A stretch of 64,000 nucleotides of DNA, taken from NCBI RefSeq assembly GCF_000226095.1, contig NC_016474.1, forward strand, positions 1,178,001 to 1,242,000, read 5' to 3'. Position 1 is the first letter of the stretch. Each line of letters starts with the position of its first letter. A program made the translations under genes and the position numbers. Positions 1 through 64,000 of this stretch are shown here, one piece after another. This DNA is from Thermothelomyces thermophilus ATCC 42464. Its lineage: Eukaryota; Ascomycota; Sordariomycetes; Sordariales; Chaetomiaceae. The notes under the pieces were generated by a model. It saw nothing but the letters and a program-made list of their open reading frames with translations. It had not been told where the DNA came from and did not search any database.

Positions 1-1000
1 AGGTGGACCTCGGCTTCCTGAGCCACCAATTGCGGCGGGGCCCCCCTCCTAGTGGTCCACTGAGGCGAGGGCGCCTGCCTCCGTTGCCGCTGGACTCCGA
101 GACTAGTTACCGAAGACATGCACTCGGAACTACGGGTTGAGCTATTTGTGCTCCTCGTTGGAAACGGGGAATTCAGAATATCCGACGTTTGGTTGGTTGC
201 CACGCTCACCAACCTGCAGATCAGCCAGGAAATGATGGCGGTGACGACAAGATGTGTGAGTTAGGGGCAGCGGCGACGTCGTTTGCTGTCGCCCGACGCG
301 GGGGTGAGTGGTCGCCATCGACGCCGGCTCGGCCAAACAGAGCAGGAAGTCCAAAGGCACCACAGAGGGGAGTGCCAAGTGCACGAGAGCTTCGTGCATT
401 GCGTGTCTTGAAACTCGACGGGAAGATTCCAAAGGGAATGTACTCCCAGCCCCGGAAGTCAAGGTCAACATGGCGACATCAACACGCCAGCGCTTGAACG
501 ATCCCTCGTCGCTATGGCAAGGCGAGGGCTCAGGTAGGAGGGGTCAATCCCACAGGCCCCTCAAGAAGGAGTATCTCGCTTAGAATACCTCTTCGAGCTG
601 AATCAGCTCGCCCACCCCTGCTCGATAACAACGAACCAACCACAAACGCTACCGCGCGGCTACGCACAGCTGGGACGTCCAACATGTATGAATGTACGGA
701 TGTATGTACGGATGTATGTACATACGAAGTATATATCATATGGGGGTTACTACCCAAAATCTTCGAGCCCTACCGACATCTGCTTAACATTCAGGAGTAC
801 CCAGTTACCGACAGTATCATTAGCTGAGAGACATCGGATATCCCGCTACTCACTTCCCCTCGTTGGCCAGATAATACCTTGGAAAAGGCCGTGAAGCCCG
901 AGGCTGCTGACGGTGTTTCTCCTCACCTCCGTCTTATCGGCATACGACCAAAGGTCCGACATTGAAACCCCCTGGCGTCGAGAGGAGACCGACAATTGCC
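1..1000. other. No supported gene (5' flank of the protease gene)
   Basis: Several short overlapping reading frames exist on both strands, but none resembles a known family and none has a convincing splice or start context. Around 684-725 there is a short tandem tract of GTACGGATGTAT-like units. The stretch may hold the promoter of the protease gene or an unrecognised upstream exon of it. Confidence 0.5.
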
Positions 1001-2827
1001 ATGTTGCAGATTAGAAAGGCTCAGACGGTTCCGATCCCGGTGGGACGCAGCGAGAGACGCCAAATAGAAGCACTGCCCACGTTCGCTCCTGGCACGCTAA
1101 TCTTTCTCAATCATGACCCCGCGAGCGAAGGACGTCTGTCAGCGTCTGCAACAAGTCTTGTTGTTCAGGAAACACGTGCCCGTTCTAGCTCAACAGGCAG
1201 GGCACTTCCCGAATCGGCTTCTCTCAGGGAACCTTACGACAAAGAACACCGCGAGAGCCGTTCGAGCCCTCCCACCAAGTCAAGCGACCGGGATCTGGCC
1301 TCCGAATCGACCCCCAGCGAAGACACTCTCGGCGAACAACGTAGTAAGACGCTGGAAGAGTCAGGGCCGAAACCCGTACTGGTAAACGCGAGAAAACAAG
1401 ACACAGAGGAGTTGGGATCCGGGGTGGATAACCCGATATTGATACCTTCGGGCGTAAACCCGGGCCCGCCCAAGGAGTCAGAGCCGAAATCATCAGTAGT
1501 TAATAAGGGTTCCATCTCGGATGCAACTCAACAGCTCGTAGACGATACAAGGTATGTAAGTACATACAACTCGTTCAGGTTTTCATCCAATAAAGACGAA
1601 TAGACCTGAATCACTAACTATCAACTGCTAGTGTGGATATCTGGTTTGGCGACATCGAAAAAATCAATGAAGAGATCCTCGAACCCTACAGACGACAGGC
1701 CTGCAAGAGGGTCAAAGTAGGCATCCTGGACACGGGCATTGACATGAAGAACACGGCATTTCACAAAGCGGAGGTCCGGCAGCGCATTAAGAAGCGCGTC
1801 GATTTCTGCGACCCTAACGGCAAAGGAACTGGGAGAGACAAGTGCGGCCATGGCACGCATTGCGCCGCTCTCATAAACCGAATCGCCCCTGCAGCCGATA
1901 TTTACGTCGGGCGGGTGGCGATTGACTTTGACTCGGGTGTGGATGAGAACGTCGTAGCAAAGGTAATAAGCCAGAGAGAGAATTGTCAGCCATGTCCCAT
2001 GGAGCTTAAGTAATTATTGGGCCTTAATGTGCTGACTATTAGTACCTTAATATGTCATTCCCCAACAGGCCATCACTATCGCTCTTGGCTCCAGGGGCCC
2101 TGGCGACGCCTCCAACAACTGGGACGTCGACATCCTCTCCCTCTCGCTTGGTTTCCAGCACTATAGCGAGGCTATCGACACAGCTCTCCGAACGTCGACC
2201 CGCAAGGGCAAGATCGTTCTCGCCGCTGCATCCAACAACGGCACCCTGCGTGCCATGGCCTACCCGGCCTGGGATCCCGACGTCATCCCCATCAACTCGG
2301 CCAACGCGAGGGGCCGACCATCCGACTTCAACCCGCCCGCGGTGCCGGGCAGGACGCTGACAATCTTGGGCGAGAATGTGCCCTCGGCCTGGATCACAAC
2401 TACTCCGACGGCGACGACAACCGCATCGACGACAGACATGAGCGGTCCAGACGACGCCGGCGCTCCAGAAGCTGCAGCGGCGGCAGTAGACCTCGCGGCA
2501 ACGAGGCGCATGTCGGGTACCTCGGTGGCGACGCCGATTGCCGCCGGCCTCGTGGCACTTCTGTTTGAGTTCGCCATGGTCGAGGTGCCAAACGACCCGG
2601 TGACCCAGGCGACGCTCAATGACGTGCTCCCCAATATCAAGCGCCAGACGGGTCTGAATGCGCTGCTGATGGGCAAGGCCGCGAGGACAGGTGATTTCCA
2701 CAACATTGTGCCGATGAACCTCCTCAACCCGAACCTGACATTGGGCGAAAACGCCGCCGTGATCAAAGGGGTCTTAGCAAGATGGTTCGGGTTTAGACGC
2801 CCCATCAAAGGAACTGACGGCGTATAG
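1001..2827 (+). CDS. Subtilisin-like serine protease (peptidase S8), 3 exons
   Basis: Predicted peptidase of the subtilase family, which cuts peptide bonds with an Asp-His-Ser triad. The model joins 1001-1551, 1632-1962 and 2069-2827, giving 546 residues. Both introns (80 and 106 nt) have GT/AG ends and keep frame. The Asp motif ILDTGID lies near residue 217, the His motif HGTHCA near 257 and the Ser motif SGTSVATP near 443, so all catalytic residues are present. The first about 180 residues are polar and low in complexity and match no domain I know. No signal peptide is visible, so the enzyme is probably intracellular, like other fungal subtilases that carry unrelated N-terminal regions. The start at 1001 is the first ATG in frame, but an upstream exon is possible. 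It converges on the synthase gene with a 0.66 kb gap. A role in the cluster is not indicated. Confidence 0.8.
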
Positions 2828-3485
2828 GATAAGGTGAGCCAACATGACTACAGTCGCCATTCATCGTGAGTGCCTGCACAGCCCTGGGCATGAAACTGTG
2901 CTGCTTACAATATCAAATTACAGTGCAGTTGGTGATTGCGACAGAGGCGAACGTCCCATTCCCCCAGTACCTTAGTCAGTCAGTTTCTTGGCTGATAGAA
3001 TTGTGATGAAACACAAGGATTGGATAAAGATAGGATTCTACATTCCCACAGGGGGGGCATAACAAACTAGGAGACTCAGGGGTAATCAAGACTCAAAGCG
3101 CTTGTTCCCTTGTCTCACATCAGCCAACCCTAAATCGTCTCGAGAAGAGTTACACGAGGACATCGTAGCCACTGGGATTGAACTGGTCAGGAAATATCCA
3201 AAAAGAGAATAACGTTAAGCACAGTATCTTTATTATCTATGTAGGTCATCATCCTGCAAAAAACATTGTTGGTAAACCATAACTAACAAGACAAAAATCC
3301 CTTGCATATATACAGACACCCAATACAGCATAGCAAAAACCAAAATGCCTTATGTACACCCATGAAAAGCCAGCCAGACTCTGAGAAAGGAAGCACACAT
3401 GCATACCTACAAATGAAAAAGTCAAGTTTCCCCACTACCATTCCACACCTTAAGTTCCTCCACATTAACCCAGGCCATTCGCCAT
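2828..3485. other. Convergent intergenic gap
   Basis: About 0.66 kb between the 3' ends of two convergent genes. It should hold both 3' UTRs. No coding signal or repeat of note was seen. Confidence 0.6.
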
Positions 3486-6400
3486 TCAGGGCCTCGGGCC
3501 GTTCAACGCCTTAGGAAACCTCCACTTCTGGCCCTTCCTATCAGTCAGATTCACCCCCTTCATGTACTCGACCACCTCGTCCGGCATGCCCGCCGCCTTG
3601 GCCTCGGCAATCCACTCGGCGTCGGGCGTGACCGTGACGGTCCTGCGGAGCTGCTTGGTGAGGTACGGCGCCAGGCCGTGCACGTCGACCGTGTCCTCCG
3701 GGCGGCCGTTGTGGTTTCGGTACTGCACCAGCTGGCCGGACGATTGTTGCGGCGTAGTAGTAGTAGTAGTAGTGGTAGTAGTGGTGGTAGCGCCCGAAGA
3801 GAGCACGGCCGAGAGGATGCCGCCCGCGACGTCCTCGACGGGGACGAACTGGAAGGTGCCCTCGAGCGCCGACATGGACGGGACGGTGGCCATCTGGCGC
3901 GAGTAGTGCAGGATGTTGGACATGACGTCCAGGTGCGGCGCGTTCTCCCCGACGATGGCCGTGGGCCGGTGGATGGTGACGGGGAGCCCCGTCACGGCGC
4001 TGGCGCGCTCCAGGTACAGCTCGCTGGCCCACTTGGAGAGCACGTAGCCCTCCGGGGAGCTGGTGGGCGGGAAGGCGCCGAGAGACTCCTCGTAGAGGTC
4101 GTGGCCGAGCATCGTGGCGATGCCGGCGGTCGAGATGTAGTGCAGGTGGCGGACGTTGCCGTGCTGGAGCGCGAGCTTGACAATGTCCTTGGTCGACTCG
4201 AGGTTGGTGCGGCGGACGCTGCCGTAGGCCTTGAGGAAGGACACGTCGGCGCCGTTGTGGATGACGGCGTGCGATGTTTTGAAGACCTCGGTCGCGGCGG
4301 TGTCGGTCAGGCCCAGTTGAGGCTTTGACAGGTCGCCAGGGTGAATGACCAGCTTCGGGGACGAAACTTGGGCCAGCTTGCTCTGACTACGAACCGCCAG
4401 CGCATGGACCGTCTTGACCTCCGGCAGCCGCACGAGCTGCCGAACAAGTTCAAGTCCGAGGAACCCGGAAGCACCGGTCAGAGCGATGACGAGGCCGCTC
4501 TTGGGCATCGGCGACGCGGGAGCGCGCAGGTGGGACAATGCAGGCTGTAGCTTGATCTCACGGGGCCAGTCGATGCCAGAAGTTGCCGACGCGTTGTTGC
4601 GGTCCTTTCCGTCCAGCAGCGAAGCCATCTGCGCCAGCGTGTTGCGCTGGAAAAGCTGAGTAAGGGGCACATCCAGGCCGTACTGCTTTCTGAGGTCGCC
4701 TTGCACACGGATCAGCAGCAGAGAGTTACCACCGACGAGGAAGAAGTCAGAGTTCGGGCCGAGGGTGTGTGCGTGTACCGACTCCCCCAGGACATTGAGC
4801 CATAGGTCTTTCATCTTGTTCAGGTTCTCGTTGCCGCCGAGGTCGACGGCGGCCGCCGCCCCAACCGGTGTTTCTGTCGCTTTCCCGAGCGCCCTGGTTA
4901 GCGGCAATTTAGCTACCGCCTTCCTGTCAACCTTGCCATGGTGGGTGAGCGGCAGGGAAGTAACGGCCACAATCACAGCCGGCCGCATGTAGTCCGGTAC
5001 GCGAAGCTCCGCAACTACCTTGTCAAGGAAGGTCTCTTGCTCGGCGGGAGTGGCGTAGCGCGCCCGTCCTTCCTCGCTCAGAACAACGTGCGCCGCCAGG
5101 AAGTCAGCGCTCGAGTTATTCGGCTCCGGCTTGCGCACGTGAACGACCGCGTCGCTGACGAGCCCCTTGGCTGTCGACAGGAGCTGTGCCTCAATGTCCA
5201 GCATGTCGATGCGCAGACCACGAAGCTTGACCTGGGTGTCGCCATTGATCCGCGCCTGGAGGATGAACTGGCCGTCAGATTCACGAAGGTAGCCGCTGTC
5301 GCCGCTGTGATGGACCAGCTTCCAGCCTTGCTTCACAAATTCTGCCGGGGCGAGATCGTCCTCGGGGAATCTCTCGGCAGTCAGCTCAGGGTTACCAACA
5401 TAGCCATCGGCAATTCCAGCTCCGGCAAAGAGCAGCTGGCCAGGGATACCGGCAGGAACCGGATGGCCTTGTGCGTCAACAACCCGGGCGGTGTAGTTGG
5501 GCATGACCCGACCGATAGGAACGGGCATGTCGCTAGCAGAAAAGCTGCGATACAAGACCTCGTAGGCGTTGGGTATCATGGTTTCAGTTGGGCCGTAGAT
5601 GTTGATGGCGCGCAAGTCAGGCTTGTCCAGAAGCCTGAGATGGTTGATGAGGTTCTGACTGTACGGCTCGCCCCCAGAGCAATGCCATGTCCACGCAGAC
5701 GACCGCAGCGCAGCCAGGTCACCGCCCTGGAGCCAAGCAACGGACTCGCTCGGGACTGCGAATGTAAAAGTGACCTTCTTCGAGACGATCAGGTCGGTCA
5801 ACGCCCGTGGATCCCTGCGAGCTTCTGGCCCAGCAACGACCACTGTACCCTTGGTGGCAAGGGCGATAATGGCACCCCACCAAGAGACATCGAAGCTGAG
5901 AGGAGTCTGTTGAAGAACCGTCTGTGGCGACATGGGCCAACGATGGAGGAAACTGCGAGCCGCGTTCACCACAACGCGATGGGCAATCGAAATACCCTGA
6001 AACGGCGTGGTATCATTAATTAGCAGACGCGGTGCGGTGTCATCACAGCTAATTAATGGCCAACATACCTTGGGAACACCAGTCGACCCACTGGTGTAGA
6101 TGATCATAGCTTCATCACTTGGCTTGTGGTTCGAAACGAAAGAGGTTGCGGCGAGGCGGTTGAACGGCAGCGTGGACACGTTGATCACCTTGACTGTGTC
6201 GTCGAGAGCCAACTGCGAAACGAGCGGCACGGTGGGGTCATGGACCAGGACAGCAGCCAGCTTTGCCTCTTTTGCGACGTCGGCAAGACGGCGCACACCC
6301 TGGGTGGTTTCCAGGGGGACGTATGTTTTCTCCGCCCGCCAGACACCGAGCATGGAGCAGACCCAGTCAACGTCAGGCTCTTGGAACACTCCAATCCTGG

Positions 6401-9400
6401 AACGAGCGGGTAGTCCTAGGTTTACTAGGCTTTGGCCGATGGCAACGGATCTCAACTTGAGGTCAGACCAAGAAAGCGAGTTTCCTTGGCTATCTCGTAG
6501 AGCAACCGCACCGGGCTGCTGCGCTGCAGTCTCGTCTACCTCGGTCAAGATGGTCGGGTGCTGAAGGTCAAGAAATTCGCCTATCAAGGAATCAGCGTCG
6601 ATGATCCGAGCCTCCTAACCAAAATCGACAAAACTCACCCTTGCCAAGTTGCAAAGCCCTGTTCACTTCGCCGGCGTCGAACATCTGAGGCTGCCCTGCA
6701 GCCAGTTCGGTGTCCTTAGTGAATGCATCCAAGAGAGTCGTGTAACATCCCATGATGGTCTGCGACTCCTCCGGTGTGTAGAGGGCCTCCTGGGTGAGTA
6801 GCTTCAACGAGGCTTCTCCGGTGGGGGTATCAATCATCTCAATCATGACATCGTACGGCGTCTTGCTGACGATGTATCGCTTGCCTTCCAGATGACCTTT
6901 TCCGAACGGCAGCTTCTCCGTGACATAGCGATAGTCGATGAAGGCCTGGAAGAGGGGGCTGTGGGTCGAACTTCGTTGCACCCCGACCTTCTCCATGATG
7001 ACATCGAAGGGCACCGCCGAGTTGGCCAAGCCATGCAGGACCTTGTTCTTGGTCGCCTTGACCAACGAGGAGAATGGCAGGTTGAGATCAGTTGGCAACC
7101 TCAGGGGAATCAGGTTGAGGAAGTTTCCAATGCTGTCTGTCGCGCCGACATCAGCGCGGTTCGCGTCGGCGATACCGATGCAAATGTCATCGGTGGCAGC
7201 CAGACGAGCCAGGGTGATTTGCAGAATCGTCGTGTAGATGTGGAAAGGCGTGACCTTGAGCTTGCGGCAGGCCGACTTGACTTGACGGGCAACCGAGGCC
7301 GACACTCTCGTCTCAATACTCCGGTTTTCGTACGTTGTCAGGTTAGGGCGCGGCCGAGAGGTATTCGGAGACACGTTGAGAATGGGGAGCGGATCTGGAA
7401 GTCTCGCAAACTCGTTCGACCAGTAGGCGATCAGAGAATCCCAATTGCCCTTGCTGAGTTGTTCAACTTGATACTTGGAAAAGTCCGAGTACTGCATCCG
7501 CGGAGGCGAGAGTTTTTGGCCCGCGTAGATCTTGATCATGTCCGCGACAAAGACGACAAAACTCGACGAGTCCATGTTGATGTGGTGGTATCCGACGAGC
7601 AAATGATGGTGTGTTCGCGAAGTCGAGACCAACATGGCCCTCATGGTCTCGCCCTTGCTCAGGTCATAGACGGTATTGTGCACCTCCTGGAAGAGCCGAT
7701 CGATGTCGGAGACGGAAGCACTCACGGTCTCCAAACGCAAGGGGCTTTCCTTCAAAATGGCTTGCATCGGCTGATCGTCTTCGTGGAAAAAGCACGTCCT
7801 CAGCGCCTCGTGGCGGGCTCCAACCATCTCCACTGCGCGGCTCAGGGCCCGTACGTCGATTTCCGACTGGATCTCGACATCGCAAGAGATATTGAACGCG
7901 GTTGGGTCCTGGACAATTTGCGTCATGACCCAGAACCGAGATTGACCAAAGGACATCGGCAGCACCTTCTCAATGGCGGGGCTCTGGGAGATTGTCAGTG
8001 ATGGCGACAGTGAGACTGGTTGCGAAGAGGGCGGCGCAACCAGACTAGTACTCTCGGTTGGGTCTGCAACAGAAGAGGCAGGTGATGACGACCCAGTCGG
8101 CGTCGGTGCCTCGGTTTCACTTGCGCTAGACGGCACGGAAGGAAGGGTGGGACTGCCATTCGGCTTGGTGGTGGTGGCCACCGGCGGCGCGGCAGGGGGA
8201 ACTGAAGCGGCGACAGGCTTGGGATGCTCCTCCTTTGCCTTTGGTGCCGTAAGGCTCTCTTCCGTGATGGCGTCCTTGCCGTTCGGGTCCAGGTTAGGCA
8301 CGTATTCGGCAGGAAGGTTTTCGACAGCATAGTCAACGAGCCCCTGGACGGGTGTGTCGGAGAGAATCTTCAGGACTGGAATGTCGACTCCAAGTTCACT
8401 ACGCATCCACGTGCGCAGCTCAACCGCAAGAAGGGAGTCGAGGCCGAGGGCGCTCGTGCCCTGCTGGAGGAGGGCGTCGGGGTTGTTGACAAGTTCGTCG
8501 CTGAGACTCAAGATGTTCTGAAGCTTGTTCAAAACGGCAACTGGGAGGTGGTTATACATGGTTAGTGTTTGGGGGGGGTCTCTCCAAATGCGCTGGCTGA
8601 CTTGACACTCACCTCGAAGAACCCTGCCGACGTCGCCCGGCGATCTTGCTCTCTTCAGGAGGTCCTCCAGCGACTCCACTTGAGCTGAGCCTTCCGAGGA
8701 GGCGCCCGAGGCTCCGTCAGTGTTGAGTAGCAGGTGCGAGAATCTGGCGTTGTCGACCCAGGTGGGTTGGAATTTGCCCTTCTTGGGGTGCACGGTCAGG
8801 CCCGTGATGAGCTCCTCGGGCTCTCGAGAATCGACCCGGCCCATCAAAATGCCGTTGGTGAATGTTGCTAGGAAGTCTCTCCCGGACATCTTGCGGTATC
8901 CGTGGCTGACCAGGAGGTTCATGACGTTCTCGGAGACATCGCGAGCCATAAGTCCGACACCTGCAATAGGGCCGATGTCGATGACACTTGCATTGAGACC
9001 ACGAGCGCGGCGCTGCGATGCCAAGCCGAGCATGTAGATGTTGGCCGTGTCGTAATTGCTCTGGCCGGCCCGCCCCAGGACGATGGAGATGGACGAGAAG
9101 CCGATGAAAAAGTCGAGCGGGTCATCGTAGAAGATCTGGTCAAGGATGCGTGTGCCTTCGACCTTGGGTCTCAGCACCTTGTTCATGTCATCGAAAGTCA
9201 TGTCTTCGAAAGACATGTCGTTCAGAACGTTGGCGCCGTTTGCCACACCGGCGATTGGCGGCCAAGAAGACCGCAGGTCTGCGATAAGGCTCCGGACATC
9301 GTTCTCATCGGTAATGTCGCTATTTTTCAAAATGATTAATTTAATCGGGACCGCTCTGTTGATAGGGAAACTCTAATTAGGCAGTGGTGGACTTACTTTT

Positions 9401-12400
9401 TAACGGCCTTGATCTGGACACCCTTAGCTGCGTATTCGGCGATCAGATGCGGGTCGACACTAGGTCTCCGGCTGGTGAGGACGATGTATCGGGCGCCGAG
9501 GCTGACCATGTACTCGGCCAACGGCAGTCCGAGGCCACCGGCTCCAGCGAGGCCGAACAAGACATAAGTACGGTCTCCCCTGAAGATTGGAAGGGCGTCT
9601 GATGGCTTCACCGAGACCGAGACCGAGCTGCTGGCCGTCCAGTCGATCACGGAAGCGGCGCTTGACTGAGGATCGGCGACGTATGCATCGGCAGACACCG
9701 CGCCGCTCTTGGAGAGGTTTGTCGGTGCCAAGTGCACTGCTTCCTGGCAGAGCGCAGCGAGGGCAGTGGTGCTGAAGTTGCGAGCTTGGAAGGAACTGGC
9801 CTTCTCAAACCTCGCAGCATCGGGTAAGAGGGCTTTGATTTGGGCCACAAAGTTGCCGCGCCAAGAGGATGGCTTGGTGAAGTCGATGACGGAGGCGATG
9901 CGCGGTGGCAAGGCACGACGGATTGTGCGGCTGCTGGCATGAGCGCTGACGGAGACGCCCGGATAGGCGCGCTTGCTTGCCGGGCTTGTCGTCACCGAGG
10001 TAACGCTAAGCCTCTTCTCTCCGGCCAACTTGGCCACGGACTCGGCCAGGTCATCGTCGGGATCGACAAGGAGGGTAGTTCCGTCCACGGTGGCGGCCTC
10101 GCTGCAGATCAGTGATGCGAGGAGATGGGAGGTGATGGCCCGCAGACGGGAGGGAGCCTCATCCAAGGGATAGTTGTACGGGACCACGGACGAAGCCGGG
10201 ACTTCGACGATGGAGGCGATGCTCTTGGCTAGCGCAACCACGGGCGCATCGGTGGCAGTATCGAGACCGATGAAGGGATACAGAGCCTGCGATGATGACG
10301 GCCTCAGCGGGACTGTGGCCGAATACAGAACGCGCACTCGCGTGACTTCCTCCCCATCGGTGCGGCGAGCCTCGGGTGCGAGAACGCGGATGAGAGCGCG
10401 ATTCTGGCTGCCGTTATTATCATCATGGGATTCGACCACTTCGACAACCTCCTTGGCAGGGTCTGCTTCGGCGACGATCTGGCGACGAGACGAGTTGTAG
10501 CGGTCGTTAGTGGCCTGGTGGGGTACGATTCTAGGCACCCACTTGCGGCCCTCTGCATCGACCTCGAATTCCGGTTCTTTCACCCAAACAAAGTCGGCAC
10601 TCTCGCGGGCCAACCGCCCCAGAATCTGCAACCGGAGCAATTCGTCAACCAACATGTGGGCATCGAGCCGCGCGTCGACAGCGAAGTCGATAAACTGCAC
10701 ATTGATTTTGGCATGGGCCTGCTCGACCATCATTGCACGACCGAGACCCAGCGACATGATGGCGTGCGGGTTATCGCGCCGCGCGCCGCGCGTTGCCCAA
10801 AGCACCGTTTGAGCAGTGGTCCAGAGCTTCTTCAATCCGTCGTGCGCTTCGGGAGTGTATCTCGTGAACACGGGTTCGTCAAGATCTGCGAGATACAGGA
10901 CGGTTGGACGAGCGGACAAGTCCAGACTCGCCAGGTCTTGCGCCGCGGGCACCACGGTGATGCGCTCCGAGTGCAGCTCGAGGAGGCGCCTCATCTTCTC
11001 GGCAAGCCGGACCGAGACGAGCGACCGGCCGGAGACAATGACTAGCTCGTCGATGTGCGACAAGGCGGAGGCATCGTTCTTGGAGCTCGGCTCGAGAAGG
11101 AGATCGATGTGCTCGTTCGTCGCCCGCGACACCAAGACGCTGTATGGACGGGGCAGGACATCCAGCTCTGGCGTGCTAGTCTCGATGCCGCTGAACCCAG
11201 CCTGGACCAGAGCGGCGTGCCATTCGGCGGCGGACAAACGCTTTGTCGAGCCCCGTCCACGGTTCTTGGCTGGCCACCAGCCTTCCAAACCACCCATCAT
11301 GGCGGGCAGGCGAACAGTCGCGCCCGAAGTGGCTTCGAGAAGTGCCAGATACCCACCGGGCTTCAGCAACTGGTGTAGGTTGCTCAGGTAGGCCTCGGGG
11401 TCTTGGGGCCAGGTGTGTAGCGCTAACACACCAATAACCAGGTCGTACGAGTGTGCTTGGAAGCCCTGCTCCGCGAGATCCGCGCCAAGCTCGAGAACTT
11501 GGAAAGACATGCGCCCTTGGTAATCCGGGAAGAGACTCTTGGCCGCCTCAACAGCATCTGGCGAGACGTCCGTGAACGTGTAATGGCTGAATGCGTGCGA
11601 CGCCCTCTTCAGGATCTTCTTGGTCGCGTTCCCAGACCGACCACCCACTTCGAGGATACGCACATGAGGGTTGACGTGCGTTATCTGGCCGACTACTTCT
11701 GCCAAGAAGCCGGTGTACTCGCCTAGCCCAAGCGACTCCTCGTACCAGCGGTCCAGCAGGCCATCCTTGGTCATGTGTGTTAGGATGTCGCCCTGGCCTC
11801 GTACAGCATCCGCCAAGTGCTCGCCCACATTCCGCAGGAGCTGCACGTCGACTCGGTCGCCGAACGCATCCATCAGCGGTTCCAGAGTCTCAGCCGTGTC
11901 ACGGAGCCATTCTTTCTTGAAGAAGCGCTGCCTACCGCCGCGCGCAAGTGCGACCGATTGCCGCGCGAACTCGAGCAGTTTCTTATGGTGCCATCGAGCC
12001 CCTGCCTCCTCGTCTGGCCGGATGCTCTCGGCGAGGTTGCGGAGGTAAAAGTGGGCCACCCGCTCCAGCAACCAGCCGAGTTCGTTATCCTCCTGGCTGG
12101 CTCTGTTGTCGCCAGCGGCGATCGCGCCATCGGGAGAAGCAGTGTTCCAAGTGTTGACATAGAACATCTGCGTATCCTGGGACTCGGTGGCAGGGGCAAA
12201 GGGAATGAGACGGATGTTTTCCACCTGGATCAAGCCTGTGCGGCCATCACCAGAGAATATGTCCACGTCGCCGGAGAGATCGATCTTGCCGCTAAGGCTC
12301 TCGGCCGCGTTGATGGCCGCATCAAAGCTGAGGTAATCGTCAGAGTTGGCACGGCACCGGGCAGCGTCGATTCGGATGCTCTTGATCGACACGGGCACGT

Positions 12401-15400
12401 GAAGTGACCAGATGCGGCCATCGCCCGGGTACGAATACGCCAGGAACATTGCCTGAAAAGCCGCGTCAAGGTATCCGGGGTGAACTAGCAGGTCCTTCTC
12501 AGATGGATGCATGCTAGCGGCGTCCACCTTCGAGATGCGCCCACGACCGAAATCGGACTTTCGCGTCATCGAGTGCAGAGCTCGGAAAGCGCCCGAGTAC
12601 CCGTATCCCAGCTGCTTGAGTTCTGAGTAGAACAGCGAGTCGTCGACCTCGGTCATGGCTGCGGGGCCCGCCTCCTGGGCCGGTAGTGACTCCAGAGGCT
12701 CAGCGGCACCATCACCGGCAACTGTAACTTGCATCCGGCCTGACGCGTTCAGAGCGGCATCGGTCGACTCGGCTGTGGCCGTCACAGAACGCGCGAAGAA
12801 GCTTGTCTCGAACACGCGGTGGCCGTCGATCTCTGTGGCCTTGTCGATGTGCAATGAGAAGACCAGCTCAATACCAGCCTTGTCGCTCTCGAACGCGATC
12901 GCCTTGCCGATGTCAAGGTCCTTCAACTCGATCTTGGCAAGTGGCCCTGCGGCTGCTGCCTTCGCGAGCTGCTTGGCCGCCTCTGCTGCCAGCGCCACGT
13001 AGCCGGCGGCAGGGAAGACGGTTTGCCCCTGCAGCTGATGGCCGCTGATCCAGGGCAGATTGGAAAGTCGGAGCACGGTATGCCAGCTCAGATCCGTATC
13101 GTTCGAATCCGGGCTGAGTATTCCAAGCAGCGGATGGCCAGGCTCGGTTCGCAGACGAAGGGCTCGTGACCGGCGAGACTCGTTCCAGAATACCCGCTTG
13201 TTGTCCCAGGGGTAGGTAGGGAGATCCTTGATAATCGACGGTCTGGCACCCGACAGCCCGTGAGCGGTGATGTGGTACTTGTCCAGGTCCAACGCGCCGT
13301 CAGCCGCGTTGGCCCAGATCTGGCCGATCGCGTTGGCGAAGGCTTCACTGCTGTCGCTGTTTCTTGACAGGCAGCTGATATAAGCCGGGACTGACTTGGT
13401 AACGGCCTTCATCGTGTCCAACGCCGGCCCCTTCAGGGTGCCGTGCGGGCCAACCTCGATGGCGATGGTGTACTGTTCCTCAGCACAGGCGCTCTCCACG
13501 GCGGTGGAGAAGAGCACCGTCTGAGCCATGTTGCGTGCCCAGTACACACTGTCGAGTTCTTCATTCGCGTGACCGGTGAGGACGGCGCCGTCGTGCACCG
13601 ACGAGTACCACTTGCAGCCATCCCTAGGTTTGTTGGCCGTGACTCCCGCTTTCCGAAGAGACGCAACATAGGGGTCGCTGCAAGGCCGCATGTGGTGGGA
13701 GTGATATGCCTTGTCGACCCGGAGGGCGCGAGCGAATTTACTCTCATCCTCAAATACCTCCTTGGCCTCCTCGATCGCATCAGCGTCGCCCGAGAGAGTG
13801 ACGCTGGTTGGCGAGTTGCATGCCGCAATGCCGATGCGTCCTTCGAACCGCGGCAACGAGACAAAGTCCTCGGCATCCTCGGGACTGGTTCCCACAGCCA
13901 GCATGGCACCACGCTGCCCGTCCGGACCGCCGGCGAGTTTCGTGTGAACGCCGCGGTAGTACGCGGTCACAATGGCATCGCGGGCCGAGAGCACCCCGGC
14001 TGCGTACGCCGCGCCGATCTCTCCGGAGCTGTGGCCCACAACCGCCGAGAACTTGACATTGGCGGCGGTCAGAAGGTCCACGAGCAGGATTTGCAGTGCC
14101 GTGCACAACGGCTGGGCGTACTCTGCCAGGTGCAGTTTGGACTTGGAGCCCTCCGCCACGAGCTCTTCCCTCAGTGACCACGAGGGCCGGTCGGCCGCCG
14201 GGAGCGTCGCGAGAGCCAGCTCAAGCTCCTGAATGCGGGCCTGGGCGAACGGAGAGGCCTCGAGAAGCTGCTTGCCCATACCCGGCCACTGCGCTCCCTG
14301 GCCCGTGAAGATGCCCAGGATCTTCATGGGCCGGTTCGGCGGGCGGACGACTGCCTGGGTCTCCCACTCGGGCGACCCAACCGAGTCAAGCACGCGCTTT
14401 CTGAGACCCTCTACGTCCCTAGCCACATAGGCCACCCGGTACGGGAACGTGGAGCGACGGGAGTTGAGGGTGTAGGCCAGGTCACGGGCGCTGATGTTGG
14501 GTGACTGCCCGAGGAAGTCGGCGGTATTCCTCAGCGCCTGGCTCAGCGAGGCCTTGCTTGCTGCCGAGAAGGTGAAGGTCCACACGCGAGCAACGATGCC
14601 CATCTCGGCACGTGGTAGAGCCGTCGGGGGCTCGTACCTCTCAAGGATGGCGTGAGCGTTCGTACCGCCGAAGCCGAAGCTGTTGACACTCGCGCGCTTA
14701 GGCGCTCCCTCTGGCCACTCGCGCGCTTTGACGGGTACCTCGAGGCCCTTGTAAAACGGTTCGATGCGGGGGTTAAGCGTCTTGAACAGCAGGTTGGGAG
14801 GAATAAGACGGTTCTGCAACGCTAAAGAGGCCTTCATCAGGCCCGCGATGCCCGCGGTGCCTTCAGTATGGCCGATGATCGTCTTGACCGACCCGACGTA
14901 CAACTTCTCCCCGGGTCCGAGACGGCTGCCGATGGCCCGGTGGATTGCCTCGGCCTCGAGAGGATCTCCCGTGGCCGTTCCGGTGCCGTGCGCCTCGAAG
15001 TACTGCGGCCTGTCAGAAGGCGAGCTCAAGTCCAGGCCGGCGCGACGGTATGTGTCTTCGATCAGCGCCACTTGCGCATCCGGGCTGGGAACCGTGATGC
15101 CGCCTGTACGGCCGTCTTGGTTGACGCCCGTCTCACGGATTATGCACTCGATCGGATCGCCATCCGCAATAGCATCGCTGAGCTTCTTCAGGACCACGGC
15201 GGCGACGCCGTCCCCACGCCCGTATCCGTCGGCCTCAGCGTCCCACATGTGGGAGCGGCCACGGGGCGAGAGCATGTGGAAGGTGCTCTCTGAGATGTAG
15301 GGCTCAGGGCCGAGGAGGAGGTTTGTTCCCGCAGCGACAGCCATCCGCGAATGACCAGCGCGGAGCTGTTGTACGCATTGGTGAACGGCGACGAGAGACG

Positions 15401-16022
15401 ACGAGCACGCCGTGTCAATCGTCATACTCGGTCCGTGCCAGTCGAAGAAATAGGAGATACGGTTCGACACGATAGAACGGGCTGTTCCGGTCGCGTGATA
15501 CTATTCAGAGCAAGAGTCAGCATCGGCAGGCACATGTCACTTGGGGAAAGGGAGGCAATGGCTTGTCAGACGTACAGTCGGCATCATGTCCAGCTCTCTC
15601 CCTTGGATGCTGCTGTATTCCTCTCCCATCAACCCGACGTAGACAGCGGTGTCGCTGCCCCTGAGGTCACCGATCCTCTGTCCGGCGGCTTCGAGAGCCT
15701 CGTAGACGGTCTCCATCAGCAGCCTCTGCTGGGGGTCGATTGCCGCGGCCTCATTGGCCGAGATGTTGAAGAAGTCGGCATCCCACGCGCGGACGTCCTC
15801 ATCGAGCACGTACGAGTGCAGGACGTTGCTGTGACCGCTGGTGTCACCGACGGGATTGTAGAAGCCGTGGGGATCAAACCGCGAGCGAGGAATCTCAGAC
15901 AGGACGTCCCGAGGCTTCGACAAGAGATCCCAGAGCTTTGATGGTGAGGATGCGCTGCCTGGGAATCGGCAGCCGGAGCCGATGATGGCAATTGGCTCGC
16001 TCTTTGCCTGAGCAGAAGACAT
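3486..16022 (-). CDS. Hybrid PKS-NRPS synthetase with reductive release domain (ucsA/ccsA type), 6 exons
   Basis: The cluster backbone enzyme. The model joins 16022-15576, 15500-9397, 9319-8613, 8540-6639, 6580-6069 and 5996-3486 (complement), giving 4,060 residues, the usual size for fungal PKS-NRPSs. Domains in order, with approximate residues: KS 9-440 (active site DTACSSSL near 181, then EAHGTGT and GHTEG); AT about 540-870 (GHSSGE near 639); DH about 930-1230 ([10 protein letters not shown] near 969); C-methyltransferase near 1432 ([10 protein letters not shown], a divergent SAM loop); KR from about 2135; ACP (GLDSL near 2453); a Ser/Pro/Thr-rich linker; C (HHINMDS near 2737); A ([15 protein letters not shown]); T (GGNSLL near 3645); R from about 3730 (TGASGFLG, then YVLSK). 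There is no ER domain. The intact YxxxK in R suggests reductive release of an aldehyde rather than Dieckmann cyclisation. Expected product: an N-acyl amino aldehyde. The family call is firm; the product is inferred. Confidence 0.93.
3754..3790 (-). repeat. GTA/GTG triplet microsatellite coding poly-Thr
   Basis: A near-perfect run of triplets inside the R domain of the synthetase, translated as twelve threonines near residue 3966. It is flanked by an Ala/Gln/Ser-rich stretch, so it probably forms a flexible surface loop. Confidence 0.9.
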
Positions 16023-16952
16023 TTTTGGTTTTTTTTCGTTGCTGTGAGAGAAGAATATTCTGCTCGTTCTGTTGGTGGCAAAGGGGAAGGAAGAGAAGGA
16101 TGAAGGGGAGGCAACTTCAAGTGGTGCCAGTCACATCAACTCCAAAGTTGACTCCTAACGATACAAGACATGGACTACAACTAATACCGGTACGTAGGGC
16201 CGTATATAGGTCTCGAACTCGAGTATCCCGCAAACCCATGCCCTTTTGTTAATTACCCCCTTCACTTGCACAGGCGAGGGTATTCCCACGGCTCCTGTAT
16301 CGGCTCCGTTCACCGTTGAAAGGTGACGGTGCCGAAGATTGGTGCCATCGATGCAATACCATGAGCGACTCCTCGATCGGACTCAGCCGATGGGAAAACG
16401 AGGCACCGGCGTGGGAGCTTCGGCGGAGTGGATCACCATCGGAGCATGGTGCCGGCGTGCTTTGCTTGGAACGGCAAGTGGGTCACCCGAACAGGAACCG
16501 GGTCTTGGCCATCGGCTCGGGGACCCTCTCTCTCTCCCCAGCCACGCGGGTCGATGGAACCTTAATCGCTTAACGTTATGGCGCTTACACAGTACGTTAC
16601 CGGTCGCTTCCTCCCTCGATGGATTCGACCTGTACGGAGTACCTCACCGAAAGTCACCGAAACAAGGATCTGCATGCAAACTGTCAACGCCAAACCCGTC
16701 TTGACCTTTCGCAGCATTTCGCGTCCTTTCGTGGTAATTTTTTGCTTCATTTTTTGGGGGGGTCTTTTTTCTTTTGCACCAAGAGGAAACACACTGATTG
16801 ACCTTCGTGTTGGGAGCAGACTCGGGATGACAAATAGTACTTAGATAGGTACCTTGGTTGAATCGCCTCATTAGCCGGGGGCTGAATCCATCAAGAAGTT
16901 CTATTCTGATAATAATTCGAATCCTGATAATTGACACGAGATAGTCCTGAAA
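16023..16952. promoter_or_regulatory. Divergent promoter: PKS-NRPS / methyltransferase
   Basis: A 0.93 kb region between two start codons that point away from each other. It contains CGGCTCCG at 16301-16308, a word also found in two other divergent promoters of the cluster, and other CGG triplets of the kind Zn2Cys6 regulators bind. Function is inferred from position only. Confidence 0.4.
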
Positions 16953-17934
16953 ATGGTGATCCAAGGTGATTTGACCCCTCGTATCCCGAAGCCTGCGACA
17001 GACAGGGTCACGATGAGAACTAACGACCGGGTGAAACAGCCAAGGCCGGCGACTGGGATAGGTTCGCAGAAACGTACAAGCAAATCACGGAGAGCACCAA
17101 CATCAAGCCCGTCGGTGCCATCCTTGACCGCCTCAATGCTCTGTGGCCGTTCAAGGATGCGACCGGGTTCCTGGACAACGGCTGCGGGCCGGGAACCATC
17201 ATGGCCAGGCTGATCGACGTGTACGGTACCAGCCTTCCCCCCTCGTGCTCCCTGCTATGCACCGACTACTCCCCCGCCATGATCAAGCAGGTGGAAGCGG
17301 CCCGGGAGAAGCAGGAGCCGGCTTCCCTCTGGGCCAGGGTCGATGCCCGGGTTCTAGATGCACTCGACCTGAGGGGCATCGGCGACAACTCGCTCAGTCA
17401 TGTTGCCGCTGGACTGGTCAGTAATACCGCCCATGGGCAAAAGGCATGTTTTCAAGCACCCACCCTGCCGACGCTAACGTTACTAAGCTCTACAACTTGA
17501 CTACGGACCCCCACAAGTGCCTGACCGAGTGCAGACGGGTGCTCCAACCGAACGGGGTCTTGGCCGCGTCGGCATGGGAGGGGAACGAGTGGCTCGAGAT
17601 GATGCAGGTCCTCCCGATCATCAAACCGGAGCTCAAGAGCGCCGTGAAGGCGAAGTGGACCAGCGTCTCGGCTATGAAGGCCGACTTGGCGGCCGCGGGC
17701 TTCCGCGACGTGGAGGTCGAGTCGGTCCCGGTCCAGGTCCCCTTTGAGTCGCACGACTTGTTCGTCGACACCCTGCTGACCTACCAACCGCGCATGACGG
17801 CTTTGCTGAGGGACTTTACCGAGCAGGAAAAGGCCACCTTGAGGAAGCTCCTCATCGAAGAGATGAAAGTCTACTGTCCAACCGAGCCGGGGGCGTTGAA
17901 CGGGGTGGTGCTCGTGGCAACGGGTTGTAAATAG
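16953..17934 (+). CDS. Class I SAM-dependent methyltransferase, 3 exons
   Basis: Predicted small-molecule methyltransferase with a Rossmann SAM-binding fold. The model joins 16953-16965, 17040-17416 and 17488-17934, giving 278 residues. The glycine loop LDNGCGPGT is intact, followed by an acidic CTDYSP strand end and the post-motif RVLQPNGVLAASAWE typical of the family. The 13-nt first exon is inferred: the frame has no ATG after the stop just upstream, and splicing at 16966-17039 gives the start MVIQAKAGDWDRF, like relatives that begin with a short tail and a DWDRFA-type motif. It is divergent from the synthetase. The UCS1025A cluster also carries a methyltransferase, as I recall. The substrate cannot be told from the sequence. 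Confidence 0.8.
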
Positions 17935-19172
17935 GGGGAGTGGCCTGACATGCAGTTGGCTGCACTTAGAGATCGAAACATAAAACATAAACCGCAATAT
18001 CCGGTCCCAGTCGGTCTGTTCAAGCTGTAGAGACGCCTCATGGATGGATATTTGAGAGCAATGCTAAACTACCTACTCTTCTTGGCGGTCAATGAGCTCC
18101 TTTTCGAGTAATTAGGAGACGTTCGAAAAACTGAGCATGATGATCACTGAAAAGCGCATTCACCATATTAGTCGGACCCCACATTCAGAACACCCCCTAG
18201 GTTATCCCAAATAATTATTTACTCCATCCGTGACTGTCAGGGTAATATGTAAGAATCTACCTGCATTCAAATAATCAACATCACAATAGTCAAAAGTGAG
18301 TAAAACTCCAGGAATATACTCCGCCTATCATGTGAACAGTTTAACAAAGATGCTAATTTAGGAACTAACCAGATTCTTAAATGAACGGCATGTAATACTA
18401 TAATGGCGAGTTAGATAATTTAAAATGCGAATATAAGGTAGATCATTTAATATACTGTCTCTAGCTATATCTTGATGTAAATTCGATAAATATGTGCTGT
18501 TGGCTATGGGGTTGAAATATGTGAGGTCGAACGAGTATTATGTATGGGAAATGGTGTTAGAATAGGGGGTGCTCGGAATATCATAGGGGGAGAGCTTTGG
18601 TAGTGTTTAGGGACTCGTGATGAGCGAAAGGGGGAAAGCCGAAAGAGGTGAAACGCATCATTCCGTCCTACCAAGATGCGGCGCGGCAAATTCTCGGGAC
18701 CGAGGAGTACCCCCCCACGCGATGGGGCAAAGATTCTCGCCTCATAGTTAGAGGTTCGAAACTTGTCAAAGCAGGGTGGCGGGTGCGATTTCCCACTCGG
18801 TCGCTAATTACTTGGACTATGGGATCTGACGCGCCGAAGCCAACCCCTGAGTTCGGTCGCCTTCCGGTCGCCTTCATGTCTAGGCACACCACCCCGATCT
18901 ATACCGAGGCTAGTCTAAGTCTGACAGCGAGCACATTCGGGGCCTTTTACCGACTTCCACGCGGATGTCGTTGCCCACTACAACACGATGGAAAAGGATG
19001 CTTTACCATGTGATGGTTGGGGTGAACCCCCCTACGAGATTTAAACTCGAGCTACTAAACCCTCTGAGCGCAGCAGCCGTGGAGGCTCAAGGGCTAATTA
19101 AATAGTCTTCAGTGCTGTCAAGTGTAACGTACCTTTCACAAACAACCTAACCAAGACTTCCAAGTCAACATC
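17935..19172. other. AT-rich intergenic region with a tRNA-like fragment
   Basis: About 1.2 kb without a recognisable gene. The part to about 18560 is AT-rich. At about 18722-18770 a stretch resembles part of a tRNA: an anticodon-like CTCATAG loop followed by GAGGTTCGAAAC, close to the Pol III B box. It is too short and unpaired to be a working tRNA and may be a tRNA-derived SINE relic. The last 150 bases should be the promoter of the oxygenase gene. Confidence 0.4.
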
Positions 19173-20357
19173 ATGCCTGTCCCGCTCCTTGACGCATCCC
19201 AAGTTCGGGCTGGCCCTGAGGCGCGAAAGAGCTTCCTCAGGGACCTGATCCAGAGTTTCCAGGACTATGGATTCGTCCGGCTCACGAACCATGGCATTCC
19301 TCCGGCGAGGGTGAAGGAAATGTTTGAGCTGGTACGTTTAACGGTGGCGTGGAATGCCGATAATTACATTTCGTGTATTTCAGCCCCGTGCTAACCACTC
19401 TGACAACCAGGCGGGTGAACTGTTCAGTCTCGACACCGAAACTAAACTCGGATTCGCCAACATTGCCGATGGCAGCCCCCAGCGCGGGTATAGCGCTATT
19501 GGCGTTGAGAAGACCGCTTCCTTGCACGGAAAGCTGATCGGCCGTAACGTGGATGAGAGGCTGACAGATGCTAGAGTACGTCCCTAAAACACTTGTTTTA
19601 TTCTCAGTGAACATTCACCTCGCCGGCCGGCCAGAACGTCTTGGGATATTCCGCTGACATATCGGTGCCATAGGAGCACTTTGACTGCGGCTCCCCGCTT
19701 GATGAGGAGTACAGGAACCGGTGGCCCCAGTCCGAATCTCTTGGCTATTTCCGGAAGGAAATGGAAGCGTTCTACTTCGAGATGGAACAGGTAACTGCCG
19801 AGCTGCTCAGTTGGCTGGAAGAGGGACTGGGCGTGCCCCGGGGCACGTTCAACAATCTCGTCACGCACGAGAAGAACGCCAGCGAGCTCCGTCTGAACCA
19901 CTACCCCCCCGTCCCGGCCTCGCAGCTCCTCAGCGGCCAGGTCTCGCGCATCTGGCCTCACTTCGACCTGGGCGTCATCACCCTGCTCTTCACCTCCGGG
20001 GTGGGCGGGCTCGAAGTGGAGGACAGGAAGGCGCCCGGACCGCAGACCTTCATCCCGGTCGAGGCCGAGACGCAGGACGAGCTCATCGTGAACATCAGCG
20101 AGACCCTCCAGCGCTGGACCGACGACAAGCTCCCGGCGGGCCTGCACCGCGTCTCGACTCCGAAGGAGCTCGAGGAGAGGATCAAGACCGACAGCAGCGT
20201 CGAGATCCCGCGGCGCTACAGCATCGCGTATCTGTGCAAGGCTGACCGCCACGCCTCCGTGGGCACCCTCCCGGCCTTCCAGACCGAGGAGAAGCCTCAC
20301 TACCAGGAGATGACGGCGGCCGAGTATCACCGTCAGCGGCTCTTGACGGCCTACTAA
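19173..20357 (+). CDS. Fe(II)/2-oxoglutarate-dependent dioxygenase (ucsF-like), 3 exons
   Basis: Predicted non-heme iron oxygenase of the isopenicillin N synthase-like family. The model joins 19173-19331, 19411-19575 and 19674-20357, with introns of 79 and 98 nt, giving 335 residues. The N-terminal DIOX_N region has FQDYGFVRLTNHGIP. The iron ligands are His and Asp of WPHFDLG (near residue 207) and the distal His of GLHRV. The 2-oxoglutarate Arg and Ser lie in RRYSIAY. It is followed, in convergent orientation, by a pyrroline-5-carboxylate reductase. In UCS1025A and echinocandin pathways this pairing oxidises a branched amino acid to a methylated pyrroline carboxylate, which the reductase turns into methylproline. 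The same role is inferred here. An alternative is late-stage oxidation of the polyketide. Confidence 0.87.
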
Positions 20358-20890
20358 GCCTTCGGCAGGAGAAGAAGTAAAACGGGGATAGTTTTGATTT
20401 GGCCTGGTAGATTAAGGCATGTGTAGGGTAGGCTGCTTTCGGTAGATAGTTTTCAGTTATCAATGACAAAATTGTGAATTCAAAGACAACATAAATTAGT
20501 GCAGTGACTGCATAATTACATGCCTTTTCTCTGGTTTTTCCTTCCCTTAGTCAATAATAACATCGTCTCTGTTTCTGCTCGTTGGGCAGCCGTATGAGTG
20601 CATAAATTAATTAGTGGTAGATAGCCGCGTTTCATGATACAATAATTAATAATTAGTAGCTAATTACTTTGGCGACTGACTTCGCCCCCGAATGACACGA
20701 TTTGCACCTCTAAATATCACATTGCTCCCCTGATCTTATGCTAGTTGTCATCATGATTGATTAATTAATACAGGTTTTCAAGTGTACTGGAAATAAAGGT
20801 TGTACCGTTATTAGTTACGTTAATGTTTTTTATATTTAATTAAACAATAATAATAATTAGTACTGTTTTCAATCCATGCAATAGACTATT
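20358..20890. other. AT-rich convergent gap
   Basis: About 0.53 kb between two convergent genes, rich in TAATTA-type words. It holds the 3' UTRs. No other feature was seen. Confidence 0.55.
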
Positions 20891-21968
20891 TCATGAACAG
20901 ATTTTCGATGTCGTCGCCTGAAGCGCCTTTACCACGGTCTCCTTTGCCTCGCCTCGTTCTAAGGTTGCCAACCCTCTCGCAGTTGCGCCGCCGGGAGTTG
21001 TGACCCTTGCAGTGACGGCAGCCGGGTCTTGACCAGAGACTACCAATTCCGCTGCGCCTGCCATGGTGAGAGCCGCCAGGTGTGTCGCTTTGCTCCTCTC
21101 GATCCCCTGTGCTACGGCAGCATCCACCATTGCCTCGAGGAACCAAGAGAAAAACGCGGTGCCCGAAGCGCACAACGCCGTGGCGGCAGGCATTTGGTTC
21201 GTGCTGACAGGGACAGGGGTTCCGATCCGCCTTAGGACCTCGTGCCCTAGTTCTAGCACTTCACCCGGTATGGAAGCGGACTGACCACCGACGACGGTAA
21301 CGGACTTCTGTCGGGCCGCTGCTACGTTTGGGATTGCCTGGAGGATGTGGCAGGGACGGAGGCCGGGAGACTCACTCCTCCTCGGGTTTCCATACAAGCC
21401 CTCCTCGAGCTTTGCCACGGACACGCCGCCGAGCATGCTTACCAGCAGCTTTCCGGAGAGCGCTTCCCGCATGCCCGGCATGCCGAGGACCTCGGCTCCT
21501 TGGTGAGGGTGACACGAGAGGATGACGACATCGGCTCTGCGTGCGGCCCCGACGTTGTCGCCGACGACGAACTCGACGGAACAAGCTCGGTCGCCGACGT
21601 CGTCCGTTAACACCGTTTCCGAAAGACTCTGCATCTTGTCCCGGGTGCGAACGGACACGATGATCCGCTCAAGTGTGTGCCGGTTATCCTGTGCCGGCTC
21701 GGTTCCGTGACCGGCCTGTGTTGCCGTCGGCAGCGGCGCCAACAGCCCCTGCAGGACGGCGGTCCCGAGTTTACCTGGGATGAATTTTTTTCAATCTCAG
21801 GCCTCGGACAGTGGGGGATGATGCCGTGACTCTGGAGTCCGGAGTTCTAAACCAAAGCGAGACTCACTTACCACATCCAATGATGGTCAAGGTAAACCCG
21901 GACGGCGACGGGGAATTGCTGACGCTGATGACGCCGGCAGGTGTTCGGCCATCGTCCACGGAGCCCAT
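20891..21968 (-). CDS. Pyrroline-5-carboxylate reductase-like enzyme (ucsG-like), 2 exons
   Basis: Predicted NAD(P)H-dependent reductase of the P5C reductase (ProC) family. The model joins 21968-21872 and 21774-20891 (complement) across a 97-nt intron and gives 326 residues. Splicing restores the Rossmann loop IIGCGKLGTAV near residue 30. Further family marks are the SMLGGVS strand, the IPNVAA segment and the C-terminal signature around TTPGGATARGL. A housekeeping ProC would not normally sit in a secondary-metabolite cluster, so this is probably a pathway-specific copy. With the adjacent 2OG oxygenase it would reduce a methylated pyrroline-5-carboxylate to methylproline, the likely substrate of the synthetase A domain. 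It shares a 0.59 kb divergent promoter with the Diels-Alderase gene. The family is clear; the substrate is inferred. Confidence 0.9.
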
Positions 21969-22561
21969 GTTGCGCCGTGAATTGTTGAGGAGCTGTCTTG
22001 AGCCGAAAGCGGCGGGGATTGTCAGGGTCTCACGGATCGGGATTTCTCTCCACCGGGCCGGTCAAAGGAGCGATAATTAACGATGAGGCGGTAGTGTAAA
22101 TGGTTGTACATACCCTGCGCGAGTTCCCGTCAAGCGCGCGGTTATAATTAAGGCGCGGCGGAGAAAGTGACCGAGTTGCCGAATTGGGTAGGGAGTTTGC
22201 CGAATTAATACGGAGTAGGGGGTCCACGATTCCTGGTGTTGCGTTGATTTTCGGTTCGGCTCCACGCGCCGAAACGAAGGCTGGGCTGAGAGCAGGGAGT
22301 CTATGCTTACACTTCGCCTTTGCATGGGCAGTAATTATCAGACAACTAATGGATATCTAATTATCTTTTGTTTCTAGCCAGATGCTTTGGCTGTAACTAG
22401 CCAATCACTCGACCTCTCGTCACAAAGAAGTCCTTTCTGTTTATGCCCCCCAAATTTCTAAAGGCAGCTTGAGCGGCCACAACAACGAATTAATTAGAAG
22501 AACTTGTCAACACAACACCAGGTCAGGGGCTGCTATCTCAGATCTTCCGCAGAAAAACACA
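21969..22561. promoter_or_regulatory. Divergent promoter: P5C reductase / Diels-Alderase
   Basis: A 0.59 kb bidirectional region. CGGCTCC at 22257-22263 matches the word in the synthetase promoter. The role is inferred from position. Confidence 0.4.
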
Positions 22562-23868
22562 ATGGCTCGGATAAACCGCCAGACGGCTTACCAAAAAGCC
22601 GACGAGATCGAGTTCTCCACTTCTTCCGCAGATCCGCTCGCGGCATGGAGGATCTCGGGAATCAAGGGTCCCGTCTGGGAGCAGTGGTACTTTGATAGCG
22701 TCGCGGACGACGGGAAGTCGAGCGTCGTTCTCACGATCGCACGGGATGCGAGCTACGCACTACTCGGGCGCGGCACGCTGCGCGTCGAGCTCGACGTGAC
22801 CTTCGACGACGGCTCGCACTACAACAACGTGGACTGGATAAGCGAGGCCATCGTCGAGGACAGGAGCGGCCCCAAGAACACCGGCACCGTCGACGGCTCG
22901 TGGACGGCGCCCAACAAGGCGTACCGATACCAGATCGCCGCCGACGGCAGCGCCGCCAAGGTCGAGATCGCCACGCCCGAGGTCCAGGGTCACTTCACCC
23001 TGGCGGCCTTGTCTCCACCCCTCTACCCCGAGGGTGAGACACAGGAGGAGCTCAAGGCGTCCGGCAAGACGGCCACGACGGAGCTGCTGCCCAAGATCCA
23101 CCTGGTCCAGGTCATGCCCACCGCGACGTTCGAGGCGGATCTGGTGGTCAGAGACCGCCTGGTGCGATTCCGCGGCATCGGCGGCCACATGCACGCGTGG
23201 GCGGCCGGGTCGTGGTTCGACACGACGCTCGGCTGGCGCGTGACGCGCGGGGTGGCCGGCCCGTACAGCGTCACGCTGATGGAGTACACCGACATGGACG
23301 GCGTCGTGCACTCGAGCGGCTTCGTCGCCAGGGACGGCAAGAAGCTCTTCGGCGCCAAGGAGGTGTACGCGACGCCGCGGTCGTCCTCGGCCCTGCAGCG
23401 CGCGCTGCGCTACACGGGCGCCGGCAAGGACGAGAGGAAGCCCAAGCACACGGTCCGGTGGACGCCGACGTACAACACCGGCTTCGCCGGCCGGTTCGGG
23501 GACTCGAGCACCGGCGCCATCCTCAGATTTGCCGCCGCCGAGGGCGAGGAGTACCAGTTCGAGCTCGTCCACCGCCGCAAGGCCTTCGAGTATCTGTTCG
23601 GGAGCAGTGACACCGGTCTGACCGCCTTCCTGGGCGAGATCAAGGGAGGGAAGGTTGGAGAGGAGGTATACAGAGGTGTGCAGTTCTCCGACGTCTGCGT
23701 ATTACCCCGTGAGTAATTATCCCAGTCCGGCTCTGCTCTCCTCCGCCGAATGTCTACTAATTAACATTCTGGTTTGCAGAGGGTATCACCAAGGTTTATT
23801 TCTTCATCTGCATGCTGATCGCCGTGCTCACATTCGGTTACATCAATATCCTAGAGACAAACACCTAA
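22562..23868 (+). CDS. Diels-Alderase, Fsa2/CcsF/UcsH family (decalin-forming), 2 exons with membrane tail
   Basis: Predicted pericyclase with the two-domain lipocalin-like fold of fungal Diels-Alderases such as Fsa2, CghA, MycB, CcsF and UcsH. These enzymes fold a linear polyene into a decalin (or a cytochalasan ring). The model joins 22562-23708 and 23780-23868 and gives 411 residues. Recognisable features are the N-terminal IKGPVWEQWYFDS, the central RFRGIGGHMHAWAAGSWFD signature, and the C-terminal lipocalin part with HTVRWTPTYNTGF and FELVHRRKAFEYLF. The second exon uses a clear GTGAGT donor and TTTGCAG acceptor and adds a hydrophobic helix (VYFFICMLIAVLTFGY), so the protein may be membrane-tethered. 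Without splicing the frame stops at once after the donor. The start is the first ATG in the conserved frame. The presence of this gene sets the compound class. Confidence 0.9.
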
Positions 23869-24909
23869 AGAAACAGGGGGTTATTAGATGTGACAAGTAT
23901 TAAATTACTCCGTAGCACACTCTACGATCACTTTTAATGACTGTTCGAAGGAATTGGGTTTGTCTGGATGTGGAGTTGCTGGCATCAAATTGAGCACTAG
24001 GTATACGGATACTAACGCAGATGAATTTAATCTCCGTCGTGATTTCTGGATCCCACCTTTACAAGTTCTGAAGTTGGCATGCTGGTTCTCCTATTCAAGT
24101 GAATTGATTTTATGTCTGTGATTACTGTAAACAAGCGTACCTTGAAGATACAGAAATTCTAAATATATTTACCTGATTAATAATATCGGCAGTCTATTTA
24201 CTAGTAGGATAATTACACGTTCAAGAGTCGAAGAAAACTAGACTTTCTATCAATGACTCTAATTAGTAAACACTCCTTGACATATTACCTATCTTGGTAT
24301 CTCTTGGCATCTTTTTTCGATGGAGGGATTTTCCAGTGATCAATATCTCTACGTATATTACTTAAGGCATATTATTAATCGGGTAGTATAGTTAGAATCC
24401 ACTGATCCTGAACCACATAGATATAATTATACGTGCAGTGCGCGTGTGTAGAGGGTGGGAAAGTGCTGTGTACTGAATATTTCTCAATTCCGAGCTAGGT
24501 CCGTATCTTGGAGTGTGTGCAGGCCCCAAAAATGCAAAGAGGACAAGGCGCTTGGCGGCCACAGATCTGCGATCTACGCCAATCGCCGCCGGTACGGGCC
24601 GGCCGAATACGCCGAAGTGGCCATTTTACCTGGGCCGAAGCGATGCAACCGAAATCTGCTAGCTTCGCGAAGTCCACTCCGACGAATCCCAAATTACCCA
24701 AGGTAGGTAGTTAAGTAATTAATGACATAATATTTAACATGTTGAAGACAACGCTCACTGCACACATGCCCACATTCGGAGTCAAAAGTAACGGCATAGA
24801 GCCAAGTATTCTCTGTTATTGTTGTTAATGGTGCAATAGGAAACTTTGAGATTCCTTTTTCCAAAGTTTCATTTTAAAGCGAGGAAAGCTGACATTCGAA
24901 TCAACGAAG
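23869..24909. other. AT-rich intergenic region
   Basis: About 1.0 kb, mostly AT-rich, with a short GC-rich island at about 24520-24690 that shows no protein-like pattern. It must include the promoter of the dehydrogenase gene. Confidence 0.5.
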
Positions 24910-26496
24910 ATGGAGCGAATCCCAGATACCATGACTGCTGTTGTGTTTGACGGGCCACACAACATCTCCGTCCAACAACGCCCAACACCAAAAAGTACCC
25001 CAACCATTTCTGACTCGATCTCGATCATCTTTCTACTCCTGGGCTAGACTACTGACATCCCGTAGTCCAGGATGACGGAGACATCATTGTCAAGGTGCAA
25101 GCCGCTGGGCTTTGTGGTTCGTACGTATACCATCACTACCGTACACTACCGTACCTTACTTTACATTAATAACCATCTCAATCCTGAGGAATGTCAGCAC
25201 TTTCTAATCCGCCCACAGGGATCTTCACCTTCTTCGTGGCCTAGAGAAGACCAAAACAACGGGCTTTATCATGGGCCACGAGTTTTCGGGAACGGTAGTG
25301 GCAGCAGGAAGTGGTGTCAAGACTGTGAGCGTTGGCGACAAGATCGTCTCACCGTTCACGGTATCATGGTGAGTTGACAAATGAGATTGCCTAATAATAC
25401 CTGAGTTCTCCAAGCTCGCTGACTTCCTTGACAAATCAGCGGAGCGTGTTTCTACTGCAAAAACGGCTTCTCGTCCCGGTGCGTGCATTGCTTGGTCTTC
25501 GGCACCGAAGGGCTGGCGGGCGCCCAAGCCCAGTTCGTTCGCGTGCCGCGGGCGGACGGCACCGTGATGAAGGCGCCCCCCGAAATCAGCGACGACGCCC
25601 TCGTCCTCATGGCCGACGTCTTCCCCACCGGATTCTTCGGCGCCAAAAACGCGTTCGCCGGGCTGCCGCGGACCCAGCGCCCCTCCGACGCGGTAGCCGT
25701 CGTCATCGGCTGCGGACCGGTGGGACTCAGCGCCATCGTCTCGGCGCTCGAGTACAAGCCCAGGCACCTCTTTGCCATCGACGCCGTGGAGAGCCGCCTC
25801 CGGGTGGCCAAGTATCTGGGGGCGGAGCCTCTCAATGTCGCGGACGGTCAGGAGAACATTGTGAAGAGGATCGGGGAGCTAACGGAGGGGAGGGGGGCCG
25901 ACGTCGTCGTGGAGGCGGTCGGCCTCAGTCCTGCTCTGAGAACGGCCTACGACATTGTCCGGCCATTTGGAAGCATTAGCAGTATCGGAGTCCACAATTC
26001 ATCGGTACGCGAGAAGCGGGTCGAAGAGAGCGACTCCTCGTAATATGGATTTGATGACTGACATGCGGTTACTTATATAATTAATAGATGCCATTTACGG
26101 CAACGGAAGGATACGAGTAAGTGTTAATTAACACCACCACACCACCACGGGATCTCTTCCACCTGACGAGTATAATTACTGACACTTGCTCCAGCAAAAA
26201 CGTGAAGATCCAGATGGGCAGGTGCCCAGTCCGGTCAATCTTCCCAGAGGCGCTGCCGGTGTTGGCCAAGGCTCAACACCGTTTTGGGTAAGCCAACTTC
26301 GATGTTGCCTCCCTTAGGTACACATGATCTCCACGTAATTAGTTCTCACACCACTTCTAGGTTCATGTTTGAAAAACTCGTACCCCTGTCAGAGGCGGTG
26401 GAAAGCTATGCACTCTTTAGCGAGATGCAGGTTCAGAAAGTAATCTTCAAGCCGTGGCAGCGCTTCGAGAGGGAGAATCGTAATACCCGTTTGTGA
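24910..26496 (+). CDS. Zinc-type medium-chain alcohol dehydrogenase/reductase (ucsJ-like), 7 exons
   Basis: Predicted NAD(P)-dependent oxidoreductase of the MDR superfamily. The model joins 24910-24994, 25066-25120, 25219-25368, 25440-26004, 26088-26116, 26195-26287 and 26361-26496 and gives 370 residues. All six introns have GT/AG ends and keep frame. The catalytic zinc motif begins AAGLCGSDLH, followed by MGHEFSG. The structural zinc site is the Cys-rich segment SCGACFYCKNGFSSRCVHC. The Rossmann loop is VIGCGPVGL, and the cofactor strand ends at FAIDAVESR. A zinc dehydrogenase is a different branch from the zinc-free trans-enoyl reductase at 37.6 kb. In the UCS1025A cluster an MDR enzyme (UcsJ) is thought to set stereochemistry by a late reduction. 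The same is possible here. Confidence 0.88.
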
Positions 26497-26927
26497 ATGG
26501 GCGGCGGCGTTCTGGTGGTGGTAAGCTGTAATTAAGGGTTCAAGTAACATTTGGTTGTCGGCACGTCTCGAATTACTAGACAAAAACAAAAGTGTGCAGA
26601 GTGCAGATCTATCTTGTTGTCAGATTCAGGACTTCCACAAGCGTTTCCGAACCTGTTGTCACTTTGCATCGGTACCAATACACCGTCTTGCGCCATGTCC
26701 TTGGACTATTCATCTCTCCAGCTCCGTGACTCGGAAGTAATTAAGACGTGCCTATTGTGACACTTAAGGCTCAGAACATTTTTGGGGGGGGGGGGGGAGG
26801 GGTTAAGAGAACAAGGCTAAGGAATGGTACTGAAAAGATATATATATATATCCATAGATACTTCCAATGAATCATAGGACTTGTAGCACGCGTGACTGCC
26901 TGAGGTGGGTAGATAATTATCTGCTAA
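26497..26927. other. Convergent gap with poly-G tract
   Basis: About 0.43 kb between convergent genes. A poly-G run lies at about 26783-26802 and a short TA repeat at about 26840-26852. No gene was seen. Confidence 0.55.
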
Positions 26928-28041
26928 CTACACAAGGCCGAGCTTCTTAGCTTCAGTTGCAATAATAGACCCGAGCTCCTCCTTGAGCGAGGGGTGGTGT
27001 GGCTGCCAGTTCAGTGCTTGCCTCGCCCGCCTTCCCTCCACTCGAGCGTTGCATCCCCAGAAGAACTGGCCCATCGGCATGATCTTGGACGCCTCAGTCG
27101 GCTCAATGGACTCGGGTTCCTCCACCTGAGTCAGGAACCCCTGAGCAGCTGCCTCAGCCGAGACGGACCGTGCCAGCTCGCTCCAGACATGCTCTCCGCC
27201 CTCGGCAAAATAGAAGCCTTCCGAACCGCCCCAGACGGCCGGCCCGCTCCCAGTCTCTTCTCCTCCAGCAGCAGCGTGCTCGACCAACTTGAGGTACAAC
27301 TCGGAGAGATCGTGTACGTGGACGTTTGTCCAGGCGGACTTGCCCTCGCCCACGACAATGGCGCGCTTTCGCTCGAGAGTAGCCCTTACCAGCTCGTGGA
27401 TCGCCGTGGGGCGGTACTTGAGGATGCCTCTGCCGAGGCCGTAAGCCGAGCCGGTGCTGACGACGGCGGTCTTGACCTGGTTGGGCAGCTGGATGCCGAC
27501 TTGTCGTACCGCATTCTCGGCGCCGCGGGCCTTGGCAAAGTCGGGCACCGAAAGCACTTCGGCCAGTCCCTCTAGGTCGTTGAAGACCTTGTCGCTGCCC
27601 TGGCCGTACCGGCCTTTGACGACGTCGTCGTAGATCACCGTCCCGCTGCCCATGGTGTGGATCAAGAAGCCGGGCCCGGGCCGCGTGCGCCGCGCCAGCC
27701 CTCTTGCCAGGGCCTGCACCGATGGCTCGTGGGTTGCATGGGCAAAATCTGGATGCATGCAATTACATCAGTCAGTTATCAGCACCGGGACAGGACGGAC
27801 GCCGTTGGTTAAACCTACTGCATACAATGTCCGTGTTGGCGGCTTCCTCCTCTAGAAGGTCGCCATCGTCCAGGCTTCCGTAAACGATCCTGAGGCTTGG
27901 ATGGGCTTCCGAGACGAGAGCACCCTTCGCCTTGTCTCGCACCAGGCATGAGATCTCGTACTCCGGGTGTGCCTGCAGGATCGCATAAACGGCATCCCCG
28001 CCGAGATACCCGGTGACACCGGTAGCAAAGATTTTGGTCAT
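26928..28041 (-). CDS. Extended SDR / NAD-dependent epimerase-like protein, 2 exons
   Basis: Predicted NAD(P)-binding protein of the extended short-chain dehydrogenase (NmrA/epimerase-like) group. The model joins 28041-27819 and 27748-26928 (complement) across a 70-nt intron and gives 347 residues. The N-terminal ATGVTGYLGG loop is the dinucleotide-binding site. The ISCLVRDKAKG strand end has the basic residue that favours NADP. STGSAYGLGRGI and TNVHVHDLSELY are typical mid-domain and substrate-side segments. A clear YxxxK pair could not be placed with confidence, so catalytic activity is open. It shares a 0.56 kb promoter with the P450 gene, which supports pathway membership. Its step (ketone reduction, epimerisation or redox sensing) is unknown. 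Confidence 0.83.
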
Positions 28042-28603
28042 TTTTTTTTCCCCCCTTGGTCATCGACCGCTGTTGAGATGGTATGATGGCAGATAGGTAA
28101 TTAGCAGGTTTCTCACCTGGCCGAGATCTGGCCATTGTGGGAACATGGCACCGGGCATGTGTCAATATGGTATGGCAAGTCTGGAACACTCTGGTGCCCG
28201 CTGCTGCGCCGATATCCATTCCGAAAATCCCCAAACAGCGGGATTTCCAATTCGGGTAGGCATTAAATTAATCGAGGCCGCCTGAGTGGGGCCGTAACGG
28301 AGATCGGAGCCGCTCCCGAACTCTTCGGTCACATTTGTGATTGGTTTCGGTAGGCGGATCCGGCGAATGAGATCTCGCTCGGGCTTCCGGTGTTAATTAG
28401 TGGGGATACTCTAGTGCCGGCCGACATCGAGAGCGGTGGTTACGGCGATGGCCAGTGCCTGACAAAAAGACAACAACAAAAAAAAAAAAAAAAAAAAGCT
28501 CAATAGATACGCCTTAACTGTCCTCATGGGCTACGAGGAACTCAGGTTAGACACAGCAGCCGACCTAGGAACTACCCCCTTCCCTTTGCCAGTCTAAGCT
28601 GTT
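28042..28603. promoter_or_regulatory. Divergent promoter: SDR / P450
   Basis: A 0.56 kb bidirectional region. It contains CGGAGCCG at 28305-28312, the exact reverse complement of the word in the synthetase promoter, and a poly-A run at about 28480-28498. The role is inferred from position. Confidence 0.4.
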
Positions 28604-30349
28604 ATGACTGAGATGACAACCTTTTCCATCTTTGGGCTAGAACGCCCGGCCGTGTTGGCCCTGTCCATTGCGGTTGGTGCGTCCTATGTCATCTACCTGG
28701 TGACGATCACGATTCATCGACTCTTCTTCCACCGCATCTCCCACATCCCCGGGCCAAAGCTTGCTGCTCTCACATACTACTACCAGTCGTACTACGACTT
28801 CTTCCCGCACCAGGGTCAATTCATCTTCAAACTCGACGAGCTCCACAGAAAGTATGGCCCCATCGTGCGCATCGGACCCGACGAGGTCCACGTCAACGAT
28901 GCCAAGTTCTACAAGGAGATGTACGGTTCCTCAACACACAAGCGCAACAAGAGCCCGATCTGGTACTGGATGCATGGCCTCGGGGCCGTGGGCGACCAGA
29001 GCATGTTCATCACGCTCGACCACGACCATCATCGGCTCCGGAAGGCCGGGCTGGGCACCTACTTCAGCAAGCGCAAGGTCCAGGAGTTGGAACCGAGAGT
29101 GAAGGAGAAAGTCCTACTACTACGGCAGAGGCTTCTGGAACGCGCCGGCGGTGCCCCGGTCAATCTCAAGGATGCCTTTGGTGCAATGGCGCTGGGTAAG
29201 CAAGCCAACATCCGGGAACGGAACCGTTGAGAGGAGAGAGCCCCGGAACAGAAAAGAGTTCCAGAGTGCCTAGGTATTTTAAAAGGTATTTTAATTAACC
29301 ATGCGCTTCTTTAATTATTAGACATTATCACGCAGTACTGCTTCAACCGATGCTTCGGAGCGCTTGACCGCCCAGACCTCGGGCGCGAGATGAACAAGCT
29401 GATGGGGGTCGGCGTTAAGATCAACCCCTTTGCTCGCACGTTTCCGACCCTGGCCCGCACCGTGATCAAGCTGCCGAGGTGGGCTCTCAAATGGAGCGGC
29501 CTCGTGTCCACCACGGCCGAGTTCCTCGACCTCGCCGACAGGCTGTCCGCCGAGGCGCGGAACGAGGCGATCCGCGACCTCGCCAGCGGCAAGTACTCGC
29601 AGACGGACGATGCCGACTCGAGAACGGTCCTCCACTCCATGATGCGGAGCGACGTCCTGCCCGAGCACGAGAAGACGGAGAAGCGGCTGCAGGCGGACGG
29701 CATGACGCTGATCGCGGCCGGCTTCGACACCACCAGCCGCACCCTGACCGTCATCTTCTACCACCTCCTGACCAAGGACCACATCCGGGCCCGCGTGCTC
29801 GACGAGATCCGCACCCTGATGCCGACCCCGACCTCCCCGCTGCCGACCGTCGCCCAGCTGGAGCAGCTGCGCTACCTGACCTGCGTCATCCACGAGGGCA
29901 CGCGCCTGGCCCACGGCGTCGCCGGCCGGCTGGTGCGCATCGCGCCCGAGGAGGACCTCGAGTACTACAGCCCCTTCGACGGGCGCCGGTACACCATCCC
30001 GCGCGGCACCACCTTCGGCCAGTCGTCCTACCTGGTCCACACGGACGAGTCCATCTACCCGAACCCGGCCGAGTTCGACCCGGACCGGTACTGGACCGAC
30101 GACGGCAGGCCGACCGACGCCCAGCGCTACCTCGTCCCCTTCGGCAAGGGCACCCGCATGTGCGTCGGCATCAACCTGGCCTGGGCCGAGCTCTACCTCA
30201 CCATTGCCGCCCTGATCGGCACGGTCGACATGAGGATCGCCCCCGGCACGACCGAGCACGACGTCACCATGGTGCAAGACCTGTTCGTCGGCGTCTTGCC
30301 CGAGAATCCCGGCGTTCGCGTGAACGTCGTCGGGCACCTCCAGGCTTAA
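28604..30349 (+). CDS. Cytochrome P450 monooxygenase (ucsK-like role), 2 exons
   Basis: Predicted heme monooxygenase of the fungal endoplasmic reticulum. The model joins 28604-29195 and 29322-30349 and gives 539 residues. An N-terminal membrane anchor spans about residues 15-40, followed by the proline-rich hinge HIPGPK. The I-helix oxygen motif is AAGFDTTSR, the K-helix ExxR is HEGTR, and the heme-binding segment FGKGTRMCVG supplies the Cys thiolate. The 126-nt intron is the longest in the window and keeps frame (MALDIITQYCF across the junction). It lies in a divergent pair with the SDR gene. In the UCS1025A pathway the cluster P450 oxidises the methyl group of the methylproline part to a carboxylate, which leads to the lactone ring. 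The same is a plausible role here. Confidence 0.93.
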
Positions 30350-31399
30350 TTAGCCTATCTAGGTAGTTGCGGGTGATAGGGCAATCAATGTCGGTCCGCA
30401 TATCACGAGCAAGGTTTTGGGCGTGGATGGAAGGAGGAGAAGAGTGAAAGGATTGAGCGGAGCTAGCCAGACCATCAAAATTGTTACGCACCTTACTACC
30501 TACCTACCTAGGAGGATGCAGTAGAAAATGGCCAAGATCCTGCGTGGCTCAGGAGTGGCATGCAATGAATGAGTTTAAGACTCCAAATCTGACCAAATCA
30601 TGACAAACATTGCTTTCCATCGTGAGGCTTGATATGCCTCTATCAAACCATTTACTTGTTTGGATGTTTTTCAATTTTCTCCCCCGAATATTCTTTTCCT
30701 TAGTTTCTGGTCAATGTTACGTTTTATATTCCTCCCTTGTGTTGTATATGCTCTTCTTGTCTCTCTCGGCATCAGATCAATCAGATTCCGTGCATCTACG
30801 CCTTGGGAGCACCTAAACTAGTATAATCAAGACAAACTTCTAAGATAAGATGCAAGTGTGTAATAGATATTACATTTAAAGTTGATTAATATATTGAAAC
30901 TAGTTAGAGCTGTAGTGGCCCAAAGGAGGGGGGGTGGCCCAAATCCAGGGGGACCGACTTTATGCTTTACATTAAAGGGGCAGAACATTCAACACCTTGT
31001 TAAGCACTTGTCCAGCTCCTCAGGTCCGTGACCGACAACCTGAGAACGTTTCTGAGCTCTACGGCACCATATGCTCCATGTAGTAAGCACCTGGGTCTAG
31101 GTATGTACTGTATGTGACATATCTGGTGTTTAAGCTGAAGCAAGGGTACTTAGGCTAGGTAGGGTAAGTAATTACAGACACGTGCTGGCAACATCTCGGT
31201 GGCGCACTTCACGATTTTGGTCGACCGACAAGCCCACGCGGTTATGGTATGAGAGAACCCGTTCATCCAACTACCGATTACTACGAGAAACCGTAACAAC
31301 ATGATGAAATGAAAAAAAAAAAGCTGCTGTAACTATCTCACCACTGCTGAGATCGACCCCCCCCCCCGGACCAACAACCCCAAGATCGACCAACCAGCA
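30350..31399. other. Intergenic region with a transposon-end relic
   Basis: About 1.05 kb between convergent genes. Apart from the terminal-repeat relic at 30906-30960 (listed separately), no gene was recognised. Confidence 0.55.
30906..30960 (-). mobile_element. Pogo-like terminal repeat relic (solo end)
   Basis: This stretch is, in reverse complement, nearly the same as the left terminal repeat of the MITE at 36550. Both contain two copies of a TTTGGGCCAC-like word followed by a purine-rich interior. The outer end CCGACT lies to the right, so the parent element extended to the left. No left partner was found, so it is called a broken remnant. Confidence 0.55.
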
Positions 31400-32866
31400 T
31401 CAGTGATAGCCGTTTGTCACAAAGCCGTTTTCGTACCCGTTCTTCACGAAGCCGTTTGTGTACCCATTTTCATATCCGTTCTCGTACACCCTCTTCGGAC
31501 TCGACGGCCTCTGGATGCCCAGCTTCTCATCCAAGAACTTGAAAGTCCGGTACTGCAGCAGCGGCCAGGCGCCAGACTTTGCCTGGGCGCCGCCCTCGGA
31601 CCAGGCCTTGGGAACCCAGAGCTCCTTCTGCCCCTCGGGCACGTTGACCAGGTTTCTCATGATGGCCGACGTGCTCATCTCGGCCAGGAACAGCTTCGGG
31701 TCACCCCCCGCGCCGGTGACCAGGACGGGGCAACGGACCCACTCGAGGTAGTCCCGGTTGGCGCGCCCGCGGTTCTTGTTGTCGGCCGTGACGGTCCTGT
31801 CGAGGCGGAAGGTGTACTGCTTCATGTCGCGGATCATCTGGGCCGGGTTGGAGCTGCCGAACATGTGGCAGCCCTGGGCGAAGGTGTACTTGGTGGCGAC
31901 GTCGAGCTTGGCGTGCTCGCGGACGGCGAAGTCGACGAAGCCGTCGCCCATGTAGTTGCGCTCCCACGGCCACATGAACCACCGCGGCATGCGCGACATG
32001 GCGAGGTCGTAGAAGTCGTAGACCGGGTCGACGGCGACGCAGGCCTTGATGCGCGCGTCCGCCGCCCCGCGCAGCGCCAGGTACCCGCCCAGGGACTGGC
32101 CCGTGACCGCGACGGCGTCGAGGTCGAGGTCGGCCTCGGGGTGCTCCTCGGCGTACGAGGCGAGGAAGTCCAGGACTGCCTCGACGACGATCTCGCCGTC
32201 GGGCCGCAGGGGCACGCCGTCCTCCCGCAGGACGAGCCCCTGACCTGGGCCGTCGAACGTCAGGACGGCGTAGCCCAGGCCTGGCCCTTCGGCGACGTGG
32301 AGGAAGTAGAGCTCCTCTTGGGTGGAGTCGGCGCCGCCGATGCAGATGAGGACGGGCGTCTTGCGTCCCTTGAGACGTCGAGACGGGGCGGGGAGATGCA
32401 GCCATCCGGGAAGTCGGAGGAGCGGTGCGCGGTACTCGGGCGGCTGGAACGGGATGCGAACGCGGCGTACGTCGTGCTCCATCAGCTTGGTCGCCTGCTC
32501 AAAGTTGGAGATGCTGCGGTGGTATAGGGACAGGAAGTAGGGCTGCTCTTCGGCGGGCATGATCGGGAATAGGTACTGCGCGCAGCGGAAGTAGTTGCTG
32601 GCGCGCAGGAACGCGCCCCTGGCGGCCGAGAGGTGGCCGTTTCTCTGCATCTCCTCGGCCCACGACTGCGTCCTCTCAGCCAGGGCCAAGAATTTGCGGT
32701 TCCAGTCGTCAGCATCGTTGGGAATGAGCGAGGCGACAAGCTCGAGGAACTCGGCAGCGTCGCAACCCCCGTATGGCGCGGCGCCCAGCAGCCGCAGCAG
32801 CTCAAGGTTGTACCATTTGTATTCGAAGTAATGGCGGTTGGGCGAGTATGTGAAGAATGGATACAT
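31400..32866 (-). CDS. Alpha/beta hydrolase (ucsC/ccsE type) with Asn-Gly-Tyr tail
   Basis: Predicted serine hydrolase of the fungal DUF1100/FrsA-like group, intronless, 488 residues. The nucleophile elbow is GQSLGGYLA, preceded by the strand VAVTGQS, and an upstream helical lid region contains FRCAQYLFPI. CPVLVTGAGGDP marks the strand that usually precedes the acid residue. A related hydrolase occurs with nearly all PKS-NRPS plus Diels-Alderase clusters (CcsE, PyiE, UcsC), where it is thought to help the released aldehyde close to a pyrrolinone. The C-terminus from about residue 463 carries imperfect repeats of an ENGY/NGF unit not needed for the fold. The gene shares a 1.05 kb divergent promoter with the MFS gene. 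Confidence 0.88.
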   Translation of the reverse strand: MYPFFTYSPNRHYFEYKWYNLELLRLLGAAPYGGCDAAEFLELVASLIPNDADDWNRKFLALAERTQSWAEEMQRNGHLSAARGAFLRASNYFRCAQYLFPIMPAEEQPYFLSLYHRSISNFEQATKLMEHDVRRVRIPFQPPEYRAPLLRLPGWLHLPAPSRRLKGRKTPVLICIGGADSTQEELYFLHVAEGPGLGYAVLTFDGPGQGLVLREDGVPLRPDGEIVVEAVLDFLASYAEEHPEADLDLDAVAVTGQSLGGYLALRGAADARIKACVAVDPVYDFYDLAMSRMPRWFMWPWERNYMGDGFVDFAVREHAKLDVATKYTFAQGCHMFGSSNPAQMIRDMKQYTFRLDRTVTADNKNRGRANRDYLEWVRCPVLVTGAGGDPKLFLAEMSTSAIMRNLVNVPEGQKELWVPKAWSEGGAQAKSGAWPLLQYRTFKFLDEKLGIQRPSSPKRVYENGYENGYTNGFVKNGYENGFVTNGYH

Positions 32867-33913
32867 CGCAGGGAGAATGCAGAATGCGTACTGCTCCGGT
32901 TTGACGGCAGTTGTATCACTGGGTAATTAATTACGGTTGACTTTCAAAGCGCGAAGCGTGAGTCGACGTCGACGAGAGTGTAATTATGCCCTCCCTCATT
33001 AAGGTACTCAACAGTGCTTCTCAGGCGGTTGGGGGGGGGGGAGAGGCGGAGCATTAAGGGAGCAAGCAGTAGCAGCAATAACTAAGACGACGAGTATGGG
33101 ATCATGGCAGCACCGCAGCACCGCAGCACCGCAGCACCGCAGCATACCGATTCGTACGAGTATGGACAAAATTATCGCAGGCCAGGATTGAGCACTCAAC
33201 CATCCGGTCCCATTAACTCACCGTGGTCGGTCGGTCACGGAGAGTGCGACGACCTCGACCGGCTGGAACGCTGCCGTAAGTAATTATCGGTACCGGCCCT
33301 CCAAGGCCTGAGTCAGGTCTAGCTAATTAGTTTAAACCGGCTTACAAAAGACATGATCGGCCCCCCTTCAATGCCAGCGGTGCAGTGTAATCCATACGGC
33401 CAGGACTATAGAGGGCCCCATCGAGCCCGAAAGAAGGCGATGAGCAAATCGACCCACGTGCAACGACGAGACAAGAGGCATTGTCTCGCAGGAGGCAAAA
33501 AAAAGATTTGAAGCCCAATGGAGGGAAAGCTCTTCCAATGCGTACCGTGTAAAAGTAGCCGGAAGTCACCGAAAGTCACCGTAAATGGCCGAAAGTGGCC
33601 GAAAATGACCGAAAGGAGCAGCCAACTCTGTCTAAATTCCTCCGGTTCATGGCTTCCTCTGACAGCTTTTCTCCCTTTCTAAGACTACACAAGCGGTTCT
33701 CGACTCTGGCGTGGCACGTAATCGCCCCAGCTTCCAAGACTCCGAAGCGTTAGCTTACCTTTCTTGGCTTGCCCGTCTCGTCGCAGTCAGCCAAGAAGAA
33801 CCACTCGAGTCCCTTCGTCCTTTCCGTCAGTCACTCAAACTGCTCTACAATTAATTATAGCAGACACAGCCAAGAATACAGCCAAAAAAATACAGCCAAA
33901 AATACAGCCAAGA
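32867..33913. promoter_or_regulatory. Divergent promoter: hydrolase / MFS exporter
   Basis: A 1.05 kb bidirectional region. It holds an 8-bp tandem repeat at 33107-33143, a series of CCGAAAGTCACC-like words at about 33561-33618, and a short repeat of ACAGCCAAGAA-like units just before the MFS start. Whether any of these bind regulators is unknown. Confidence 0.4.
33107..33143. repeat. 8-bp tandem repeat (GCAGCACC)
   Basis: About four and a half copies of GCAGCACC in tandem in the hydrolase/MFS intergenic region. Confidence 0.9.
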
Positions 33914-35963
33914 ATGTCACCCGCAGACCCACCTAACGGCACGCCGCGGGAGACTGCCCCGGCATCCGACGACCGGGAAGCCATGTCAGAGGGGGCGGGT
34001 ACTGGTACTGGGTCAGCAGCGGAGAGCAGCGAGGCCGCCGCCAAGAAGGGCGACGAGGCGGGCGAAGGCGACGCTACTCCTCCCAAGACGAGCCACTCGC
34101 TGCGCTTCTGGGGTATCGTGGCCTCCCTGGCGTTCACGGCCCTGTGCTCTTCCATCGAGGGTACCATCATCACCAGCGCCCTGCCCACCATCAGCGCCGA
34201 GCTCGGCGGCGACAGCAGCTTCATCTGGGTCCCCAATGGCTACTTCCTCGCCACCATGGTGATGCTGCCGCTCATGGCCCAGGCCGCCAACCTGTTTGGC
34301 CGCCGCTGGCTGACTTTGATCTCGGTTGCCATGTTCACTCTGGGCAGCGGCATCTGCGGCGGTGCCAACTCGCCCGCCATGCTGATTGGCGGCCGTGTCG
34401 TGTAAGTCGAAAAAGTCTTTCTTGGCATTCACTTACCAATTCAGGTAACCATGTCGCTAACTGACTGGTCTCTTCTTGTTCTTCTTAGTCAGGGTCTCGG
34501 CGGTGGTGGTATCGCCTTGATGATCAACATTGTCCTCACCGACTTGGTCCCCCTTCGTGAGCGAGGCAAGTATATGGCCATCGTCCAGATGGTCTCCGCC
34601 GTCGGTGCTGCCCTCGGACCATTCCTCGGCGGTCTTTTGACCGAGCGCAGCACCTGGCGTTGGGTCTTCTACATCAACCTGCCCATTGGTGGAAGTACGT
34701 CTGCCTCCTCCTTCCCGGGTGCCCCAGTCAGTGTGGGAGAGCCAGACGGACTGACATGGATTGTGACAGCTTCGCTCGTTGCCTTGTTCTTCTTCCTGCG
34801 CGTCGCCACCCCGCCGGGAGGGACCTGGGTTGAGAAGCTCAAGCGCATCGACTTCATCGGCAATGCCATCTTCATCGCTGCCACCGTTTCCGTTCTCATC
34901 GGCGTCACCTGGGGTGGCGCCGTCTACCCGTGGAAATCTGCCAACGTCATCGTGCCCCTCGTCCTCGGCTTCGTCGGGATAGGCCTCTTCCTGGCTTACG
35001 AGTGGACTCTCGCCAAGAACCCCTCGCTGCCTCGAGGCGCTATCGTAGAGCGCACAGCCGCTACCGTCCTCGCCGTCACGTTCCTGACCACCCTCTGTAC
35101 CTACTGGGCCTTCTACTTCATGCCCATCTACTTCCAGGGCGTGAAGGCCAAGTCGGCCTTCTGGTCCGGCGTCGACGCCCTGCCGCTCTTCGCCGGCCTC
35201 TTCCCCTTTGCCATCATCGGCGGTATTCTCCTCTCCAAGTTCGGCCGCTACAAGCCGTTGCATCTCGTCGGCATGGCCATCGTCACCGTCTCGTTCGGTC
35301 TGTTCAGCATTCTCGACCGGAACTCGAGCACCGCCGCCTGGGCTTGCTTCCAGCTTCTCTGCGCCATCGGTTCCGGCCTGATGATTGCCATCCTCCTGCC
35401 GGCCATGCAGGCGCCGCTTGACGAGAGTCTCGTCGCCGCCTCTACCGGAGTCTGGACCTTCGTCCGGGCTTTCTCGACCGTCTGGGGCGTGACTATTCCC
35501 GCGGCTATCTTCGACAACGAGGTGGCCAAGAAGGCGGCCGCCTCGCTGACCGACCAGAGCCTGGTTGGATACCTCACCGGCGGCAAGGCGTACCAATTCG
35601 CCACGCAGGAATTCCTCGACAGCATCCGGGACCCGGCCTCTCGCTCCGAGGTTATCGACATCTTCACCTCGGTAAGTTGCTTTTCCGGGACCCCTTTTTC
35701 TGCCCCACGCATTTGTGCTGACAGTATGACAGTCGATCAAGATTGTCTGGTACGTGGGCACTGCCTTTGCCGGGCTTGGCTGGCTGTTGGTCTGGCTCGA
35801 GAAGGAGGTGACTCTGCGGTCCAAGCTGAACACAAAGTTCGGAATCGAGGAAAAGAAGAAGCAGGAGGAGGATGAGGAGAAGGCCAAGAACGAGGGGGAG
35901 AACAAGGATGGAGAAGAGAGCAAGGCGGCGGATGGAGCCAAGAGGGCCGAGCTGAGCGCATGA
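33914..35963 (+). CDS. MFS exporter (DHA14-type), 4 exons
   Basis: Predicted 14-helix drug/H+ antiporter in the plasma membrane, the likely exporter or self-protection pump of the cluster. The model joins 33914-34401, 34489-34694, 34770-35671 and 35733-35963 and gives 608 residues. The N-terminal about 65 residues are polar. Helix 1 carries SSIEGTIITSALPT, the family's D1-like motif. NLFGRRW is motif A between helices 2 and 3, and WRWVFYINLPIGG precedes helix 6. The C-terminal tail is a highly charged Glu/Lys segment. The second intron (75 nt) is a multiple of three without a stop, so it could be missed. Its removal gives the normal INLPIGG-TSLVALFF junction. It lies head to head with the hydrolase gene. 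Confidence 0.92.
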
Positions 35964-36549
35964 GCGTCCCTCCGACGCGTACAGTTTGACCCTTCGGGTT
36001 TAATTAACCCTTCTTCGCACCCTCTCTGCACTCCTCGCTCACCCTAAGATACCCTTTCAACATGAGGCAGGAAGTATATGCCTACTGCCTCATTTTCACA
36101 GGTCCCCCCCCCCCTCACAATCGCCCAAGAGTTTTGTGCTTTGTTCTCTGAAGACAGATCGATACCAAAGATTCACCGGAAATGATGGCATTTTACATGG
36201 CATTGCTAGACTGGGCAATCGGGATAATATGGGTTAATGAACATACAGGGTTGTAATAGAATGATCGCATTGCTAGATTGCCGCATCTTACAAGAAATCA
36301 AACTTAGCATCAAGTAATTGATATGTCCACTGTTGGACAAGAGGAGTGACCCAAGTTACCGAGTATATGACATGCACGGCGAAAATGGCTGCTCAAGATT
36401 CTCAAGGACATAACTCCTATCGAAGTGGATCGAACTTTGCCCATAGCCGAATCACCGGTTGTCTTGTGCATCTTAGTTTCCTCATGACCTTTTGCCAGTG
36501 TTTACCACTTATTCGGCGATGCTGTGTTGGCAACAGGGTACAAGTACTA
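35964..36549. other. 3' flank of MFS gene
   Basis: About 0.59 kb up to a MITE relic. It holds the MFS 3' UTR. No gene was seen. Confidence 0.5.
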
Positions 36550-36915
36550 AGTTCAGCCCCCCTGAATTTGGGCCACCCCTCCATTTGGGCCACTATTACA
36601 GCTTTAACCCTTAGGTTCCGATGTATAGGAAGTCATCATTCAGAATACGAGGACAATCAAAGTAAAAAGGAGATAAAAAAGCAGTAAATCATGATCTGTA
36701 CCTTATTTGCATCGTATTCAAATTTTCTAGCTCTCCGATAATTATACTTGATTGAACAATGATATCTACTGTACTTTTCGATCCTATATTAGAAGTTCAT
36801 CTTAACCATATTACCTTTGGATGTTTCTTGTGGGGGTTGAAGAGTGCGGGTTTGTCTTGATTTGTACTGTACATACGGGATTGAGTCGCCCAGATGGGGG
36901 TGGGCCCAAATCTAA
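36550..36915. mobile_element. Pogo-like MITE relic
   Basis: About 366 bp bounded by imperfect inverted repeats. The left end starts AGTTCAGCCCCCCTG after a TA dinucleotide and runs on through GAATTTGGGCCACC. The right end, reversed, reads GATTTGGGCCCACC and then CATCTGGGCGAC. The AGTC-like start next to TA and the small non-coding body fit a non-autonomous Tc1/mariner-pogo (Fot1-like) element. The right terminus is worn, so its exact end is uncertain. Confidence 0.6.
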
Positions 36916-37629
36916 TAATTAGGCGGCCGGCTTGCCGCTGGCGAGAACACCGAAACTGCGAAGTAGATGGCTGAGATTGTCCTACCTTACGGCGGCTTCC
37001 ACGCTTTTCATTTTTTTTCTCTCAATCATTTTGCTTTCCAGGTTTCTCTCTTCTATTTTTCTCATTCTTCTTCGCACTCGCAACCAGACAGCCACACCGA
37101 AACCGGGTGCTCCACCTGCCCCATCGGGCAATCCCACTCAATTCTGCCAAGGCCCGGCCGAGTTCATTGCTTGTGGGGCCGGAGGAAGTGACCGAAGTCT
37201 CATCGGGCCGGCCCCGGTCCCGCTGCGCCCCGTAAGCGGATCCCGACACGGAAACTTCGCGCACACCGAAATCCCTCCCAGCGGCCCGGGGCCGCGATCG
37301 GGCCCGCGAGATTGTGTGACAATGAGCGGCACGCCGTCGACCCGGGGCTGGCCATCTTAACCTGGCGATGGTGACCAGGCATCGTCGGTCTAAGACTCTC
37401 TCTCCTCATCATGCTGTGGTCGAACACATGATTTCATCAGATCCGTCCTGATCCCACCAGGTCGAGTCGACTCTCTCGGCAAGCAAGCAAATAGGTACCT
37501 AGCTTCTCAGAACCCAACACAACCCAACCATCTTCTTCAACAGATACGAGAAGGAGAAAAAAAAGGAAAGAAAGAAAGAAAGAAAGAAAAGAAAGAAAGA
37601 AAAAGCAAACACAAAACGTCAGCAACAAA
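36916..37629. promoter_or_regulatory. Upstream region of the trans-enoyl reductase
   Basis: About 0.71 kb before the start codon. It contains a purine-rich AAAG repeat at 37557-37605 immediately upstream of the ATG, probably in the 5' UTR. No other gene was supported. Confidence 0.4.
37557..37605 (+). repeat. AAAG microsatellite in the 5' leader
   Basis: A purine-only run of AAAG units that ends about 25 bases before the enoyl reductase start codon. Confidence 0.85.
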
Positions 37630-39022
37630 ATGGGCAGCCTCCAAGACCTCCCGCCCCTCCCGACGACCCAGACAGCCGTCATCACGACGGCCGAGGGCCG
37701 GCACGCCGTCGCGCGCGACCGAGCCGTGCCGGCGTGCGGGCCCACCTCGGTCCTGGTCCGCGTGCGCGCCGTGGCGCTCAACCCGACCGACCACAAGACG
37801 CCGGCGCGGGTCAAGACGGGCGGGCTGACGGCCGGGTGCGACTTCGCGGGCGAGGTGGTCGCGGTCGGGGCGCGCGCCAACGACGAGCCCGGCGACGCGG
37901 CCGCCTGCGCCGGCATCCCCCGCCGCTGGGCGCCCGGCGACCGCGTCCTCGGCGTCGTCTACGGCAGCAACCCCGGCGCGCCCGCCTGGGGCGCCTTCGC
38001 CGAGTACGTCGAGGCCGACCCGGTCATGCTCTGCCGCCTGCCGGACGGCTGGGACTGGGAGACGGCGGCGTCGGTCGGCGGTAGCGTGCACGGGTCCGTC
38101 GCCCTCTGCCTGTTCGGCGAGGGCAAGATGGGCCTGGACATGGGCGGGTTGAAGAAGAAGGCTGCGCTGCTGCTGCAGGGACATGGTTCTGCCGCCGCGG
38201 ATGGTGCCGCTGCTGCCCCTCCGAGTGTTCTCCGGCCTGCGCAGGGTGGTGGTGGTGGTTATGGCGGAGGGTCGAGCAGCAGCAGCGCCCAGCTGAGCAA
38301 GAAAGATCTCCAGAAGGTGGTGCTCGTGTACGGGGGAAGCACTGCCTGCGGCACCATGGCGCTGCAAATTCTCCGGCTGTAAGCCTACCCTACCCTACCC
38401 TACCCTCGTCCTCATTCCCAGCTTCTTCGGCGCCGCGGCTGTGCCCGTCGACTGACTGACGGTCCGTACACACAGGGCTGGATATATCCCCATCGCAACC
38501 TGCTCGGCGCGAAACGCGGGCTTGGTGACGGCGTACGGAGCGGCGGCAACCTTCGACTACAACCTCGAGACGTGCGCGGACGAGATCAAGGAGTACACCA
38601 AGTCGGCGCTGTGGTACGCGCTCGACTGCATCGGGACGGCCCAGTCGGCGGCGCTGTGCTACGCCGCCCTGGGCCGCGCGGGCGGCCGGTACGTGGCCCT
38701 CGAGAAGTACCCGGACAGCGTGGCGGCGCTGCGCAAGGTCGTCAAGCCCACCTGGGTCATGGGCCCCGTCATGTTCGGCCGCGACCTCCAGCTCGGCGAG
38801 GGCTACAGCCAGCCGGCGGATCCGTCGGCCCGCGCCTTTGCGCGCATCTGGTATCCCCTGGCAGAGGCGCTCCTGGGCTCGGGCGCGCTCAAGAATCACC
38901 CAGTGAAGGTGGTGGCCCCGGAGGGACGAGAGGAATGGCCCGAGGCCGTCATACGCGGCCTAGGGGGCCTGCGGGATGGGAAAGTCAGCGCGCAGAAGCT
39001 TACGGTCACGATAGCGGCCTAG
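37630..39022 (+). CDS. Trans-acting enoyl reductase (LovC/CcsC/UcsL type), 2 exons
   Basis: Predicted zinc-free MDR enoyl reductase that docks on a highly reducing PKS and supplies the missing ER activity. The model joins 37630-38378 and 38476-39022 and gives 431 residues. The N-terminal catalytic domain shows VALNPTDHKTP and CDFAGEVVAVG. The NADPH loop is VYGGSTACGTM. The C-terminal half has ALDCIGTAQSA and GGRYVALEKYP, family hallmarks. The synthetase here has no ER, so this gene completes it. Unusually, about 50 extra residues rich in Ala, Gly and Ser sit just before the NADPH loop (about residues 180-235), which makes the protein longer than the roughly 360-380 residues typical of the family. 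The gene is the right-most clear cluster member. Confidence 0.92.
38384..38406 (+). repeat. CCCTA tandem repeat in intron
   Basis: About four and a half CCTAC units at the start of the enoyl reductase intron. It resembles telomere-like sequence but is too short and in the wrong context to mean a telomere. Confidence 0.8.
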
Positions 39023-39902
39023 CTTGTCCTGCTAGGTGTCAGGAAATTAAGGGAGGAGTAAATAATTAGCCACTTGTTGTACGGTAGACTCGACTGTTTC
39101 GTGTGTACTTAGTTACCTAGTTACCTACACACACTCGATGTGGGCACAAAGCGAACCCGTGAGACCTCGATACATCTCGGCATTACTATGATAATTCACT
39201 ACAAGTACTGGGGGAGCTGAGCGAATCCCCTTCCCACCCAATATTCATGCTGATCTGACCAAGAGCACCTCGTCTTGGCCCCAGTCTGAGAAGTGACAAA
39301 CAGGTGCTCTTACAGCAATGCGATGCGACATCAGTGCCAGATTCCTCACCGCCCCACGATCTCCTTCACATCGCTTGCTTCCTTTAAGCCGTGAGCCAGT
39401 CGTAATCCAGAGCAACGCAAAGAGTGGATCACAAGCCCCCCGTTCTTTCTGCTGCAGCCCGCTAGCGGAAGGTCTCGGCCGACGGGCCGACCCAAACGCG
39501 TTGAGCTTGGCAGACGAGCTAGTGGCTCGACCGCGCAGTCGGGCCCGGTTTTGGTGATTTTGGATTTGGGGTACATACCTAGGTAGGTATTTAGGTAAGG
39601 TATGTACTTGAGCTTCCTAAGCGAGTCGACCAAAGTCACTATTATGATAGCAGACTCGGGTCACATCTCAATCACCCGACAAAGGGAACACGCGATCCAG
39701 AGGGTTATCTCCCGAAAAGCAAAGGATTGAATTGAGGTGTCGATTTTTTTTTTTTTTTTTCATCTGAGCCTGCTCCGGCACCTGGAATCCACTCCCGTTT
39801 CTTGAGTCTCGGGTAACACGTCGCTAGTTATTCAACATTTCGACGTGCTCTAGTCACACTTTTTTTTCTTACTACCTTACTTACTACCCTTGGGTGAGAT
39901 AG
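39023..39902. other. Convergent gap
   Basis: About 0.88 kb between convergent genes. A poly-T run lies at about 39745-39762. No gene was recognised. Confidence 0.5.
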
Positions 39903-41561
39903 TTAAGAGGAGCCACTGGTATTGGCCAAAGCATCCGCGTACTTGCGGAGGTACCTGCCCACAACGGAATCTAATAAATGCGGTCAGCATCGTCAACTAT
40001 TATTGCGCCGCCCACAACATGATGTTGGGAAGTTCTGCTCCGAGGGTAAGGAGAGGGGAGTGCGTACAGATGCCGTCGGCTTTGCCGAGCTGAATGGCCA
40101 TGTACGGGGGGAGGTCGGCGTCCTTCTGCCCCTGCTCGAGCCAGCGCCTGATCTCGACCGCGTCCGCCTGGCAGTACTTCCAGGCAGTGTTGATGACGCC
40201 GACGATGTGGTTGACGTCGTCATCTAGCGACTTGCCGAGGTCCTTGAGCTCCGTCCGCGCCTTCTGGATCTTACCGAGCTGCTCTTGGGCCTTCTTCTTC
40301 TCGTCTTCCTTGGCTTCGATCTCGTGGTCAAGCGCTATATTAATTACCCGGCCCGCGTCAGTCAGCAAAACTACGCTGGGTAAAGGTGTGTCGAGGGAGG
40401 AGGGGGTTTCCCCCCAAGCAGAGAGACGCACAGCTCTTCTTGAAGGCCAGGGCCGTGACAGACGCGACCGTTCCCACGGCGGCAAAGATGGCGATGCCAA
40501 TGACGAGAGGCGCAAATGGCCCGGCGACTGCGGCCCCGACGGCGAGAGCTGGCAGGGCGAAGCCGGCAACAGCGCCTATAGCGATCATGGCCGTGGTGAT
40601 TTTCGAGATTTCCTTCTTGAGGTCTTGGATGTCTTTATTCAGCTGTGTGATCTTATCGTTCAGGCTGCCCTCCTTCTTTTGTGCCCAGCTATCGAACCGG
40701 GCGGTGTATTCATATATGTCGGCCAGGAAGTTGCTAAAGCTGTCGTGGATTCCCTGGGCTTCCTTCTCGAGGTCTTCGGCCTCCTGTAGTAGCCCGCTCG
40801 CGTCAGCTCTTGTTGAGCAGAGGTACAGGAAGGAGGGACGGAAGGTACGGTACCTTGATAAAGTCGCCGATCTTCTGCTTCCTTCTTTCCAGGGGGATCT
40901 GGTTGTCCGCGGCAATCTTTATGACGACGGTGTCGAACTCTACATCGACAGGAGTCAGCCCAAAGGCGAGGGGGCGGGGGGAAGGTCACAACAAAAGGTC
41001 TTCCGGGCGACGCACCGTCGGCCTGCTGGGCTACCTTGATCGCAGACAGGCGGCTCGAGTCTAGGAAGTCGCGGTAGCGCTGCCGTGAGGCAAGGGACAG
41101 GGTGAGGCACGTCAGCACCAGAAGAGGGCTCGTCATCTCATGCCGTCAAGCGCGGGCCCCCGGGGGGGGGGGGCGATCCACACCTTTTCGAGACTCTTGA
41201 AATCGGAGACCAACTTCTGTGATTCTTCCGAGCCATCGAGAGACGAGATGGACGAGAGCTTGTCGGTAATGTTCAGGAAGTCGGTAGCAACCTTCTTGCA
41301 CTGCTCGGCGCAATTGGCCGCTTTCCACTCGAGGTGTTCCTGTACCTGGGAGAAACCCTCGGAAAAGCCTTGATGGAATTGCTTCAGCTGTTCCGGATTA
41401 AGCTCGATGGGCTCGTGCTCGCGGGCGGCAAGAATAGTCTTCTCTTCATCATCGAGGCTGTCGAAGGCCCTCTTTAGTCCCTCGACTGTCGGGTCCTGTT
41501 TGATATTGTTATCAACCTTGCTGATGATAGAGTCGTAGGAGGGGGGTGCGTCGGTAGCCAT
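39903..41561 (-). CDS. Coiled-coil protein with a central hydrophobic hairpin, 6 exons
   Basis: Unrecognised protein of 404 residues. The model joins 41561-41184, 41079-41016, 40939-40854, 40783-40432, 40334-40068 and 39970-39903 (complement), all in frame with GT/AG ends, so the gene looks whole. Both flanks are highly helical and charged (for example NDKITQLNKDIQDLKKEIS and KEDEKKKAQEQLGKIQKAR). Between them lies a long Ala/Gly/Val/Ile-rich stretch of about 50 residues that could form a membrane hairpin. Two long helical bundles round a hydrophobic hairpin are also the plan of the helical pore-forming HBL/ClyA-like fold, but the sequence gives no proof of that. There is no signal peptide. 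It lies just outside the cluster and converges on the enoyl reductase. Confidence 0.7.
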
Positions 41562-44500
41562 GATGCAGTCGGTGGTGAACCAAAGGAAGAGTACGACTAC
41601 GAAGTAGTGGTATCGAAGAATAAGGAGGAGATGAGCCAGCTGTTGGACAATGCTTTAGAACATTAAGTCTCAAGGAGTAACCAGTACCTTGGCCTTCGCA
41701 CTCTCTTTATAGGCGAAGAATCCGGTGTGTCTTTAAGAGCAAGGTCGCCGCCGGGACGCTAATATGACATTACCCTTTCCGCTTGTTGGGCTCCGATGCG
41801 AGACTAATGTCTTCATTGTGCGACACTACCTCAAATTTCGCTTTATACTTCCTGAATTGGCCCGAGATCGACATCCTGCATCTCGCTGTACAGCACAAGG
41901 AGTCGTAAAATGCATTGCGGTGATCTTTCGAGGTCTATCGACTGAGGAGGGGGCGTGTAATTCTCTCTCTCTCTCTCTCTTTTCTCTCTCTCTCTCTCTC
42001 TCTCTCTCCCCCCCCCCCTCCCCCCCCTTTTTCCCCCTATTTATTTCTTAAGAGGCTTCTCGCATAAGCCAAGTTTTGCAAGCACCTTAGGAATTGCCAC
42101 TGGATGACACCCTTTGTCTTTGCCCAACGGGCCCCGGTGCCTCAGCGAGCAAAAATTAGCGAGCTGGAGGCGGGGACGTAAAGTGGCCTTCGCCGCACTT
42201 CCCGCCGAGAAAAAGCAACAACAGCGAATACACAACCTCAGTGGCACTTCGGGACTGCAGCTGAGATCAGCCACGAGCGGGGAAACGAGGGGTAACGGGT
42301 GCTGGGAGGGGAGCTAGAGAAGGGGAGAATAGGAGACGGTAAGGTCGAGTCCAGTGTGCCCACAACCCGACTTCTTGGTCACCGCTCGATCCCTAGTTGC
42401 TTCAGAATCATCCGCGCGTGTATCCTATACCCCTTCACACCAACTAATTACCAACCATGAGACTTTGCGTCCCAACACCTTTGAATGTGTTGCTGAGATA
42501 TCTTGTCCCTGAACAGCACTTCTGAACTGTACAATCAAAAATGCAGACGTAATTAAATGTAGCTCATGCACGACGGTCAACTTGTAGCGGAATACTACGT
42601 CATTTATGCCTATGAGGCTTCCATCAAGTCCCTAGCATATTACCTACTCAAGGTGAGGTACGGTGCCTGCCTTGGGTACTGTTGCAGGAGCATGACCCCA
42701 CATTGCTCTCAGCCAGCCACCACTCACTGCTCCTGGTTTACTCACATTTCCTGAACAGGGCACTTACACAGGGCCAAGACAATTTGCAGCCTATCATAAT
42801 TATGTCGCACGTACTTATCTCTCTGTAGCTAGAGGTCGTCAGATGTCAGCGCAGCCCAACCACAACTATAATTATTATATCAGTACTATATTTGTTGCCT
42901 TCCATTTCGGGAAGGGATCTATCTGAGCCCACAACATCACTCGTATTGCCAAGTTGAGCTGGATGGCACATGTAATATCGAAGATGGGAACTCGTTACTA
43001 CGACGCCTTCATCTTGTTGAACCTGCTAGATATTAATTAGCCGCTTGGATTGACAGGTCATCCATTCTCAGGAAAAGACTCCGCTACGGAACAGAAGAAG
43101 GGTATAAGCTAATTATTAATCAACCTTTTTTTGATTTTTATCATTGGGAGGAAGCGGTGGGCGCCTAATATGGCCCTCGTCGATGTCTGGTTGTTGGGCA
43201 TCGTTCTCGCAACGCTTCTTTCTGTGTGGAAGTTCCGAGAAGAACAGGGAAGGATCAAAGAATGGTAGTGGAATGGTGCCGCAGCATTCGCCAGAAGGCG
43301 AAGACGGCGGCTCGTGCAAGGCGTCCGCCGACACGATCTGCTGGTTCTGTAGTCGATGCTCTCTGCCTCGAACCAGAAACCCGAAAGACGGCCGTAGCGG
43401 ACTCCATAGGGAGGCCCTGCTCTTGCTTGACGACAGCGTCTCAAAAAAAAAAAAAGGCGGCCGAGGAGAAGCGGACAGCTACCACCATTTGAACGGCCCG
43501 GACACCGAGGGGTTCGCTTAGTTTCTTGAATGTGGCGTCTTTCATCATTTGCGTGACCGTAAAAGCACATATTTGGAGGGAGACGCCAGGGCGTATTACC
43601 TGAAGTGACCTAATTGACGAACGCAGAAAATTGAGAATGTTGTTCGAAGTGAGCTAGATGTGTCTCTGTATTTGTGAGACGTTTGACTATTAAGCCGGTA
43701 CGTTGAAAGCTGATGTATTTGAACGAACTGCTCTAATTAAGGGATTTTGAGAGCACATTACGAATTCAAGGCCGCCGACCATGACAAAAGCCGCAATGTG
43801 GAGTATCAGATAGATCATGTCAAACAACATAGAATAAACAACGCCTTCCGGGACCAGGGAGGACCAAAGACGAAAATATAGTTTGTGCAAACTCAGGTTG
43901 CCGAGTCCAGGCATTTTTTATAATCCAATGTTACATAGGCGAAGTAGTATCTCAAGGCCGACCGAGCCCGAAACGGTAAAAAATAGTAACGTACAACACC
44001 CGGAATTCGCTGGTCGTCACCGACCCAACTACTACTCGGGCCCTCAGCAGCTTAACTAGGGCAGAGCGGACGGGATGCCGTGCTTTCTGCTGGGTATGGT
44101 CGTACGTGCTAGGAGCATCTGAGAAATGCCATTATATAGTCCAACAGAGGTAGTGGAGAGGAGATCAACAGATTGATCGAGCGGAACCCCCCGAAGCTTG
44201 ACCTGACCAAATACCACTTGGCCTGACCACCACGATTTTTGGGTCTGGTCAGCTGTGCGTTAGCAACGCTGCTCCAACCGACATGTTCGTCCGGCCAAGT
44301 CTAGATGGTCGACGTTGAACATGAGTTTATTGACCATCTGCAAAGGGCATATCTGGATCGCCTCAATAATTAGTGTTTTCGGCAATCGAACTCGAAAAGT
44401 ACTGGAGGGGTTGTCCTGTTTGCTCTATTGATGCTCTCTCCTCCGAAATATAACGATGTGAGACCCTTTGTGGACATCTCGGGCAACAAAGTCCTGAGGA

Positions 44501-45205
44501 TCTTGCCCAGCAGAGCCAAGTCCAAATACCGAACACAGATAAGTCCCTGCCTCGGTAATTGTACATGAGGCTAATTAGGAGGGGACAGAAGCAGCATAGC
44601 GTGGGACATTTCCATTTTCTAATCCTATTTTCTACTAATAACGCGGAGCAAACGCATTCGGGATACGATCTATGCTGCCCAAGATTGACCCGCTTAGCCA
44701 AACAATCGACTCCAAGGCGGCAATGTAAACTTAGGTGTTCTTGCGTGTGGCCATGTTGAACATGGGTCTTGCCTTCCAACGTAGCACGTATATGTAAGGT
44801 ACCTACTTACATACTGCGTGATGGATTGCGCCACCAGACACCAGGTCCTACGAGACAATGCTCCTCCCGGGCCTTGGAGACCGCTTCTCAGCCACAAGAC
44901 CATAGAAGTGCCGGGTCCTGAAAGGGCCAATTTAATAGTCCAAATCTGGCACCTTCGCGGATCCGGGCCGTCTCCCTTCCGGGCTCATCCAGCACTACCT
45001 CCACTGTGCCGGAATCCATTCTGGTAGAATTCTACAGAAATAGTCATATCCAAAAGGGGACTTCAAGGGTCCGCCCGCTCCCTTTCTCCAAACCACGCGT
45101 ACAAGGCCAGCAACTGCCGGCGTCCTCTATGCAGCAATGGCCACCGTGTTGAACATTTTGCGTTTCTATCGACAACATCTCAGATTAGCAATCTTCAGAA
45201 ACCGA
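41562..45205. other. 3.6 kb without a supported gene
   Basis: It contains a CT/C-rich microsatellite at 41961-42038 and several short reading frames (about 43109-43570 and 44363-44779) without family likeness or splice support. It may include the promoter of the coiled-coil gene (about 41562-41900) and worn-out sequence. Confidence 0.5.
41961..42038. repeat. CT microsatellite with poly-C
   Basis: Two CT runs split by a short T tract, then a C/T-rich tail, about 78 bp in all. Confidence 0.9.
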
Positions 45206-47213
45206 TTACGCTGCTGAACGAGAACGAGACGAGAGAAAGAAAGGAAAGAAGAGAGAGAGACTCGCCGTGAACAAGACGGAGAGCACCAAGCTGAACGCGG
45301 CCGCGACGTAGACGGGAATGAACACCTCGCGGAGGGCCAAGACGATGGCGTCGGTGGCGGCGGCGCGCACCTCGGGCGACAGGGAGCTCAGGTAGGCGCC
45401 GCTGGTCCCCGAGACGGCCAGCTGGAGCTGCTCGCGCGACACGCCGGGGAGGACCGCGGCCAGGCGCGAGATGGCGCCGTTGACGAAGACGGCGCCGGCG
45501 ATGGCCAGGCCCAGCGCGATGCCGGACAGCTGTGCCAGCATCATGTAGCTGATGGCGTAGGCCATCTCGGCGGGCGGCGTGACGGCCTGGATGACGGCAT
45601 AGCCGGCCTGGATGAAGCAGCCGGTGCCGACCCCCGTCAGGATCTCGAATCCGTAGATCTGACCCTCTGGCGTGTCGGTGGTGATGCGAGCTGCCAAACT
45701 TGCCGGATCAGCTTTCCCAAGTCAAGAAGACATCCAGTGAGCGCCTCCTTGGTGGCAGGGTAAGTTTTAGTTATTAACGGAAACCGAGAAGGGGACGTAC
45801 ACAGCAGCACGCCGCCAACCAAGGTGAGGGCGCTTCCGAAGATGTACCAGGGCTGGAAGTAGCTGAAGCGTGACATGAGATGACCGTTGGCGAGGATCGT
45901 GGCGCTCAGGACAAAGATGAGTGGCAGCAGCCGAACGGCGGCCTGGATGGCGCTATCGCCCCTGGTGAACTGGAAGTAGAGCGGCACGTAGTAGATGGGG
46001 ACGAATCCGGCCGTGTTTACCGCAGCGGCGAGGCAGAAGAGGAGAACCGCGTTCCAGTTCTTCGTGAACTGGACGGGAAATATACGCGTCGTCAGCGTCG
46101 TGAAGACGGTGAACGTCTGCTGAAGGGCGAAGAGGATGAAGAGAGCGATCGAGACGATAAAGAGGGCGATGATCTGCCCGCTGTTCCACTCGTGCAGAGC
46201 GCCGCCGAGGTTGGTAGCCATGATCAGGGCCGTGATAGCGCCCATACTCAGGACCGTACCGATAATGTCGAACTCGCGAACCAAGGACAGGGACTTGGTG
46301 CCCGCGCGCGGCTTGAAGGACGGGATCCAAAAGAGGTACACAGGGGCGAAGAGACCGGCGACGCAAAGGTTGATGTAGAAGGCCCATCGCCAGGTGGCCG
46401 GCGACTCGACGAAGGCACCGCCAACGACGGGGCCCAGGACGGTGCCAATACCCCAGACCAGCCCGACAAAGCTCAAGTACCCGGGTCGCTCACGGTCCGA
46501 GGTGTTGACCGAGAGCAGCGTCATGACGCCGAGGTACATGCCGTTCCCACCCATGCCAGCAAGCACGCGGCCAACGATGAGCGCATCCATGCTGGGCGCC
46601 GCGCCGCAGATGGCCGAGCCGACGTTGAAGAGGATTGACGACAGGATATACAACCATTTTGCGTCGAACAAGCCGTATAACCTTCCAAATGGGAGCACAA
46701 CGGCCGCGCCACCGAGAAGGAATCTGAAGAAAACAGAAATTAGCCTGTATTAGACACCGGATCTCTTTGGGAAGGTAATGAGGAGTTCAACGGTAGACAG
46801 GGTGTAGCCTACCCTACTGACAGCCATGGCAGCTTCAGCACGTCGCCAAAGGCGTTGACTGCCGCCGGTGTGATATCGGCGACCACCGTGTTGTCGAGAG
46901 AATAGAGAAAGATGCTCGAAAGGATGGCAATGACGACCAAGACCCACTGTCACGCGAAATATTGGTCGAGGTCAGCTAAGATGCAATATAAATAGTTACC
47001 AACTACACGTCGTTTCCGCGCGCAGTAATTACTTACCAATATCCCGTGAATCTGTCTCGGAGATGCATTCGGGTCAGATTTGGCGGCCTCGTTTCCCGTC
47101 TTGGCAGGCAAGTTGGCTTCGAGGTTGGAGTCTGATGCAGTTCCTCCTTCTGATGGGCTCTCGCCGGTGGAATCAATGGGTTTCTCCTTGACGCATGTCG
47201 TTCCAGAGGCCAT
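45206..47213 (-). CDS. MFS drug/H+ antiporter, 4 exons
   Basis: Predicted 14-helix transporter of the plasma membrane. The model joins 47213-47037, 46946-46813, 46723-45801 and 45690-45206 (complement) and gives 572 residues. The N-terminus of about 55 residues is polar. Helix 1 carries FLYSLDNTVVADITP, the DHA14 motif. WLSVGFLLGGAAVVLPFG spans an exon junction and supports that splice. GRVLAGMGGNGMYLG is the helix-4 motif, and WRWAFYINLCVAG precedes helix 6. The last residues are Ser/Arg-rich. It lies 1.7 kb from a Zn2Cys6 regulator on the same strand. It may serve a different metabolite or act as a general pump. Membership of the cluster is uncertain, because an unrelated gene and 3.6 kb of empty sequence separate it. 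An in-frame Met codon at 47303 is a weaker start. Confidence 0.87.
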
Positions 47214-48912
47214 GGTGTCAGTGACCGTGTTGGTCTTATTCAACGTCTCTGTGCCTGGATGCGGGATGAAAGTTGGAATGGAAGACAGAAGAAGAATCAA
47301 CAAAAGTTTGTTAAGCCCAGGAGAGACATAAAGAACTTCGTGCTAAACCGTAGTTTCGTATTGGAAGATGCCCGAAGCGAGTTTGATCCAACTCAGAACA
47401 TGGGCGGAAGTGAATGAAATAACAGGGGACTGAAGCGACCTGGGATGGTGATTTGGTCAAGGCGAAAAATAATACACGAGCGACAGATGGTTGGTTCTCT
47501 GCTAGCCAAACACCACAACTTGATTAATAATGTAATTATGTTCCAGCTTAGAAATCGGGCCCGTGGATTAGGTAGAGTGTAAAGATGGAAAAGCGGCGTT
47601 GATGAGGGAAGTAAATCCTAGCGTTTTTTCCCTGTTTCTTTGGCAGCGTTAATTACAAGCAGTTTTTCCAAGAATGGAAATCACGGAATTGGTTTGCTTA
47701 CGTGACACCAGGCAGATCAGGTCATCACCTAATCGGTCAGAACCTGCTAGAGCATGAACACTTGATTAGGATCTATGAATAGGTAATGAGAGACAAACCA
47801 GTAGAAAAAGAAAAGAAAGGAGAGAATGCGGAAAAATTATCAGCACATTCCCTGCCAAAACTGCCCACGCTCAAAAACTCTTCGCCATCTCCTAAAGGTG
47901 TACCTCCAATCCGAGGGAATCATGGCATTGACATCGGCGGGCAGGCTTTCGCTTACCAATGTTACGGGTTAATTAGATGAGCGCGTAGTTTTGAGACGCC
48001 GCAAGTATAACTGCAGACCCCTCTGAGCTCCCAAACTGTATCTGAGTATACAAATCTAGGGACGGATAATAACTGTACTTCGTACATATACGTACATCAT
48101 GTTCTTTTCGTTCGAGTCTCTGCTTGTACACAAGTACCGTACGAGCCCGGTATCCTCAGTGGGCGCGAGCATCAGGTAATCACCTAACACCGCAGCGTGT
48201 CCGCTGGTGCTAATTACACCGCAGTAGCCTTCTTTGGGCCTTAGAATTCCATTCCATTCCCAGTTGGGTGGTCTTATCACGTATATGTCCTGTGCGCACT
48301 GTGGTTTCCTAGTGAATTTCCTAGTTGGGTAACCTTGTGCTGCTTTGTAATACGGAGAAGACGGCTTGCGCTAAACCAAAAATAGGACTCCGAGAATATT
48401 TCCTGTTTCGGAAACAGGAAAGATGCCGATTTGATGGTTTGTCAGGGCCTCCAATCCAGACTGTGGAACCACGAGCTGAGTTTCCCAGGGAAGGCAGTGA
48501 AATGAATCCTTATTCATAATATATACTGTAGCGAGTCCCTTCAGTATACATGCACTCGTTCCGTACACTCGTTGGATGCCGCTAGGCAAGTACATACATC
48601 GTTCATTACTTATCGCCCAAGATCACTCAGAACCAACAGCTCGACTCTACCAAGACGGGATTGGTGCTAAACTTGACAAAAAGGGCAGAAAAGTCACTGC
48701 AGCATCGGACCCCTATCTTCAGACGGGTAGGTTGTGATAAGAGTGCGTGAAATTGGGATACATGTACTCTACAGAGAACGCTTAGGGCCATTCTAATATT
48801 CCACGTCTAATTAATCATTGTAATACGTGTTTACATGGACTTTCAGATCATGTGAATCCGTTGCTCCCGCTTCAGAACAACTAATAACTATAACAAATGT
48901 AATAATGCCGTC
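47214..48912. other. Intergenic region
   Basis: About 1.7 kb between two genes on the same strand, so it holds the MFS promoter and the regulator 3' UTR. No gene or clear repeat was seen. Confidence 0.5.
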
Positions 48913-49288
48913 TCACCCGGTCGACCAGACGTGTAAGACGACGCGCAGCGCGTCCTCGATATCCGCCTCGGCCTTGGAGAGGCGCGCCATCATGGACTCG
49001 ATCTTGGAACGGCGCGCCTGGTTGCGGGCGCCTTCACACGCGCGCTCGAGGCGCAGAAGCAGCTTCCGGAAATCCCTGGTCTGCAGCCTCAGGAGCGCGC
49101 GGATCATGTGGACCTGCTCCTCGTCCGAGTACCGGCTCCGGAAGTCTTCCGAGAACATCAGGGGGTTGCACGCAACAGTGTTGGCGGCGCGCCCCGACGA
49201 GCGGCAGAAGAGCTGGGCGGGCAGCGGCCCGGAACCGACGGCCGCGGACCAAGGTGGCGGCTGGGGCACGGAACGGAGAGAATCTGAG

Positions 49289-49323
<35 letters not shown>

Positions 49324-50765
49324 GGAGGAGAGTAACGACGACGACGAAATCGAATGGCTTCCCGAGTCGCTGCCCTGCTGGCTGGCCAAAATGGCTCCCG
49401 CACGCTTGATGCGCGAATGAATACACTCGAACATTTCGGTCAGCCGGTCGCAGACGATGAGGCGCACCGTGTGAATGGTGGGGAGATCGAGACACTTGGG
49501 GCAGTCGAGCGGCTTGCAGCACTGGAATACCAGCCATTTCTGCAGGTGCAGCACCTGGTCCAGCGAAAGGGTGGTGATGCGGAACTCGTCGTCGTCCAGC
49601 TGCTGCACCACGCGGACGAGGTCGCTAAGGCACGAGCACGGCGGTGAGCTCTTTTGGCTAATGGGGACCGGCGCGGGTGACACTCCCGAAAGCACCCCGA
49701 ATTGGCCGGGTGATGGCGGGGCAGCGTCCAGCGCAAGCATGGTCGGCAGTTCTTGAGCGGTGGTGGTCTCGGTGGCATTGCTGGGGATGGTTTCGGGGAC
49801 GGTCCGGGCCTGTCCCTGTGTGAGGGGGTTGTTGCTCTGAGCCAGGGCAGCGGATAGGTACGAGCCTAGAGTGTTGGAGGCGTCTTTTCGGGGTGGCTTG
49901 CTCGCCCGGTGTGGATCACTGCTCCCGCTATGGGCAGGGCCGATGCCGGATGGGATATCAAGCACAATACCATCTAGCCCAGGCTCGCCCATGTTGATGT
50001 CTAGTCCCTCAACGGCATCCACTGCCGCGGAAGAAACCGTCAGCCATGCTGCCAAGGCCTGGTTCATCACCAAATCCACCACGACAGACTCACGGTTGAA
50101 CAAATGGCCGTCGAGCGGATCAACGCCGACCGACTCGGGGGTTCTTAGTGCGGGTTGGTCTTGCTTCTGCTCCCGCTGCTCCCGCTGCTCCCGCTGCTCC
50201 CGCTGCTGCTGCTGCTGCTGCTTCTCGTGCGAGCTTGAACCTGTCGGCTCGATCGCTATTAGCCCCTTGGACCCGTTTGGCGCCTCTACCCCATCAGCCG
50301 AAGGGGATTCTGACGAGTCGGCGCGCGAGGGATCGCCCTGCTGGGGAGACGCTTCGCCCGACTTTTGCCATGCGAGATTGCTTGACGATGATGAGCTACT
50401 AATGCTGCCGATTATATTGCTGGGCTGCGACGATGTCCACGGATACGGCCGCGACTTGCTCTGCCTGCCGCCACCATCGCCGGCGGGGAAGACGCACTCG
50501 ATCAACCTGGCGCGACACCGGTCGCAGTTGAAGGAGCTGCCAGTGCATCGGAGCTGCGGAACAGACGACGAAACGGTTAGTTGGCCTGCGCGGGCCGGAC
50601 TGTTTGGAAATGGGAGCCGACATTTGCAGATTACCAAAAGCGGGATTTAATTACCTTTTTGGTTTGGCAGGCGACACAGGCTGGGCGCCGTGTCTGGCGG
50701 GCGCGATCTCTAATAACCGCTCTAGGACCTCCTCCAGCTGCGCTGCGCCGCACGACCTGTTCCAT
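48913..50765 (-). CDS. Zn2Cys6 transcription factor, AflR-like, 2 exons
   Basis: Predicted nuclear DNA-binding regulator. The model joins 50765-50655 and 50553-48913 (complement) across a 101-nt intron and gives 583 residues. An in-frame ATG at 50816 would add 17 residues. The intron splits the zinc cluster. Splicing gives Cys-x2-Cys-x6-Cys-x6-Cys-x2-Cys-x6-Cys (CVACQTKKLRC, then CDRCRARLIEC), a perfect binuclear site. The middle is low in complexity, with poly-Gln, Arg-Glu-Gln repeats and poly-Ser. The C-terminal part, with CSCLSDLVRVVQQL and a Cys-rich CCKPLDCPKC segment, resembles the AflR-type regulatory domain of secondary-metabolite clusters. No regulator lies inside 3.5-39 kb, so this is the nearest candidate to control the PKS-NRPS cluster. 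It could equally regulate the adjacent MFS gene. Confidence 0.88.
49285..49332 (-). repeat. GGA-type microsatellite coding poly-Ser
   Basis: A purine-rich triplet run inside the Zn2Cys6 regulator, read on the minus strand as a run of about fifteen serines. Confidence 0.85.
50167..50222 (-). repeat. Tandem REQ-coding 9-bp repeat and poly-Gln
   Basis: Four copies of a 9-bp CTGCTCCCG unit followed by CTG triplets. On the minus strand they code six glutamines and then Arg-Glu-Gln repeats in the regulator. Confidence 0.85.
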
Positions 50766-52337
50766 CCCGCCGCCCGCCTCATTTTGGCTACCTGAGGCTC
50801 GAAGTGTGATAAACATCGCCTTTCTGTTTATGTAGGAAGGAACGAAAGCGTGAGCTCGAATCTAATTAGTGGCCGAGCACCTCGGCAGGAATCTCCTCGG
50901 AAGGTTGTTGAGTGGAGAAATTGGTGAGAAATGCGGCAACGCTCAACCGGGAAGCAACGTCTCGATCGCTGCCCGCGCCGTAGCGTTTTTTTGGGGGGGG
51001 GGGGGAGGGAGGGGGGCTTTGATTTCTCAGCAGTGGCCCCCTGTTGGACTAGTCCAATTGAACAAGCCTTGAATCTGAGTGGACGAATTGCAACAGCAAG
51101 TGCACAGTGCTCGTACAGTGCTGCCCGGGTGAGCAAGGCGGCATCAGAGAGGGGGGATGTAGATCAGCACCAGTGTATGTCTAAATCCAGGCTTGGAAGA
51201 GTGACTCGGGTTCTTGTAACTTCAATAGGTCGAGTCAGACAAATAGATGGCCCTTCCCCTGGTCAGAGTGAGACAGAAGGCCACGATAGCCTTTTGTGTG
51301 TGGAGAGGTAAAGAACTTGATTGCCTGTCTGTACTCTGTAGTTACTCAAGTCTCCGGGCGAGGTTTTACTAGTAGATAATTACATGTCCAATTTGCCGGA
51401 AAAGGAACAAATGCATGCAAAAATCCCGCCTACCTCCTGGCCAGCCTTGAACCGTGGCCGCCCAAGAAATATTACAGTCTGGTTTAGCTCAAGGATACTG
51501 GTCCTCCATCTGCCGCCGGGAATAATTAGGACTTGGGTCCTGACATGATACCGTAGAGTCGCCGTAGCTATTAGTCGTAATTCGCTCCACTAACAACTCG
51601 GAGCACGTATTAGTGTTATTCACGAAATGTTCCTTGGTTCTTTAAACTTCCTTATTTCGTTTTAGAAGTGTCACTAGATCCAGTGCCGGGTTGGTTCGAA
51701 CCGGAGCCGCTAGTAGAGCGCAAAGCTCCAGTGCCCTGGGGAGCCGAGCCAGCTTGCGATGCACTCCATCGGTCTCCGGCCGACTGTGCGCGAGCTGCAA
51801 AGCCGCCAGAGCTCATGTCACCGCCGCTTTTGGCCTGTTATGTCGTTAGAAAGACAATTTCTGGACGACAAAATACTGGGAGACTCAACTTGAGAGGACT
51901 GGACTCGCGAGGAATCCGATTTGGTCATATCATGTCGAGGCATCTTGGATGAGGCAGTTACAAAGCTGGGTTTAAGCAGATGTTGAAGCGATGTCTTGAT
52001 GATTTAAGGGGTCGGCAAAGGGGAAAAAACTCGATAAGAGAGGGGGGAGTGCCAGTTAGATATATTTCCCACGTCTGTTCGGTATAGGAAATGATAGAGT
52101 CATCGTCTAATAGGAACTCCCCTTTTGCGTAACACCCTATCTCGAGTGACGTATAATTTACGGCACTCGGTCTGACGACTTCCCATACTTGACACTTCGG
52201 CATGGTGACATCAAATAAGGTTTTCAGCCAAGGTTTCGACGCCGAATCTGCCGCCGCGGCCCTCCATCATAGTGTCAGCTCGAGCTCAGCGCGCTCGCCG
52301 TCGCCACCTCGCCGAGGTCGCCGTCGCTGGCGTTGTC
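50766..52337. other. Intergenic region
   Basis: About 1.6 kb. The first few hundred bases should be the regulator promoter. A T/G-rich homopolymer tract lies at about 50986-51016. No further gene was supported. Confidence 0.5.
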
Positions 52338-52680
52338 CTAGACGGCGGAGCAGCGTAGCACGCGCATGTTCGGCGCGGCGCGGAAGAGCTTGGCGAGCTG
52401 GCTCAGCCCGAGCCGGTCTGGCATCCAGTACGACGCCAGCTCCCACGCCAGCTCGACCGAGACCAGGCGCGGTAGCGCCAGCGGCGCTCTGAGGTAGCAG
52501 ATGGACGGCAGGAGGACGACGTCCTCGAGAACCTCGATCTCCGGGCACAGGGTCGCAAGCAGCGAAGGCCTGTCGGCGCTGACGACATCGAACTCGAAGG
52601 GGGGCCAAGCTGTCGCTGCTGCCGAAGTTCTCAAAGTTGCCCTGTCTTCACTGCCTTCACGCTTGGCACGCATGCTCGGT
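52338..52680 (-). pseudogene. Possible F-box/LRR-like protein fragment
   Basis: A minus-strand frame of about 115 residues contains leucine-rich text such as PEIEVLEDVVLLPSICYL and LPRLVSVELAWELASYW, and ends in NMRVLRCSAV and a stop. The spacing resembles the C-terminal leucine-rich part of fungal F-box proteins. Its 5' side runs into a transposon-end relic and there is no F-box, so it is taken as a gene fragment. The family call is weak. Confidence 0.3.
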
Positions 52681-52745
52681 AGGTAAGATTCACTTGAAAT
52701 GGCCTGCGAAGTCTGCCTAGGCAACCAAGGTTGACCCGCTAGGTA

Positions 52746-52800
52746 AGTCGGAGCCCCTAGATTTGGACTAACCCCCCATTTAGACCACTCTACAAACCTA
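52746..52800 (+). mobile_element. Pogo-like terminal repeat relic (left end)
   Basis: After TA the sequence AGTCGGAGCCCCTAGATTTG matches the terminal repeat family seen at 30906-30960 and 36550. It continues with AACCCCCCATTTAGACCAC, where the changes are C-to-T as in RIP. The element ran to the right; no matching right end was found before the esterase relic. Confidence 0.5.
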
Positions 52801-53216
52801 TACCCCTTTTTCAACCTAACCAACCACTTCAATTTATCATAAGATTATCAATTTTAAACCAAACTAATTACAGGTAATATATCTAGTAACGCTCCGAAAA
52901 CCCCACAGTAAGGTAAGCCGCCCATAATCCGTACATAGATACATACTCGGTATTTACAGCACAAGATGGAGAGGATCCTGCATGCAGCTACAGGGATTCT
53001 GGGCGGAACAACAAGGAGTGACAAGCACAAGGGGCCGCGATTCAGGCCCGCGGTTATTTATGTACTGTACATACATACAGAATATATACCAGCTTACTCT
53101 TATTATTAATAACCCGCGGAGCTATGTCAGCGCTCAATGGAAAACATGCTCACCTTTATATCTGTGGAGAGCACTCTCCTTGCCATCGCAGGGATAATAA
53201 GGTTGACAAACAAGCG

Positions 53217-53940
53217 ATGGCCAGCTGGCTCATCTCGTCGCTTCTGACCGCCGCCAGCCTAGCATTGCTGGTGTTGCCGATCGACGCCTCGCCCTCGCCG
53301 GCGCACCTTCGATCGTCGATAACATTCAGAGACAACAGCAGCACCGTCCCGGTTGTCAGAGTATTGAACGGCTCGTATGCGGGCGTACACTCGGCCGAGT
53401 TTAACCAGGACTTCTTCCTAGGTATGCCATATGTGCAGAAGGCGCCCTTGCTTCACCGTCTCGCAACCTCTGAATTCGTCTTGGGAGGGCGTGCGGAATG
53501 CCACCGCCTATCCGAAGCACTGCATCGGCTACGGCGGTGACAATGTCGGATACGAGCTCTCCGAGGACTGCCTGTACCTCAACGTCGTCCGGCCCGCCGG
53601 CATTTCGGAGACGGCTGGCCTGCCTGCGCGCCCTCCAGCTCGACGACCTGCACCGGGCGCTCAACAGCATCACCACCACCGCCGTCGACGGCGTCCCCCT
53701 CGCCCACCGGTTCCCGCCCATCCTGGACGGCGACTTCGTCGCCGACTACCCGTCCAAGCAGCTGCGCGAGGGCGCTTCCCCCGAGTGCGCGCGCTGATCG
53801 GCACCAACTCGGACGGGGGTCGTCGTTTCGCGCGGGCTTCGGTCCGGACGGCGGCGGCGGCATCGGCCAGAACATGGTCTGGTCCGAGGAGGGCAGCGAC
53901 GTCGAGATGGACAGCTTCCGGGCCCAGGGCATCAACTATT
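53217..53940 (+). pseudogene. Type-B carboxylesterase pseudogene
   Basis: The start MASWLISSLLTAASLALL is a good secretion signal. It is followed by VRVLNGSYAGVHS and FFLGMPYVQ, the N-terminal pattern of secreted fungal type-B carboxylesterases and lipases. The frame shifts near 53455, after which SEDCLYLNVVRPAG is the second family motif. The region that should carry the GESAGG nucleophile (some 200 or more residues) is missing, and text from the C-terminal half (PPILDGDFVADYPS, then ALIGTNSDGG) follows directly, again with frame changes. A Fot1-like transposon cuts the remaining tail at 53942. Beyond the transposon, after 63341, a few codons in the same style (SRIALLF) could be the end of the gene. 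It is a dead gene. Confidence 0.75.
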
Positions 53941-54458
53941 TAAGTCGGACCCCCCATATACCGACCACCCCCATTTTCCGACCGCTTGGCAAACCTTGGC
54001 ACCCACAACTACCTATCTTCTTCAACCACATATATTACAGACCTGTTCAACCAACTATAATACAGGAAGCCGTTGATTCTACACTTTCTAAGCCACTCTC
54101 TTTGGCAGTAGGGTCCTCTATACAGCCGGCTTCCATCTAGGCCTAGTAGATCTATTTAATCATTGTAAACTGCTCGTTTAGATCTACTATTACCCTCTTC
54201 CTCTTTAACGGCCGGGCTACTTCTAACTATACCTTTAGAGCTTTATTTTCCTATTATAACTAAGCTAACTTAAAGTCCTTCTAATTAAAAGCTTTCTTAG
54301 CCTTCCTAAATAGGAGCCTATATATAGAAGGGTATTAAATCTTAGTAAATAGATTAGTTAGCTAACTATATAAGTCTAACTTCCTTTATAATATATTAAA
54401 AATTAGATTAATAGCTCCTTTTAAAGGCTAAGAGTATTAAATAGGTTCTAGAGTCTAT

Positions 54459-54879
54459 TGTGACAAACCTAACTTAGACTTCTTCTAAAAGGGTTTAGAC
54501 AAAGGTAGATTAAGCGAAACAAGTGTATAGGTCATCTAAGGGATTCGGTAAAGCTAAAGGGTTTATAATAACGCTAGAGTTATCTCGTATAATATTTAAC
54601 GATACTTAGTATAAGTACTATATTATAGGTTACTATTACTAGTAAACTCCTAAAGTCTACTATAACGAGTGACTATCTATATATATATATAATCCTAGGA
54701 TTACTCTTTACCTAGTAATCCTTTACTATCTAGATTATAGCTATAGTAATGATCCTATAGTATATAGATCACTTTGCTAAGCATGATCCTTTCCTAATTA
54801 GTCCGTTCGTATCTACTATCCTATTAGCCTATTAGGGGAGGTAGCTTAGGCGGTGTCCTATATATATATTTCCGTAATA
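54459..54879 (-). repeat. LTR (3' LTR of the minus-strand element)
   Basis: A 421-bp direct repeat, aligned along its full length with 61565-61985. The differences seen are nearly all transitions. Confidence 0.85.
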
Positions 54880-57800
54880 TAATGCCCCTCCTTTAAGGCT
54901 TTTAACCCGAAAGCCTATCTTAGGCTGTCTTAAATAGCGCTAATAACCCTTAGTAAGTTGTCTCCTATGTTTCCCTCTTTCCTCTATATACTGCTAACGA
55001 CATATCTCGTATAGCAAAGCGTTCGACGAAAAGGTCTGTAAAGACCAAGGAGCGTATTACCTTAGCTACTATTATTAACGAGCTAAGGTTCGAAGTGATG
55101 CCTTATTCTTATTATTTTTCTTACGGCCTCTATTACTATATAATAAAGAGTTCTTCTTATTACGGCGAATGCATTTATCGTAGGAGGTCGTATAATGGTT
55201 CTAGGGTTCTGGTCTTGTCTTGTCTATATCCCCTTATTAGTATATTTTCCCTATACTAACTTTTATAGTATCTTATATTATAGATAAGTTAAAGCGTCTT
55301 AACTAACTAGAATAAGATGCTAAGGAGGCTCTTTATACCGATCGCGATTTATTAGTAAAAACGTAATATCATTTAGATAAGTCTCTAGCTCGTTTAGACT
55401 ATATTTATCGTTAAAAGCGATTATTATTATCTTAAGGGTTAGAAATAGTTTACTAGGGTCTTATATCTTTAGATAAATTAGAAGAGGTAGAGTAATAGGA
55501 ATTAGGGGCGGTTCTAGGTATATAGCTTAATAGTAGTATTAATATTATTAACTAGGGCGCTATCTTCGATTTTGTCCTAGTTTTGCTTTTAGTTAATCTA
55601 GGTTCTAGTAATAGAACTATTCTAGTTTCTTAGGATAGTTTAAATTCTTAACTAGTTCTTATAAGTTATCTTCTAGTCTAAAATCGAGCTATTTGACTAG
55701 ATACTATAGTTCCCTATTAATAATATATAAATCTAAAATTTCTTCGACGTCCTATTCTTCCTCTTTGTCTTCTACTTCAATGTACGTAGTAATCTTAGCG
55801 TTTTCCGGTGCTAGTTCGAGAAGTGAAATATGAAAAATATCCGTCCGTAGTTATATAGATAATAGTAATAATAGTCGGTAGTTAGATGTCGAAATTCGTT
55901 CTTTAATAATAAAGGGTCTAACCTTCTTAAAGTCTAGCTTTATACCTAGTCGTTTGGTTTATAAGTTTTATATAATTAGGTAGACTTTGTCTCCCCTCTC
56001 TAGGCAAGGTCCTTCGAGCCTATATTTATCATAGTAGCCCTTTATTCTAGTTCTAATAAACTTGAGTTCCTTTTTAAGCTTCTTATATAGTATATATATC
56101 TACTTTACTTTAACTATTACTTTTAGTATTATAACCTCTAGCCCTTGCCTAAGGTCTACTTTATATCCGTAATTCGTAAAGAATAGTATGACTTTGGTTG
56201 TTTCTATTAGTATTATATTATAAGCGAGTTATACTATTAGTAATAGTATAACCTAGTTGTCTTACTAATAGTTAATGTAAGAATAGAGATACTACTTAAT
56301 AACTTAGTTTAGTCGTTCCGTTAATCTATCGGTCTATAGGTAATATACCGTTAATAGCTTGCTATTAACGCCTAATTGTTATATTAACACTTACTAGAAC
56401 TTCGATATAAACTTAGTATCTTCATTAGTAATCTATTCTTATAGCTAGGTATATACTAATATAACTTGCCGATAGATTATATCTACTAACTGTTCCGCTA
56501 TCTAGGACTCCTTATAGGGAAAGAAGTATATCTATTTAGTTAGGCGGTCTACTATAGTAAGAATACTATCGTAGATTACTCTTATAGCCGTATCCTTAGA
56601 TTCTAGCAGTTTCGTAATAAAGTCTATTATAACTAAACTCTATAGTTTGTCAGCTATTAGCAGTAGCTAAAGTAGCCTATATAGCTTATATTATACTATT
56701 TTACTTTGATTATAGATGTCGTAGTTCTATACGACTTCCTTAACTCGTACCGTTAACTATAGAAAGTTATAGTGTTTCTTGACTTATATAATAGTCTTTA
56801 TAACTCCTTTATATCCTCTAAGTTTCGATTTATAGAGTTCTCGAATCATTTATAGCTATTGATCCCTATCGTAAATATATACTTTGCCTTGGTACTAGAG
56901 TTTCCTATCTTTTTCTTCTACTCTGTTAGGTACTACTAGTCTAGGTGCTATTTAATACTATACCTTATTGATTCTTTCTTCTCGAAAGATCGTATAATAT
57001 TCTAGGAACAGGTCGAGTAGATTATCTTCTATAGGTATTTATATTTCGTGATATAGCGTTCCGTCTATTCATTCCTTAAATAACAGTGGCGTTGTTTCCG
57101 TTCGTCCTTCCGTATAATCCGTTCGTCAACTTAAAGTGTCTACTTATTAGTTCTCTTTACCCTTCTTATAGTAGATCTTAAAATTGAATTCTATAAGGAA
57201 TTCTACCTATCGTATTTGTCGTCTATTAAGCTCCTTTATTATCGTAAAGTACCGTAAGTTCTTATAATCTATATATACTTATACTAGTTCGATTATATCG
57301 CTAAGATATAGTCGTTATTCTTTAAAAGCTTTAATAATTATAAGTAGTTCCTTATTATAGATTAGATAATTAAGACGTAGTCTATTAAGTTTCTTTAAAA
57401 CGAAGGCTATAGGATATAGCTTCCCTTGTTTATCTTATTATTCTAATTGTCTTCTAATAGCGTAGTCTAAAGCGTCCGTTTCTACTTTAAATGGCTTTTT
57501 AGGGTCTAGTAACACTAATACTAGATCTTTAGTAATGGTATTACAGATCTATATAAATACTTACTTATATTACCTTTCCTATTAGAATTTAGCGTTCTTC
57601 TTAGTAAGTTCGTATAAAGGTTATACGATCGCTCTAAAGTTCCTAATAAATATCTGGTAAAAGTTCGTAAACCTAATAAAACTTTGTACTTCCGTAATTA
57701 ATGTCGGTTGTAGCTAATTCTTAATAGCTTTAACCTTTAAAGGTTCTATCCGAATTTGTCCTAGGGATATCTTATATCCTAAAAACACTGTCTTCCTAAT

Positions 57801-60800
57801 ATAGAATTCGCTCTTTTCCTTATTAACTAATAGCTTATACGCGTATAATATATCTAGCACTATTTTTATATACTTCTAATATTTGTCTATCGTCTTTAAG
57901 AAGATAAGTATATCATCGAGATAATATACCGTAAATTTATCAAGAAAGGGTCGGATAGCTTGATTAATTAGGGCTTAGAACGTTACTAATGCGTTCGTAA
58001 GTCCGAATGGCATGACGAGGTACTTATAGTAGCTATAAGGTATCCTAAAAGCCGTTTTCTACTCGTTACCTTCTTTAATCTATATATAGTTATAGGCCGA
58101 TGGCAAGTTAAGATATATAAAATATTAGGCTCCTATTAACTAATCTTAGAGCTATAAGATTAGCGGTGATAGGTATCGATTTTTTATAGTCTGTTCGTTA
58201 AGTTACTAATAGTCAATATATAACTATAGCTTTCTATCTTCCTTAGGTATAAATAGGATTAGGTATCTTACTAGTAATATCGATAGGTAGATATATCCTC
58301 TTTAAAGGTTCTCCTCTAAATATCGTTTGAGTTCTTCGTTCTACGTCTAGCTCGTATGGTAAATCTTAAAGAACTTTTGTTATACTCCTTCCTTAAGCCT
58401 GATCTCGTGATCCTATAGGCCATGCTCTAGTAATCCTTCCAGATGCTTCGGTTCAAATGCTAGGTATCCTCCGTATTCCTTCGGTACTTCCCTAGTCTTG
58501 TCTCGTTTCTCGGTTTTCTAATAGTATATAAACTTGGTTCTATCTATAGTAATGCTAGCGATTTCTCCTATCTTAACCTACTACTCTAGTTATAGTACTC
58601 CGTATTCGTTAATAGAGAGAATAGCTATTAGTAGTTTAGCTTGTTCCTCCTATTGTAACGTTAGTGTTGTTATACTACTTCTTCTAGAGTCCGTAGTGGT
58701 CTACCTACTACTATCCGTCTCTTGTAATAGATCTATAGAATATACCTTCCCTTAAATATTGTCCTCTTGTGATCCTTATACGCTCTCTATCTCGCTAGTC
58801 GAATATAACTCCGTTTAGAATTATAAATAGCTACTATTCTTCTAGCTAATATCTAGGTCGTAATCTTTATACTATAGTAACCTTAATATTATATCTTTAT
58901 TATTACTTATATCTATAATGTTAAATATGACTACTATAGTCTTCCTTACTATAATGATATCAATCGGTTTAGTCTCTTTATATATTTATTACGTTAGAAA
59001 TGGCCCTTTGACTATACTATACTTCCGCTTTATTCTCTAAGGTATCCGTAGCTAATTTACAAGTATTAGCGAAATCAGATTTATCTCTACTTTACTATCT
59101 ACTAGTACAAGCATTTTATACTATTTCCATTATACTGTTATCTATAGTCGCTTATCTTACTACCGTCGTCTAAAAACTACGGCAATTTCCTATATCTCTG
59201 CTAGGAGGTCTCGATATAATGGTCTCTTATGTTAGTTCCTCCTATACTACGCTACTACTTGCTACTATGCAGGCGTTAATGGTTTTCGGGCCCCTCGAAG
59301 GGCCTTAACCTATTTCCTAGGTTAGTACTAACCTTTTCGATTATTTAGCTAATAGCAGCTTCGTTAATCGTACTTATTTCTATAAGCTATTAAGTACTTA
59401 TAGCTTCCTACTATTAGGTCTATTCTACTTTTTGTCGTATATACTATAGCTTTATCTAAAGCTCCTAAATTCGCGATTTCTTTTCGTCTGTATAGTAGAG
59501 GCAATTATTACTCTAGTATAAGTCCTATATATCTTGTCCTATTCTATAGTACCTAGGCCAGGCTCGTTTTGGAACTATTATAATACCTTCTAGATCGCGG
59601 GCTTCGATCTTCTAGAGCAATTCGGCCGCTCTGTTTCCTATATTATAGACCTATTCTATAGGGCGGAGGCTTCTGTCCTTATTTCCTTGTCGGGTTAGCT
59701 AGTAATTGTTTTCGAATTTGTTACAAAAGTAATATTGGCATTTGTATAATATATACTAGAACCAAGGCACTTATACGTATATCTTATATCAAGGGTATAG
59801 TCGTATAGCGTTACCTGGGAGGTATTAGAACTCTTTCCCAAATCCTTCCTATTATATATAGACTATAGATACCCTAATACTAAGGTAAGAATATTTCTTC
59901 TAATAGTTTTCTTATATATGTTTATCTTTTCTATAGTTTATATATATAAACTAGTACTCTAGATTCCGTACGTTATAGCTAAGTTGCTAGTTATTAAAAT
60001 ACTTAGTATAGCTATCAGGCCTATTATATATTATAGGCTATTTTTCTTTGATGGTTTCTATAATATATTAGAGTTCCCTTATCTTGTCCCTTATCTTATC
60101 GCTTTACTAGGTAAGTTAAGTCAAGTGTTTATCCGATTTATATAGTTCCGTATTAAGCTAGAAAACTTTATTATAGTACTATTCGATTTGTTCCTAGAGG
60201 AATAGAACATTAGGTCTAGGTCTTTCGATTCCTTAGGTATTGGTTATCTACGATCTATCCTACCTCTATATAGCTATAAAACCCTATTGCCTTAAGGCTA
60301 GGAGAATCGAAATTAGTAGTATATACTCTCCTACTATATCCTATTTGGTAAGACCTATCTCTAGGTCTATAGTGACCAGTTCGGAGTACGGTGCTTGTTC
60401 GTCTTTATAATCGCTATCATGTCTAAGACTATCTATATCGCTATCCCTATTTTCGTAGCTTATAGCCGCTACTTTAATAATATCTTTAGTAGTTTCGTTA
60501 ATAACTATAATTTCCTTTCTAAGGACTATTTTCTACTCTTTTTTCAGGCTTTGACATTCTTATTTATAATGTCCTTTCTTTCTATAGTTATAGTAGGTAA
60601 CATTAGACTTATCTTTAGTTATCTTCTTCTAGTCCTACTTTCACGCTATATCTATATCTATAGCTTTAGGATATATCCTATATAAGGTACTAACATATAC
60701 CTATTTTTTCTTATCGTTAGCCTTAACTATAGTTCTATTTATTTGACCTTGTTTCTACTACTCTTATATATAGAGTCGATCATCGATTCTAATGGCCTAT

Positions 60801-61564
60801 ATAATTTATTTATCTAGAGTCTTAGGCTAATCGTACTTATATAGCTCGTCTTTAACCTTTTCCTTTAAGCTATTATAAAATAGTTATATTAATACCTTAT
60901 TATTAAGCTAAGACTTAAGTATATCCTATCTAAACTATATAGTATAAGAGGCTACTAACTTGGTCTATTAGAGATTAGCAAGTCTTTCTTATATATAAAT
61001 CTTCTTATCTTTGTCGCTAAAGACCTTCTAAAGCTCTTCTTTAAAACGGTTATAGGATTAAAAGACTACCTATATAAACGTGTCTTAGTCGTCTTCGTCT
61101 TCCTTAGTAAGGTAGTTATTCTATATAGGCTTAAACTATCTAAGTACCTTGCCTTCTAGTCTCATAGCTATATAGAGGACTTTGGCTTTATCGTCTAGAA
61201 ACTTGTCGTCATTAAGCCGGAAGTAGGATCAGAGGTTTGTTAGGAATCCTATAAGATCTTCCTTAGTTCCTCTATATTTGCTAGGTAGTTTGATTTTAAT
61301 ATAGCTTACTTTGGTAGTCTCGAGCACCTTGATTTTGACATAGGCCTCGTTAATTAGTTTCTATAAGTACTTTTCGCCGTTCTCAAGTTCCTTAATTTAA
61401 GCTTAAGTAGCCTTATCTCTCTAGTCTAACTCCTAGATCTACTACTAGAGTTGCCTAAGCTAAGTAAGCAGCTATTTAGCTATGATGTTAGTAGCTATAT
61501 TAATATCAAGGTCAAAGTCACCTTTGTCCTAAACTATAACAGAACAAAGGGAGTGATAGCAACG

Positions 61565-61985
61565 TATAACGAACCTAACTCAGACTTCTTCTAAAAGGGT
61601 TTAGACGAAGGTAGATTAAGCGGAATAAGCGTATAGGTTATCTAAGGGATTTAGTAAAGCTAAAGGGTTTATAATAACATTAGAGTTATCTTATATAGTA
61701 TTTAACGATACTTAATATAAGTACTATATTATAGGTTACTATTACTAGTAAACTCCTAGAGTCTACTATAACGAGTGACTATCTATATATATATATAATC
61801 CTAGGATTACTCTTTACCTAGTGATCCTTTGCTGTCTGGATTATAGCTGTGGTAGTGATCCTATAGTGTATAGATCACTTTGCTAAGTGTAATCCTTTCC
61901 TGATTGGTCCGTTTGTATCTGCTGTCCTATTAGCCTGTCGGGGGAGGCGGCTTAGGCGGCGTCCTATATATATATTTCTGTGACA
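61565..61985 (-). repeat. LTR (5' LTR of the minus-strand element)
   Basis: A 421-bp direct repeat that matches 54459-54879. It ends next to the TCTAT duplication. Confidence 0.85.
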
Positions 61986-63341
61986 TCTATATAGAAGCTA
62001 GCTATTTATTAGGATTAATTAAATTATTCGAATTTTCTAATAGAAGTCTACTTATTAGCGGTTTTACTATATTAACTAGTTATAACCTAGATACCTTCTA
62101 TCTTACCTTAATATTCTAGGCTATAATAGCCTTTTTCTAAGCCTTAATAATATATCCAATTATTATCTATTTACCTAAGATAGATAATTCTACCTAAGAT
62201 ATTATATTATTAAAGAGCTTCTAATAAATATACTTTAAGGGGGAAAAGACTAATAGATCTAATAACTAGAGGATATAAGAGGTATATAGAGGTAAAAAGA
62301 GTAACTAGATATTATTTTTATAATATAGCTATATAAAGTTATTAGTTATATAGCTATTATAGTTATCTAGTATTAGAAGTTATTACTAGGAACTATCCTT
62401 TAGCTAATTAAAAGGAATAAAGACTTCTTAGAGCTATTTAACTATAATAGTTCGATTAGTCTAGCCTATCTCTATTATTATAAATCTCTAGTCCTTTAGT
62501 TTTATCTTATTAATAGAAAACTATTATTATTAAAGACTCTTACCTTTAAAGATAATAATTAAAGAGAGGGATATCCTTATTATAAAGATATACTTAAGGA
62601 ATAAAGTCTAGGTATATAAGTTAGGAGCTTTATACCAAATTATATATATTTAGGTACTTTTAACTATTAGACTATTAGTTCCTTACCTTTTTATAATGCT
62701 ATATTTGTTTATATTCTAATGGTTAGTTAGTAAGATACCTTTAATAGTTAGGATACTTAGCTATAGCTACTAACTATATATAACTAAGTTAGTAATACTA
62801 TTAATATAGATTAAATCTATCTTATAGGCTTATTAGATTCTAAGAATAAGGTTCCTATAAAGAAACTAAGCTAACTAGCCTTTTCTAACTATTATATAGC
62901 TTACTCCTTATACCTAGAGGATATAGCTAGCAAACTCCCTAATTTATATATATATTAGTAAGATACCTAGGGTAGCCTAGATCAAAATCTACTTAATAAG
63001 TTATTCTTCTTATACCTAGCTAAGAGATTACTATGGTTTGGAAGCAATTAAATATAGTTAAGAGCTATAGAGGCAGTTGTAGAAAGTTATCCTTAGAATA
63101 CTAAATTCCTTGTAGATACTTCGTTATGACCAAATACCTTGTTAGTATTATATAATCGTATCCTGTAAATCCTACTTAGTATAAGCCATTGTAAGCTAAC
63201 AAATATATATTCTAAAGATGAGCTTGTTTGGTATGGAATTGGTAGAGTTATGGTAAGTTGAAGTGGTTAGGTTGAGGAAGCGGTGTAGGTTTGCCAAGTG
63301 GTCGGAAAATGGGGGTGGTCGGTATATAGGGGGTCTGACTT

Positions 63342-64000
63342 ATCGAGAATAGCCTTGCTGTTTTCGGGCTGTAGTAAGATCCATGCTAAGGTAGGTTTTG
63401 GTAATAAATAATAGATGTTAACCAGCTCGTTGGTGGGTAGGGGATTAAGCTTAAGTAATTAATTACCAAAGCGTCTCTATTATGTCTACCGAGTTTGCCA
63501 ATGTTTGGTGTCTGTGTTAATTCCCTGACGGCTTTGATGTTATCGCACATCCAAGGGGCCTACGATAATTAGCTTCCAGGTCTGACTTCACTTTGGATTT
63601 ACTAATGATTAGAGAGAGGGTATACTATGCATGTGCTTTTGGTGAAGGATTCATGATTACGTGAAGTCAGATATGAGATTGGCGGATTAATATTTCGGCT
63701 TGGAATCAGTTACAGGCGCCCTTTATGAATCATTGGCGGTATTATTAACAGTTCGCCTTTCCGATCATCTCATCACAAGGTAACATAGGTAGCAACATAG
63801 GTATGCAGGTAGTCGCTCGTTCCCCCGCACGGGGACATGCGCACGAATCGGGTGGGTGACTTGCCGGAAGCAACCCGGGTTAGGTCCCGTTACTTAATAC
63901 CCGGATCCTCCTGACCTTCCGGTTCCGTCTGGGCCAGGTACATATGTACATGTTCCCGGCTTCCGCAAGTGGACAGCCGGTGCTCTGTATAAGAGGGGTC
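63342..64000. other. Right flank, no supported gene
   Basis: Base composition returns to normal after the transposon block. The first about 30 bases may be the remains of the carboxylesterase gene. No other coding signal was recognised before the window ends. Confidence 0.45.

Follow-up and report, generated by a model that had tools for sequence, protein, structure and literature searches.

Gene content of the locus

Eleven genes lie between positions 3486 and 39022 of the window, the 64,000-nucleotide stretch of Thermothelomyces thermophilus ATCC 42464 DNA analyzed here, and, judging from the predicted proteins, this gene set is apparently complete for an antibiotic of the UCS1025A type, a rare kind in which methylproline is fused to a decalin. 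A glucuronoyl esterase encoded in the genome agrees with PDB 4g4g at 399 of 400 positions, in keeping with this species. All eleven genes named in a preliminary description of the locus, together with the classes given to them, were recovered by gene models and Pfam, each with a Pfam match to its class. The models were built by a simple splice-aware script, without RNA support, and exclude stop codons by construction; the longest open frames in the region, which are independent of that script, reach 2035 aa, and these frames together with the E-values obtained (3.7e-165 for the 2OG oxygenase against PDB entry 9ktp) rule out chance.

The PKS-NRPS gene (16022-3486, minus strand), delineated by Pfam and a gene model, encodes 4060 aa in 6 exons (16022-15576, 15500-9397, 9319-8613, 8540-6639, 6580-6069, and 5996-3486), with the domain order KS-AT-DH-(degenerate C-MeT)-KR-ACP-C-A-T-R. 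No ER domain was detected by Pfam in its four long frames, and an R-type domain (NAD_binding_4) is present, whose motifs (LTGASGFLG...YISTAG...YVLSK) retain the catalytic residues, the same ones as in the R domain of a second PKS-NRPS of this fungus, encoded on contig 2, with which the synthetase was aligned; from these motifs, release looks reductive. The trans-acting enoyl reductase of the LovC type (37630-39022, plus strand; 431 aa) was matched by Pfam ADH_N, with an ADH_zinc_N match falling below the Pfam cut-off, and is a homologue of LovC (PDB 3b6z, 191 bits). The Pfam domains, the R motifs, and the LovC match agree with the earlier description of an ER-less PKS-NRPS that carries an R domain and is accompanied by a trans-acting ER.

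The further statement that all of the proteins have intact motifs was too broad: the C-MeT domain, the C domain, and the SDR-like protein deviate. The SAM motif of the C-MeT domain reads ILEVGGRSG in place of ILEIGAGTG, and this EVGGRSG form predicts an inactive domain; LovB, PsoF, and PDB 7dmb have EIGAGTGG at the same site, and the motif of the contig-2 synthetase is intact. A degenerate C-MeT motif also occurs elsewhere: PsoA, the sole PKS-NRPS among the five alignments listed, has ILQVGPSSPG. Of four stretches from other PKS genes of this genome, one gave a weak homologue, and the single pattern match listed, IDVGRGDG in a different stretch, did not belong to a homologue. The chain of UCS1025A (C20H25NO5, [M+H]+ near m/z 360) is C14 and unmethylated, which a C-MeT domain inactivated in this way would fit. 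In the C domain, HHINMDS is found versus HHINMDG in the contig-2 synthetase, and condensation is therefore not assured. The A-domain code of this synthetase, D V W F H S I I P K as read by eye from the motifs, differs from that of the contig-2 synthetase, D L W G A T C V G K.

Among the other enzymes, the Diels-Alderase (22562-23716, plus strand; 384 aa) is, on its profile matches (DA_N, 93 bits; DA_C, 66 bits; cut-off 27 each), a member of the lipocalin-like family, and its PDB matches by phmmer were Fsa2, 7dmo ("Diels-Alderase"), and CghA, at only 30-46 bits. The alpha/beta hydrolase (33054-31400, minus strand) has Abhydrolase_6 and FrsA-like Pfam matches and the motif GQSLGG; translation of this protein may in fact begin in exon 2 of the model. 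Both assignments were thus borne out at the family level, by Pfam and, for the Diels-Alderase, also by PDB. The cytochrome P450 (28604-30349, plus strand; 539 aa; p450, 143 bits) contains the heme motif FGKGTRMCVG and has only general PDB matches, the best of which are P450 3A4/3A7 at about 100 bits (101 at most). A zinc-type MDR dehydrogenase (24910-26496, plus strand; 370 aa, 7 exons) was matched by ADH_N (89 bits) and ADH_zinc_N (60 bits), and an MFS transporter (33914-35963, plus strand; 4 exons) by MFS_1 with 84 bits on the frame 34406-35872. A possible regulator lies farther along, at 45-51 kb. The extended SDR or NmrA-like oxidoreductase (28041-26928, minus strand; 347 aa) has a weak match (Epimerase, 35 bits; cut-off 20.9); a motif check found YxxxK to be absent, and the PDB search yielded no close relative. 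The earlier idea that this gene and the gene order might mark a new variant gains no support here. The stand-alone SAM methyltransferase (16953-18030, plus strand; Methyltransf_11, 49 bits) is matched best in the PDB, with 67 bits, by 5jgj, annotated as "UbiE/COQ5 family methyltransferase, putative", and the UCS1025A pathway is not known to include an obvious step for such an enzyme.

Relationship to the UCS1025A pathway

The most specific link to a known pathway is provided by the UcsF-type 2OG dioxygenase (19173-20357, plus strand; 335 aa, 3 exons). In the PDB it is matched best by 9ktp, an entry with the name "ucsF", which aligned over the full length with 552 bits and 242 of 335 residues identical (72%), and the runner-up among the 28 sequences at E<=1e-8 reached only 118 bits. 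When UcsF was searched against the genome, the cluster gene was the best hit (71%; 62-74% by exon), followed by a place with 31% identity. By these matches the cluster enzyme is of the UcsF type, with a predicted role in providing the methylproline precursor, and as 28% of its residues differ from 9ktp, its gene is not the PDB gene itself. The adjoining P5C reductase gene (21968-20891, minus strand; exons 21968-21872 and 21774-20891; P5CR_dimer, 99 bits) is a second copy, one of two P5CR places in the genome, and is 37% identical to the other. The suggestion that this pair has relatives in ucs-type clusters therefore holds for the 2OG enzyme, while the P5C reductase is established as a second genomic copy only.

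The ucs cluster was reported from Acremonium sp. KY4917 (Li et al., 2018, JACS), and the two hosts belong to different families, Hypocreaceae for the Acremonium (PMC9055775) and Chaetomiaceae for Thermothelomyces (Myceliophthora) thermophilus. One of the eleven proteins, the 2OG oxygenase, matched a ucs-named protein in the PDB search, which also covered the Diels-Alderase, P5C reductase, SDR-like protein, methyltransferase, ER, P450, and, of the synthetase, the C-MeT domain; no ucs-named chain was among the matches listed for these other seven. In terms of gene kinds, the window matches the published ucs scheme, namely a PKS-NRPS, trans-ER, hydrolase, 2OG oxygenase, P5C reductase, Diels-Alderase, MDR dehydrogenase, oxidoreductase, P450, and transporter. 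It is highly probable, as far as can be predicted from sequence, that the window contains an 11-gene pyrrolizidinone pathway of the UCS1025A type, and its product is probably UCS1025A or a close congener. The earlier preference for a methylproline-containing pyrrolizidinone over a cytochalasan is thereby supported through the UcsF-type 2OG enzyme.

Alternative interpretations

It is possible, though on balance rather doubtful, that the product is an undescribed congener and not UCS1025A, with the methyltransferase acting in tailoring, and the altered C motif and degenerate C-MeT domain tuning the synthetase. If so, one fungus would possess two separate decalin Diels-Alder pathways, one based on leucine and the other on home-made methylproline. 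A product of the CJ-16,264 or pyrrolizilactone type, which would combine methylproline with a cis-decalin by the same ring logic, appears unlikely. The same gene kinds would be expected for it, but the chains of these compounds are longer or C-methylated, and the degenerate C-MeT motif speaks against C-methylation, lending some support to UCS1025A over CJ-16,264, both of which had been named as examples; the 72% identity to UcsF points the same way, and neither observation bears on cis versus trans. UCS1025A has a trans-decalin, and CJ16264 and pyrrolizilactone, which have the cis form, come from unidentified or uncharacterised fungi (PMC9055775).

The degenerate C-MeT domain, the altered C-domain motif, and RIP-mutated DNA adjoining the cluster might indicate that a ucs-type cluster has decayed here and no longer functions; however, eleven models could be built with their domains in place, and although the script forbids stops, the long frames are open regardless of it, and the PKS-NRPS region carries no RIP signature (composite index of -0.75 to -0.37 in 2-kb steps over 2001-18000), so that decay of this kind seems quite improbable. 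The gene set could be silent.

A PKS-NRPS, trans-ER, hydrolase, and Diels-Alderase also form the cytochalasan core, and all four gene kinds are present in the window together with a reductive-looking R domain. The ccs, pyi, and chaetoglobosin clusters have these core gene kinds in common with the window but are not known to contain methylproline genes. Cytochalasans are built from ordinary amino acids, and neither a UcsF-type dioxygenase nor a second P5C reductase is known to be needed for them; because of the relation to UcsF, which is very strong, a cytochalasan product is judged very unlikely. The decalin tetramate enzymes Fsa2, CghA, and 7dmo belong to the same lipocalin-like Diels-Alderase family as that of the window; tetramate pathways, however, release their products by Dieckmann closure, in contrast to the reductive-looking R domain found here.

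The only other Diels-Alderase place in the genome is on contig 2, in a set (5427715-5444241) that shares the PKS-NRPS, Diels-Alderase, and trans-ER kinds with the window and fits, and is here taken as, mycABC. The accessions of MycA, MycB, and MycC are consecutive (XP_003662442-444; PMC6974552), and mycABC should therefore be neighbours, which fits contig 2 but not the window, where other genes intervene between all three. The identities between the window and contig 2 (39% for the synthetase, 24% for the Diels-Alderase, and 32% for the trans-ER) show no close grouping in the comparison proposed with the myceliothermophin set. Thus, even though myceliothermophin was characterised from what is probably the same species and requires the same three gene kinds, the idea that the window is its cluster can be dismissed, the mycA-mycB-mycC adjacency being absent. 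Within 5414001-5454000 of contig 2, no 2OG oxygenase, P5C reductase, or hydrolase was called by the script, a weak negative given that its output for this interval was three genes and did not include even the Diels-Alderase; the P5CR_dimer profile found no place on contig 2.

Proposed pathway and significance

Enzyme roles in the proposed UCS1025A-type pathway were assigned after the published ucs scheme. The UcsF-type dioxygenase would oxidise L-isoleucine, cyclisation would give methyl-pyrroline-5-carboxylate, and the neighbouring P5C reductase would convert this to 3-methylproline. The PKS half and the trans-ER would produce a linear polyene that probably lacks C-methyl groups and that the C-A-T domains would join to methylproline, and the R domain would release the aldehyde. 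Knoevenagel closure, probably aided by the hydrolase-like protein, would then give the pyrrolizidinone, and the decalin would arise in an intramolecular Diels-Alder reaction under the control of the lipocalin-like enzyme. Finally, the P450, MDR, and SDR-like proteins might oxidise a ring methyl to the carboxylate, with lactone closure yielding UCS1025A or a close congener, which the MFS protein may export.

The abstract of the 2018 UCS1025A paper may refer to the mining of a thermophilic fungus; if that fungus is this species, the cluster is already known. The portions of the literature available to the search contained no report of a pyrrolizidinone from T. thermophilus or, the 2016 and 2018 JACS papers aside, of the window's cluster. 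UCS1025A is a strong telomerase inhibitor with antibacterial activity mainly against Gram-positive bacteria (PMC9055775), and its synthetase is of a rare type: a survey of 884 clusters put UcsA into a clade that comprises just three hybrids (PMC7421883). A second ucs-type set, in the well-assembled genome of a probable thermophile, may offer heat-stable enzymes and would allow direct comparison with UcsA, UcsF, UcsG, and UcsH. In addition, the presence of two Diels-Alder pathways in one strain would make it possible to compare how the amino acid and the ring type are chosen.

Gene content and the UcsF-type oxygenase

The window lies on contig 3 (1178001-1242000); the genome assembly totals 38,744,216 bases and has 7 contigs. 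On contig 5, an esterase gene matched PDB 4g4g, a glucuronoyl methylesterase of T. thermophilus, at 910 bits, with 399/400 aligned residues identical. Gene models for the window were built with a splice-aware script, which yielded eleven genes spanning 3486-39022, all of which (11/11) match the classes named in the preliminary description, the SDR-like one weakly. The synthetase (PKS-NRPS; 16022-3486, minus strand) has 4060 aa and the domain order KS-AT-DH-MeT-KR-ACP-C-A-T-R; no ER domain was found in a domain search of it, and the trans-ER was identified as a LovC homologue by sequence search.

The earlier reading of this locus as a UCS1025A-type cluster was upheld by the 2OG oxygenase (19173-20357). 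Among 28 distinct PDB sequences matching it at E<=1e-8, the top match was 9ktp_A, named '2-oxoglutarate-dependent dioxygenase ucsF' (552 bits, residues 1-335 covered, 242/335 identical), followed by a runner-up of 118 bits. A genome search with UcsF as query recovered the gene at 19173-20357, its three exons being 62-74% identical, and the next-best place had 31%. Both proteins contain IWPHFD, LHRV, and RYSIAY, which we take to be iron- and cosubstrate-binding stretches. This match is direct sequence evidence of a UCS1025A-pathway gene in the window. In the published scheme, L-isoleucine is reportedly the substrate of UcsF, whose product is said to give 3-methylproline upon reduction by UcsG, the P5C reductase. 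A further 2OG oxygenase, 31% identical to UcsF, lies ~94 kb from the cluster copy (contig 3, 1292460-1293347, minus strand); its match runs across one stop in a six-frame reading that ignores introns.

Against the assignment, or silent on it, no ucs-named chain was present among the PDB matches listed for the seven other cluster proteins or domains used as queries (Diels-Alderase, P5C reductase, SDR, methyltransferase, C-MeT, trans-ER, and P450). Moreover, we know of no step in the UCS1025A scheme for the stand-alone methyltransferase (16953-18030, plus strand).

P5C reductase and the probable myceliothermophin set

The cluster P5C reductase (21968-21872 and 21774-20891, minus strand) has a P5CR_dimer and a nucleotide-binding domain, and the only other place for this family in the genome is at contig 3, 1431634-1431939, which was taken as the housekeeping enzyme because of its higher family score (136 vs 102 bits). 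The two copies share 37% identity over 298 aligned columns, suggesting that the cluster copy is a diverged and probably dedicated enzyme.

Diels-Alderases have two places in the genome (2/2 candidates were scored), the second being on contig 2, where it is flanked by a 4120-aa PKS-NRPS and a trans-ER. This probable mycABC set (5427715-5444241) is <30 kb from the contig end, and the consecutive accessions of MycA, MycB, and MycC in the available text (PMC6974552) fit it, the coordinate match being indirect. Compared with this set, the window synthetase, Diels-Alderase, and trans-ER are only 39%, 24%, and 32% identical, respectively, and the adenylation pockets appear unlike in a by-eye reading of motifs; the possibility that the window cluster makes myceliothermophin was therefore rejected. 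The condensation motif is HHINMDS in the window synthetase vs HHINMDG in that on contig 2.

Surroundings of the cluster

On the left, a subtilase-like gene (1618-2824, plus strand) contains Peptidase_S8 (43 bits, at 2051-2824). On the right, the product of 39903-41874 (minus strand), predicted to be helical and to contain a hydrophobic hairpin, had no match in a Pfam search and a weak NCBIfam likeness to alpha-xenorhabdolysin subunit A (41 bits vs a cut-off of 125). A second MFS pump (45206-47213, minus strand) and a candidate zinc-cluster regulator fragment with CDRCRARLIEC (48913-50646, minus strand), the latter without a match in a Pfam search, may be part of the cluster. AT-rich, RIP-marked DNA starts ~15 kb right of the cluster; the RIP signature is strong at 54001-64000, where the composite index ranges from 0.81 to 1.32, and this block and one beyond the window (contig 3, 1252001-1260000) have GC of 0.30-0.42 and TpA/ApT of 1.4-1.8. 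AT-rich DNA also borders the contig-2 set.

Predicted chemistry and pathway assignment

The R domain, like that of the contig-2 synthetase, retains the NAD-binding motif, the serine/threonine, and YxxxK, and reductive release is therefore expected. The C-MeT SAM motif is ILEVGGRSG, vs ILEIGAGTG in LovB, PsoF, and 7dmb; that of PsoA is likewise degenerate. The UCS1025A skeleton is composed of C14 and a C6 methylproline, which needs an unmethylated chain. If the degenerate C-MeT is inactive, the chain would be unmethylated, a prediction favouring UCS1025A over C-methylated relatives.

According to the available text of PMC9055775, Acremonium sp. KY4917 is the source of UCS1025A, a pyrrolizidinone with a trans-decalin, and its cis-decalin relatives CJ16264 and pyrrolizilactone come from unidentified or uncharacterised fungi. 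The clade of UcsA, the UCS1025A synthetase, comprised only three hybrids in that of PMC7421883. No report of the cluster in T. thermophilus was found in the literature searched, outside which the key 2018 paper lies. With one protein of eleven matched to a ucs protein, the window cluster very probably encodes a UCS1025A-type pathway.
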